DNA from: Monosporascus cannonballus
Taxonomy: Eukaryota > Ascomycota > Sordariomycetes > Xylariales
Length of the DNA stretch: 64,000 nucleotides
Reading direction: 5' to 3'
Assembly (NCBI GenBank): GCA_004154925.1
Contig: QJNS01000020.1
Coordinates: forward strand, 124,001-188,000
The position numbers and the translations under genes were made by a program. The notes under the pieces were generated by a model. The model was not told where the DNA came from, did no database searches, and was given only the letters and a program-made list of their open reading frames with translations. This document shows positions 1-64,000 of the stretch, in pieces; position 1 is the first letter of the stretch, and the number at the start of each line of letters is the position of its first letter.

Positions 1-1090
1 ACATTTTAATGATAGAAATCTGGGCCTTCAAAATGCCAAATACGTTTAAAATTAAAAAACCTTAATCTTACTACTATTAGATAAAAGTCAATTATGTAAA
101 AATGTCGTCTCACTTTTATTATACAAAAAATACTGAACGTTAAAAATTATAAACCGAGTTCTTCGAAATCTTATTACGAATTCATAGATGTAAAAAATTT
201 CTAATTTGAGCTAAATTTTACTTTAAATCCTATAGAAAATATTTACTAAAACTTTATTAAAATATAACTATTTCGTAATTAGTTATAAAACGGTTTTCTT
301 ATAATTTAAATTTATTATAAAATTTTATTCACAAAACTTCGTTAATAGCTCTTGAAATATAATCAATTATATTTTAGCAAATACTCATATTTTAGAAAAA
401 TATAAATATTATTAAAAAGATTTAAATAGAAAATATCATACTATTAAGTAACTCTCCTTTATTTTTAATCCAAATGAATATTCGACTATATAATTGAGAT
501 TAATCACTTAATAGCAATTGTAAATTTACTAAAAAATGAGTTATTTTACTCTTATTATAACGGCTTAAATTTATAAATTAAAAAAGAATTATGTATAAAA
601 TCTCAATTTAACTTCACTATAAAATATACTATTAAGGTTATTCTTATTAACTACTATACTTTTAATTGATATTTCGAAAATAAAATGTCTAAAAAACGAA
701 ATAATACTAAAAGTTCTAATAATCGAATTAGAAAATAAAAGCAAGTTTTAAAAAAGCAAATATCATTTCAAAGACAAAACTACGAAAGTAAATCTAATAT
801 AAATGGTTTAACGATAACAGAAACAATATTTTAAATACGAATATCGTTCTATAACTAAAAGCGATTCCAAAAAAACATTTTTAACTTAAAAAAAGGCCAA
901 AACAGCAAAATATAAGATAAATAATAAGCTAAAAAAGAAAACAAAATGAAATAGACTTCTTTTCAGCTAGTAGTCACTTTAACCATAATTGCTTAAATTT
1001 AAAACAATATTCTAAAGTACGGAAATTTTTCTATATGCTAAAACTTTAAAACTAGAACATATTACTACTATCCAAATATAAGAAAATAGA
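1..1090. other. AT-rich RIP-degenerated DNA, nothing recognised
   Basis: Very AT-rich sequence with stops in all frames. CpG steps persist while TpG and CpA are scarce, as in the transposon remnants further right. No protein motif, LTR end or RNA gene is recognised. Confidence 0.6.
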
Positions 1091-1190
1091 CCTCGAAGCG
1101 TTTTCTACTTAGGAGCAGACAAGGGCTTCCAACGTACCTAGTGTTGAAACTGCTGGTGTTTTGAATTATAAAGCGAAATAGTTCATTTTT
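1091..1190 (+). repeat. Diverged direct repeat, left copy
   Basis: This stretch aligns with 1,682-1,780. Shared landmarks in the same order are a CTCG/CTGG-rich start, AACGTAYCTAG and TAGCGAAATAG. This copy keeps more G and C and the other looks like its RIP-mutated version. Spacing is about 590 bp. It could be a short LTR pair, but I see no coding remnant between the copies. Confidence 0.5.
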
Positions 1191-1681
1191 TTTATTCTCT
1201 TATATTATTCCAACGCTAATTTAAAATACTGGCTTATTAATCATAATTAGAGACAAAGTTTAAATCTGATATAAAAGTTACAAAATACTAAAGATTTTTT
1301 ATAAGTCGTCGAAACGGGGCTTTTGTTACATTTATAAGATAGAGCAATTTACCCATGCGTATTAAGCTCAATCAACGATTGGTTACTATCAAGCCGTTAA
1401 AACATTAATAGTTTTAAGTGGTAAGGTTAATTTGTATTAATACCATCCGCTAAGAAATTAGTAATAGGTCAGCGATAAATCGACGTTGCAATAATTTGGA
1501 CCATATTTTATTTTTAAAAGGTTTAATATATTTAAATAAATAAATTAATTGTGCATATCGATGAAAAGTCTATCAAATTAAACAGATAAATAAATGAAAT
1601 AATAACGAATAAAATGAAGAAAATTTTTAATAAACAATGCAGATCGTTCTTTAAAAAAGAGGTATATTATAACGAAATAAA

Positions 1682-1780
1682 CTCTGGGACGTTTTTTACC
1701 AAAATGTAAATAAGGAATATTAACGTATCTAGGATTAAATGTATTAATTTTTTAAATTATGTAGCGAAATAGCTAATGGG
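1682..1780 (+). repeat. Diverged direct repeat, right copy
   Basis: Partner of 1,091-1,190, matching over about 100 bp with differences mostly of C to T or G to A type. The stretch around AACGTATCTAGG and GTAGCGAAATAG is best conserved. Confidence 0.5.
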
Positions 1781-4084
1781 TTCTATTTTATTGTATAAAA
1801 ATAAATTATCTTTATTGTTTTAATATAGAAAAACGCGAAATATATAAAAAAGACGGCCAATTTCGACTAAATATTAACAACTATAAAAACCTATTTTTCA
1901 AATTTTATAGACTTTCAAAATAGATTTTTCCTTCAATGATTTCCAATAACCACTTATAAATTATTGCCTTTTTCAACTTATTATAACTACGATTTTTTTA
2001 ATTTATTTACACTTTAAAAAAACAATAAGCGTTGGCTCTGAGAAAACGAAAAAGTGTTTATCGAATTTAAAAACAAATAGATATATATAGAAATTCTTTC
2101 GTAAGTAAAATCCGTTAAGTTTTATCACTTACAGCTCGAATCAAAACGGAATCGAAAAGATATATCGCAAATATACTTATATTACTTGCTGATACTTTAT
2201 ATCTAATTCGAATATTTAAATTTAAAAAAAAATATTTCTAGAAATCTACATTTTTAACACTACAATTCGAAATATACCAAACGAGGAAAGGTATCCAAAA
2301 GTCTTTATTCTCGAATACTAAATAAATTTAGAAAATAATATAAATATATAAATAACTAGTATACAAAATATATTTCTAGAAAAACTGGAAAATAAAAACG
2401 ACTATTACTAGAAGAATTACGTTACTTATTAGGTTTTGATAAAATTCTATAATATAAATCGGTTTAAATTATACATTATATAACGTATTTAAAGCGTACA
2501 TAATTAAATAAATAAAAGGATTACGCTAAATATTAAAAATGTATTTAAGATATTATATTAATTACGAATAATATAATTAGGTGAAACAAGTACTTGTTAT
2601 TTAATTACTTTATATTCTTGCTTAATATAGAAATAGGTACACCGTTTTGCCTAATATGAATTTTAAATGTACACGTACTATATATAAATATATGTACAAT
2701 ACATTTATTAATCTTAAAATTCATTACGTAATTATATTATAAATATCAATAAAACTAACACTTTTCGCAATTAAATACACAAGTAGCTTAGTGAACAGAA
2801 ATTAAAATTATTAATATTTCAGAAAAGAAAATAATGTGCATTATTACTAAAGAAACTTTTAAATAATAAAACTTGCCCTAACGCTTGATTTCAAAGATAT
2901 TAATTTATATTAAAGATTAAGAGAACTTTAGAAAATAATTATTAATTAAAACTTTGACTTAAGGTTAAATTTTATTTCGTTTTCTATAATTTTCTTACAG
3001 ACGTTAATAACAGATACTAATAAAATGTAAACAGAACTAAATAATATAAAAATAAAAAACCGAATTATATAAGAAATAAAGAAAACCCTTTATATACAAA
3101 AAAAAGCTGACATGCTTAATATTTAATTAAATGAAACAGATTTTAAATTGAGAAGATATTTGGAAATGTATTAAAAATCGTATTAACGTTTAAGATTTAT
3201 TCAAAAGTTTATTAATAATAAAAGAATTATTTAAAAAAGGATTAATTAGAGTTGGTAAATAGTTAATCATATAAACCAAAATTAAATAAATTAAAAGAAA
3301 TAACGATTTCCGTTAATATAATTACGGCGGTCTTCATAGTAAATTATATTTTTTATTTTAATTTTTTAAATTATTTAAAAATTAAAAATTACGTTCTATT
3401 ATTATAACTCTTTTAGAATGAATTCTAGGTTTTCATTTTTATAATTAAATAAGCCTTCTTACTGTTTTATTTGTTTTTCTAATATCGATATTAAGTTTTA
3501 AGTTAACAACGTTAAATGTTAATAAACGGTTTTCTATTAAAGTTTGTTTGCGTTTAAAAGGTTAATATTTATGTCGAATATCTTGAAAAATAAATAATAA
3601 AATAATAGTTCTATAGCAAAATCGGCTGCATGTTATATATTTCTTATACTATGAAATATCTTTTATTATTTTGCATTGTAAACCTTTTAAAAAATAATAC
3701 AAATAAAATATAGCTTTAAAACGAGATTTTTTGTTTTTATTAGATTAATACGACGAGCTGTAAAAAAAGAAATTTGCAACGCATTTTGTAAATACGAAGA
3801 ATCATAATGGAAAATAATAAGTACTTACGGAAAAAAAGACTTAAAATAGGGTTTCGAAAAAAAAAATCGCATTACCATTTAATAAGCCTAGGTTTACGGA
3901 TATTAATCGTAACGATAAAGATGACACAATTTGCCTTACAAAGTTATATGGTAAATAATTATTGATATATTCGTAATTGTAAAAGAATAATTGTATTTAT
4001 AAAAGACTATTATTATTAGAAATAACGTAACCGGTAGTAATTAATAAAATGATAGAGAATTATATGTGTATTTATTTCTTTTAT
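1781..4084. other. AT-rich RIP-degenerated DNA, nothing recognised
   Basis: No frame stays open and no retrotransposon motif could be aligned by eye. Probably older transposon remains, judged only from composition. Confidence 0.55.
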
Positions 4085-4252
4085 AATTTAAATAATATTA
4101 ATTTGTAATCATATTTCGTTATCTAAAACATGTTTGATATTACGAAACGTAACTAAGTATTATATCCATTACTTAAAATCCCACAATACTTCTACTAAGA
4201 TAAACATGTACGACTAAGGTTTTATAATTGGTTAAACCGCCAGGCTGTTACA
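4085..4252 (+). repeat. Gy-A LTR fragment (3' part)
   Basis: Matches the last 170 bp of the well-preserved solo LTR at 19,370-19,707. It includes the blocks CCATTACTTAAAATCCCACA, GTACGACTAAGGTTT and TTGGTTAAACCGCC, and ends GGCTGTTACA at 4,252. The 5' half cannot be recognised. Differences from the solo LTR are mostly G to A and C to T. Confidence 0.75.
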
Positions 4253-7029
4253 AATTAAATAAGATATTTTTAATATTTTTTTACAATCGTATAAAAATCG
4301 AAAACATTATTAAATAAATAATATTTTCTGTTTTCTAAAAAAGAAAAAAAGCATAGATAATAAATATATTAAGCAATAAAAAGTAATTGCAATAAAAAGA
4401 ATTTTTAATTAAATGAAAAGATTGCCCAGTTAAAAATAATATTTAAAGAATATATAAATATAGAAATAAACGTTTAACAAATATTTGATAAATATGAAAA
4501 ATATAAAAAGATATTTAGAAATATAAAATCAATATAAATACTTTAAAAAGTATTGTAACGATTATAACTCATCGCAAATCGCCGTAGATTCGATTGAAGA
4601 TTTAATGAACAAATTGATTAAATTAAAGTTAATATATAACCGAACAATAATAATATATTTATGGAATATCGAATAATACAAAGCAAGATCGGTAATACTT
4701 ATATAATAATATAAAAGATTTACAAATGAAAAGTATATTGCTAATAAAAAGGTACTTGAACATAATATCCGTAATAAAACTTAAATTTATAAAATATAAA
4801 GAAACGTTTAATAATTAATTACTTATATTAGAATTGTTAATAATAGTTTAAAATAGTATATACGATAATAAAGATAAATCTTATAGCGGACCGGCCAATA
4901 AATTAAAAGAAATAATTACTTGATCTAACGAAATAAAAAGCGAAAATTTAATACCAGTTCGAACCTATTTATAAAATAATGAAACGGGATAAAGTCGGCA
5001 ATTTTCAATATATCTTTCATGTTTCGCTTACTTTAGTTGAAGAAGGTTTTATTATCGTTATTAAATACCTAGTAAATAATTATCGTTATTAAATACCTAG
5101 TAAATAATTATTATGTAATTACGAGTATGTTAAAGAGTTTCATTACGACGAAAAAAAACAGCTTAATTATGTTTCACGCTATTACTTAAAAATTAAAAAT
5201 GTAATATATTAAGTAAAGCCTTAAACGTAATATTAACTGTATTATAAATTTTACCGTTTCATTTATACGGTATTAATACGGCGTTCATTCGGCAATAAAA
5301 GTCATTAATATTCTTAAACCTATTGGTTATTCTTTTGCTAAAAAATATATTAATAACGATAACAATTTAAAAAAAGAATCGAATTCAAATAAAATAATAA
5401 AAGTAACTAATGTATTAGTATTTAAAATGAAAGAATTAGAAATAATATAAAGGCAATGAGTAAATAGAAGTAATTATCGTACATTTAACGTTTTTTAATT
5501 TAAAAATTATATAATCTTTTTCTATATATCGTTTATAAAGAATTGAATAAACATTTTAAGGAAATGCGATGTATTAATAAAATTATAATAACTTATCGAA
5601 AAACATTTTAATAAATACAAAAAACATTGATTATAATTACGCGGTTTTACAATAATTAAAAAATCTTTTAGAAATAAACAGTTGAAAAACAGTTAAAATT
5701 TAGTTAATATTTCTAAACATTTGAAAAATAAATCAATATATTAGAAAATATTTGTTGTTATGATATATATTATATGTATAAGGGTTAGATCATTTTTAGA
5801 AAAGTAGATAATATACACAATATTAAAATAAACACATAAGAAATTAGTTTACCATTAATAGAATACGCTATTTATTAACGAATTATTATTAATTTTGTAA
5901 ACGTAACCGGAATAATATAATATATTATTAATTTTATATTGTTCTATAATATTATTATCGAAAGAATTAAAGATAAGGCTTAAGTAAAAAGAACAATACA
6001 AAATAATTTTAAAGATAGAGAATAATATAAGATTACTAAATATTATTTGAAAAAGGGACCGTAAATATAACCAAATATTACAATTATAAAATATTAACAA
6101 AAGAAATTAAAAGTGGATAATAATGCGAAAATTAATTAATAATATGATTAAAAGTCGTTCGGCAAACGGCTGTATATACGGCGAGACCGGGGTTATAGAA
6201 AACATAAATAAATAAAACAGCGTCAAAATATATTTGCCTTATAACAATGATTTCGCTACTTATAATATGGCGTATTTAATTAATAATAATTACTAATATC
6301 TAGTAGTTTAAAAAAAGAAACAATATAAGAAAATAAATACATATGGCAAAGTCTAAGCAACTAGTCGCCGACTTATATATAAAAGGACATTACTAAACCG
6401 TACCTAGACATATTATATATAACCTAGATAAAAGTTTACTAATATACCTACTTTTTAAAATAGTCTACAATTGTTCTGCTATTACGTTACCTTTTAATCT
6501 ATTATCTTACAGTATCTGATAACCAGTAACAGATAGTAAGTAAAAATAGCTGAATATATATATTTTGAAAATATATTTTATAATTTATTACACTTAATTT
6601 AAACTAAGCTACCAATATTTATTATATTATATTTTTTTTATTTTTAATATAAAATATAGACAATATTATTTTTAAAACAAGACTTACTACTTGTAAATCT
6701 AATTGAAGTTGCTAATCGGATATATTATCGCTTACAACTTAATAAAGTAAAATATTTACAATAGAATTTAAACGAAAAGAAATTACAGTTTTCGAAATTC
6801 CGACTTCTTTAAATATATAATATAAAGATGCGGTTCGATAATTATTAATCGAACGGTTGGAAAAAAATATAATATAATAATGACGTTCCGAAATTTAAAA
6901 TAAGAAAAAGTTAAACCTTTTAACAATAACTAGGTATTAAATATTATCTTTTAATAAAACTAATAATATTCGATTTTTTTAAAAGTTAGCCAAACAATAA
7001 AAGGGAATGTATATTAAAAAGATTACATG
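4253..7029. other. AT-rich RIP-degenerated DNA
   Basis: Apart from the 28-bp tandem duplication at 5,052-5,107 nothing is recognised. A short open stretch around 4,979 is not matched to any family. The 81-codon frame at 5,855-6,100 (minus) is low-complexity Ile/Asn/Tyr/Leu and looks like chance. Confidence 0.5.
5052..5107 (+). repeat. 28-bp perfect tandem duplication
   Basis: A 28-bp unit beginning TTATCGTTATTAAATACC occurs twice without a mismatch. Because the copies are identical inside heavily mutated DNA, the duplication should be younger than the main RIP episodes. Replication slippage is the simplest source. Confidence 0.9.
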
Positions 7030-7230
7030 AATAACGACTAAGAGTTTAATTAATTATTAAACCTAAGTTGTACGGGTTTATATTAATAGAAACAATAGAA
7101 AGGTTGAAATAATAAAGTAATTTAATTATAGTTCATAATCTTAAAGACATTTTAAATATTCAGGTTATATTATAAGTTCATATTATTTATAAATCAATAT
7201 AGAATAATATATATATTTCTACATTAATTT
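7030..7230 (-). repeat. Gy-A LTR fragment, reverse orientation
   Basis: Matches the reverse complement of the 3' end of the Gy-A LTR: AATTATTAAACCTAAGTTGT, then GTACGGGTTTATATTA, then AGGTTATATTATAAGTTC. It may extend to about 7,490 in more damaged form. No coding remnant is attached. Confidence 0.6.
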
Positions 7231-10111
7231 AAGGTATAAGAGATTTGGTTTTTTTTAGTACGATTAACTAAGTTATATTATGATATGACAGGGAATTATC
7301 TAGACGACATACTTAATCCAATTATATTAATCATATTGAGTCTCGATAAATAAAATAGCGAAACTAAATAGATAAATAACGATAATCGACCGTAAACTTT
7401 GAGAGTAAACACTTAGCGAAAAAGGATTTCTTAATATATACGCGTACTCGGACTCTTTGATTAGCCGAGATTATTAATATATATAATACCTTATCTTATT
7501 TTAAGCTTTTTGTCTTACGATAAAAAAAACATTTTGTTTTAGGGTAAAAAATAATAATAATTTAACACCATTGTAAGCATAATATATATTTATATATATT
7601 AATGGTTAATCCTTTTTCTTTTAACGTGAAGCATTTTTTAATATTTCTAATTTAGGGCTTTAATTTCGTTTATTAGTCGGCTTTTCGCGTTATACACTTT
7701 TTTCTTATTTTTAATGTTTTCTTTTCCGATTATTAATGGTTAATCGCCGCCTTATACTTTTTTAGCCTGGCTATTTTGTGGTAAAGTCGAGCTCTAGGCA
7801 TTTCTCTAAAATCTAATATATATTATCTATTTATTAATATATTGTTTTCTAGGTTTTTGTTAATATAACTTGAGTACGTTCATCGCCAATTAGCGAAGGA
7901 AGTACATATTTTGCTTTGATATTATAATGTAATTTGCGTATTAAATCCGAGCCGTTTCGTAGTTAACAGAGTATATAGGTATTTGAATCAAAAGATAAAA
8001 AAATCGGAAACGTATTTAAAATTAAGTAAAAAGCGTTTTCGAGGTCAAAATCATTTAGGCATGTTTTTAGCTTAATTCCTATCTTATAAATTAATATAAA
8101 CTTCTATTATCTTTTATATTTCTAATTAATCATATTTCTTTATTTGAAATCAATTTTTTAATTTGTTATAAGTTAGGTTTTTATACAATGGAATGGAATA
8201 AATAAATAATTTATATATTTTATATTCAATAGAAATACAATTACAATGTTACCGTACGGTTTTAATTTTGTTATTATGTGTAAATAAATTATCCAAATTG
8301 ATTTATATTTATTTTTAATACTAAACCATTACTATGATTCTAATTTGATCTTTACAAAATATATGATCGAATATGTAAAAGCTTAAAATAATATTTATAT
8401 CCCGTAATTTCATGAATATAAATAACATCATATATAATTATTTAAATATAATTAACAATCGAATCGCAAATAACCGATTTAATTTTTTAATTTAATAATA
8501 TATAATACTTTTAAATAATACTATAATTCGTTTGAAATATATATAGGAGCTTAGGTTTTTTAGCTCCATATAAAATTGCATATATTAATATAATAATAAT
8601 GTTTAATTTAAGAAATATTTCGTTTATAATAAGTATAACAATTTTTCAAAGCTGTATAAGTACGGTATTCTATTATAAATCTGAATTATTTTCTAAATTG
8701 AATAATATTTTAAAATAACTTCAAGGCTAATTTCGTTTTTAATTACATGAAGTGATGAATGTTAATCGAACAAAATTAACCTTTCGATTTGGACGAAATA
8801 TAAAAACAAAAAATAAAATGTCGTTGTATAACCTTTTTAATATTCTTTCGAATTTTAACGTACATGAAATCTTAATACTCCCAATTTCGCTTAATTTATC
8901 AAATTTAAATTAGTTTTTGAATTACTCTTTTAATTACATTAATATTTTAAACAATATAATATAATCTAGATATATAACAAATAAATAATCGTAAAAATGA
9001 TAAATAAGTATAAAGCACAATAAATAAATTATCAAATTGATATAGATATTAACAATTATTTAATTTTAAATTTGTAATATAATAATAATTAGTTAATAAT
9101 ATAGTTATTATTTTTCTTATTCTTTACGTAAAATCTTTAAAAACTTAAAGAATTCCAGCAATTCTTATTTTATATTATTAAGAAAAGTATTATGAGTTAT
9201 TGCTGTCATTCATTAATTACTTATAAGCGTTAATAATGTTATATTTTTTCAAATTTAATTTTATAACTTTTTCATGTTTTTATTAACAATAGTTATTACT
9301 TATTTGTATACGTAAATATTTACATTTATATATATTTTCCGTTTATATTAATACGTTTACTTAAAATTTTATAAAGATTTCAAGCTGCAAAGATATTTTA
9401 AACGTTAAGAATTTTATATTTATATACTTTTTTAAAAAGTTAAATAAATAAATTGTCTGTTAATTAAATTTAAGGTTTTTCATATAAATAACAACGATTA
9501 AATTAAATATAATTAAAATTTCTAAAATGTCGATAATTCTTCACCATATTATGGTAATATCTTTAAATGTTTAAAACATTCTATATTTATTATTTTTTAA
9601 TTTGTATTATAAATATATTTTACGTTTTTTAACGTTAACAAAATAATACATTCCGGCTTAATTTAAGTAATATTTATAAAAGTTAAAATTTTATATACTG
9701 TTTAATTTTTATACTTAAATTATATTTTTCTAAATATCGATTCTGTAACATTATAAAAAACACAATAATTATTTTTTCTTATAATTATAATCAAAAAAAA
9801 TAGTTTTTTAAAAGATCATTTATTTGTAATAAAAAATAAAAAAGTTTAATAATAGTGATCTAATAATATATTGAATTTTAAGCACTGTAGAGTAGTCTTT
9901 TAAAGCTTATGAGTTAATAATGTTAATACTTAATCTTAATATTAAATATTGCCTTTTATCTTATACCTCGATCTTTATCTATTTGTTTTTGATTTAGAAA
10001 AGTATTTTAAGGGTTTATTCGAATCTTTCGAAATTATTATAAACCTTTACTATTTTTTTAAATCGGCATTTAAAAACTAAATAACATATTTATGTAATAC
10101 TAACTTCAACC
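7231..10111. other. AT-rich RIP-degenerated DNA, nothing recognised
   Basis: No open frame and no motif beyond short chance palindromes. Composition is the same as in the identified retrotransposon remains. Confidence 0.5.
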
Positions 10112-10116
10112 AAATA

Positions 10117-10248
10117 TATTACAGTCTGAGCAACGTAACAGTGGCGCGAGCTTTTATACAGCTGTAAGCACTAGAATGGTTGCTATAATTGCGATCATTC
10201 CATTGATCTTTTGCTCTGGTAGCATAATGGCATAGTGCAGCTATAGCA
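10117..10248 (+). mobile_element. 130-bp mini-LTR element, copy 1
   Basis: This 132-bp element aligns over its whole length with 53,917-54,046 and is flanked by a 5-bp target duplication AAATA (10,112-10,116 and 10,249-10,253). The ends, TATTACAG and CTATAGCA, are mutated forms of the TGTTACGG...CCATAACA ends of the other copy. The interior keeps CAGCTGTAAGCAC and TTGCGATCATTCCA. It has no coding capacity. TG...CA ends and 5-bp duplications suggest a solo LTR of a tiny (TRIM-like) retroelement. Confidence 0.8.
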
Positions 10249-10765
10249 AAATAACCGTATTCTTAATAAATCTTTTTATTACCAATTTTATCCGTAAAAC
10301 AACCCTTGAAAATTAAACCGAAGAATACATGTAATATGTTCGATATTAAATAAAAAATAAATATAATTTAATTAATGTTTTCTTAAAACATCTTTAATTT
10401 AAAGGTGTTTAAACCATTATTTTAATTTTCTATTAAATATTAGATATTTTAATTAAACCACCGATATTAATCTGTTCAAAAATAAAGACTTTAATATTTA
10501 GCTTATCTAGAACTTCGTAAACCCTTATTAAGTTACTCGAAAAGCTTACTTTTTTCGTATTCAAACGAGCTATTTTAATTGATTTGCTAATTTAAACATT
10601 AAAGTACTTTTCTGAAATAAAAACAAATCGCTCTTTTTTTTTCTTTTACTTTAAGATATTCTTAAAAATCTTATAAATCGATTTGGCGTCGGCTTGCTTA
10701 CTAATAAACATATCGTTTAAATATTACTTAGAAGTTAAGGATTTTACGAGGAAAGATTTGCAATA

Positions 10766-10979
10766 TATAATAGCAAATAGAATTAACTAATTGTTAAATC
10801 TAAATTGTCGAAATTTATATTAATTAAAATATAATAAACGGTTAAGTTCTAAACTAAAAATTAATTAAGTTTCATAATATTGAATATATTTTAAATACTA
10901 AATGGTTATTATGAACTGGTATTAGTTAAATTATAAACTTAAACATATTTCTATATTATATTTTGGTTTTTATATGAGT
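10766..10979 (-). repeat. Gy-A LTR fragment, reverse, cut by the next LTR
   Basis: Carries the reverse-strand LTR blocks AACTAATTGTTAAATCTAAA and AATTTATATTA and breaks off where the next LTR begins at 10,980. It is strongly mutated. Confidence 0.5.
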
Positions 10980-11462
10980 TATAACGGCCAAAAGTTTAAC
11001 GAAATATTAAACCTAACTCGTACGGATTGATATTACTAGAAATATTATAAAAATCTAAATAATAAAATAACTTACTAAAGTTACGTAATACTAAGCACAT
11101 TTTAAGTTATCAAGCTATATTATAAACTCGTATTATTTCAATTACTAAAATAGTGAACGTATTATAAATTTAATTATTCCTGCTAATTTTTACTAAATTA
11201 TAAAATTAGTATAATAATTTTTATAATCTTATTTATCGAAAATTTTGTAATAATTTTAATAATTTTAATTTTTACGAATCTCGCCAAAACTCTAACAATT
11301 TTAACTTTGGCTGATTTCGCAATAGTTTAATATTTCTATTGCGTAATTTATCATTTCGAACTGTATTTGTTTTAATTATTTCTAAATATACCAAAAACAT
11401 TAGGTTCTAATACGAATTTCCATCTTTTAGAATTTTCGTCTAAAAAAATTTAATTTGTAAGT
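10980..11462 (-). repeat. Gy-A 3' LTR of copy E
   Basis: Begins TATAACGGCCAAAAGTTTAAC, the mutated reverse complement of the LTR end, and continues through TAAACCTAACTCGTACGGAT. The far end, near 11,462, is placed by comparison with the LTR at 42,026-42,493 and is uncertain by tens of bases. Confidence 0.6.
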
Positions 11463-11544
11463 ATTTAATTTATTATTTTTAGTTATATTAAGAAATATGC
11501 TAAACTCTTTTCTAAAGCGAAAACCGCTTAACTTCATTTCTTAA

Positions 11545-12070
11545 TTAATGTAATTCTCTTGTTAAAGCTCGTTAAAGTAACGCGTTATATATATTGTAAA
11601 TAAAGAGGCTTATATTATTAACTATTTGAAACAAACTTTTTTCTTTATTGGTTTTATATTAACAAGAATTAATCTAATTATAACGCTCGAGATATTAACC
11701 TAAAATAACTATAACGTATAATTACTTAATATCGATATGTTAAATTAAAATTAAAAGCTTTTGAAAAGAAATGCCTACTGAGTTATTATTAAAATTAACG
11801 TTTATTTCCGCCATTTATATAAATAAAGAAATATGGCATAATAAAATAATATAAGCGGTGTCTCGTAATACTAACAACTTAAAAAGATGAGACGAACTAA
11901 AGCGTAACAAATGGGCAACGGCCGTAAAGATTGCGTTAATACTACTTTTCGCTTTTTTTAACTGCTTTAATATTAAGCCTATAGATTGGTCGATTATTAA
12001 TTAAAAAACTTCCAGCTTGGTCAATTTCAGCGTTATTAATTAAAAGTCTTTAATAGGTGTTGGGCGTTTT
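11545..12070 (+). pseudogene. Gy-A antisense accessory gene, copy E (wrecked)
   Basis: Lies between the 3' LTR and integrase of copy E, on the strand opposite to pol, as in copies 1, 2 and D. The start region (about 11,545-11,590) aligns with the Arg-rich N-terminus of copy 1. The end aligns better: GATTGGTCGATTATTAATT corresponds to the Asp-Trp-Ser-Ile tail, and AGTCTTTAATAGGTGTTGGG to the last codons before the stop. The middle has lost most codons to RIP and no frame stays open. The native stop codon is also changed. Function is unknown. Confidence 0.5.
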
Positions 12071-12129
12071 ACGAACTTTTGCCGGTTTCAAGATATTTTC
12101 AAAATCAAGCTATTTTTGTTCATTTAATC

Positions 12130-13317
12130 AAATATCAAGAAAATACGTTTTTTTCCCTTATTAAGCATTTTATTTTTCTATTTTTTATATAGTTTTATTT
12201 TTCGCCTTTGCTGTATTCTGTTATGAATAAATTCTAATATTAGTTATTATTAACTTAAATAAAACAAAATAAAAATATAAAAAACAGCATAAAGTTTAAC
12301 TTCGAACTGAAGTCTCTATTAATAATATTTTTACAAATCCTTATAGTAATTTCATATATGCTGATATATTTAAATTTATATATTTTACTAGGCTCTTTTA
12401 CTTGAATATTTTCTCTTACGAAATATATTATATCGTTTTACTCTTTCTAATTATAACATTTATTTATTTAATCAGGAATGAATTTTAACTTTATTTTTAG
12501 TTCTTAATATAATTATATTTTTATTGTTATATAAATATTACTTTTACGTTAACAAATTTATCGCATATATATTTACAAATACTAAATAAAAAATAACAAT
12601 TCACGTTTAATAAAAACCTTTTAATATCTTTGTAATAATTAGTATTATAAGCTATTTATATAATATATAATTTTTAACTTAATAGGTTTACTCGTAATTT
12701 ATATAATATTGTCAATATATTGCTAAAACGTGCTTTAATTATGTTTTTAATTCATATGCTAAAGGCTTAATATATTAGAAAACATATAATGTAAATCGAT
12801 TTAAATTACAAGGCTTTATTAAAAGCTTGGAAAAAAATATAGCTTTGTGTCAAAAATGATTTTATATAATTATCAGTATAAATAACAATATATTTGCAAA
12901 CTGAACTGGTTTATATTGCGTTTTTATATTTTTTTCAATATTAAAAAAAGAAACTTTCGCAAACTCATCAATAATTAAAAAAAGTTATTATCTTAATGTA
13001 TATTTATTTTCATATTCTAGAATAAAATTCATATTCTTATATTTCGAAGATATTGAAAAAATTGTATTTTTGTAGTACTTTTTAAAGGGTAAAATTATAT
13101 ATTATAAAAATAATAAATATGTTAAAACGATTTAAAAAATCATATAAATTCATTAATTTTTATAAAATGAAACTTTATATAAATAACCTATTCAGTTTTC
13201 CTAGCTGTTTCAAAAACGTTTGTATTTTATTTAAGTTCTTGTTTTTTAATAAAGTAATATTATATTTTATAATTTTCTAATATATATTACAGGGCATAAT
13301 CCGTATTAATGTAATTT
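12130..13317 (-). pseudogene. Gy-A copy E integrase C-terminal part
   Basis: Aligns block by block with the integrase 3' end of copy 1 (43,320-44,480), including TTCTAATATATATT followed by the codons where copy D inserted. Every frame is closed. It stops exactly at the AATTT target duplication next to the D LTR and resumes at 38,499. Confidence 0.6.
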
Positions 13318-13701
13318 TATTATAATTCAATAGGCTTAGCAGGCCTTGAAACCATCGGGTTAATGAAAAGATTAGATCTAATACGGGTACTGATTACGTG
13401 ATAAGCTTGAAGCTTTCAGAAATCTTAGTACTTCGAGCCTTTTCAGCTATATAAAGGTTATTAAAAAGTTTAAAAAGCTTAAAGACATATATCGTTTAAA
13501 CATTGTAAGCTATACGATATATTCGTTCGTTAAATCCCTTATTAAATAACATTAATTTACAACGTATTTTCGTTATTTAAAATTCTTTTGATTTATAAAA
13601 CGTAATTAAGTTATCTTATTGCTTAAATTCTTACAATGTTTCTATTAATATAAATCTATATACCTTAGATTTAATAATGAATTAAGCCTTAAGCTATTAC
13701 A
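13318..13701 (+). repeat. Gy-A LTR, 5' LTR of copy D
   Basis: Starts TATTATAATTCAATAGGC and ends AAGCTATTACA, RIP versions of TGTTATAACC... and ...CCGGCACA in the solo LTR. AATTT (13,313-13,317) just outside is one half of the target duplication whose partner follows 38,493. It contains TACGTG (13,395-13,400), a damaged form of the CACGTG box. Confidence 0.75.
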
Positions 13702-14373
13702 TGTTATATACTTTAATTTAATAATGCTGTTAAATTCTAAGCAATATATTTATTTTATTTAATATATTAACCAGTATTTAAAAAACTCTTATATAGCAAT
13801 TTGATAACCGGATTCGAAAACTCGAAGCGAAAGTTTAATAATTTATTAATCAGATTAAAAATGTTTTATTTACGTAAACCACTTTTATTAATATAAAGGT
13901 TAAAAGGCGAAAATTATATAATATGAAAAGTAACTTTCGAACTTTGTTAATTTAGGTATATGTTTATTTTTAATTTCTTTTCTCTTAAAAAGCTAGCAAA
14001 TTAGATCTTAGCCGTAAAGGCGTACTTAGCGAAAAAAAATACGGTCGATTAATTCGAACTCGTTATAAGGAATCTTCTAAAAAAAGAAAAATCGGATTAA
14101 GAAAAGTTCACTAACGAAGTCTTTTCTTTATATATTAATTTTAAATACAAAATACGTAATAGTTTCGGCAACATAATTGAAAATTCGATTTGCTATATAA
14201 TAAGTCCTATAACTGCAACAAAAACTAGTAGTATTTAAGTAAGCGGTTATTTTTAAAAACCTTATATCTAAGGCTGAATAAAAAAATGACAAAGCTAATA
14301 CCTTTATCAATATATTTTATAGAGGATTAAAGGATAACGTAAAAAATGAAAAAACTTAATTCGAATAATTAAG
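13702..14373 (+). repeat. Leader and gag-like segment, first unit of a tandem duplication
   Basis: Aligns with 14,751-15,400. Shared blocks include TTCGAACTCGTTATAAG (TTTGAACTCGTTATAAG in the other), AAATCGGATTAAG / AAGTCGGATAAAG and ATATATTAATTT. With the preceding LTR it forms a unit of about 1,056 bp repeated head to tail. It probably encoded the start of gag, but no frame is open. Confidence 0.6.
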
Positions 14374-14750
14374 TATTACGACCTGACAAGGCGCGGCCAT
14401 AGAAAACGGTCGTAACAGAGATTTACGACTAAATCGGTTAAGTTATGTAATGGTTTAATAGGATTGATCGTAGAGATTTTAAAGCTAGGTTTAACAGAAT
14501 TAGTCGTAAAGCTTTCAAAGCTAAGTTCGATAAAATCGATCGTAAGATTTTAAAGCCGGGTTTACTAAAATTAATAGGTTATCATATAAAAATATATTTA
14601 TTTATATAATTTAAATAATCATAATTTGCAATACAATTTCGCTAGCTGAAATACCTTTAATATTACGAAATTTAATTTATTATAATATTTTTATTAATAT
14701 AAATCGGTATAATGCAAATTTCATAATTAGTTAAATCTTTCGCCGTTATA
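14374..14750 (+). repeat. Gy-A LTR, second LTR inside the copy D 5' region
   Basis: Starts TATTACGACCTGACAAGGC and ends CGCCGTTATA. The next bases, TGGTATATGTTTC, begin with TGG as expected for a tRNA primer-binding site, so this LTR may be the one functionally attached to the D body. TATGTA at 14,454-14,459 corresponds to the CACGTG box. Confidence 0.7.
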
Positions 14751-15593
14751 TGGTATATGTTTCTATTTTATAACATTGTTAAAATATCGAGCGGTGTTTA
14801 AAAAACCGTGATTTAATAAGTTTAGATCTAAATATTAATATTTATAATAATGTTTTAATAATTTATTAGTTAAGTTAAAGTGATTTTATTTATACAGATT
14901 TTCCTTTCTTAAAATAAAGCTTAAGCAGCCGGAATTATATAAGAAAAAGGTAACTTTCAAATCTTTTTAACTGCAGTGCCCGTTTATTTTCGATTTTTCT
15001 TCTTTAGTAAATTAACGATTCAGGTTCTAGCAGTAAAAGCATGCTTAATAAAAGATGTAGTTAATTTATTTGAACTCGTTATAAGAGATTATTTAGAGAA
15101 AGCAAAGTCGGATAAAGCTAAATTTCTTAACGGAATTCTTCTTTTGATATATTAATTTCGAAAATCAGTTATACGATAATTTTGGCAATGAAAATAAAAA
15201 GCGGTTTGCAATATAATAGATTTTTTAATTACTATAAAAGGGATTAATTTTTAAAAAAGTAATTATTGTGAGAAACTTTAAAATTAAGGCCGAATAAGAG
15301 AATAATAAAGCTAACGTTTTTATCGAAATGTTTTCGAAGAGATTAAAAAATAATATAAAGAAATAAGATTATTTGCATCAAAAAACTCGTTGTTTTAGAT
15401 AAATATATTGCAAAAAGTATTAAAATCGAAATTTAACAGAATACAAATCGATAACAAAAGGATAATATATTTTACAATTTGGTTCCATTAAATCGAATTT
15501 CAAAACAAAAGCCAAATTCGCCTTTTATCCTTTATAATATTGCGTTAGAATTTATGAAATTTGGCGTTATTGATAGATAAAATTAAAGGTAAG
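14751..15593 (+). pseudogene. Copy D leader and gag-like N-terminal part
   Basis: Second copy of the 13,702-14,373 segment plus about 190 further bases. It is interrupted at 15,593 by Gy-B, with GTAAG just before the Gy-B LTR and CTAAG just after its far end. A Trp-Phe near 15,480 may correspond to the Trp-Phe-Glu of Gypsy gag proteins, but the match is weak. No frame is open. Confidence 0.45.
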
Positions 15594-16012
15594 TGTAACG
15601 AACCTGTTATATATCTACCTAGAGAGATAAGCAGTATCCTAAACAGGGTCTTGATTTACAGGTAATAACAAAGCGAGAAATAATTTAAAGGTTTATTCGT
15701 TAAAAAGATTTTCAAATTTTGTTCGAAATAAAGAACTGCTGCTTTTAACTTTAAACTTAGAGTAATAGTTAAAAAACGAAAACTAGATAAATAGTTAATT
15801 ATATAGAAAATCTATATTATATATACTCTTTTTATTTCTGTTAATCTTTAGAATGTATAAAGCATTATTTTTTTGATCTTTCGAAGTTTCTAAATATCTT
15901 TAAAAAACAAAGATATCAATAATTTCGAAGTTTTTCCGAGTAAGGTAAGGATCCTAACGAGTTAATTTACCTAGCTTTTTCTAGGTTTAATAAAGCCTTT
16001 TGAAACGTAACA
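15594..16012 (-). repeat. Gy-B 3' LTR
   Basis: In plus orientation it starts TGTAACGAACCTG and ends GAAACGTAACA. It aligns over its length with 32,695-33,118. Shared blocks include TTTAAAGGTTTATTCGTTAA / TTTAAAAGTTTATTTATTAA and TTTTTCTAGGTTTAATA / CTTTTCTAGATCTAGTA. Confidence 0.8.
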
Positions 16013-19000
16013 TTATTTCTCTTTTTTTAAAATCTTTATCTTTAAAGATTTAATAAGTAAATCATTTTTTTAGCTTTTTTACTTTGAAATGTTATTAACT
16101 ATATCGGGCAGACCTTGAAAATATATTAAAACTTTTATCAAATTTTGTTGTAACCTTAATAAATCCATTTTCGATTTTGGTTTTAAAGTTTTATCATATA
16201 CGCGTTATATTAAAAAAGGCTTTTTTAAAAAATACTAGAAGGATAGAAAATTTATTAAAATTATTTATCGGCTACTATTTAAATATATAACGAAAACTAT
16301 GTTGTATATTTATCTTTACAAAATATTTATATTAAGAAATTAGAGATTAAACGAAAAGAATCTGTTAAAAGATTAATAACTTTAAAGGCTATCTGATCGT
16401 ATTATTCGTTTAAATCGTTAATGGGAATATTTATATTTCTAAAAATTATTATTTACTTAAAAGAGCTTTAAAAGCATAAATAAATTAAAAAAAGTAAAAA
16501 GTTTAAAAAAGAAATAACTGTGTACAAAGGTAGAAAAAGTACGACTTATTTTCGAAATCTAGATTATAATAAAAATAAGTATTTTTTCGATTAAAGCATT
16601 TTTAAGGTTAATTTAAGGCCGACACTTTTATTACCAATAACTTCAGCCGTTTTAGAAATAGTTAATTAAGCTTTTGATAATAAAACGTTTTGACTAGATT
16701 TATCGCGTTGGTCAAATAAATAAGTAGTTTTTAAATTTTCTTTAATATAAATATTCTTTTTATTAAATTAGGTACCGCAATTTATTTTGAATTATTTTAA
16801 AATTCAATGTTTTTTTAATTTTGTATTCGTTAAAGTCTTTTTAGTTTCAAATTTCTTTTATCAAAGCATTTTTTAAATTCTGGTTTAAATAAGAAAATAT
16901 AAACAACAGAGTATATTTTGTATATATTTAAGTAATAAAACCAGTAATTCATTTTGGAAATAAGTTTCTCAATTTTAAACGGGCTGTATTTCTTAAAATT
17001 AAACTGATTTGTAGGTTTTTTCATTTTAATTTATAACATTTTTAAAATAGCATTTTGTCTTTAATACAGTAAATTAATTTTATTTCTATTCTATAAACCT
17101 AACTGTTAAATTCTGTTAATTATCGTATTAATTTATCCGTTATTAAAAGAATTATAATTCGTTTCGTAATAGCTTTAAATTATTTTAATTATTATCATTT
17201 TAATTTTTATTTATAAAATGATTATGAGGACTTTTGCAATTTTAGTAAATAATTATTCGAATCGTTTTATTTTTGCTTCATGTTCGTATATAATTATATA
17301 ATGAAATACGTTCCTATTTTCGTTAACAAATATATTATACAGAATCTCCGTCGGTAATAAAACTTTAATCTCATTATTTTGTTAAGAATTACTGTAATTT
17401 CGAAAATAGTTTTCCAAATTCTGATTTATTTTCTTGTTTAATCGTCCGTTTAAAGGTAATAAACTATTAAGAATTTGCGTTTAATATCGATTGTCTTAAA
17501 AAGATTAATATTAAACTTAAAATAAAAGGCCTTTTTCTATTAAAAAGGATGTTTTAAATATTGTACATGTATTTAGAAAGTATTGAATAATTACGTAAAT
17601 TAATTGTTTTACTGTGTCATTTTCTTCAAAAATTAAAAAAAAAATTATAATTCATTTTAATAATCTAGTCCCTAAATTAATGTATTTATAATAAGGTTTT
17701 AAACTATAATAATTTAGATTTGTTAAACATGTTAATAAATTGCAATAGCTCATAATGTTTATAACGTATTATCTTCACTTTATTAGAAATATTACAATCT
17801 TTAATAATTTTCTTACTTATTTGTCATAATTTAATAAAATCGTATATTCCTTATAATTCTTTTATAATTTTAAAAGAAACCTTCTAATATTTGTATAGTA
17901 AATTTTCGCAAATGATTTTTACGAATTATTTTATTAACTCTTAAAAACAGAAATTTTGGCGTAATATTTTAATTAATTCTTACGTTGTTTGTTTTGTTAT
18001 TTGATTTGTTTTAAGGTTTTTTATATTATTAAAATTCTGATTTTATGTTAACAGTTTAGCCGTTGGTTTCTTATTATCTTATGTAATTAAATAATCTCAC
18101 CTTTATTATATTATAAGATTGATATAGTTTTTTTAAGCATTTTAAATTTGTAATTTCTTTTAGTGCTAAAATTGCCCCTTTAAATATTTTCTTTTTTTTA
18201 TATAATATATGGCAAAATTAAATCGCGATAAGAAAATTATCGAAATTGTATATATATTTTTTAATTTACATCTTTTGATAAATTAAAAACTGTTTTTAGT
18301 GTGAAAATAAATATTAAAATATTATTATGTTTTATTGAAATCGATTTTTAAAAAAGAATTGTTAATAAAATTAATGGATTTTGATCGTATATTTAATATT
18401 TAAATTGTATATTGTTAAATACCATAAAATAATATAATATTAAATTTTACTTTTTATTATTTTCTATTATTTTCTGTTATTCTTTTGTTATTCTTAGATT
18501 GTTCTTAAAAAGTAGTTTAAAATATCTATTGTAGATCCTTTTTTATTAATATTAACTTAATTATATTATTAGTCTTTCAGAAATTTCGTTTTTAAGTATT
18601 TTAAAAACCTTTTTTAATGTTTCTATCTTTTTCAATTTTTTACCGTATTTTTATATTATATTTCGTTAATAATTTAATTTTATTTTCGTATGCTATAATG
18701 AAAATATATAGAGACCTTATCAATACTAGAATTTGCTATATTTTTATAACGTTTATTTAATTTAAAATAAATTAATTCTTAACTACTTTTAAGTTGAAAT
18801 CGTAAATTCGAATTTAATTGGAAATAAAGATAAATCTTGAAGCATGTATATTTATACATATTTTATATTTTTAACAATCTTGATTGCAATATTTGTTTTG
18901 TTCACAATTTTAAGTATATAAATTACGTAATTTATATATTTTTTGCAAATTCTTAACTGAAATCAAAATTTGTCAAAGTAAATTAATATCAATTTATTTA

Positions 19001-19369
19001 AATATCTTCTAAAAATAACTATAATTACGCACTAAAAACTTACAAAAACGTTAATAAATTCCAGAAATATTATTCGAAATTTGTGTAATTCGTATACTAT
19101 TTTAAACTTTATTTTTCATTTCCTTTTATTTTAGTTATTTTAATTTTATAATAGTTATTAGTTAAATCGAAACTGATAAATTATTTTATTTTATTAAGGT
19201 TTTTTTAATATATTAACAACAATTAAAAAATGTTTATTTTTAGTCGTAATATTATTTAATTATTTATTATCGATCATTCGTTAGTATTCAAATTTTCTAC
19301 TCTTATTAATCTTTTATTTATCAGTTCTTAATTTTAATATTATAAAATCGCGATATCTAGTAAGAGAAT

Positions 19370-19707
19370 TGTTATAACCTAACAGGCTGCGGCCCCGAGA
19401 AACAGTCGCAACAAGAAAATGACTAAACCATGTGGGTCAAGTCACGTGATGGCTCGACAGGATCTATCGTAGAGCCCATAAAGCCAGGCTCGACAAGGCC
19501 GAAGAAAACAAGTATAATACGCTCGTAATTTCCATAGTTTGTTTAGATAGCTTCATCTTGTAATATAACATCATTACTTAAGGTACCCTTGGTATTACGA
19601 GACGTGACACGTTACTATATCCATTGCTTAGAATCCCACGATACTCCTGCCAACATAAACCCGTACGACTAAGGTTTAATAGTTGGTTAAACCGCCTAGC
19701 CGGCACA
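19370..19707 (+). repeat. Gy-A solo LTR, best preserved, with target duplication
   Basis: A 338-bp LTR with TGT...ACA ends (TGTTATAACCTAACAGG at the start, CCTAGCCGGCACA at the end), flanked by AGAAT at 19,365-19,369 and 19,708-19,712. It has much more G+C than its surroundings and retains TG and CA steps, so it is the reference for the family. CACGTG sits at 19,443-19,448. Presumably a full element inserted and recombined to a solo LTR. Its length is below the roughly 400 bp that RIP needs in Neurospora, which may explain its survival. Confidence 0.9.
19443..19448. promoter_or_regulatory. CACGTG box in the Gy-A LTR
   Basis: Palindromic E-box-type hexamer within GTCACGTGAT. The same position in other Gy-A LTRs reads CACGTG (53,488), TACGTG (13,395 and 42,407), TACGTA (38,182) or TATGTA (14,454), a series explained by C to T and G to A changes. 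bHLH factors bind this hexamer in fungi. A role in LTR transcription is inferred. Confidence 0.5.
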
Positions 19708-20890
19708 AGAATTTCATAAATTAACTATATTTTGTTAAATCCAATTATAGATATTTTTATACAGCCTTTACGTTTTTTAAATTTATGTAATACAGTTTTT
19801 AAAACTTAACGCAATATCTTTTTAATAAATATTCGATATTTTTATTAAATATACCGTGATGAGTTATAATTCTTTATTTTTAAATAACTTAATAAAATTT
19901 CAATATTTACGCAGTATAATAAAAATTTGATCTGCAATCTGAACTTTTCGAACTGTATAATAAATTTCGTATTTAATGATTTTTTTGGTTTTAGAATGTG
20001 ATTATTTTACGAAAAAGTTTAACTTTTTTAGTTAATACGTAAAATATTAAATTTAAATTAAAACAATTTAAGCCTAATATCATATTTAAAAAATATTAGC
20101 GATATTCAACGAAAATTATTTTTAATATCTTTAAGCCTTCTTTAAATATTTATCAATTTTTTTGAAAAATTCTTCTACTCCTATATTTAGACAAAAATAC
20201 TTCTTCTGTACGTAATTTATAGGACTTTAATTTATATTTAAACGGAACCTTATATTTTTCAGCTATTATAGAAAAAATAAAAAGTTTTAACTTTTAAAGC
20301 GATTATAGCTTTAAACGTTTTGTTTTTATATTAACAAAAAACTTTAATTTAATTACGTACTTCTTTTTATTATCTTATATAAGATTTTGTAAACTTCAAC
20401 TTTTTAATGTCTTAATTTCGAAAACGTTTAGTGTCTTTTACTTGGTATAATTTAATTACGAAAAAATGTTTTTAATTTAGAGGTTTTTTAATACCATATT
20501 TAGTACAATAGTTATTTATATATTTATACCGTTTTTTCGTTCGAATTAAGATTTATAAGTAATTATCTTTTAATTCGTTCTTTAATTCTATTATTTCTAG
20601 AATATTTAGTTAAAGGTATGGCTTTTTAAAAAACACCATTTCTATATTTAAAAACTTATATAAGAAGTAAAATATCGAAAAGTAATAGAAGTGGTATTGT
20701 GATATAACTTTTTAATTTTTTTTAATTTAAAATATAAACAACGAAATCCAAAATATTTTATTTTTCGCAAGGCTTTCAGATATCGGCACTTATTATTAAA
20801 TATAATTAATATTTCAGTATTTTATTTCAGCTAAAATATATTTTCTAAATTTGAAACAAATTAAATAATCGTTACAATAATAAATAATAC

Positions 20891-21103
20891 TATCAGATAA
20901 TGGACAGCTGTGAGCTAGGGTGAGGTGATCTCTGACCAGTTACAAAGCGTATTCCAAAAAGTGAATGTATTAGGTTATTTCCCTCTAGCGTTTTCTACTA
21001 GCTGCCAGATAGTGGATTTATATTAATAAGTGGTTCGGTGGCTGATCGGTAGCTGGTCGGTTAGTAGCCTTTTTTTTATGAGAGTTATATTTTTATAATT
21101 ACA
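20891..21103 (-). repeat. Gy-C 3' LTR
   Basis: Plus-strand start TATCAGATAATGGACAG (probably once TGTCAG) and end TTTTATAATTACA. It keeps ATTCCAAAAAGTGAATGTAT and GGTGGCTGATCGGTAGCTGG, both shared with the LTR at 30,863. This copy is less mutated than the right one. Confidence 0.8.
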
Positions 21104-21276
21104 TCACTATTTTAAGTTATTAATTGTTAATAATATTATTATTAATTTAATATAATATATTTCGTTAATCCGGTTACGTATATTTACTAATAATTCTCTG
21201 TTAGAACTAGGTAAGTTATGTTATATTTTAGATAATTACCGTAATAACTAATGCCTATTATATTACGTAATTAATT

Positions 21277-21546
21277 ATGTTCCGCATAATTTATTATAAT
21301 AATCCGTTTTTTAACCTTATTTGGTTTACTTTTTTTGCGCTTATATTTCTATTCTTTTTGCGTACGCGTTCCGTTCTGTTTTTCGTTTTTCTTTTCGCTT
21401 TTTCCTTTGTTTTGCGTATAATCTCCGGTTTTTCTCTGTTCGCCATTTGTTTTCTCGTAAAAAATTCTAAAATAAATAGTATTTCAATATTAACAATAAT
21501 TGGGATTTCCTTTAATTTTATCCCATCAACTTTAACGGTAAAATAA
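21277..21546 (-). pseudogene. Gy-C basic C-terminal tail (Lys/Arg-rich frame)
   Basis: The minus strand is open here and reads as a strongly basic peptide, for example KTKEKAKRKTKNRTERVRKK. It lies just inside the 3' LTR, where a Gypsy polyprotein would end. The plus-strand frame over the same bases is a Phe/Leu/Ile-rich shadow. A basic nucleic-acid-binding tail is inferred. The sequence is also consistent with a low-complexity purine tract. Confidence 0.35.
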
Positions 21547-23586
21547 ATATTAGTCGTATTATAAATAATAATAAATCGTATTATATTTATGTAATATTAC
21601 GTTATATCGATTATCGTATAGTTTGCGTTTAACTTCCGGACTTCTTAAATTACGTTATGGCCGGTTATTATTATAAGACTTTTCGAACGATAAATAGTTA
21701 TTTTTAATATTATTAATATCGTTACTTGATTTCTGTTCAAAGTTGAATTGTTCTTAAAAATGTTTTTAAACAATCTTTTAATTTGGTACCGAGAATTAGG
21801 AATTAATCAACAAATTCGAAAAAACTTATATTACGGGTATTTAATACGAACGTTTTGATGTAATTGCGATCGGTCGTCGATTCGACACTTTTCGCGAGGG
21901 CGAGTTCGCCTTTAACCTAATTATTATTAAGGAATTTTATCTTTTTAATGTATCGGAGGTCGATTTCCGATCGTCCGTTATAATTGCAAAAGTCCAGTTT
22001 TAATGCCATTTTATGGGTTTACAAATTTAAGTTCTTTTTATAAATGTTACGATCTTTTTCTTATTATTTCGCAATTAATGTCCGATTAAGTATAGTTTTA
22101 AAGTACCTTTATAAGTAAAATAACTTTCAAAGGCCGTTATATCGTTACGTTCCTCGTTTACGAACATTTTCCGCCCGTTTTTGGACGTTTCGATAAAGTT
22201 TTAATATTTATTAATAATTATAACCGGAAAACGGTTTTGTCTAGCAAGGTTATTACCAAACCTAAGTACGTTAAGCGTTCTAAGGACGGCGCTTTATTTC
22301 TGATTAATAACAAATTATATTCGGGTTATCTAGGCCTTGTTTTTTTTGTAAAAAAGAAATAAAACGTTTTTAAGTTTTTTCCGAGTTTTATATTTAGTAG
22401 ATTTAATAAATTTACCTGTTTTTTTGTTATTATATGTTTTTCGATTATTTTTCGATATTCTTATATTAATTTTTCTCAATACGGTTAATAAGGGCTCAAT
22501 AATATTAAGCGTAATAATTATACCTAAAACTTTGTTTTTAAAACGAAAATTTAATTTCTTTTATATTGCCTGTCGGTTTTCGTCCAGTGTACGATAAGGT
22601 AATTATTTACCAGAAACTTAAATGCAATTTTATAACTAAGTGATATTTCGATGTTAATATCTTAATTTTATTTAGAATTACTTTTTGTGATTTTATAATT
22701 ATTAGACGATTAATTTTCAATTAGGTTATTATTATCCTGCTGTTTTTCGGTCTTCTTATTTTTTATATACATATTTAATTTTCTTTTTATAATTTTATAA
22801 TATTTTGGTTACGTATTCGAAATACGTTCGAGATTTTTACGTACTCTGTTCAGCGAGCTAACCTTTATATTTAATTAAATATTTGCGTTATTCTCGATTA
22901 TATCGGTAATGGATAATATTTTGTTTCATTTACTTTTCTTATTTTTTTACCAGCTTTAATAGTATTATTTAAATATTATTTAGTTCTCGATTATATTATA
23001 GTTTTAATCAAAGTACCGGGAATACATTATGTATTTATTAATATTTGGTAAAAAGAATTACGTTATATATTTAAAAACATATTTATTCCTTAATCGGAAT
23101 CTAGATATAAATAAGTACAAACTTTTTATTTTTGAACTTAATGTTCTTTGTCGATAAATGTATTTATTGCCTCATTTAAAAGTATATAGGCGTATAACGT
23201 TAATTATAATATTTCTTTTAAATTACCGTTATTTTCTTCTAATATTTATATATTATTCGACAAATAGCTGGTATTTTTTCGAAACGTTTTTTAATTTTTT
23301 ATATTTATCTCTTTAACGTTTAGAAAAAGTTATTTTATTATTTTTGGATAATATTCTATACGGCTTTAAACGGAAAACGGCCGATAAATAGGTTCCGCGT
23401 ATTATTCTATACGAATTCCGTATTTCGTAAAAACTTTGTCCAGGTATTTTAATACTTATTAACGTAATTACGGAAATAATGTTTTAAAACTTAATAAATA
23501 CGTTCCGTTTGCTTATTGGTTTACGGAGAATAAACTGTCGATATTCGCCGCTTTACTTTTTGTTTTTTGCAAAATTTCGCCCAGAA

Positions 23587-23814
23587 TTAGTTCGTTAGTA
23601 ATTTGTTTTTATCGTTAATACTTCCGGTTAGCGTATCGAATCTATATTTGACCTCGTTATAAAATAATCGGGTTAATTCGGTTATAATCAGTGTTTTAAC
23701 TCTAAAGATGAATAGTTTTAATTTCGTAAAGCGGTGGACGATTACTAGAATTACGTTATATTTTAGCTCGTTTAAACTTAGGCTTTGAAGCAATCCCGTA
23801 ATAAAATTTAACAA
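23587..23814 (-). pseudogene. Gy-C integrase core fragment
   Basis: A 75-residue minus-strand stretch without stops begins NFITGLLQSLSLNELKYN and continues VILVIVHRFTKLKLFIF. This matches the Gypsy integrase core D-F-I-T-G-L-P...Y-D-A-I-L-V-V-V-D-R-F-T-K. The first catalytic Asp is changed to Asn and the Asp of V-V-D-R to His. A later S-I-N-D-K-N-K-L-L-T corresponds to S-I-V-S-D-R-D-x-x-F-T. Lost Asp residues and closed flanks show it is dead. Confidence 0.85.
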
Positions 23815-24132
23815 GATTTTTTTAAAAAGAATTTATTTAAGTAACAGTAGGGGCTATAATTATCTATATGGTTTATGGCGTAACTTTATTGTGCCCTAGT
23901 AGTTCGAATATTATTTGGTATATTTTCGGATATTGTTCGCCATATTTTTCCAGTAAAACCTTTTCGTTATTAATTTTAACGTACGGATATATTCTATATA
24001 TCCTACCCTCAAATCATTATAATACTAGCTAATTAATTCCTTTCGTAAAACGCTTTATAATAAGATTACGAATTCATCTCGATAATATAAAACCTTTTTT
24101 GCGTCTAGGAAATATTTTTCTATTTCGGCTTA

Positions 24133-25433
24133 CACTAATGGATCAATTAGATCTGTGCGCTCGGACATCTCCACCTCCCAACTCCGATCTATATTGTTAC
24201 TCCCTATTGTTTTTAAATACAATAACTTAACAACCATCATATGGATTTGGATAAGGCTGTTTTTGTTTTCGTCGCCGATCGTCGTCTTAACGAGGAATTT
24301 AATTCGGAAACCCGGGCCTTTATAATTAGGGCCGTAATTACGAATATAACCTAAATTCGAATAACTCTAATTATAACAATAAAATATTAATAAATCGGGA
24401 AATAGTTTTAATATCTTATTATATATAAAATAATTTTTAATTTATTATGAAAATATTTTTAACGAATAATTCGAAATTATTTAATTTCATATTTCTATTA
24501 ATTAAGCCGTTATTATTTTCGGAATATATATTATAATTTTTTAAAGAAACCAGAGATTAATATTAATTAATTAATAATATTCTTTTTCGTCTATTTACTT
24601 TAAAGAATTAACGTAAGGCAAAAGTTTTAACTTTACGGCCGATATTATGTATAAACGTTTAAAATTTATTAATAATTTTTTAAGCGGTATAATAATTTAT
24701 TTAATTGTATTATTTAATAAATATTTCGTTTATTATCGGAATATTATAAATGAAATTTAGTAAATCCGGAAATTTACGTAAAAATTACCTTTTTTATTAT
24801 GGTTTAAAAAATAATATAATAACGTAACAAAAAAATAGTTTTTTTTATTTTTTTTTATAAAAAGAATTCCGGATTTGCTTACCGGTAGAATAGTTTTTCG
24901 ATATTATATCGAAATCTTTAAATAAATGCTTTTTTCTTTTCATAAAATTAATAATTCTTTTATTTAAAATAACGTTTTAATATATAATATCGATACTGTT
25001 AAAACCGTTTTGAAAGAAATATAATATTTAGGCATTTAAATAATTATTATTTTTATTTAATTTAAATTTAATCAAATATTTTTAATACATTTTTAAAAAT
25101 AAAATTTACGGAATTAAACTTAAGTTCAGATATTTATTTAATAACGAAAAAAACCGCTATTATATATTTAAAATAATTAAGAACGCGTAATTATAATTAA
25201 CTTTCTAGCTTATACTAAAGCTTATTAAGCTATTTTTTAATAAATTGAAAAACGTTTATCATATTAAAAGTAATAAACGTAGGTTTAAAGCCCAGCTTTA
25301 AAATTATATTATGATATATATAACTTTTTCATTAGATGTGTTTTGATAAAGATATATATTATTGAAATTATGGGGTTAATATAGGAGGGTGGTGGATTAA
25401 TGGGTGCGCACGGATCCAATTGATCCATTAGTG
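24133..25433 (+). mobile_element. Tc1/mariner-type DNA transposon nested in Gy-C
   Basis: A 1,301-bp element with 28-bp inverted ends beginning CACTAATGGATCAATT (two mismatches between ends), flanked by TA on both sides (24,131-24,132 and 25,434-25,435). TA target duplication, size and inverted ends fit the Tc1/mariner superfamily. The ends are well preserved and the interior is RIP-mutated. The transposase is read on the plus strand. Confidence 0.85.
24241..24354 (+). pseudogene. Tc1/mariner transposase N-terminal fragment
   Basis: An ATG at 24,241 opens 37 codons to a TAA at 24,352. The peptide includes ADRRLNEEFNSETRAFIIRA. The segment S-E-T-R-A-x-I-I resembles the P-E-T-R-A-x-I start of the helix-turn-helix domain of fungal mariner-like transposases. 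The following codons are closed in all frames, so only the N-terminus is readable. The catalytic DDE/D part was not recognised. Confidence 0.5.
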
Positions 25434-25999
25434 TAACGTCCAGCTATCCGTATTAGTTTTATAATATTTAAGTTCTTAATTTACAACTTTTGAACCTGAT
25501 CGTAAAACTGTCGGAAAGTTTTCGGCTATAATACCGTTTCGTTTTTAGCTAGTTCCTTTATTAAAAAATGTAAAACATATTAATTATTAATAATAACCCT
25601 AATATTAGTTTCATTTTTTTAAATTCCTTGGAATCTGATCGTAATACAGTCATAATTTACGATTATTATTGTTTAATTATTACCTCAGCTAGCTTAGGCC
25701 TCTGATGGCTCGTTTTTATTTGGATGTATTTTTATATATTACGGCAAAGCATTAAAAATAACCAATTAAATAACGTATCCCCGTAACGAACTAATAAGGC
25801 CTAACTTAAAGTTGCGCAAAAGACTTTTCGTTTGGTATTTTTCTAAATAAAATAATTGATTTCTTTTATTTTTAAAGCGAACTATATCCGATAGATTTAA
25901 TATTTCATATATATCTCGAAATTAAATTAATATATATGCAGGATTTTCTTCAAATTTATGAAGTAAAGATTAGGGTCGGTATAATTAAGTTTAAAACAT

Positions 26000-26665
26000 G
26001 GGGAATAAACGACCGAAACACTTTTATAGCTGCGATAACGCAAATACCGTATGTATCATTTTGCCATAAGCCGTCCAAGGGTAATTTGGTATAGGAAAAG
26101 GCCGTTTGGCTATATTTTTGCCCGTACGGATTATGGTTATTACGTCGTAACTATAAGGATATTATGGTTAGTTAAATCCGGAACGTTTTTATAATTATTA
26201 TATAGCCAATTTAAATTTAATAAATTTTAATATTTTATATATTCGTCCAATATAAGTTAATATATATATAAGAATTTTTATGGAAATTTTTTAAATAAAA
26301 GTTAAGGTTAATACGGTTAAGGTTGGGCCTGGGAAATGGGCGACCGTGACGCCCTTTTGGCTGTAACAACATAACTACCGGTCGTATTATCGTATACCGG
26401 GTTTCCCTAATGTATTTTATATGGGAGAAATCCGTCCAGCAATCTTTTTGGCCGTACGAGCTATTGTTATTACGTCGCAACCATAAGAAGGTTAAGGCCA
26501 GCCAAATCCGGAACGCCCTTATGGCTGTAATATAACAATTATAACCCGTACGGATAAAAACATAGCCAAACGGGTTTTTCCTATATTGAATTACCTTTAG
26601 AAGGCCTATAGCAAAATGTTTTATATGGTAGTCGTATTGTCGCAATTATATGGGCGTTCCGGTTA
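26000..26665. repeat. 330-bp tandem duplication with internal inverted arms
   Basis: Two units of about 330 bp. For example CGACCGAAACACTTTTATAG at 26,010 pairs with CGACCGTGACGCCCTTTTGG near 26,341, and GGTTATTACGTCGTAAC at 26,142 pairs with TGTTATTACGTCGCAAC near 26,466. The start of unit 1 is also the reverse complement of the end of unit 2 (TATAGGAAAAGGCCGTTTGG against AAACGGGTTTTTCCTATA), with arms of roughly 150 bp. The second unit keeps more G+C. The 136-codon minus frame across it follows the repeat and is not taken as a gene. Confidence 0.7.
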
Positions 26666-26862
26666 AAAGAAATGTATTAATTTAAAATTTTCATTTTTTT
26701 TAATATTTCCATTAATTTAACCCCGAATTAAAAATTATATATACTATTTAAAAATTGCTTTAATGTTGTACATACTATTAATATTTGTAAATTTTCAAAA
26801 TAACTTTTGAAAAATTTATATGAGAACGCACCAAACGGAATTAAAAAATCATAATTTGCCAT

Positions 26863-26987
26863 CAGGCCCTATTGTGGAGGATTTCTTATTTTTTGTGGGG
26901 TTTTCTAAATTTGGTTAGCGTAATATTAAAAGCTACTTAGCCACAGCTGCGCCGTAGGCGTAGCTGCAACTTCCGAAATAGGGCCTG
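26863..26987. mobile_element. 125-bp inverted-repeat element (MITE-like)
   Basis: Ends CAGGCCCTATTGTGG and CCGAAATAGGGCCTG are near-perfect inverted repeats. A nested hairpin, CAGCTGCGCC-GTA-GGCGTAGCTG (26,944-26,966), lies near the right end. It is G+C-rich against its surroundings. No clear target duplication is visible and there is no coding content. The CAGG ends resemble some hAT termini, but the superfamily is unassigned. Confidence 0.65.
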
Positions 26988-27301
26988 ATTTTAATAAGAC
27001 AATTTAATTATTAATCGAATTATTATTATAATTTATGTTTATATTATCATTCGGAAATAATAAATATAATAACTATATATTTCCTTACCCTTTTTTTTCA
27101 AAACCTTTTATAATTATATAACGAAAGTTTTTCGCTTTTTTTACGCAGATAATAATTATTTAAATTTCCGCCACTTAAAATCTACCTGGAAATTCTGTAA
27201 CCAACGAATTTTGCGTTATTTTTATAAAGTTTTGCCGCCTTATAGTATTTTAAGTTACGCTATATATCTGCGACCGTTTTTCGTACGTTTTTTAGCATAT
27301 T

Positions 27302-28700
27302 ATTTGTAAATTCGAATTTCTTAAATAACGTAAGAATTACGTTTCTATACGTAATTTCTCCTGATATATAATCCGGACGTCTGGATAACCTATTCGCCGG
27401 GTTACGGCATTCAGTCTGTATTAGATTTCAAAATCAAATTACATAAAGTAATAAATTTATCGAGTTAAGTTTTTTCTAAGATTATGTGCCGGTGCCTTTA
27501 TTATGTCTTTTAGCGCCAAATAATCGGTAAATATTAGGAAACTTTTTTCCGTACCTTTAAGGTATTGCCGTTAATATTTTAGGCTTTTTATAATCGTTAA
27601 TAATCCTTATTACCTTATAACCTACCGTTTTTCGATTGGATTTAATTTTCGCAATTAATATATAATTAAGCATTAATACTTTCCGTATGTCTATAAAAAT
27701 GTCTTTAATGTGGCTTTTACCGAGGCTTTTATTTTAATCTTAATATTCTTAGCGTTATTCTAGTATCGGAAAATAATTGCCGACTAAAAGGCATTTTAAA
27801 ATTTCGGAACGTGTTTTTAACTTTTTCGGATTATCGGAATTTTGCTGTTTTACCTTTGCCTTAAGCCCTTTTTAAAAATCTAATAATAGGTTCGGTAATA
27901 CGCAAATAATAAGTAATAAATTTCTGATAAAAATTCGCAAATCTCGAAAATATTTAAATATTATAAATTAATTTCGGTTCTGGCCATATTTTAATAATAT
28001 TAATCCTTTGGCAGTTTATTTCTAAGCTGTTAATATTAATTACAAATTTTAAAAAAAAAATTTAAAAGCAATTTGTGTTTAAACGTTTTAACAAATAATA
28101 AATATTATAATAACCGTTTGTAAATTAATTAAAAATATTTTGTATATTTTTTTCGTTATCCGAAAAAATAATTATAAAATTTAAATATCTTATATACATA
28201 TAATTAATTAATTTAATTAATAGCTCATATACATTAGCTTAAAATATAGCCGGTACGTTAATAAAACTAAATAATATAACTATATATTTAAATTATCCGT
28301 ACCGCGTTTTGAAAGCGGTTTTTTACTAGTTATCTTTTTTAATTTTAATACGGTAATAAACGTTTTTAAAACTGTTTTCCGAAAATATTTTAATTAACCT
28401 TAAGCAATTTATTATTTTTAAAATTAAGGGTAAAGAGTATCGGTTTTTTATCGTTACCCCATTTAGCCCTTTATAATTGACGTATATTCTGAAATTGCCG
28501 TCTTTTTAGGTACAAATCATATTAGTACCTTTACGTCCGTTTTCGAATAACGTATCTGGCCTGCCTTTAGGTTTTTTTCGGATATATTTTTCGAATACCC
28601 TGTTTAAGCTTCCGAAATAGAGTAAATTGGGCCGAATAAAGGCGTTTTCTCTGAGATTAAATTTATTGTATATTTTGCCCCTAGTAATTAAGGTATTTTT
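27302..28700 (-). pseudogene. Gy-C reverse transcriptase and RNase H remnants
   Basis: On the minus strand from about 28,545 to 28,210 the blocks KDGNFRIYVNYKGLN, VTIKNRYSLPLI, VYYRIKIKKDN, KTAFKTRYG and FKYIVILFSFIN follow in the order of Gypsy reverse transcriptase: K-K-D-G-S-x-R-x-C-V-D-Y-R-x-L-N, then N-R-Y-P-L-P, then W-K-T-A-F-R-T-R-x-G, then F-x-Y-x-V-M-P-F-G-L-x-N-A-P. The catalytic D-x-R-D-A-Y is lost. At 27,302-27,420 NPANRLSRRPDYISGEI matches the N-P-A-D-x-L-S-R-R-P-D-Y end of Gypsy RNase H. Stops interrupt all blocks. Confidence 0.9.
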
Positions 28701-30862
28701 TCCCTGTTTTTTCGCAATATATTCGCCGTAAACTCTCTCTATATATAGGGAGGTCGGTTATCCTTTATTTGTATTATTTTGGCATTCCGGAATATTTAAC
28801 TTTTTGATTAAACTTATCAGATTAACGGTATAAATTTGCTTATCGGAAAACGTTAGATTTGCGATTTTCTACTTATTGACCTTTTATAATAATCTATATA
28901 ATCATTAACATATGATTATATTTAATAAAATGTTTAATTTGTCTATTTTTAGTCCGAATAATAGGAAATTAGGCGTTTTCTAGTTACGGCATATTACAAA
29001 ATAAATTTGCTGAAATTTCTGTTCGTTCTCATTATTATTCATCATATTAATAGGAATTTCGTAAGCTTTATAATATTTGATATACGTATCGTTAATGAAG
29101 ATAAGTCCTAGAATATTTATGAAAATAAGTTAGAGGTTAAGTTTTTTCGCTACTTTTTTATTTGCAGTATTCATTTGTACTCCGATATTTATATTTACTT
29201 ATATTATTATATCCTCTGTATTTATTTTAATAAATAGCTTTTTTAAAAGGTTGCTTTGTTTTAACCGTTTTATAATTATTAGCCGAAATAGGTTAAACAT
29301 ATACGTTTATTCCGGTTCTTTTTTTGGGTTTACGTTTAGAAATGATTTTGATTTATTGTTATATATTATGATATTTTGTACGCCTTTCAGAAATCTGTTT
29401 CCGTATAGGCAGGATAGCAGAGTTTTTATATTTTTTTTAATTTCGCAATTTACGTTTTTATAATTTAACTTTCTATAATTATAATACTTAAATAGGCTCT
29501 TATAAAAATTAAGTGTATTATGTTATATAGATTTGTTCCGATTTTAACTAAATCGGCAATTATCTGTTTTCCGAATATAAAAACGCCTGTAATTCTTATT
29601 GTTTTTACGTGGCGTTTTTAATTTACTTTAGAGATCTTTTGTGCTGAAACCGTTACAATAAAATTGTTTATCTTTATTAATATTTTTTGTAAAAAATAAT
29701 CGGTTTTCTTTTGCTTTTTTTCAGGCGTTCTAATAATGTTCTGCCTTATTTACTATGTTATTAACTCGTTTTAACTTAACGTTTTTTCGCATTAAGGTAT
29801 TTTATAACACTAATATTAATTTATAAAAGTAATTAAAACCAAAGCGTTTATTATCTCGATTATTTTCCGGGCTAAAAACGTTTATAAGCTTTATTTTATA
29901 AACTAAGAACCTTTATTTAATCCAAGTTTAACGGTAATTAATTACGTTATTATCGTAATTTTATAAATTATTCGGTATGTTTCTTATCGAAAAAATTAGG
30001 ATTTACGCAACCTTTCTTAATAAAAATTTATAAAACTTGTATTTTCAATTTTTTCGTAATTAAAATAATTAAATGTAATAGGATATAATTACTAAACGTT
30101 TGTAATAAAAACGTCTCTATAGCTTTGTAAGACAACGAGAGTGCAACGCTAGCTAAAATATTAAAAGGTCAGCAATTCCAAATCCTAATTGGGGTTTGGA
30201 CACCCTAATCCACCTTATAAGGACTAGCTGTGCATATTATCACAGGCTTATAACTTATTGAATATAAGTAAAAGTATTTTACCTTAATTTTTCGGCGCAA
30301 ATTTCGTAATAACTTTTATTTAATTTCTTTTTCTCTTTAATCGACGCGCGTTTAGAAAACTTTAAACAATTATAACGTATTATTCGTTTATTGCTTTTAA
30401 GCCTTTGCGACTATATCGTAATTAATTTATAAAACTTTGCTTTTTTAACTTATATCATTATTTATTATTCGGTTAGTTGTTAAAGTAATTTCGAATATTA
30501 TTTATTTTATTAACCGATAATCTTTAAGATTTGGTTATTATTAAGGGATTTAACCTTTTTTTATTTTGAATTCCGGGACGTAGTCGTTATATTACGTCCG
30601 TTTTGCAACCGTTTAATTAACGGTTATTGGGTCGCATTCTTATTGTATATATAAGGTAATTCGGGATTCCGGGAACTATGGTTCTTTGTTCGTTAGGGCT
30701 CCGTTATAAGCTTCTTCGCCTATTTCCGTGCCGTAATTAATTATTTGTCAGTTGGGTTCCGATCGGCGGTCTTTTCGATTAGTAACCTAGGTTCGTTTTA
30801 CAGTTAACAAGCTCTGTTTCTAGTAGTTATTACGTTATCCTCTATAGTAAAAATAAAAGAAT
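28701..30862 (-). pseudogene. Gy-C gag and leader region, degenerate
   Basis: Lies between reverse transcriptase and the 5' LTR on the minus strand, where gag and protease should be. No motif can be aligned. The last 300 bases (30,560-30,862) keep more G+C than the rest. The 70-codon plus frame at 29,251 is judged an antisense shadow. Confidence 0.4.
30117..30240. other. GC-richer island inside Gy-C
   Basis: About 120 bases with many unmutated TG and CA steps, including CAACGAGAGTGCAACGCTAG, the partial palindrome CCAAATCCTAATTGGGGTTTGG split by a short centre, and ACCCTAATCCACC. It may be a late short insertion. No terminal repeats or target duplication could be defined. Confidence 0.35.
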
Positions 30863-31073
30863 TATAAGATAATAGATAGCTATAAATTGGGGTAAGGTAA
30901 TTTCCGACCAATTACACATCATATTCCAAAAAGTAAATATATTAGGTTATTTCCATCTTGCATTTCCCATTAGCTGCTAGATAATAGATTTATATTAGTA
31001 AGTCGGTCGGTGGCTGATCGGTGGCTGGTTGACTACCAGCTTTATCCTTATAGCGGCTATATTCTTATAAATA
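30863..31073 (-). repeat. Gy-C 5' LTR
   Basis: Direct-repeat partner of 20,891-21,103, starting TATAAGATAATAGATAGC. It keeps ATTCCAAAAAGTAAATATAT and GGTGGCTGATCGGTGGCTGG. Differences from the left LTR are largely G to A and C to T. Confidence 0.8.
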
Positions 31074-31078
31074 TAATA

Positions 31079-32694
31079 TAATAAATCCAAAAGATCTATT
31101 TCGCTTTCTTGATAAATACCGTATATTTAAGAAATTTATTAAACTTAAAGGATAAGTATTTATTATTATTAATATTTCATCGAAATTAACTGTTTTTATT
31201 ATTTATTTTATATCTATAAATATTAGTATAACAAAGGTATTTTAATTTTTAATTACAGTAGAAATTATTTATCTTAAAAAATACTTATAAAGTTTAATCT
31301 TAAACTCTCGAAAAATATAATAATTCTTATATTTTAAAATATCGTTTTAAGAATGAGTAATAATAGTAGTAATATATTCTGGCCTTAAAAATCGAATTAG
31401 TTTTTTTTCTCCTTATTCTTTGCTTTATTAGTGATTTTATATTTAAATATTTTAAAATTCTTCTAAAATTAAAGCGTTTTTTATTTTTTAAATAGTTTTT
31501 TTGCCATAATTTAAATATTTTATTTGAATTTACTTTTTTAAAGTTCTTTTATCATAGTATTCGTGTTTTTAAATTTGCCTTTATACTTTTTAACTTTATT
31601 ATTAAAATTTGTATTATTATTTTGTTTATTAGTTTTTTTTTCTCTTAAAATAGAAATTAAAAGTTCGTCTATCCACGATAATAACTTTATCGGTATATTC
31701 AATAAGAAATCTTATTTTAAGTTTTATATATAATTTATTTTCAACTTGTATTCTCAAGCCGTTATAATAATAATAAACTAAACTGTTTTTTAACAAATTA
31801 AAAATAGTAGCTAAATAATTAAATTCGGTTATATATTAAAACGTTAATATTGTTCGGCGAAAGAAAATTACCTAATTACGTATTATTCTTTATTTAAACT
31901 TCTCTATCAAATGTATTTATTTTTTAAAATGCTTGTACTTATTAAAAATTTAAATTTTTATATTCGAAAGTTTGTCTGAATAACTCTGCAAGTAACTTTT
32001 AATAATAGATTCGAACTATCAAAACTTTTTAACGCAGTAATTACGAAATAACAATGATTTTCGAATAATCTTCTATTAAAGAAACGTTATAAATTTAAAT
32101 TAAAATGTAACTTAAACTAAAAATGTTTTTATATCGATAAATTTATTATAAGACTTGAAGAAAATTAACCTATAACGTTTAACGATTGGCATATTATAAT
32201 AATTAAAAATAATATAATATTTTATTCAAACTAATATACGTTAAATAATAATAGAATTAATGTTTTTTATTTTTGAAAGTATTTAACATTTTTAAGGCTT
32301 TAACTTTCGTTAGTAAGATATATAGATTTTATCGATTATAACTTTTTCTTTTCTTACTTTTATGTAATCTTACTTTTTTTAAATTTTCTTAGTCTTAAAT
32401 TCGTATATTTAAATAATATTTTTAACGGAAATACATTATTATTAGGAACAGAAACGCTTTTTAAAATCAAATAATAAACCATACTATATTATTAATTCAT
32501 TATAGAACCTTTTCGAACAGTAATAAATTAATTAATCTAATTATTAATCCCATATCAATTAATAAATGATATCGGATATAATATTTATTTTTAAACGCTA
32601 TTTTTTATTAATTCCTATATTAAATTTAAAAAACACTTATACCTTAACTGCATAGTAAATTATTTATCGGCGTTTAATTACAGAATAACTAAAA
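31079..32694 (-). pseudogene. Gy-B gag and leader region, degenerate
   Basis: Part of Gy-B between the Gy-C insertion and the 5' LTR. The plus strand is T-rich, so the minus strand is A/G-rich and would be Lys-rich, as expected near a gag nucleocapsid. No zinc knuckle or capsid motif is recognisable. Confidence 0.4.
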
Positions 32695-33118
32695 TATAAC
32701 GAATCTATTATGTACTTATTTAGAAATACAAAATAATGTCCGAAATACAGTTTTATTTTATTAAAAGCATTAAAGAAACAATAATTTAAAAGTTTATTTA
32801 TTAAACAATTTACACACCTTTCTTAAAATGAAAAACGGTTACTTTTAATTATAAATTTAAATTACTAATTAGGAAACGAAAGCTAAGTAAGTAATTATTT
32901 ATATAAAAAACATGTATTATATTTATTCTTTTTGTTTTTATTGGTCTTTGTAGTTTAGGAAAAAGCCATTGCTTTTAATCTTGGAAAACTTCTGGATACT
33001 TTTTAAGAAAAAGAAAGATACTAATAGTTTCGAGGCTTTTGCGATTAAAGTAAGGATTTTGACGGGTCAGTTTATCTGGCCTTTTCTAGATCTAGTAGTG
33101 TCTCCTCGAGACATAACA
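32695..33118 (-). repeat. Gy-B 5' LTR
   Basis: Starts TATAACGAATCTA and ends GAGACATAACA in plus orientation. The right half keeps much G+C (GGTCAGTTTATCTGGCC, TAGTAGTGTCTCCTCGAG). It is followed by CTAAG, which nearly matches the GTAAG preceding the partner LTR. Confidence 0.8.
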
Positions 33119-34150
33119 CTAAGTTCAGTGTTTTAATTATGGTAAAATGAGGTATAAAGATTATAAATGCCTAAAATTTCAAAGGTTACGATAGAATAAT
33201 TAGATATATATATTAAAAGATTAAAGATAATTTAAAAAACGATAATAAGATTATTAAAGTAATTTATACTTAATATAAATAAAAGTAATTATAGCGAATA
33301 GCTTAATTCAAAATATAAATATATTAAAAACTTAATTTAGACATTGTTTAAAAAATACTGCTGCGTTTTAAAAAATAGTTTACGGAATATAAAAACTAGA
33401 TAACGGCTATTTATTTCGAGATTTTAGCTTGTTATAGCAGAATATATGCCCTATATTATAGACAACGAGAATACTTAATATATAACACATAGAAAAAGCT
33501 TATTTATTAATATAATATATGTATATATAAAGAAGGATTTAATTTTCTCAAGTATATCGAAAATAATAAGATAAATAAATAATGATATTAATATGTTCCA
33601 ATTCTTGTCTTTTAAAACATTATCGATAAACGAACCGCGTTATAAAGTTAGCTGGAAGAAAAATAATATCTGTAATAAGATTCTTCTTTATAATAAATGT
33701 AATGCTTAATTTGCAAAGAATTGATTTAATATATCGTAAAGAGCATTGCTAAAAGATTATTATAAATTTTTATTTTTAGCTAACGTTTATTATAAATATT
33801 AACAAAACATAAATATTAAAAAACAAGATTGAATGATTTATTTAAGAGTGCTATCAGAAGAAAAACGAATTACAAAAGACCTGATAAGACGTTTCTAACT
33901 ATACGAAAAAGATTATTTACGTAATGTAAGAAACAATTACCAAATAATTAAAAATAATTAATATAGTTTATGAAATAAATGTGTGTGCAAAAATTATAAA
34001 TATAGTAGTCTAACGTATTATATTAAAGAATATAAATAAGGTTAAGTAAATTCGAAAAGAATGAAACGAAATTACTTATAAAAAAGCCGCAAAATAATAA
34101 GACTTGAAGAAATTAAATGAATTCTGCGAAAACGGCTTTAAACGCGATAA
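33119..34150 (+). pseudogene. Copy D gag remainder
   Basis: Resumption of copy D after the Gy-B insertion. A frame near 33,185 reads VTIE, a stop, then LDIYIKRLKDN and NDNKIIKVIYT, a charged helical stretch like a gag N-terminal coiled coil. All frames are repeatedly stopped. The assignment rests mainly on position before protease. Confidence 0.4.
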
Positions 34151-37100
34151 ATAAAGCCATTAATAATATTAAAATTTTATATATACGATTTAAAACATGT
34201 TGATATACCGTAATAATGGGTTACAGTATTCTGGGCGAAAATTATATTATACTGGATATTAGTAATAAGTTTAAATTATTCTAAATATACAAAATAAACT
34301 ATTATATAATTACGAATGCCGAAAGTTATAATTTAATTTACGATAATAAAAAGATTTAATACGAGATTGATTATTTAGATATTTATGTTAAAAAGTAATA
34401 TTAAATTATAGATTTTAATATCATTATATTTGGGAATTACGATATAATTTTAAGGTTATTATAAATGTACTTGTACGAAATTTTAATTAACGGAGAAACT
34501 GGTAAGGTAAAGTTCGTCTTATATTTTATTGATAAATAAAAAAAGAAAAACCGAAATTTTAATATTCTATTAAAAATAGTAATAAATCAAAGCTTAAATT
34601 GCGATACATATTTAACTACTTCACAGGATATCGTACAAAAAAAGAATGAATATTAAAAGAACGACGTATTATTATTATTATTATTAAAATAAAATTCAAA
34701 TAATGAAATAATATTTAAAAATAACAGTTTTAAAAGTTTAAAATACTAATTAAGATATTATTATAATATTATAGATATAAATAACTCTTTAAAAGAATTA
34801 CATACCAAATTATCAAAATATAGTAAATAAAGTTATAAAATAATTGCTAAAAAGGTTTATTTATAAACTTTTACCTTATATATAATTTTAATAAAAACGA
34901 ATTACTCGTTTTTAAAAACATTTGAAAAATCGGTTATGAAAAAAAAAAATTCGAGTTTTGAAATTGAATATAAAGTAGCTTCGGTTTTTCGTAACTAAAA
35001 AATAGCAAGTTATAATTAGTAGTTAAGTATTGGTAATTAATGAATTTTATTATTAAGAATCCAATATTATTATTTTGAATTATTAAAATAAAACACTGAT
35101 TTTACGAACTAAAAAGTTTATAATATTTTTTAAAAATAGATATCATTGTATAAAAAATTGAAAAAGAATATAAATAAACGGCGCTTCAAAACAAAATAAA
35201 AAACAATTAAAATATTTAGTTATATTAATAAGCTTTAGAAATATACCAGTAATTTTCGAATATATAATAAATTTTATATTACGAAAATACCTCGATATTT
35301 TTATTATATACTTTTTGGACAATATTGGTATTTATTCGAAAGAAAAAGTATATATAAAATATATATATTAAATCTTTCAAGTTTTACAGAACTCTAAATT
35401 ATTAATTAATATATTGAAAAATTAATGTTATAAGTAAGAAATAAACTACTTGAAATGTATTATTATTTTAGGATATATTAAAGTAAATTCTAAGAAACTT
35501 TTTATAATTACCAAATAGTAAACGTTAATTATAATTTAAACAAATACAGGCATTTCTTAAATTTAACAATTATTTTAAAAATTGTATTCGAAAGTTTAAT
35601 AAAGGCATTATATTTTATATTTAACCTTATTAAAGAAAGAATTTAAACTAATGTTATAAATAGAAAAAACTTTCGAAAAACTAAGAATACGATCATTAAC
35701 GCATTAATATTTATTATATACAATTTAACATACTTTATTAAGTTAACAATCCATATTTCGGATTATGGGTTAAATATGATAATCGGATAACGGAATAATT
35801 AAGTCAAATTGTATTTTATTTAATTTTTTAATAAAAGTTTAAAAAATCGAATGTAATTATGTTATTTCGAATAAGAAATTTATAAATATTATAACTTTTT
35901 AAAACTTCTAGTATTTTTAATAAAAGGTTTTATTAACTTAAAATGTATACTAATTATTAAACTTTTATTGATTTTATAATAATTAAAAAGCTTACAAAAC
36001 GATAATTATAATACGTAAAAAGAATAGCAAATTTTAATTTAAAGATTATTTATACAAAGCGATTAAAAATAAGAGAATAAATACTTTATATAAATATTTA
36101 AATTTCAAAAAAGGGCTAAATAAAAGTAATTTTACTCTTTACGGTATAATTTCAAAAGAATATTTATATTTACGACAAGTTATAACGATAAAGATTATAT
36201 AATATAATATATATTAAGAAAGTAGAAAATATAATGCTAATTTACCAAACAATGAAAATTTTAATTAATTGTAAATTTTTAAAATCATATGAAATAAACT
36301 TAATATGTTATATATATATTCATTGTATATATACCTAAAATTTAATAAAGCTTTCAAATACTTTTAACGTATTTATAAATATTTAAAAAAAAATCATAAT
36401 TTTAAAAAACACAATAACAATATAACCTTTATAAGAAGTTATAACTATTACTAATTTTAGAAATTCTATAACTTTCGATTATTATACACTATATTATTAA
36501 ACTTTTCTTATTAAACGATTTAATAATAGAAATATTTTACGATAGCTTTTTCGTAATCCTTAAAAAGCTTACGACATTGTCCTATGTTTTATCTTACTAA
36601 AGGATTTAATATTAAAAGAATAATTTACATTTCGTCAAAACATTGAATATATACTGATTATTATATAAAATTGTTTTCAATTAACAAATTACGTTTACTT
36701 TAAAAATATAGTAAAATTTTATAGTATAAATCGCTTTAAATTTTAAATTATATAACGTATGATAAACTTGAAATCAATATGTAAACGAAACAATTAAATT
36801 AAATATGAAAAGTCTATTGACAATATTAGGGTAACAACGAAAAGTATATTTAAGTTGAAATATTATCTATTGTCTAATTAACTTATAATATCAATTATTA
36901 CGAAAATATTAAAATAACCTTAATAAATACGAAGTTGAATTTTATATCAAATACAATTAAAAGTATATATAATGAATTTATTAATATTAAAATAATATGA
37001 CCTTAATATATTTTAGATAATTATATTCAAAATTATATTTAACATTGATATTCGTATGTAAATAATTACAAAAACATTATAATTAAAAGAAAAGAATTAA

Positions 37101-37471
37101 CTTACGAAAAAAGAAAAATAATTTATCTTATTATAAAAGTGATTATATCAAAAGCTAGCAAATAATTTAACTTCAAATATACCGGTTTATATAAAATCAT
37201 CTAGAAAAGTTTAAAAACCTTTTATTAATGAGAATTTTTATTAAAATTTAAATTGTATTTAATTTTTCGTGTTTTTATACTTAAGTTAATAGCACATATT
37301 ATTACGGCTTAAACGGGATAAGATAATATGGAAACAAAAAACGAAATTGTATAAAAAGTAGAAAAGTTCTTAATATACGTAAAAAAAAGAATTATTTAGT
37401 ACTTACTTAAATGAGAAATTTATCCAAATTCTGAAAATACCTAGAAATTTACAAAGAATCTTATAAATATT
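34151..37471 (+). pseudogene. Copy D pol: protease, reverse transcriptase, integrase remnants
   Basis: Around 34,400-34,460 the plus strand reads GNYDIILRLL, matching the Y-D-I-I-L-G-x-P-W of the Gypsy protease C-terminus. At 35,204-35,368 a 55-codon open stretch matches the reverse transcriptase blocks: LKYLVILISFRNIPVIFEYI for the F-x-Y-L-V-M-P-F-G-L-x-N-A-P-A-T-F block, then LRKYLDIF and FLDNIGIYSK for the Y-L-D-D-I-L-I-Y-S-K active site. The second catalytic Asp is Asn. RNase H and integrase downstream are not readable. Confidence 0.8.
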
Positions 37472-38034
37472 TATTACCTATTAAAAGGTTTTTATTAATA
37501 ACGCCGAAAGCGTTTTATAAAACGTTTAAATTAATAGTTAACCAGTTAATAGTATTAAGGCTGGTCTAATTAAAAAAGCCGTAATCGATATTAATGCGGT
37601 TGTTTCGGCTGTTAATAGTTTTTGTTTTCGTTTAAAACGTTTAAATCTTTTTATTATTTCGGCGCCCTTCATATTACCACGAAATATTTTTATGCCTTAA
37701 TAACAAAAAATTCGCTATTATTTTTAAAAACGATTTAATTTATTAACAGCGATACGTAACGTTTTTGAATCTGCTTTTCTTTATACTGTAAATAATTTCT
37801 TTTGTTAAAAAGTTTCGGGTATTTAATTTTAAATAGTTTAAATATATCGTAAAGATTGCCATAACGAATATGTCGCGTATATTCTTTAGAATCACGAAAA
37901 ACTCTGTATTTTGTTTTTTGTTTTTTATAACGAAAGTAAAAAGGTATAATAAAAACTAGACCAATAATTTATTTTAATAAAAGAAAAACGTTAATGTGTT
38001 TATGCGAACGAATTTCCTTAATACGACCAGATAT
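37472..38034 (-). pseudogene. Gy-A antisense accessory gene, copy D
   Basis: Runs on the minus strand, opposite to copy D pol, between integrase and the 3' LTR. The start (ATA where copy 1 has ATG) is followed by SGRIKEIRSHKHIN, aligned with copy 1 LDRIQKSRFRKRIN. Further on, YTRHIRYGNLYDIF aligns with YARYIYHHGPCNIF, and IKYPKLFNKRNYLQYKEKQI with the Glu/Lys-rich linker. KGAEIIKRFKRFKRKQK aligns with KGTEAMEKFKRLKKEQK, and the Asn-Trp tail follows. Cys codons read as Tyr. Several stops are present. The conserved opposite orientation in an inverted element argues that the antisense arrangement is ancestral. Confidence 0.7.
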
Positions 38035-38085
38035 AATAAAGTAAAAAAAGAATGTTTATAAGTAAAAAATTTTCGAAATGAAAAT

Positions 38086-38104
38086 TTTAAAAAGAAGAAA
38101 ATCG
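38086..38104 (+). other. Polypurine tract of copy D
   Basis: Purine-rich run AAAAAGAAGAAAATCG directly precedes the 3' LTR start (TATTATGA). The equivalent tract of copy 1 ends GAGATCG at the same place on the minus strand. Confidence 0.6.
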
Positions 38105-38493
38105 TATTATGATTTAACAAGCTTAGCAGGCCTAAAGACGGTCGAGATAAAGAAAAAGATAAACTTAATACGGATATTCATTACGTAATAAGCTTAAAGC
38201 TTTTAAAAAGATTAGGATTTTGAGCTTTTTAATCTATATAAAAGGGATTAAAAAATTAAAAAAGCTTAAAGAAATAAGCCGTTTATAGATTTTAAATTAT
38301 AAATACGATATATACGTTCGTTGAATTTATAGTTATATAGTATAAGTTTATAATATAACTTCGTTATCTTAAATGCCCTTGATATTACGAAACGTAACTG
38401 AGTTATCTTATTACTTATATTCATACGATATTTTTGTCAACATAAATTCTTATAACTTAGATTTAATAATTGGTTAAACCCTTAGTTCTTTCA
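38105..38493 (+). repeat. Gy-A LTR, 3' LTR of copy D
   Basis: Starts TATTATGATTTAACAAGC and ends TTAGTTCTTTCA. AATTT (38,494-38,498) follows and duplicates the bases before 13,318. The CACGTG position reads TACGTA. It is orientation-matched with 13,318 and 14,374. Confidence 0.75.
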
Positions 38494-38498
38494 AATTT

Positions 38499-40560
38499 AA
38501 TGTAAGCATAATTATTCTTTTAAGGGAACATCGAAAATTATATAACTAATTTTAACTAATTTCTTTCGAAATTTGATTCCATACTTACAGTAGTAATTTT
38601 ATAGTTTTTAGGCTTTTTATTATATGTAATAACGAAAATAAAATTCGTTATTTTTTTACATGTTGTAATTATCGTCTCGTAGATATTTTCAGTTGTAATA
38701 AAACGGATAAAATTTTAATAATCGGTATAGATTTTAACTCAATAAGTATTTCTCTTAAGAGAATACTTAAATCCGCAAAAAGCTATAGAAATAGCCATAA
38801 AGCTTTTATAAAAAAACGTAATTACAATCGGTTTTTAGAATTTAAATGAAAAGAATATAATAAAAAGTAATTTGTTTTAATTATATCGATTTTTAATTAC
38901 TATATCCAATATATTATACGAAATATTGGTTTTAAATTCGAAAAAATGTATTAAATCGTATATAATTAATATTAATATATTACTAGTCGTATCCTGACCT
39001 TTGTATATGCGTTTCGGCGTTTAAAGTATTTATTTTAATTTCTTAGTAAAATTCATTAAACCTGTAATAATGGTATTAAAATTTCGAATAAACCATTTAT
39101 AACAATTAATAAATCCAAAAAATGCTTATATTTTTAACTGCAATTAACGTTCGTTACTTTCTAATTATAAGAACCTTTAAGGTTCATTTGAATGTATTTT
39201 AAAATAACGATATATTTTAAGTTTTATACTTTTTATTTATGAGATTAATTTTTTTTTCTATATTAGGTAAAAGTTTAGTACTTTATAAAGCTTAACAAGC
39301 TTTATAGGCGTATTTTGTACATATCGTTTCAGTCTTTAAAAAATTTAAATTATTATCAATATAAAATATAAGATAAGTATAGAAATATATTTATATTATA
39401 TAAATTACTTTTTATTAAAAGAGTATTAATATATTTGTAAATCATATTAATATATTTCCATATTTAAATGAATCGTATTGTACATAAAAATGGAATTTTT
39501 ACCTATATTTTTAAAATTTAATAGATATTAATAGTTTATAAGATTATATAATATATATTGTTTAGATTTATAAAATTGATATATAATTCCAATAAGTGAA
39601 TACAATAATATATAATTGTTAATTATAGTATCGCTTAATTATAAAAAATTAATTCTAAATTGTTAAAATTTATTTTTTAAAAAATATATAAAATGTAACA
39701 TATTTTACGCGTAATTTTAAAAGTTCAATTTAGTTTTTATAATCGAATTTTCACATATTTTGTAAAAGCGCATGATTCGTTTTCGTTAAAGTTATAAATA
39801 AGATAAAATTTTATAAATAAATTCTCTTTATGAATTACTTATAATTCTATTTATTATATTTTGATAATATTATATTAATTAATCCTTTTTCTTTTTCGCG
39901 TTGTTATTTTATACCGTTACTTAATTACATAAATCTTATATTAATAATAATAATGATAATAAGAATACGTTTTATTTTTGATTTATATTTATTTTATTTT
40001 TTTGTATTCTTAAATAATGAAATATTAATTATATTTTGTATTTAAGTTTACAACTACTTATAAATAAATATTAAAATTTCTTTTCTTTATGTTTTACTTA
40101 TTAATAAAATATAAGACAAACTCTATTCACTTAATCTCGAACAAGAAAGTTCTTATACTAATATACTTATAATCTCTCCAAAATTATATCGAAATTTATT
40201 ATTTCATATTAGTTTTAGAGAAAACTTTCTAAATAATTAATTTGGCGTTTAATTTTTCTATTATCGTATATAAAATTTTAACTTTCGATATTTGTAAAAG
40301 CAAAAGGTTTTAACTTATATTTTTATAGTGATTTAAATTTAGTAATAATGTTTAGTATAATATAATGTCTATTTACAACTTCGTAATTCATTATCACAAT
40401 ATATTAATATATTTTAAATCGTAGATTTAGTATACTAAATCTATTAACGGTTTTTATTTTTACGTTTAAAGATTCTTTTAAAAATGTTGTCGAATTTATT
40501 TTTTAAATTTCGTTAATTTACGGCTTTGTTATAAATAGCTGTTCTTTTTTAAATTTATTA
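38499..40560 (-). pseudogene. Copy E integrase to protease remnants (right half)
   Basis: Continues the integrase frame left at 13,317 and aligns throughout with copy 1 (44,490-46,560). The reverse transcriptase active site lies near 39,341-39,360, where copy 1 has YFDD and this copy reads Tyr-Phe-Ile-Leu after mutation of both Asp codons. Frames are closed throughout. Confidence 0.7.
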
Positions 40561-42025
40561 AATTATACTTATATTCACGTATATACTATATTAAGGTATT
40601 ATTTTATCATTTTTGTCTATGTATATATCTTTTAGATTATTATCTTTCGATTTCTTTCATTGTTTTATTATTAAATTATTTATTCGTTGTTTATTATATA
40701 TTTCTTTATATTATATTAACAATATTGTTCCGTCTAATGTAAATGAAAATGCAAATTTTACTTTTAATAATGTTTTAAAATTTATAATAAATATTATTTA
40801 AATATAGAAATTCGTAATAACGTTTTATTAATATGTTTCTATTATATAGGAAATTCAAACTTTTGCGAAAATATAATTATATAAACCGCAAAATAACAAA
40901 GTATATAAATATTAATTTTTTAATTAATTCTCGATATTAATTGTTTTATTAATATCGGTTTTCAAAATAATAATTCGCAAACATCGAGATTATTGTTTAT
41001 TTAATTTATTCTTTTGGATTTAAATAAAAAATTCGATTTTATATATATATAATATGTTAATAAATTACCTTCTATATGCGTCATATATTAAATTTCTATA
41101 TTATTAATAATATATATTCTCTATTTTGCTTTATTACTTGAAACTTTTATGATATATGTTTTCCGCGTATGAATAATATTTCTTAGTTACGTTTTTAAAA
41201 TATTTTATTATTTTTGAATATTTTAAGCTAATTATTTGGCGTGTTATATTTCTAATGAAATATTGTATTCCCATAATATTTATTCTAATTAACTTGAAAT
41301 TAAATTAATAATTCGGTTATTTTTGTTAAATGCCTTTGCATGAAAATCGATTTATTTTCTATTATTAAAACCTTTTTAATATACTTTTAATAACATTTTA
41401 TTTTGTTATAATTATAATATTTAATTTAATTTTTTTACATTCAACCGTTTCGAGTTGTATAAGTCCGGACGTAATATTACGACATATAAACAAATCATTT
41501 CGTTTTTTTGGCTTAATAAACGGATTAATTTCAATGCTTGAAAATATATTATTTTTATGCGATATTTATTCAATTTGTTATTAATTTTCGGAAGTCCGTA
41601 ATATATATATGTAATAATTTTATTTTTGAAATTACCTTCGTTTTATAAATATATTAATTAAATTATTATATTTATGAAAAGTTCAGTTTATTGTCATTGT
41701 CAAAATTTAAGAAAAAAATATTTATATATTTCAAAATAAATCTGTTTTATTATAGCCGCAAAATCTATTATATTCCCGTCCACTTTTTATTTAAGATTTC
41801 GAAATTAATCTTTAATTATTTCTTAAAATCTACGGAATTAAAAAATATTAATAATAATTTCTGAAATAACTTTAACTTTTTTAAAAAATCTTTTATTATT
41901 AATTTAAATAGATATAAAATGTTATCTATGAAAAACGCCGTATTAATAAAACTTTTATATCGAATCTATTTATATAATAAAAACGAAAATATATTGGTAT
42001 TTAAATTAAAGAAATTAAACGTTTA
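40561..42025 (-). pseudogene. Copy E gag and leader, degenerate
   Basis: Corresponds to 51,080-53,105 in copy 2 (shared TTATAAATA... followed by AAATTTATTAAA, then ATACTTATATT). No capsid or zinc-knuckle motif survives. The 62-codon plus frame at 40,613 is an AT-rich chance frame. It adjoins the LTR at 42,026. Confidence 0.5.
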
Positions 42026-42493
42026 TATAATGGCTAAACGGTTTAACAAACTATTGAACCTAAATCGTACGAATTTATATTAATAGAAATATCGTAAAAA
42101 TCCAAGTAATAAATATAATACGTATTATGTTTTCTAGTATAAAAAATATTTTAAATAATTAATTATTATTACAAATTAAAGTTATTTAAATTTATAAAAA
42201 TAACGAACATATATATCCTTATTCTGGCTTAAGGTACTTAAGCGGCTTAAACCTTTAAACTTATTAAGCCTTTTAAGCTTTTTTGCTGGCTTAAAAGGTT
42301 TAAAATATTTGGCGCCTTAAAACCTTTAAGCCTGTTAAGTCCCTTAAGCTTTTTTGCTAACTTAAGGGGCTTAAAGTGCTTGGCGCCTTAAGACCTTTGA
42401 ACCAGTTACGTGATGTCTTGGCCTTAGTCAGAATTTATTCTTTTTTGTGGCCCCGACCGTCTGTAGGGAAGCCAAGATTATTAAGTCATAATA
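42026..42493 (-). repeat. Gy-A LTR shared by copies E (5') and 1 (3')
   Basis: A 468-bp LTR in reverse orientation, from TATAATGGCTAAACGG to GTCATAATA. It contains a tandem array of about 70-bp units (42,242-42,402), TACGTG at 42,407 and the GC-rich block GTGGCCCCGACCGTCTG. The left neighbour is the leader end of E and the right neighbour is the polypurine tract of copy 1, so one LTR serves two elements. Confidence 0.75.
42242..42402. repeat. About 70-bp tandem units inside the LTR
   Basis: Units start GCGGCTTAAACC (42,242), GCGCCTTAAAACC (42,312) and GCGCCTTAAGACC (42,383, partial). Each contains an imperfect palindrome around AAGCTTTTTTGCT, with CTTAAG-type arms. The same array occurs at 53,323-53,484. 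Confidence 0.8.
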
Positions 42494-42513
42494 CGATCTC
42501 TCCCTTTCCAGGA
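42494..42513 (-). other. Polypurine tract of copy 1
   Basis: Minus strand reads CTGGAAAGGGAGAGATCG immediately before the 3' LTR, the expected primer for plus-strand DNA synthesis. Confidence 0.65.
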
Positions 42514-42583
42514 TCTTTGTCCTTAAAAATCAAATTATTTTTATCCTGTTTCAGTAAGTAACCTTCCTTCCTACATTTTCATT

Positions 42584-43143
42584 ATGTTGGATCGCATTCA
42601 GAAATCTCGTTTTCGTAAACGTATTAACGCTTTAATCCTTTCAGAACGTATCAAACGTCTTGGTTTCAAAATACCTTTTTGCTTCCGTTATGAAAAGGAA
42701 GGCGCAAAATATAAGGTTGTTCGGGGATCTTTGAAATATGCCCGATATATTTATCATCACGGCCCTTGTAATATTTTTGGTTTTTCGGAAACTGAATATT
42801 AAAAGCTTTTGGACGAGGAGGACCGTTTAAAGCGTAAAAAAAGCAAGTTCGTAAGGCGTTACGGACCGCCGCCAACAATCTGGACCGTCTGCAAAAACAA
42901 AAACGATTACTCCGTCGCCGTGGCATCGAAATGCTTCGTCGCGGTATTAAAGGTACGGAGGCTATGGAAAAGTTTAAGCGCCTTAAAAAGGAACAAAAGC
43001 AGTTGGAAGCTGCCGTTACAGCTGCTATATTAGCATAGGCCGCGGCCGACTGGCCCGACATTCCGGCTACTGACTGGTCGATCGTTAATTGGGACGTACC
43101 CGTCGTTGTTAGTAAAAGTTCTTTAGCAGGCATTGGGCGCTAA
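42584..43143 (+). pseudogene. Gy-A antisense accessory gene, copy 1 (best preserved)
   Basis: Antisense to pol, between integrase and the 3' LTR. ATG at 42,584 starts LDRIQKSRFRKRIN, then LGFKIPFCFRYEKEGAKY and KYARYIYHHGPCNIFGFSE. The Cys and Tyr (TAT, probably former TGT) positions suggest a lost pattern C-x2-C-x6-C-x8-C-x2-C-x5/6-C, a zinc-finger-like domain. A helical, basic middle follows (LDRLQKQKRLLRRRGIEMLR, KGTEAMEKFKRLKKEQKQL), then an Ala run and a Trp/Asp tail (ADWPDIPATDWSIVNWDV) ending at TAA 43,141. Two nonsense codons (TAA 42,800, TAG near 43,036) and a frameshift in an A run near 42,836 break it. Base composition is much richer in G+C than the flanking pol. No function is assigned. 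It may be a DNA- or RNA-binding accessory protein. Confidence 0.8.
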
Positions 43144-43329
43144 TAAGATTTTTGGCGGATTCCTAGGTGTTTTCGAAATCCGGATATTTTTTCCACTTAA
43201 TCAGGTACTGAGTAAGTCCGTTTTGTTTTCGCATATCGAGAATTTTTTTTACCTCATATATTTGTTTGTCTTTTATTTTTATATCGTTTTATACCGTATG
43301 AACTTTAATTATATCTATTATTAATTTAA

Positions 43330-46300
43330 ATAAAAAACATAAAAATTATATTGAATTTAACTTTTTGTAAAGGTTTTAATTAATAATTATTTTTAAGATG
43401 TTTTTAACGATTTTATATGGACCGATATATTTAAAATTAAGTTTTTTTATTAAATTATTTTATTTAAATATTTTTTGTAACGAATAAAACAATTTTTGCT
43501 TTTTCGAAAATTAATTTTTTTTAATTTGTTTTAATTATAATATTTATTTATTTGTTTTCGTACGAATTTTAAATCCGTTTTTATTTCTTAATATAATTAT
43601 TGTAATTATTTTAACGTAAAAATTATTTTAATATTAATTGGATTATCGTTACGTACTTTTTTATAAATTTTTAAAATAGAACTAAAATTTACGTTCGTTA
43701 ATATTATTTTAATATTTTCGTAATAACTGGTATTACATGTTAATTATGCGATTAATAATTTTTTAATTCAATTATTTTATTTATAATTAATATAATATCG
43801 TAAATAAACTTTTAAAGTTTAATTCGTTTATTTTATACAGTTTTTAATTTAACGCTTAAATATATTAAATAATTTATGATTTAAGCCGATTTGCATTATA
43901 AAACCTTATTAAAACTTAAACGCAAATATTAATCTTTTATTTAACATAATTTTTATTAATGCTTAATATATGCAAAAATTATTTCTGAAAAAAATATATG
44001 TTATTTATTCGGCATTTATATTTTCGTAATATAGTAGAAACTAGAAAGATTTCGTAAATCGGTCTATAATTATAAAAGTATTATTATAATATATTCCTAT
44101 AATTATATCTTTTAATATAAAAAATTTAATAATACAATCGAATATAATTAAATTTTATAATTATTTTACGACTGGTAATATTTATAATCTTTCGTATAAC
44201 TTATATTATCGTACTTTCGTTTTGGCGCAAATATCTTATTATTATATACCTTTTTAAATTGTTAATTTTATTTTTAAAAAAATATACGTTAAAGTTATTT
44301 TAAGGTTTTGTAAATCTTTAAATATCCGTATAATTAATATTCGCATATTTTTCGTATTAAAATTTTCTTGTATATATTTGGAATTTATATCTTATTTATT
44401 TTTTAGTTTTTCAAAAGACTACCGTTATATTATTAGATTTTCTAATATATATTGAAAGGTATTACCCGAATTATGGCAATTTATTACGAACGTAAATATC
44501 TTTTTATAATAATATCGAAAATTATATGGCTTATGTTGATTAATTTCTTTTCATAATTTAATCGCTTACCTAAAGTATTTATTTTGTTACTTTTTAAGCC
44601 TTTTTTATAAATAATAACGAAATCGAAATTCGCTAATTTTTCTGCGTAACGAAATTATTATTCTATAAATTTTTTGGTCGTAATAAATCGGGTAAGATTT
44701 TAATAATCCGTATAAATTTTAATCTGATATAAATTTGCATATAGAAAATACCTAAATTTTCAAAATGCCATAATAATAAGCATAAATTCCTTGTCTAGAA
44801 TGCCGTAATTAAATTTAGCTTTTTTTAATTTATAAAAAAAAATATAATTTATTTTAATTATTTCGTTATTCGATTATTACGTTTAACGCGTAATTTAGAA
44901 TATCGGTTTTTAATTTAACGGGGCGGTTTAAATCGTATATAATTAATATTAATTTGTTAATAATTGTATCCTTAATATTTTAAAATATTATTTCTATATC
45001 CGATATCCATTTAAATTTTTTTATTTTTTCGTAAATTTCGTTAAAGGTATAATTATTCTGTTAAAATTTCGAACAAATTTGCTATAATAGTTAACGAATC
45101 TAAACAATGCTTATATCTCCTTAACCGTCGTTAACGTCTGTTATTTTATAATTATAGTAATTTTTTGGTATCCATCTTAATATATTCTAAGATAATAATA
45201 TATTCCAAATATTTTATTTTCTATTTATAGAATTAACCTTTTTTACGTTAATAAATAGGCTTACGTTTTATAAAACTCAGAAAACTTTATAGACGTATTT
45301 TATCTATACTTTTTCCGTTTTTGAAAAAATAAAAATATCGTCGAAATAGCAAACGACGAAAACATGACAATATCCTCGTAATATAAAGTTTACCATCCTT
45401 TAAAAGGTTACTGATATATTCGTAAATCCTATTAGTATAACCAAATACTTAAATAATTCGTATTTCGTTTTAAAAGTTATTTTTTATTTGTATTTTTTCT
45501 TAATCGTAATATAGTTATATTTATTTTTAAGATCGAATGTTATAAACTATTTAATTCTGTAAAATTCGTTTTTTATTTGCGTAATTAAAAGTAATAATAT
45601 TTAACCTTTAATAATAATATTGTTTAATTATCGATAATTAACTATAAGTTGCAATGTTTCGTTTTTTGGGTATAAAAAAATATAAAGTATCTTATTAATA
45701 ATTTCGAAAATCGAATTTATTTTTTTATAATCGATTTTCCAGATATTTTTTTAAAATACGTAATTCGTCTCCGTTAAAGTTATAAATAAGGTAAAATTTC
45801 GTTAAAAATCCTTCTTTAAAAATTATTTCGTAATTTTATTCGTTATGCTCTAGTAATTTCATATCGAATTCCCTTTTAAAAAACTATTTATATCTATAAT
45901 ACTATAATAATATATTGGTTAAATCTTTTAACTTTTAATGCTATTATTTTAAATTATTATTTATTTAGTTTAATTTCGCTTTAATCATAATAACAATACG
46001 TTATATTTTTCTTTAATACTTATTTTCTGTTTTATATTTTGTCCCTTTGGGTAATAAGGTTTTTATCGTATTCTTATGCCTATATTTGTCGCTATTATTG
46101 ATCAAATATTAAAATCTTGATTTTTTTTCTTTTCCTTACTAATAACATATAAGGCGAACCTTATCTGGTTAGTTCCGCCATTAATTAAAACTTCGTACTG
46201 GCGTATTTATAATAATCCTAAGATCATATTGTAATTCCCGAATAAAACGATATCGAAATTAATTATTTAATATCGTCTTTAAATAAAAATCTCGAGGTAA

Positions 46301-46577
46301 TTAATTTCGTATATAATTTTCCCGTTATCGTAAGCGAATTCTTAACCTTTAACATTTATCGTTATATAAGGTTTTAACTTATATTTCCATAATAATCTAA
46401 ACTTATTAACCATATCTAGTGCAATATAATTCCCGCTTAAAGCTTCGTAATATATTATTATAGTATATTAATACGTTCCTATTCGTATATCCAAAGTAAT
46501 AAAGTTATTAACGGCTTTTATTGTCGCGTTTAAAGCCCTTATGGGAGTTCTTTTTAACTTTTCTGGATCTCGTTATC
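43330..46577 (-). pseudogene. Copy 1 pol: integrase, RNase H, reverse transcriptase
   Basis: Minus strand near 43,442-43,381 reads KLNFKYIGPYKIVKN, the G-P-Y-K-I box at the integrase C-terminus of Gypsy elements. Near 45,355-45,320 it reads VCYFDDIFIFSKTEK, the reverse transcriptase active site with both Asp residues intact. Stops interrupt every other block. The 3'-most gag part is missing because the element is cut at 46,577. Confidence 0.8.
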
Positions 46578-46957
46578 TGTGACGGCTAGGGGGTTTAACC
46601 AACTATTAAACCTTAGTCGTACGGATTTATATTAGCAGGAGTATCGTGGGAATCTGAGCAATAAATATAGTAATCGTGTTACGTCTTATAATATTAAAAG
46701 TACCTTAGGTAACGATATTATATTGCAAGCTGAAGTTATCTAAATTATGGAAATAATAAACGTATATATATTAGGTTTTGGGATTATTACTTATATTTGC
46801 TTAATTATGCTTAACGAATTTTTGTTAAGTAATTATTTAGTATTACTTAATCGTACTTAGGGGATCTTTATTGAGTATTTATTACGTAATCTGGAAAATG
46901 GTCCGTATTCTTTTATGTTAACCGTTTTTTAAGGCCGGAATCTATTAAGTTGTAATA
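46578..46957 (-). repeat. Gy-A LTR, 3' LTR of copy 2
   Basis: Plus strand from TGTGACGGCTAGGGGGTTTAAC to AGTTGTAATA, 380 bp. The first 170 bases are close to the reverse complement of the solo LTR. The middle differs from the 468-bp LTRs and lacks their tandem units. Followed by the minus-strand purine tract AAGGAAAAGGAAAATCA. Confidence 0.8.
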
Positions 46958-47028
46958 TGATTTTCCTTTTCCTTAAATTTTGCCTTTAAGATTTTATTTT
47001 TCCTGATACGTATTACGGGTTTTTCATG

Positions 47029-47638
47029 ATGTCGAATCGTATTATTAAAAGTCGTTATCAGGTTTTTTCTATTATTTGTCGGCAAAACCTATTTTTTATT
47101 TTTAATTATTTCAATTTTGAAATGATACTGTATTTTTTATATTTTTTAAGGATTGGAAATACGAAATAATGGAAAATGTTTTAAAATATAAAGCTTATAT
47201 TAAACATAAATATCTTTATAATAGGACCGGTATTCTTTTTTTTTGAAAAATATTTGTACCAAGAATTAATAAATAAAACAAAAAAGGTTTTTATAAAAAA
47301 AAGTTTTTTTGGAATTACAAAAACGTTATTAATAAAAGATAAATAGGATTATCGCGCGTTTAATCTGTTTTCGGAAATAAAAGGTTTTTTTTCGCTTAAA
47401 AGAAATAAAAATAATATAACGGAAGTTATAATTATTCGAGGAATTGGAGAAACAAAAACGCTAGAAGTAGGCCATCGCCGAGGTTTCCATGGCCGCATTA
47501 GTTCTTTCCGCTGGTCTCGTGGACTGGTCTGGTATCGGCGATACCGATTGGTCCGTTAAAAATACCGATTGGGACGTAATTATTTCTAGTGGTTCTGCTA
47601 TCGCTGGTAAAAGTTTTTTAATAGGCGCTAGGCGCTAA
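47029..47638 (+). pseudogene. Gy-A antisense accessory gene, copy 2
   Basis: Same place and orientation as copy 1. The start (ATG TCG AAT CGT at 47,029) matches, the middle is badly mutated, and the last 190 bases are G+C-rich and readable. They include an Ala/Ser-rich run, then AGLVDWSGIGDTDWSVKN and TDWDVII, ending at TAA 47,636. The tail differs from copy 1 by substitutions and added Trp-Asp units, not only RIP changes, so copies 1 and 2 had diverged before mutation. Confidence 0.7.
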
Positions 47639-47799
47639 TAAAGTTTTTGGTGGGTTCCCAAGTGTTTTCGGAATCCGGGTGCTTTTTCCACTTAATTAAA
47701 TACTAAGTACGTCCGTTTTATTTTTATATATCGAAAATTTTCTTTACCTTATATATTTATTCGTTTTTTATTTCCATATTATTTTGTACCGTATATATT

Positions 47800-50700
47800 T
47801 TAATTATATCTGTTATTAATTCGAATAAAATAACCTAAAAAATCGAATAAAATTTAACTTTTATTAAAGATTTTAATTAATAATTATTTCTTGAAATTTT
47901 GTTAATAATTTTATATGGATCGATATATTTAAAATTGAATTCTTTTGTTAAATTATTTTATTTAAATATTTTTAGTAACGAAAAAAATTATTTCCCCGTT
48001 TTCGAAAATTAATTTTTTAATTTCTTTAATTTTAATATTTACTTATTTAATGTCGTACAAATATTTATTCCGTTTTCATATTTGAATATAATTATTGTAA
48101 TTATTTTAATATAATAATTATTTTAATATTAATTAAACCGTTATTATATATTTTTTTATAAATTATTAAAATAAAATTCAAAATTACGTTAATAAATTTG
48201 TATTTAATATTTTTATAATAATTCATATTATGAGGTAATCATGCGATTAATAATTTTTTAACTTAGTTATTTCATTTATAAGTAGTATAATATTATAAGT
48301 AAGTTTTTAAAATTTAATTTATCCGTTTTATTTATTTATTTATCTAAGGTTTAAATACGTTAGATAACTTATAATTTAAGCCGAATTTTGTTATTAAACT
48401 TTGTTAAAATTTAAATACAAACATTAATTCTTTTTTTAAAATAATTTTTGTTCATAATCCGTATATATTAAAAATATATTAAAAAGAATGTTTATCATTT
48501 ATTCCACATTTATATTTTCGTAATATAGTAAAAAATAAGAAAATTTTACATGTCGGTCCACGATTACGAAAATGTTATTATAATATATTCCCGTAATTAA
48601 ATTTTTGATATAAAAAGTTTAATAATTAAATTAAATATAACTAAATATTATAATTATTTTATAACTAATAATGGCTATAATTTTCTGTATAACATATATC
48701 GTTATAATTTTGTTTTAGCATAAATATTATATTATTATATGATTTTTTATACTGTTAATTTTATTTTAAGAAAAGAATATATATATTAAAACCGTTTTAT
48801 GGTTTTATAAATCCTTTAATATCCGTATAACTGATATTCGTATATATTTCGTATTAAATCTTTTTAGTATTTTTTTTAAAATTGGTATCTTATTTGTTCT
48901 TTAATTTTTTAGGAAACCGTTATTATATTACTAGATTTTCTAATATATATTAAACTGTATTACCCGAATTATCGCAATTTATTATGAACGTGAATATCTT
49001 TTGGTAATAATATCAAAAATTATATGACTAATTTTAACCAATTTCTTTTTAAAGTTTGGCCGCCTGCTTAAGGGATTTATTTTGCGATTTTTTAAATATT
49101 TTTTATAAATAATAACTAAATTGACATTTGCTAATATTTTGCGTAACGAAATTATCGTTCTATAAATTTCTTAATTATAATAAATCGGGTAAATTTTTAA
49201 TATTTTGTATAAACTTTAATTTAATACAAATTTCTTTTTAAAAAATACTTAAATTTTCGAAATACTATAATAATAGCTATAAATATTTTATTTGAAATAC
49301 CGTAATTAAACTCGGTTTTTTTTAATTTGTACGAAAAGAATATAATAAAGCATAATTTGCCTTAATTATTTCGTTATCCGATTATTATATTTAATATATA
49401 ATTCGAAATATCAGTTTTTAATTTAACGAAACGGTTTAAATCGTACATAATTTATATTAACTTATTAATAATTATATTTTTAATATTTTAAAATGCTTTT
49501 TCCGTATATAGTATTTATTTAAAAAAATCTTTTTTATAAAATTCATTAAAAATATAAATATTTTACTAAAATTTTAAATAAATTTCTTATAATAATTGGC
49601 GAATCCAAGGAATACCTATATTTCCTTAACCGTCGTTAGCGTTTACTATTTTGTAATTGCAGTAAAACTTTTGGAGATTTATTTTCATATGTCCTGGAAT
49701 AATAATATATATCAGATATTTTATTTCTTATATGTAGAATTAATTTTTTTTATTTGCGTTAATAAATCGCTTTACGTATTATAAAGCTTAAAAACTTTAT
49801 AAACGTATTTTACATATGTTTTTTCCGTTTTTTAAAAAATAAAAATATCTTTAAGATAGCAAATAACGAAAATATCGAGATATTTTTATAATATATAGTT
49901 TATTATCCGTTAAAAGGTTACTAATACCTTCGTAAATCTTATTAATATAATCAAAAACTTAAATAATCCGTATTTTGTTTTAAAGGTTATTTTCTATTTA
50001 TATTTTTTTAATTTTAATAAGGTTATATTTATTTTTAAAATTAAATACCGTAAATTATTTGGCTGGATAAAATTGGTTTTTTATTTTTATAATTAAAAAT
50101 AATAATGTTTAAGCCTTAATAATAATTTCGTTTAATGGTTAATAATTAATTACAAATCGTAATTTTCTATTTTTTGGTATAAAGAATATTAGGTACTTTA
50201 CTGGTAATTTCGAAAATTAAATCTATTTTGTCTGTAATTAATTTTCCAGGTATTTTTTAAAAGTACGTAATTCGTTTCCGTTAAGGTTATAAATGGTGTA
50301 AAACTTTGTCGAAAATCCTTCTTTAAAAATTATCTTATAATTTTATTCGTTATGTTTTAGTAATTTCGTATTAAGCTTTTTTTGAAAAGCTGCTTATATC
50401 TGTAATATTATAATAATATATTAATTAGATTTTTTTAACTTTTAAAGCTATTATTTTAAGTCGTTATTTAATTACTTTAATTTTGATTTAATAATAATAA
50501 CAATACGTTATATTTTTCTTTAATGCCCGTTTTCTTTCTTATACTTTATTTTTTAGAGTAATAAGGGTTTTATCGTATTTTCATGCTTAAACTTATTGCC
50601 ATTATCGATCAAATATTAAAATCTTAATTTTTTGGTTTTTCTGTTAATAAAATATAAGGAGGATTTTATCTGGCCAATTCCGCCATTAATTAAGATTTTA

Positions 50701-51080
50701 TATTAACGTATCTATAATAATCCTAAAATCATATCGTAATTGTCGAATAAAACGATATCGAAATTAATTATTTAATATCGTCCTTAAATAAAAATCTTAA
50801 AATAATTAATTTCGCATGTAATTTTCCCGTTATTTTAAACGAATTCCTAACTTTCGGTATTCGTTATTATATAGGGTTTTAACTTATATTTCCATAATAA
50901 TTTAAGCTTATTAACCATATTCGGTACAATATAATTCTCTCCCAGAGCTTTACAATCTATTATTACGGTATACTAGTACGTTCCGATTTGTATATCCAAA
51001 GTAATAAGGTTATTAACGGCTCTTATTGTTACGTTTAAAGCCTTTTTTAGGAGTTCCTTTTAATTTCTTTAGGTTTTGTT
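47800..51080 (-). pseudogene. Copy 2 pol remnants
   Basis: Aligns with copy 1 from the integrase end (TTTTATATGGATCGATATATTT near 47,910) to the protease region. The reverse transcriptase active site near 49,846-49,860 reads YLKD followed by IFIF, a changed Y-x-D-D. The 62-codon plus frame at 49,596 is an antisense shadow. Confidence 0.75.
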
Positions 51081-52700
51081 ATTTTGCAGCTTTTTTATAA
51101 ATAACCTTTTTTTATTTCTGTTCAAATTTATTAAACTTTACTTATATTTTTTTATTTAGCGCATTAAATTATTATATTTGTCTTTATCGCCGGCGTACTC
51201 TTTTTCAAATTATATTAATTATTCTTAATTTTGTTATAATTTCTTTTTTTATCGAATAAATTATTTTGTTATATTTGCGGTTATATCCCATTATGCATTA
51301 TCCTAATTATCGTTCCAAAGTTTTCCTATAAATTAACGTATTTTTTTAATAATTTCTTTTGCATAAAGATTTATAATAAATGCTCATTTAAAATAAAAAT
51401 TTATAATACTTTTCTAACAATAGTTTTATTATACGCTAAATTGATTTTTTTTTCTTTTAATAATTACATTACTGGTAATAACAAAAAAGTTTTTTTTGCG
51501 GGTATTGCTTTTTTTTAAATTAATTTTCTGCTTCGGCTAATTGTTAAATATTTTCTGGGGTTATAGTTCGAAAATATCGATACCATTATTTATCGTTCTT
51601 ATTATTTCCGATACGGTTTAGAAAATCGAATCCTTTATAATATATGCAAATAATTCATTTGTAAATATATTATTTTTATTTCTCGTAATCGGGATATTCC
51701 TATCGTCGACAATATATAGCATACATTTTGCCGTATCGATCGGGAATTCTAGAACAAATTTTTTCTGTTTAATCCTAATATTTACGTAACTATCTTTATA
51801 ATACTTCCTATTATATTCGCAATACTTATTAAATCAGCTTTCTGGCTTTTCGTATTTTTCGTCGGATTTTTTATCGTAATAGCCTTTATTATATTTTTCG
51901 CCACAAGGAACCTAATATATACTTAAGCTAAATTATGTTAATAGATTTACCTTTGTCCCTTTAATTTTTTCTGGATTATCCCTTATATATAAGTTTTTAA
52001 TTATTTTAACGAGATTTCTTAGATATTTTACACTATAATACCTTATATCCTATTTTGCTACAATTATAATATTTGGTTTGGCTTTAATCCTTTCTATAAA
52101 TAATTTCTAATTTCATAAATCCTGGTTTTATGTCGTAAAAAATATTATTATGTCGAAAAGCGTTAATATTAATTACGTATTAGGATTTGTTATTATTTTT
52201 TCCTTTGGTATCTTTAATACGTTATACGTATTATTAATTGTTAATTTTAATTGTTATAACGATATAATCCAATAAATAATTAGGTCGATTAAACTTAAAA
52301 AATTTTTTTTATATTTCTTTCTTTAAGCCATCGAAAAATTTAGTTATTAATATTTCTTATTCCCAATTTAGCTTAATAACTAACTGTATTCACTTATTAC
52401 CGTAATTAAATATTAATTCTTTTTATCGTAATTATTAAATTTGCATCTCGGTTTGTATTTTTTTCGTTTATTATTCCAAAGGTTTTCGATAATATTTGTT
52501 CAAATTATTCGTAATAATTATAAATTTATATTATTTTCGGATTTCGTTTTTCGACTGGCAAAATACCGTGGTTTTTTATGGCGAGCTCGAACCAAATAAC
52601 CGCATTTTCGGTAAATCACCTGATTACGAACTTAATTCCTATAATAAATATAATAAATTAAATAAAAAATACTCGAAACATATTTGGCATTATATTAAAA
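51081..52700 (-). pseudogene. Copy 2 gag with zinc-knuckle remnant
   Basis: On the minus strand near 52,590 the peptide TENAVIWFELAIKNHGILPV matches the Trp-Phe-Glu block of fungal Gypsy capsid proteins. Near 52,073-52,044 KYYNCSKIGYKVL matches the zinc knuckle C-Y-N-C-G-K-x-G-H. The first Cys and the His are changed to Tyr, as TG to TA and CA to TA mutation would do. The 97-codon plus frame at 52,496-52,789 is the antisense of this capsid segment. Confidence 0.7.
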
Positions 52701-53105
52701 ATATTTATAATTTAATTAAGGTTTCGTTAAAAAGTTCCGGCTTAAGAAATTTAAAAACCTGTTTTAATTTTTTAATAAAATTTAATTAAATAATTTAATT
52801 TATTTAAAAAGGTTTTTTAGTTTCGGGAGCCTTTTTTTTAAGTTTTTTATAGGCAGCTTAAAAGGATATTATAAAATTATTATTATCTTTTTTAAGTTAA
52901 ATAATACGTTTATTTATGATATTTAGGTATTAAAAAACTTTTTCGCGAAAAAAAAAGGTTTTTTTCTTTTTCTCCTCGGATTCTATTTTAATGTCCGGGT
53001 AATTAAGGATTTAGTAAATAGGTTATTCGGGCTGCTTATTAATAGATATAATATCGGCGATATTACTTAAAATTTAACGATATTACTAAATAAGAATTTG
53101 TAATA

Positions 53106-53574
53106 TATAACGATTAAACGGTTTAACTAATTATTAAATCTAAATCGTACGGGTTTATATTAATAAAAATATTATAAGAATTTAGGCAATAAATATATTA
53201 ATATATTATATTTTATAATATAAAAAACATTTTAAATAACGAATTAATATCATAAATTAATATTATTTTAATTTATAAAAATAACGAACGTATATATCCT
53301 TATTTTGGCTTAAGGTACTTAAGCGGCTTAAACCCTTAAACCTATTAAACCTCTTAAGCTTTTTTGCTAACTTAAGGGGCTTAAAGTACTTAACGCCTTA
53401 AAACCTTTAAGCCTATTAAGCCCTTTAAGCTTTTCTACTAGCTCAAAGGGCTCAAGGTGCTTGGCGCCTTGAAACCTTTAAGCCAGTCACGTGATATCTT
53501 GGCCTTGGTCGGAGTTCAGTCTTCTTTGTGGCCCCGACCGTCTATAAGGAAGCCAAGACCGTTAGATTATAACA
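53106..53574 (-). repeat. Gy-A LTR, 5' LTR of copy 2
   Basis: 469 bp, from TATAACGATTAAACGG to GATTATAACA. It contains the 70-bp tandem units (53,323-53,484), an intact CACGTG at 53,488 and GTGGCCCCGACCGTCTA. It is very similar to the LTR at 42,026. Confidence 0.8.
53323..53484. repeat. About 70-bp tandem units inside the LTR
   Basis: Units begin at 53,323, 53,393 and 53,464 (partial) with the same palindromic cores as at 42,242-42,402. Confidence 0.8.
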
Positions 53575-53797
53575 GTTTGGTTTTATTATAAAATTAATAT
53601 ATTTAAACTTTATTCTTGAACGTAATAATATAGTATAAGTTAACCGTTGTTTAATTTACGAATTATTTCACTTATTTTTGAAATTCTTTTATTTTGGCTT
53701 AAAATTATATTATAAAAAAAAGTTAAGCAATAATTAATATTTTAATTAAAAATAATATTTAATATTTAACGATATTAATAAATAAAAATTTATAACG
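53575..53797 (-). other. Leader remnant of a further Gy-A element
   Basis: The right end (TTAATATTTAACGATATTAA) matches the bases inside the 5' LTR of copy 2 (near 53,070-53,105). This is therefore the 5' leader belonging to the LTR at 53,798, possibly the lost 5' end of copy 1. Confidence 0.55.
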
Positions 53798-54278
53798 TAT
53801 AACGAGTAAAAATTTAATTGTTTATTAAACCTTAATTATATGCATTTATATTAATAAAAAATTGTAAAAATTTAAATAAGATAATTATTAAATTTACGTT
53901 GCGTAATATGAAAAATTGTTACGGCCTGGTCACCCGTAAGAGCTCCAGTATATATGCAGCTGTAAGCACCAGGATGATTGCCACAATTGCGATCATTCCA
54001 CCGATCTTTTGCCCTGGTGGCGTGATGGTATGGTGCAGCCATAACAAAAATAGTTTTAATAATAAAACTATATTACAAAATAATATTATTTAAATTATAC
54101 AATTATTAAAGGTATATATATTTTTTGGTTACTGGTTTATTATTACTAAATTAATCATCCGGCTTATTGGCTTATTACTAGTCAGTTGGTAATCCGTTAC
54201 GTAACCTAACCCATTCGGTATTTTTGGCTGTTTTCGTTGCCACCGTTTCCGGAGGCCGTAGCCCGCCAAGTCGTAACA
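53798..54278 (-). repeat. Gy-A LTR at the compartment boundary, split by a mini-LTR
   Basis: Begins TATAACGAGTAAAAATTTAA and ends AAGTCGTAACA, with a 130-bp mini-element at 53,917-54,046. Joining the flanks restores the LTR alignment (GTTGCGTAATATGAAAAAT then AGTTTTAATAATAAAAC). The left part is heavily RIP-mutated and the right end (54,230-54,278) is G+C-rich. Immediately beyond 54,278 the unique gene-bearing DNA starts. Confidence 0.7.
53917..54046 (+). mobile_element. 130-bp mini-LTR element, copy 2 (well preserved)
   Basis: Starts TGTTACGGCCTGGTCACCC and ends GGTGCAGCCATAACA, with 9-bp inverted ends. It is flanked by AAAAT at 53,912-53,916 and 54,047-54,051. It retains its TG and CA steps in a strongly mutated neighbourhood. 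No coding capacity; the 64-codon frame starting upstream at 53,899 is not a gene. Homologous to 10,117-10,248. Confidence 0.9.
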
Positions 54279-55715
54279 CTACGTGATCAAGTTGATATCT
54301 GACGCTGAAGATCCCATAATGACCCCGTTCCAGGAAAGAAATTTCCCTGTCTTTCGCCGCGAGGCAGAATATACTCGACTGATCATTTACCGTGTAGGTT
54401 TTGGGTCTCCTCAGCGATAAAATTCTGTGTGTGGAATATATGCGGGGTCCCTCTGCATGAACTCCACGAGTTCCCTAGTTGCGGGAATGATATGGTTATA
54501 GTAGCTGCTGATAATTTTAACTGCGTATAAACCCCCTTTCTTCATTTATGAACTTCCCAGCATGGCGCTTCGGACCCTTTCTAAACTCATGTGGGCCCTG
54601 TCCTAATACAGTCAGCTACCCCTAAATGGGTGACTCTGTATCCGTTTTTCCCTTTCGCCCTGACGTCGTGCACAGTTTCATTGATTCTGATATAAAAAAT
54701 ACACCATTCACTGGCCAGGTGAGACTGCTATATGGCTGTGATCTATAGTGCATATCCAGGAGGTTGGAAGCACGCGTACCAGGCCGCAGAGCTTTCTGCC
54801 CGTCTAAGGCCTATCCCGAGTTGGAAGGAATTGGAGTATCTCACTTGATTATGCTCAGACAAGTTCCAACGCGTCTCATCGCTTTGATGTTGGAATCGCT
54901 GGACCAATATATATGGTATCGAGTCGGGGCCTGGCTGATGAGAAGGACTGTGCCGTGCTTATAGATGTCCTTCCCCGAGAGCCGCTGTTCAACCCCGTTG
55001 GGTCTAGTGGCTTTTCTAAGGCCGATCCTGTCGGTGCCAGAAGGAGCAAAGTGCTTGACCATAGACTACGAATCCGGACATCTTATATAAGAAGTAGGTG
55101 CCACGATCAACAGGATATCCCGCTCGTTAGGCAAATGGGCCTCCATGACGAGAACAGATGTCAGCCAACAGGAGGTGGGGCCACTTCACTTCAATTAAAG
55201 TCAAGTCACAGAGGTGCTATCGTTGGGATGGATGTTGTAAGTTACGTACACAATGAGTGGGCAGCGCAAGAGTCGGTTCGGAAGAGCTCAGGTCTAAATT
55301 TCTTCGCTCTCCCAAAGGGATCCTACCACGCAGCCCCTTAGACGTCAATTCGGGGGCGAAGTTGCTGTTTGATCTAAATTTTGGAACGGCTTTCCCCTCT
55401 ATTGTATCTGTCACTCGCTGATGACACGAGATATAAGAATGAGGGAGAAGGCCATCCCTCCCTTCAACGTGCGGTATGCGCTCCGCGCAAGCTCGGATAT
55501 CCAAGCCCACTGCCCTTTCATGCACAGGCGCTCGCTGGCTTTAATCCAATGCTCTTCATTGCTGAGCGAGCTGCACTCAAGAAAGCCACCTATGCCCTTT
55601 TTGCTAACTCCAGCTAAGCTAGCAGGCATGTCTGTCGCAACCTATAAGGATGTTGATGCGAGAGCTTCTTATATTCCCTGTTCGGTACTGGTCGTCGGAC
55701 TATCTCATAGAGGGT
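54279..55715. other. Unique intergenic DNA at the edge of the gene compartment
   Basis: Near 50% G+C with no RIP signature. Several overlapping frames of 66-152 codons exist on both strands (for example 54,913-55,341), but none shows a domain, consistent codon use or splice structure that I recognise. It includes the 3' flank of the GH76 gene. Confidence 0.5.
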
Positions 55716-57554
55716 CTAGTCCCAGCCCATCCATCCCATCGTGCCGAGGCCACCAATTATGACAGCCGCTGTCAGCATCCCGGCCCCGACCTTATCACCT
55801 ATAGTAATAGTCGACCATTCGATTATGGGGGGGGTTTCGTGGCCTGCGGCGGGGTCGCCTCTACTCGTGCCTCCCGTCGAGTTCGTGAGCGGTATCGGCG
55901 CATCGAGGGCGAGGACGGAGGACAGAGCGGCCAGGACGCTCATTTGGTTTCCGGCCGTTATGAAGTTGTCGAATTCATCGCTCCGCCAACGAAAACCACA
56001 CATGCGACCGTTGTCACCGCCTACGCACTGGTTCACAGCAGCCTGCGCCGAGGTCTTCAACACCCGCGCCACTCTTTCGCGCATGAACGGGGCTACCTGC
56101 GCCGCTGACGCCAGCCAACGGTGAACGAAGCCTTTGAAGGTGATGGCATCGAATGAGCATCGCGTTTCCTCGCATATAGGCTCGTACGCGATCCCGTCCG
56201 GAAAGAAGCGCTCCAGTGTTTGGTCTAGGAACGGATCTATTCGTTCTTGCCACACCTGATCCCGGGTCTTATCATGATAAACGATTAGCAAAGCGACTCA
56301 GAAAGCCTAGTGCGACTCGCATTCAATGCCGCCGTTCGTGTTCGACTCACGTAGTTATACATGTAAGCAGCTCCCAGGAGGAGAATTCCCGCATTGTACG
56401 AGTACATCTCCAAGTTCGTATCTGTGCAATTTTTTGGGACGTGACCACCATCGTAGACGTTCCATTCATCGTCGATATACCCAACATCCATCAACCAATC
56501 CCATGTTTCTTCGGCCCATCGTGCGTATGTGGCATTGTCCGTATACCGAGCCAGTCGTGCTCCTATGTTGAAGAAACAACCGTTGGTTATAGCTAACACG
56601 ACAATTAGCCTTCTGGCCACCCAGGACGATTGTCCTCGCCATCGGACGTACTGTTCTTATAGTTGTAGCCCGTGTTTTGGTAGATTTGCCACCTAAGACC
56701 CCCTCCGCAAGTGCCGTCCCGTCGTTCATCTGAGGCTTGCTCGTTCCAGACAGCCTGGGTCAGGGCGAGCCATTGAGGTTCGTCCTCCGGGGGATCCTGG
56801 AACCCAATCTCAGCTGCAATCATTGAGGACAAGGCCCAGAATGCCTGGTCGTCGTTTCCTAGCGAAGCCGTCCAGTTCGGATGCATGAAGTCGCGGTTAT
56901 CTCCCACTTGGTGTAATAATGCCCGGTACACGATGTCGTTATATGTGCCGTCTTCCGTCCAATGCCAATAATCGAGCATCGTCCCCCACAAAGCGCCGCC
57001 CTCTATGGTCGGTTCACGAATTAGTACTCATTACACCAATGACGCTCGGGAGCGATAGGAGTAATTCAGCGATCTCTCAAGAACCGAATATATGAGCTTT
57101 GGCTGGAACGACCGAGCCACGTTTCCCAAACAGCAAGGGACAAAAGTAACCCGCGAATACCTACGCCACCAGAAGTAGTCTCCGTCTGGAGGAGGTCCCG
57201 GAAGAATACCGGGCACCCTCCCGGGTAATTCTCCCTCATAAAATGACATCAAGTCCGCGGCAACGAGCTTAGCCGCCGCCTTTATCGATTCTAGAGCATT
57301 CGGCTCAGCAATCAGCAATATATAGAACGCATTGCGAACAGGGGTTTCGACGCACCCGGGTCCTCGATGTTAACTTCGAGTGCTGCCAGCACCTAGAGGT
57401 CAGTGTTAGCGTAACGGGTCATGCAGGAGGCTGAGCGAAAACGAGGCTCGCGGGTCACAAGAAACCAAGAAGGCTCAAGGGGAAACGATGAATGGAAAGC
57501 ATTCCTTACCAGCGCCGGCGTGATTAAGCTGCTGAGGGCAAAGGGGATCAACAT
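55716..57554 (-). CDS. GH76 family mannan endo-1,6-alpha-mannosidase (Dfg5/Dcw1-type)
   Basis: Six exons on the minus strand: 57,554-57,510, 57,392-57,356, 57,290-57,165, 57,002-56,652, 56,592-56,351 and 56,267-55,716. Introns are 117, 65, 162, 59 and 83 nt, all GT-AG with phases that join in frame. They give 450 residues, the usual family length. The start yields a signal peptide ([19 protein letters not shown]), then [13 protein letters not shown], typical of mature Dfg5/Dcw1 proteins. GNDDQAFW (about 118-125) carries the Asp pair (120-121) taken as catalytic in GH76. Conserved NGCFFN lies near 190-195 and [15 protein letters not shown] near the end. A hydrophobic C-terminus suggests GPI anchoring. 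Such enzymes act on GPI-glycan mannose to link wall proteins to the glucan. No disabling change is seen. The neighbouring SET gene diverges from it. Confidence 0.9.
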
Positions 57555-59647
57555 CGTATCGTGTCTGACCGCCGAACACGGGATTCGAGTCTACTTTCAA
57601 GTTTCCATGGAAGTTTTTGAGCTTATAACATAGAGACTTGACAACTTTGGAGATCCACCGAGGGCACATTGTTAGTCGATAGGACTTTACATCTTGGCCC
57701 CCCTCATATTCACCCAGGACGGACTACATAGCCTTATGTAAGATAGGCCCACTCCAACCGGTTGGATCTGCGTGACCAGAATGCCGGAGCAGTGTTTAAT
57801 CCCGAAAAACAAGCAAGGACACGAATCTTTTGTTTGCCAAGGTTGCTGCCTAAAGAGGCACCCTGTATAGCTCTGGTGTTGGGACCGAGATTCCAAGGCG
57901 TTAAACTGCCGTTAACCGCGCGGTATCCATAAACAGAAACGAATTAAGCCGGTTTCAAGGTTCAAAGCATGCTTCGTATGCAAGACTGTTTGATATGCAA
58001 TCCCTCAAATTTTTCTTACCTAGAATGTTATAACCGACAAATGGCCACAAAGCATTGGGATCGACCATCACTCAGAGACCCCCCTGATATCCCCAAGATG
58101 GTAGGTTCAGCAACGAATGTCAGGTATCTAAGCGGCGAAATACTTTTTTTTACTTGGGACAGGTAATACAAGTTCTTGCCCTATTTGGTGTGTACTCCCC
58201 GTTTGATATGCAGTATGCGGTTAGCAGCTAGCTAGTAATAAGCCATCCATGCTGACAGCGAAAGTATACGAAGTTGTATGCAGCATGCGATAAGGAGGCT
58301 ATGCAGAGTCCCAATACGCGCCGTGCTGTCTATTTCCGGGCTTATTTTTCGGCTGGAGCCCCTTACGCATCAGATAGATTGCACGTGGGCCCCACAATAA
58401 AGTATGGCGGAGTATATTGCCTAGACTACGGAGTACTTTCTGTCTGCCGAGGGGAAAGAACTGCCTATTATTATCCCTATCCGCGCGATGTTAACTTGAA
58501 GATGTTACTAATGCATGGAGCGCTATATCGCAACTATACCATAGCAGCCTTAGCTGGCCCCTGGCTCTACCATACTCAGTATAGTATACGGAAAAGCTCG
58601 AACCACCGGAGCGGTTCGAGCGGCCGCCTTTCGGAATCCAACAATATATCCTACAGTCTACAGGGGGGGTGGAAGCGCTGTTGATTAGCTCGGAGTCTAA
58701 GGCTGATATCAACTAAGAAACGAGATATCCCCAGTTCCGTCCAAGTTCCAATTCATGCTTGTGTGATGAAGTCCCGTATCAAACGTGTTTTGTCGATCAA
58801 TATAAAAAGCATACCTCTCAGTGCTGGACCAGCCTCGTAAATAAGGACCTGGGCTGTACGAGCATCGTGATTGAGACCGTGGTCCGGCTCTTAGGTCCCA
58901 CGGAACAGACACACTGAGCTTTCTGGCTGTCAGGAAATTCAAAATAATTAAAGTGGGATGGAGTAGGAGATATCGCCCCGCGCAATTTGCAGATGGACGT
59001 CAAGTATAATTGGTTTCAGACGCAGAGGGCGCCCTGGGCGACCCGTCCAGCTTCGGCCTGCCTGGAAAATAGAGGGTTTAGTTGAGAGGGTAATAACATG
59101 CAACAGCAACAAAACCTTGAAGTAGGAACTATTAGAAAACGAGATGACGCCGAAATATATTGGCGGTTTGGCTTAGTTAGGAATGGGGCAATGACTAGCT
59201 AATAAACCTCCCTATAACAATGAGATAGAGTCATTACATTGATAACTTCATATATTCAATAGTAGATTCGAAGCTGTTCATGCCGTCATGAGACTTTAGC
59301 TTTTAATCGTAGATGACACTCCCGGCAGTCGCTATGTTGATTAAGGCCTACAAGATCCGTGTCCTGTATTCTTAACACGGCCACATTCATTTTTCGATTA
59401 GTGCTTGAATTCCGTTAAAAAAGAGCACGAACAAGAATCCACTGGCGGGTCAACTTTCCCAGGGCTCCGGTATCAGGGAGGGAGCCTTATCGGCTTATCG
59501 CGGCCGACCGACTAATAGCCGTTTGCCTTCCCGCGTTTGGTATCGAAACCCCTTTCCTTATTTCAGCTGTCCAGTCCAGGACTCATTATTCTGGCGGAGA
59601 ACCCCGTTTGGCCAACGCTCACGGTTATCAATCGCCCAAGGATTTTT
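57555..59647. other. Divergent intergenic region, nothing recognised
   Basis: About 2.1 kb between the starts of the GH76 and SET genes, holding the promoters of both. A 136-codon plus frame (58,274-58,684) and smaller frames have no recognisable domain. A pyrimidine tract with CAG (CCTTATTTCAG, near 59,565) could be a 3' splice site of a 5'-UTR intron of the SET gene. Confidence 0.45.
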
Positions 59648-61003
59648 ATGTCTCAAAGTCATAATATCATGACGCTCGGCTCGGAACGTTATCACGAACT
59701 TGTTCAGTGGGTAGCACTGGGTGGTAGCAGCCTCAACCCTGCTGTTGAGATTTACCATGACGAAGTCACCAAGGGATCCTTTCGTGTGAGGGACGGATAC
59801 CAAATCGAGAAGGGAGATGCCATTGTCAGTTTACCTCTGTCGAGATCCCTCTCATTCCTCAATGCTGTCAGCGGCCATCCAGACATGCCAGCAATTCCCT
59901 ACTCGAACATCGCCAAGCCGGAGAATTCGTCTTACTTCCCAAGAGAGTTCCTGGAAAAAACACCGCCTCACGTGGTAGGTCGGTTCTTTCTCATGCAGCA
60001 ATATCTCCTAGGACGGGATGGGTTGTGGTGGCCGTATATCCAGACGTTGCCTCGGCCAGAGCACATGGGGGGATCTCTACCGGCCACGTGGCCGTCAGAA
60101 GACGTCGAGTTTCTCGAAGGAACCAATGCCTACGTCGCAGTCCAAGAGATCAGGTCGACTCTTAAGAAGGAGTTCAAGCATGCCATGAAGCTGTTGCCGG
60201 ATTCCTTCTCATCTGCATATTCGCGTCCACTTTATCTATGGGCTTACAGTATATTCACGAGCCGGAGCTTCCGCCCCTCCCTGATTCTCCCGCCCATTAA
60301 TCTTTCTGGCCTTCGGTGCGACCTTGATGACTTTTCAATACTTCTTCCACTATTTGACATCGGAAACCATTTGCCTTCGGCAAAAACATCTTGGTCAACA
60401 GACCCCGGCGGACAAGCCTGTACACTGCGGTCTGGACAGCACTATGCTTCCGGAGACCAAGTGTTCAACAATTATGGCATGAAGACGAACGCGGAACTAC
60501 TTTTGGCATATGGATTTACGTTACCTGAGTCTCCCGACTTCCATAATGATTACATACATATCAAGACGAAAGCGAAAACGGAGGCCGGGGACCTGACATC
60601 AACCCATCTCGTGTCATTGAGGCCCTTCAGAGATCCGAGTTCGCTTGTCGGTCGGTCACGACTTCTAACGCCTGATTCGGTGCAGACTCTCGAATGCTTT
60701 TCGCATATCGAGGATTCTCTTGTCGTCTCCCTCCACGAGACCATCAGGAGAGGCTCCGCTACTGAGAACGGAGGAGTCTGCGTCTACGACATTATGCAGG
60801 GTAACATCTCAGTGGGACTGAAGGAAGAAATCATCGATGCACTCGGATCTAAGCTAAGCATGGACCTTGAGGAGATCGAGGCACATGATCCCCAGTTGGC
60901 TGCGTCTAATCGGAACCAGCAGCTTGCCTTGCATTACCGCGAGCAGTGCAAGAATGTACTAGAGCGTGCGCTAACTACTCTCGCGGCACACAGAGGCGAT
61001 TGA
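59648..61003 (+). CDS. SET-domain protein lysine methyltransferase (Rubisco LSMT/SETD3-like)
   Basis: A single uninterrupted frame of 451 residues from the ATG at 59,648. The frame is open back to 59,537 without an earlier ATG, and a second ATG at 59,669 is an alternative start. Signatures of the split-SET class are present. GYQIEKGDAIVSLPLSRSLS lies near the N-terminus, and WPSEDVEFLEGTN is the helical insert region. LLPLFDIGNHLPS carries the Asn-His motif at about 238-239 and FNNYGMKTNAELLLAYGF the Tyr-containing C-terminal SET motif at about 272-289. The remainder fits the substrate-binding domain of this class. Relatives methylate lysines in ribosomal proteins, elongation factors or actin. 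The substrate cannot be told from sequence. It ends at TGA 61,001-61,003. The frame is clean and ordinary in composition. Confidence 0.9.
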   Translation: MSQSHNIMTLGSERYHELVQWVALGGSSLNPAVEIYHDEVTKGSFRVRDGYQIEKGDAIVSLPLSRSLSFLNAVSGHPDMPAIPYSNIAKPENSSYFPREFLEKTPPHVVGRFFLMQQYLLGRDGLWWPYIQTLPRPEHMGGSLPATWPSEDVEFLEGTNAYVAVQEIRSTLKKEFKHAMKLLPDSFSSAYSRPLYLWAYSIFTSRSFRPSLILPPINLSGLRCDLDDFSILLPLFDIGNHLPSAKTSWSTDPGGQACTLRSGQHYASGDQVFNNYGMKTNAELLLAYGFTLPESPDFHNDYIHIKTKAKTEAGDLTSTHLVSLRPFRDPSSLVGRSRLLTPDSVQTLECFSHIEDSLVVSLHETIRRGSATENGGVCVYDIMQGNISVGLKEEIIDALGSKLSMDLEEIEAHDPQLAASNRNQQLALHYREQCKNVLERALTTLAAHRGD

Positions 61004-61521
61004 TGGAACCATGCCATACATCTTGGGGCCTTAGTTGCCAACCGAAGTCCAAGGACCGGGTGGGAGACGCGCTTCAGAATCACCTGTTGTGGCGGAATAA
61101 GAACTGTGAGTTCGATGGATCCGGCTTGCGTTCGTGTGGAGTTCCTCTCTGGTAGCATGCATCGCAACGAGGCCCGCTTTGAAATGCAACACCTACTCCG
61201 GGCAACCGGGTCGGCCAGTGCAGCATTGGAACGTGGCACGGTCGGCATAGCCCCAAGGCTTCCCATATAGGAGGATTATGCGCAAGAAGCAGCAAGCTAG
61301 AGGCCGAGCATGGTCGATGTCGTAACTCAATTTCAATCATTCTTGACGAATGTCTAACTCCTGTTTGGGGTATCACAAACCAGTCTCGCTGCCAAGTTAT
61401 TTTTTATCCCGCCAACACCGATCGCCTGCCCTTGGCACATCCTTTCCTGGCAAGGCGCCCACGGATCCATTAATAACACCACCATGATCGTGTTCGATTG
61501 CGCCACCGGCGCCCGAACCCA
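61004..61521. other. Convergent intergenic region
   Basis: Short 3'-3' spacer between the SET gene and the minus-strand gene ending at 61,522. Frames on the minus strand (60,934-61,376) overlap each other and the SET 3' end and are not supported as genes. Confidence 0.5.
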
Positions 61522-62119
61522 TTAACCGTGAATGATCTTGTTATACCGAGAATTATCCTTGACGGTTGACCGCCAATCGCCCAGCGCTCGTTCGGCCTCA
61601 TCAGGCAAAAGAGTCATATGCTCATTCAGCAAGTCCAAGCAGGCTTTCGATGCTGCAGTAGTAGCCCAGGTCAGCATGCCACGTCTTGCCGCACTATTGG
61701 CTGCCCCAACATATGCCTAACTGGCACGGCTAGTGAAACGATGGTGCACACTCACGCAGTAGCAAGTTGAAGTCTCCAGAGCTGAGCGCTGCGCTCATCC
61801 TAGCTGAGTTGTAGCAGCGGTAGATCTGCTGCAGCGCAAGCATCCGCTTCCACAGTCTCTCCGGGTCCCCGTCCGTGCCCTGTTCTAGCGCCTTCACCGA
61901 ATCACGCCGCCTACCGCTGTCGACGGCACCGGCGTGGGCGAGTCCGGCTACGTCGCATTCGGAGCACGGCGACACCGACCGCGTCGAATCAAAGTCATGG
62001 ACGGAGCTGGGGAGACGGAGTGGCCCGCTAGGTGGAGAGTCCTGCGCCGGTGGGCAGGGGGTAATCGCATCGATGTCGTCTACGACGGAGGTCGCTCTCG
62101 ACTTCGCAGGCCTCGCCAT
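61522..62119 (-). CDS. Hypothetical protein, two exons
   Basis: Exon 1 62,119-61,756, intron 61,653-61,755 (GTGAGT...GCTGAC...TGCAG, 103 nt), exon 2 61,652-61,522. The splice joins in phase and gives 164 residues from the ATG at 62,119. The protein starts MARPAKSRATSVVDDIDAIT and has a Pro/Ser-rich, Cys-containing middle (SPCSECD). A more ordered C-terminus follows: ERLWKRMLALQQIYRCY, then after the splice SKACLDLLNEHMTLLPDEAE and ALGDWRSTVKDNSRYN. Upstream, the same frame stays open to a possible acceptor near 62,200 (CWKT-like segment with CEHC), so a further 5' exon may exist. No family is recognised. The amphipathic C-terminal helices are like those of transcription-regulator tails, which is only a guess. 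Confidence 0.5.
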
Positions 62120-64000
62120 TGTCGATAATGTGCTGCAATGTTCGCACAGGCTTGAAGAAGTCTTCCAGGTGTAGCGATAGTCTTGCTGGTAGTCGACTAG
62201 CCTTTATGTTGAGAGGCCCGCAAAGTCGTTTTCCATCAGGGTTCCAACTCTGAAGGTGACAATGCGTATGCATTATGAAGACTCATCAGGTATGGATAGG
62301 AGGGACCGGACTGAGTGTTATATGCCCCATGCACGACCAAGGTGTACGTCCAAGGGGAAGAGCTGTCGACGTGCGCTCCCTCAGGAAAGTGGCATGGGAT
62401 GAGTAGTACGTATGGGTCTTTCTTGCGCAGCTTACCCAATCACAGAATCCAAGTCGTGCTACTGGTCTTCCACATGCATACCTCACAGCTGGGCGTTAAG
62501 TTGTCCGAATCAAAGGAGTAGCCCAAAAAGGGAAAAGAGCAGTCTGGATCCATTTTCGGTAACATCTGAATCAGTCGTAGACACTAACCAAGCTATTTAC
62601 TGACTCGATGGCCAATTTCAGATGCCACCCACCTAAGACTGACCTCAGCCCCGCCAATACGTCAACTGAGAGAGTGCTTGAAAGGGGGCTTAGCACCGCC
62701 CGAAAGTGGTATGATGGCGGCATATCGTAGCAATTGGTTGGGGCCTGTCACATCTTTATTGGTTTTCCTTTACCAATTACTTACGTATGGACCAGCACGC
62801 AAACTTTTTAGTGATCTTCGTCTCCCAGTCCCTAAGCTTTGTCATGTGGTGCTCATGCCATGCCCTACAAGGTTGAGTAGTGCTGCAGATCACACCAACT
62901 ACCGAAAAGACTTCTCTGGCCCGTTGCCCCACTATCAACGACCGTGAAATTCCCGGCCTCACATCCGCTACCGACAACTCTACCATTGAGTCGTGTCACA
63001 ATGTCACGCGAGGTTTGTCTACCAAAACAGCCCCGCCCAATAATTACCATAAGGAATGTTAAATGATGGAATATGCACCTACCTAGGTGTCTGCGACGAT
63101 ATTACTCTATTCTCAGCCCAGTGTAGTAATCCAGACACAGTCGTAACGACAAGCCACCCCCTCAACAAATTGGTAGTGCCACCGGAACAAACAATACTCG
63201 CAATCGTTGACTGACCCTGGCAGGCTTGGCTTAGCCTACATGGTACCTCCTGTAATTCACCCAAGCTCGCTGCATGAGTGGAACATGAGGCGTTTGGGCT
63301 TTTTTTTTATTTTTTTTTTATTTTAGCGAGGCTGTTCAGTCGAGCAGTCTCGAACCAAACAATATCTTTCTGACGAGAGCGCTAGAAGGCACCGTGCACT
63401 GCAGGAAGCTTTCGTCGGAATCATCTATTACGGACGAATGGTGCCGGGGGATGAATAAGATGAGTCTTATTAGAGCAGCTTGGGTAGCCCCGGGTCCCAA
63501 ATGCATGGCAACAGTTCCCGTCCTGCTGTTGTCCTCATTGACATTGCAGGAGCTGGCAGAGCGGGTTATGTGACGGAGGCTTGCATCTTAGGGATAAACG
63601 GTGACTCATTGTTCTCCTCGCCATAAGGGCCAGGCAATTCATCGAGCCGTTTTCGTCGCATGCTATGGGCTCTCGTGTCTCCCTTATCACCGTCCCCGTG
63701 TCACGCTACCTTCGTCCCATCAATGAGGGGTGGTCATACTGCCAGTCGGTCAGAACTCATCCCGCGCTAAGCAGCGCGTAGTGCGGCCATGTGGATAGGA
63801 ACCCGACTCCATTTTTACCCATTCTCGCCACGATTTCCGATATCAGAATCGTGGTCTCGGCAGTTGCGCTGACGATGACGAGGCCCGGATGACTCATTTT
63901 GTCTTAGCTCCCTGGCGCGATTAAAGAGCGTGCAGGTGATCGACAACCGGGGACCCAGGACATTAATAACGTTAATCGATTAACCCTAGGTGGCCCCCCA
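62120..64000. other. Unique DNA, nothing recognised
   Basis: Balanced composition, many short overlapping frames (60-89 codons) and no recognisable domain. A minus frame at 62,236-62,439 (VLLIPCHFPEGAHVD region) might be an upstream exon of the preceding gene. A T-rich tract lies at 63,298-63,325. No tRNA or rRNA gene was seen. Confidence 0.45.

What the first reader, a model, noticed from the sequence alone, without database searches (positions are those of the whole stretch)
10980..42493. Five-level transposon nest reconstructed from target duplications
A mariner-type element (TA duplicated) sits in Gy-C, Gy-C in Gy-B, Gy-B in Gy-A copy D, and D in Gy-A copy E. The strongest links are D in E and the mariner in Gy-C. 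For D in E, AATTT is duplicated at 13,313 and 38,494 and the integrase of E continues across D when compared with copy 1. Gy-B in D rests on GTAAG/CTAAG, LTR orientation and a net length of about 7.0 kb. Gy-C in Gy-B rests on paired LTRs and a possible TAATA duplication. The order of insertion gives a relative clock for RIP.
Basis: partly seen in the sequence, partly recalled or inferred. Interest (0 to 1): 0.85.

Follow-up and report, generated by a model that had tools for sequence, protein, structure and literature searches.

The report
Nested, mutated jumping genes in fungus
A stretch of fungal repeat DNA is a set of jumping genes that landed inside one another about five deep; other copies in the same genome confirm the order and correct one boundary, and the damage done by the fungus's repeat-mutating defence does not visibly track age.

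Summary
The five-level nest is real. Each claimed insertion leaves an empty site in other copies of its host family: D in E, 15 of 15 copies exact; Gy-B in D, 11 of 15 exact (4 do not align there well enough); Gy-C in Gy-B, 4 of 19 (all 4 that reach both flanks); mariner in Gy-C, 38 of 38 entered sites within 4 nt, 27 exact at TA.

Corrections. E does not end at 42,493: that LTR belongs to copy 1 (42,026-53,574, GTTTA/GTTTG), itself inserted in E. E runs to 54,278, beside genes; its own target site is unresolved. Gy-C's duplication is AATAC/AATAT, not TAATA. Missed: a solo LTR in Gy-B, an hAT-like element and a ~122-bp insert in Gy-C, a 130-bp MITE in E's right LTR, and three-LTR structures in D and copy 1.

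Against: LTR pairs are reciprocal best matches for D and copy 1 only, not for Gy-B, Gy-C or E, so for those three the evidence is junctions, not LTR similarity.

RIP as a clock is not supported: LTR transversions fall inward (D 9.1%, Gy-B 7.4%, Gy-C 4.9%), but transitions and GC show no detectable relation to them. An ordinary kind of structure, well documented here.

The parts
10980..13317 (-). E (Gy-A copy), left part with left LTR from 10,980; ends with one AATTT copy
   Evidence: 1-2390/2392 of L012/L011, lenient scoring; 15 of 15 exact. Coding strand minus from RNaseH and RT pieces of the family
13318..15588 (+). D (Gy-A copy, opposite strand to E), left part; carries two LTRs and two copies of its end (13,318-14,377 and 14,378-15,588)
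   Evidence: both copies seen at length in 5 of 7 reference copies (L009, L010, L013, L014, L015); L011 and L012 partial
15589..15593 (.). GTAAG, left target duplication of Gy-B (right copy CTAAG 33,119-33,123)
   Evidence: 11 of 15 exact empty sites
15594..33118 (-). Gy-B, whole span including what is inserted in it; LTRs ~15,594-15,975 and ~32,695-33,118
   Evidence: LTRs match each other (score 903) but single LTRs of L038, L026, L039 match as well or better; RT_RNaseH_2 (weak) and SH3_Tf2-1 in pieces of copies L029 and L032
19370..19707 (-).
20891..31069 (.). Gy-C, whole span including inserts; LTRs 20,891-~21,096 and 30,864-31,069; duplication AATAC 20,886-20,890 / AATAT 31,070-31,074
   Evidence: LTRs not reciprocal best
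24133..25433 (.). Mariner-type element, 1,301 bp, 28-nt terminal inverted repeats, TA 24,131-24,132 and 25,434-25,435
   Evidence: 38 of 38 entered Gy-C sites lack it, 27 exactly
   Evidence: 40 candidates scored, the window's own included; 5 of 7 exact empty sites as entered
30124..30246 (.). ~122-bp insert in Gy-C, absent from other Gy-C copies seen; kind unknown
   Evidence: e.g. C131, C618, C584
33119..38493 (+). D, right part with right LTR ending at 38,493
   Evidence: D LTR pair reciprocal best
38494..42025 (-). E, middle part between D and copy 1 (AATTT 38,494-38,498; GTTTA 42,021-42,025)
42026..53574 (-). Copy 1 (Gy-A), inserted in E; LTRs 42,026-42,493 and 53,106-53,574; holds a third, unpaired LTR at 46,578 and a duplicated internal part
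   Evidence: RNaseH piece 49,224-49,361
53575..54278 (-). E, right end with right LTR ~53,798-54,278, then gene-rich DNA
53917..54046 (.). 130-bp MITE in E's right LTR, AAAAT on both sides, TIR TGTTAYGGCY
   Evidence: (39 other listed copies at 94-99%)

Best explanation
The AT-rich block is a nest of transposons built by successive insertions in a Monosporascus-like fungus and mutated by RIP. E, a Ty3-type LTR element, was hit by D (same family, opposite strand) and, separately, by copy 1 (same family, same strand). D was hit by Gy-B, Gy-B by Gy-C and by an element of which only a solo LTR remains, Gy-C by a mariner-type and an hAT-like element. A 130-bp MITE sits in E's right LTR. Shown: nest order, boundaries and duplications. 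Inferred: D and copy 1 became three-LTR elements because a same-family element inserted into each and homologous recombination then removed one or the other duplicated half. Inferred: RIP was heavy early and then no longer tracked age, while the 130-bp and 338-bp inserts largely escaped it.
For: Empty sites in other genome copies; target duplications; reciprocal best LTR pairs for D and copy 1; transversions fall inward; copy 1 in E from L014 and L023; RT, RNaseH and SH3_Tf2-1 pieces in Gy-A and Gy-B; RIP indices and CpA/CpT bias; GC of the 130-bp and 338-bp inserts 0.51 and 0.43 against 0.19-0.32 for longer layers.
Against: LTR pairs of Gy-B and Gy-C are not each other's closest relatives: Gy-B pair 903 against 990 (L038) and 909 (L039); Gy-C pair 653 and 10 transversions against up to 708-722 and mostly 6-7 transversions to other copies. 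This fits an older copy whose two LTRs each drifted from a slowly changing master, but it is the refutation that the finding named. E's two LTRs are not best matches either and its outer duplications differ. Copy 1 in E: only 2 of 15 reference copies align up to the junction on both sides (+1, +2); 9 more agree within 10 nt, but their right flank starts 77-178 nt away and L021's left score is below the noise maximum; 4 fail. The recombination step rests on geometry: too few diagnostic sites (10) to place a switch. Gy-C and mariner pieces gave no informative Pfam match. The transversion trend is weak between neighbouring layers.
Confidence: 0.92

Rival explanations
1. One reading: E ends at 42,493 with the LTR at 42,024 as its own, and copy 1 is a neighbour.
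For: An LTR of the right family lies there and the DNA before it is E.
Against: E's sequence before 42,026 stops about 210 nt short of the LTR in L014 and resumes after 53,574; the LTR at 42,026 pairs with 53,106 (score 1738; next best 1044 and 1071) and is flanked by GTTTA/GTTTG.
Confidence: 0.05
2. D and copy 1 have three LTRs because of tandem insertion by unequal crossing-over or template switching in reverse transcription, not self-insertion and recombination.
For: LTR-internal-LTR-internal-LTR elements are known in plants (PMC5379124, passages); our switch-point test was uninformative.
Against: The extra LTR abuts the middle of the internal region, not its end, in both, and copy 1's extra LTR is closest to another copy's LTR (L016).
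Confidence: 0.3
3. The structure is an assembly error in repeats.
For: Only one assembly, no reads available; LTR pairs of Gy-B and Gy-C are not reciprocal best.
Against: Copies in the window differ by about 16-35%, so collapse or chimeric joins are unlikely; junctions carry fitting target duplications.
Confidence: 0.02
4. RIP damage rises with age and can date the layers.
For: The innermost large LTR layer, Gy-C, has more GC (0.264) than Gy-B, D and E (0.19-0.21).
Against: L011 has 0 of 394 LTR transversions yet GC 0.205 and 14% transitions; no detectable correlation over 11 and 8 pairs.
Confidence: 0.15

Closest known systems
Nested LTR retrotransposons (plants, e.g. Arabidopsis, up to five layers; PMC5379124 passages)
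   Same: Younger elements inside older ones, resolved by target duplications and LTRs; three-LTR complex elements
   Different: Here every long layer is rewritten by RIP, so identity is a poor measure of age
AT-rich RIP-affected isochores of filamentous ascomycetes (e.g. Pyrenophora teres, PMC5915480 passages)
   Same: AT-rich blocks of decayed transposons beside GC-balanced genes; nested insertions named there as an obstacle
   Different: Here one block is resolved junction by junction
Short elements below the RIP length threshold (MITE and ZIT1 of Fusarium poae, PMC4994206 passages)
   Same: A short repeat stays near-identical and GC-balanced
   Different: Different element, and seen here inside heavily mutated hosts

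Membership tests
Ty3/Gypsy LTR retrotransposon (Gy-A) | TG...CA LTR pair with 5-bp target duplication | tested here: met
   L010, L011, L012, L014, L015; D AATTT twice
Ty3/Gypsy LTR retrotransposon (Gy-A) | Reverse transcriptase and RNase H | tested here: met
   RT piece L021:4050-4253 (1.2e-7), RNaseH window 49,224-49,361 minus (4.6e-6), both over the curated cut-off
Ty3/Gypsy LTR retrotransposon (Gy-A) | Integrase downstream of RT and RNase H | tested here: inconclusive
   SH3_Tf2-1 at the fitting place and strand in L017, but only E 0.012, under its cut-off
Ty3/Gypsy LTR retrotransposon (Gy-B) | Ty3-type domains | tested here: met
   SH3_Tf2-1 2.1e-9 and 6.2e-9; RT_RNaseH_2 only 0.009
Ty3/Gypsy LTR retrotransposon (Gy-C) | Ty3-type domains | tested here: inconclusive
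   No retroelement match in open pieces; LTRs and 5-bp duplications present
Tc1/mariner transposon | TA duplication and terminal inverted repeats, ~1.3 kb | tested here: met
Tc1/mariner transposon | Transposase domain | tested here: inconclusive
   No Pfam match in short open pieces
hAT transposon (25,680-27,002) | 8-bp target duplication | tested here: met
   TTTAATTA twice; 5 of 7 exact empty sites as entered
hAT transposon (25,680-27,002) | Terminal inverted repeats and transposase | tested here: inconclusive
   Only imperfect ends TTRYCTYA; piece 26,238-26,645 without Pfam match
RIP-affected DNA | High TpA/ApT, low (CpA+TpG)/(ApC+GpT), CpA-biased transitions | tested here: met

The most novel reading that the evidence does not exclude
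RIP in this fungus works as a front-loaded pulse that ends when repeats diverge, not as a clock, and same-family self-insertions are resolved by homologous recombination before or during that pulse, leaving both reciprocal three-LTR products (D and copy 1) side by side in one nest.
Probability: 0.45. Interest if true: 0.45.

Novelty: new member of a known kind. Interest (0 to 1): 0.32.

Why it matters
Nested insertions give an insertion order that does not depend on sequence identity, so they can test whether RIP load measures age. At least one study assumes that RIP is constant over time when ranking insertions by identity (PMC8759822, passage). In this nest transversions keep the order and RIP transitions and GC do not. 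The sample is small; the same test can be run on the whole genome.

Tried and rejected
Lenient transition-tolerant local alignment aligned unrelated AT-rich DNA end to end; it was replaced by stricter scoring with reversed-sequence noise levels. The E boundaries printed were partly forced by where the query was cut and are not used for E's right end. In one search the Gy-B and Gy-C LTRs had no rival LTRs of their own family, so their being best partners there says nothing; with rivals they fail. A purine/pyrimidine subtype test for the switch point in copy 1 had only 10 usable sites. Genome-wide RT and integrase profile searches did not help to type these copies. Most Pfam scans of short open pieces were empty (all 10; 10 with only weak off-topic matches; most of 65, 69, 70); ETRAMP 0.022 and DUF3083 1.7e-4 (below its cut-off) were taken as chance. 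DNA left of E (10,699-10,979) is the end of another Gy-A copy; whether E sits in it could not be settled, because I found no convincing continuation of it after 54,278. Paper searches.
Full report
Setting. The window lies in contig C124 of an 88.8-Mb, 618-contig genome. A 494-residue frame at 59,519-61,003 is 93% identical to a Monosporascus sp. GIB2 protein and GH76 pieces lie at 55,716-56,297 and 56,605-57,027, so the host is a Monosporascus-like Xylariales fungus. Kilobase windows up to 54,000 are 15-34% GC, the DNA after 54,278 about 51%.

Method. I fetched other copies of each family from the same genome: 15 places of the 44 matches for Gy-A (L009-L023), 19 for Gy-B (L025-L043), and took coordinates of 38 Gy-C sites. 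For each junction I aligned 500-nt left and right flanks separately to each copy and asked whether they meet with the overlap that the target duplication predicts; for Gy-C inserts I did this from listed coordinates. Noise maxima from reversed sequence were 123-172 in score units.

Results by layer. D in E: 15 of 15 exact. Gy-B in D: 11 of 15 meet the criteria, all exact; L011 and L012 have a poor left flank (-3), L020 a poor right flank (+27), and L019 does not align there. Gy-C in Gy-B: 4 of 19 meet the criteria, all exact; L038 is also exact with a right score below noise; the other 14 do not align on both sides. Mariner in Gy-C: 38 of 38 within 4 nt, 27 exact at TA, 9 off by 3 nt, one by 2, one by 4. 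Solo LTR in Gy-B: 15 of 19 within 1 nt after correcting the edge; the other 4 do not reach. hAT-like in Gy-C: 5 of 7 exact as entered. Copy 1 in E: 2 of 15 meet the criteria (+1, +2), 9 more within 10 nt on weaker alignments, 4 fail.

E's real extent. In L014, E's piece reaches element position 6,083 at 42,019 and its continuation starts at 6,093 at 53,581; extrapolated to 42,025 and 53,575 these are 6,089 and 6,087, close to a 5-nt overlap. The LTRs at 42,026 and 53,106 are each other's best match (1738; next 1044 and 1071) and are flanked by GTTTA and GTTTG, which differ by one RIP-type transition. E therefore ends at 54,278. The flanks of E, TGAGT and CTACG, do not match. The DNA left of E is the end of another Gy-A copy, so some later change on one side is likely.

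LTR pairs. D and copy 1 pass the finding's test: reciprocal best among the Gy-A LTRs compared. E's LTRs do not. For Gy-B, LTRs of L038, L026 and L039 beat the pair on the left side and L039 on the right; for Gy-C, each LTR is nearer to LTRs of C57 or C592 than to its partner, with 6-7 against 10 transversions in most comparisons. If the master copy stays nearly unchanged and the window copy is older, each of its LTRs drifts by about half the pair distance and lies nearer to young copies than to its partner; the numbers (about 5 + 5 against 5 + 1) fit that. So for Gy-B and Gy-C the case rests on empty sites and duplications.

Three-LTR elements. D has one complete set plus a second copy of its left-hand end (13,318-14,377 after 14,378-15,588). 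Copy 1 has a second LTR at 46,578 and duplicated internal sequence (43,112-46,576 and 47,607-51,082, 78.8%). If an element inserts in the same direction into its own kind at position x, recombination can delete either the first or the second duplicated part. The results are a full element plus the part after x (D's form), or the part before x plus a full element (copy 1's form). This is inference.

Clock. LTR transversions per site: E 0.160 (30/187, noise level), D 0.091 (35/384), Gy-B 0.074 (28/380), Gy-C 0.049 (10/204), copy 1 0.017 (8/468), and 0 to 0.025 for four other Gy-A copies; three other Gy-C copies 4/214, 1/210, 12/211. D > Gy-B > Gy-C matches the nest; neighbouring intervals overlap and the trend gives p 0.026-0.065 over five settings. 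By chance alone three layers fall in this order one time in six. Transitions (12-23%) and GC do not follow. In the duplicated internal parts of copy 1 the share of C changed to T is CpA 0.58, CpT 0.52, CpG 0.36, CpC 0.32, as expected of RIP.

Size. The 130-bp MITE has 39 other listed copies at 94-99% identity and GC 0.51. The 338-bp solo LTR has GC 0.43 and 8 relatives at 86-89%. The ~122-bp insert has GC 0.40. The layers of 1.3 kb and more have GC 0.19-0.32. This fits a lower size limit of RIP (the figure of about 400 bp is recalled; PMC4994206, passages, speaks of a length threshold).

Names. Gy-A has RT and RNase H pieces and a weak integrase-end piece; Gy-B has SH3_Tf2-1 and weak RNase H pieces. 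E, copy 1 and Gy-B code on the window's minus strand. Gy-C and the mariner-type and hAT-like elements are named from structure only.

Literature seen. Passages only of PMC7407469, PMC5379124, PMC5915480, PMC4994206 and PMC8759822; search listings for the others. In PMC7407469, the Monosporascus genome paper, the find tool counted no word beginning with 'transpos' or 'repeat'; it reports gene-free contigs of 24.76% GC. By title and start of abstract, searches listed no paper that dates RIP with a transposon nest; that is a statement about those listings only.

Verdict. Ordinary kind, well resolved. The order is right, one boundary and one duplication were wrong, several insertions were missed, and the clock idea fails in the form given.

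Noticed in passing
53917-54046: 130-bp MITE with AAAAT on both sides and TIR TGTTAYGGCY, 39 other listed copies at 94-99% identity, unmutated inside RIP-affected DNA; a decayed relative lies near 10,155-10,285.
   Followed up: partly
19370-19707: Solo LTR of Gy-A type, GC 0.43, in Gy-B; 8 other near-full-length scored copies at 86-89%.
   Followed up: yes
25680-27002: hAT-like 1.3-kb repeat with internal direct and inverted repeats, 40 scored candidates including its own.
   Followed up: partly
30124-30246: ~122-bp insert of unknown kind in Gy-C, GC 0.40, absent from other copies seen.
   Followed up: no
10980-54278: CpG is strongly over-represented among what GC is left (observed/expected 2.4-2.95 in the long layers other than the hAT-like one), as if CpA and CpT were mutated most.
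   Followed up: partly
2335-4252: Further Gy-A copy end on the other strand, and Gy-A LTR pieces at 6,935-7,237 and 10,699-10,979; a Gy-B piece at 24-835.
   Followed up: no
54278: The AT-rich block ends at E's LTR end; GC rises to about 51% and genes follow (GH76; a frame whose relatives are named SET-domain proteins).
   Followed up: partly
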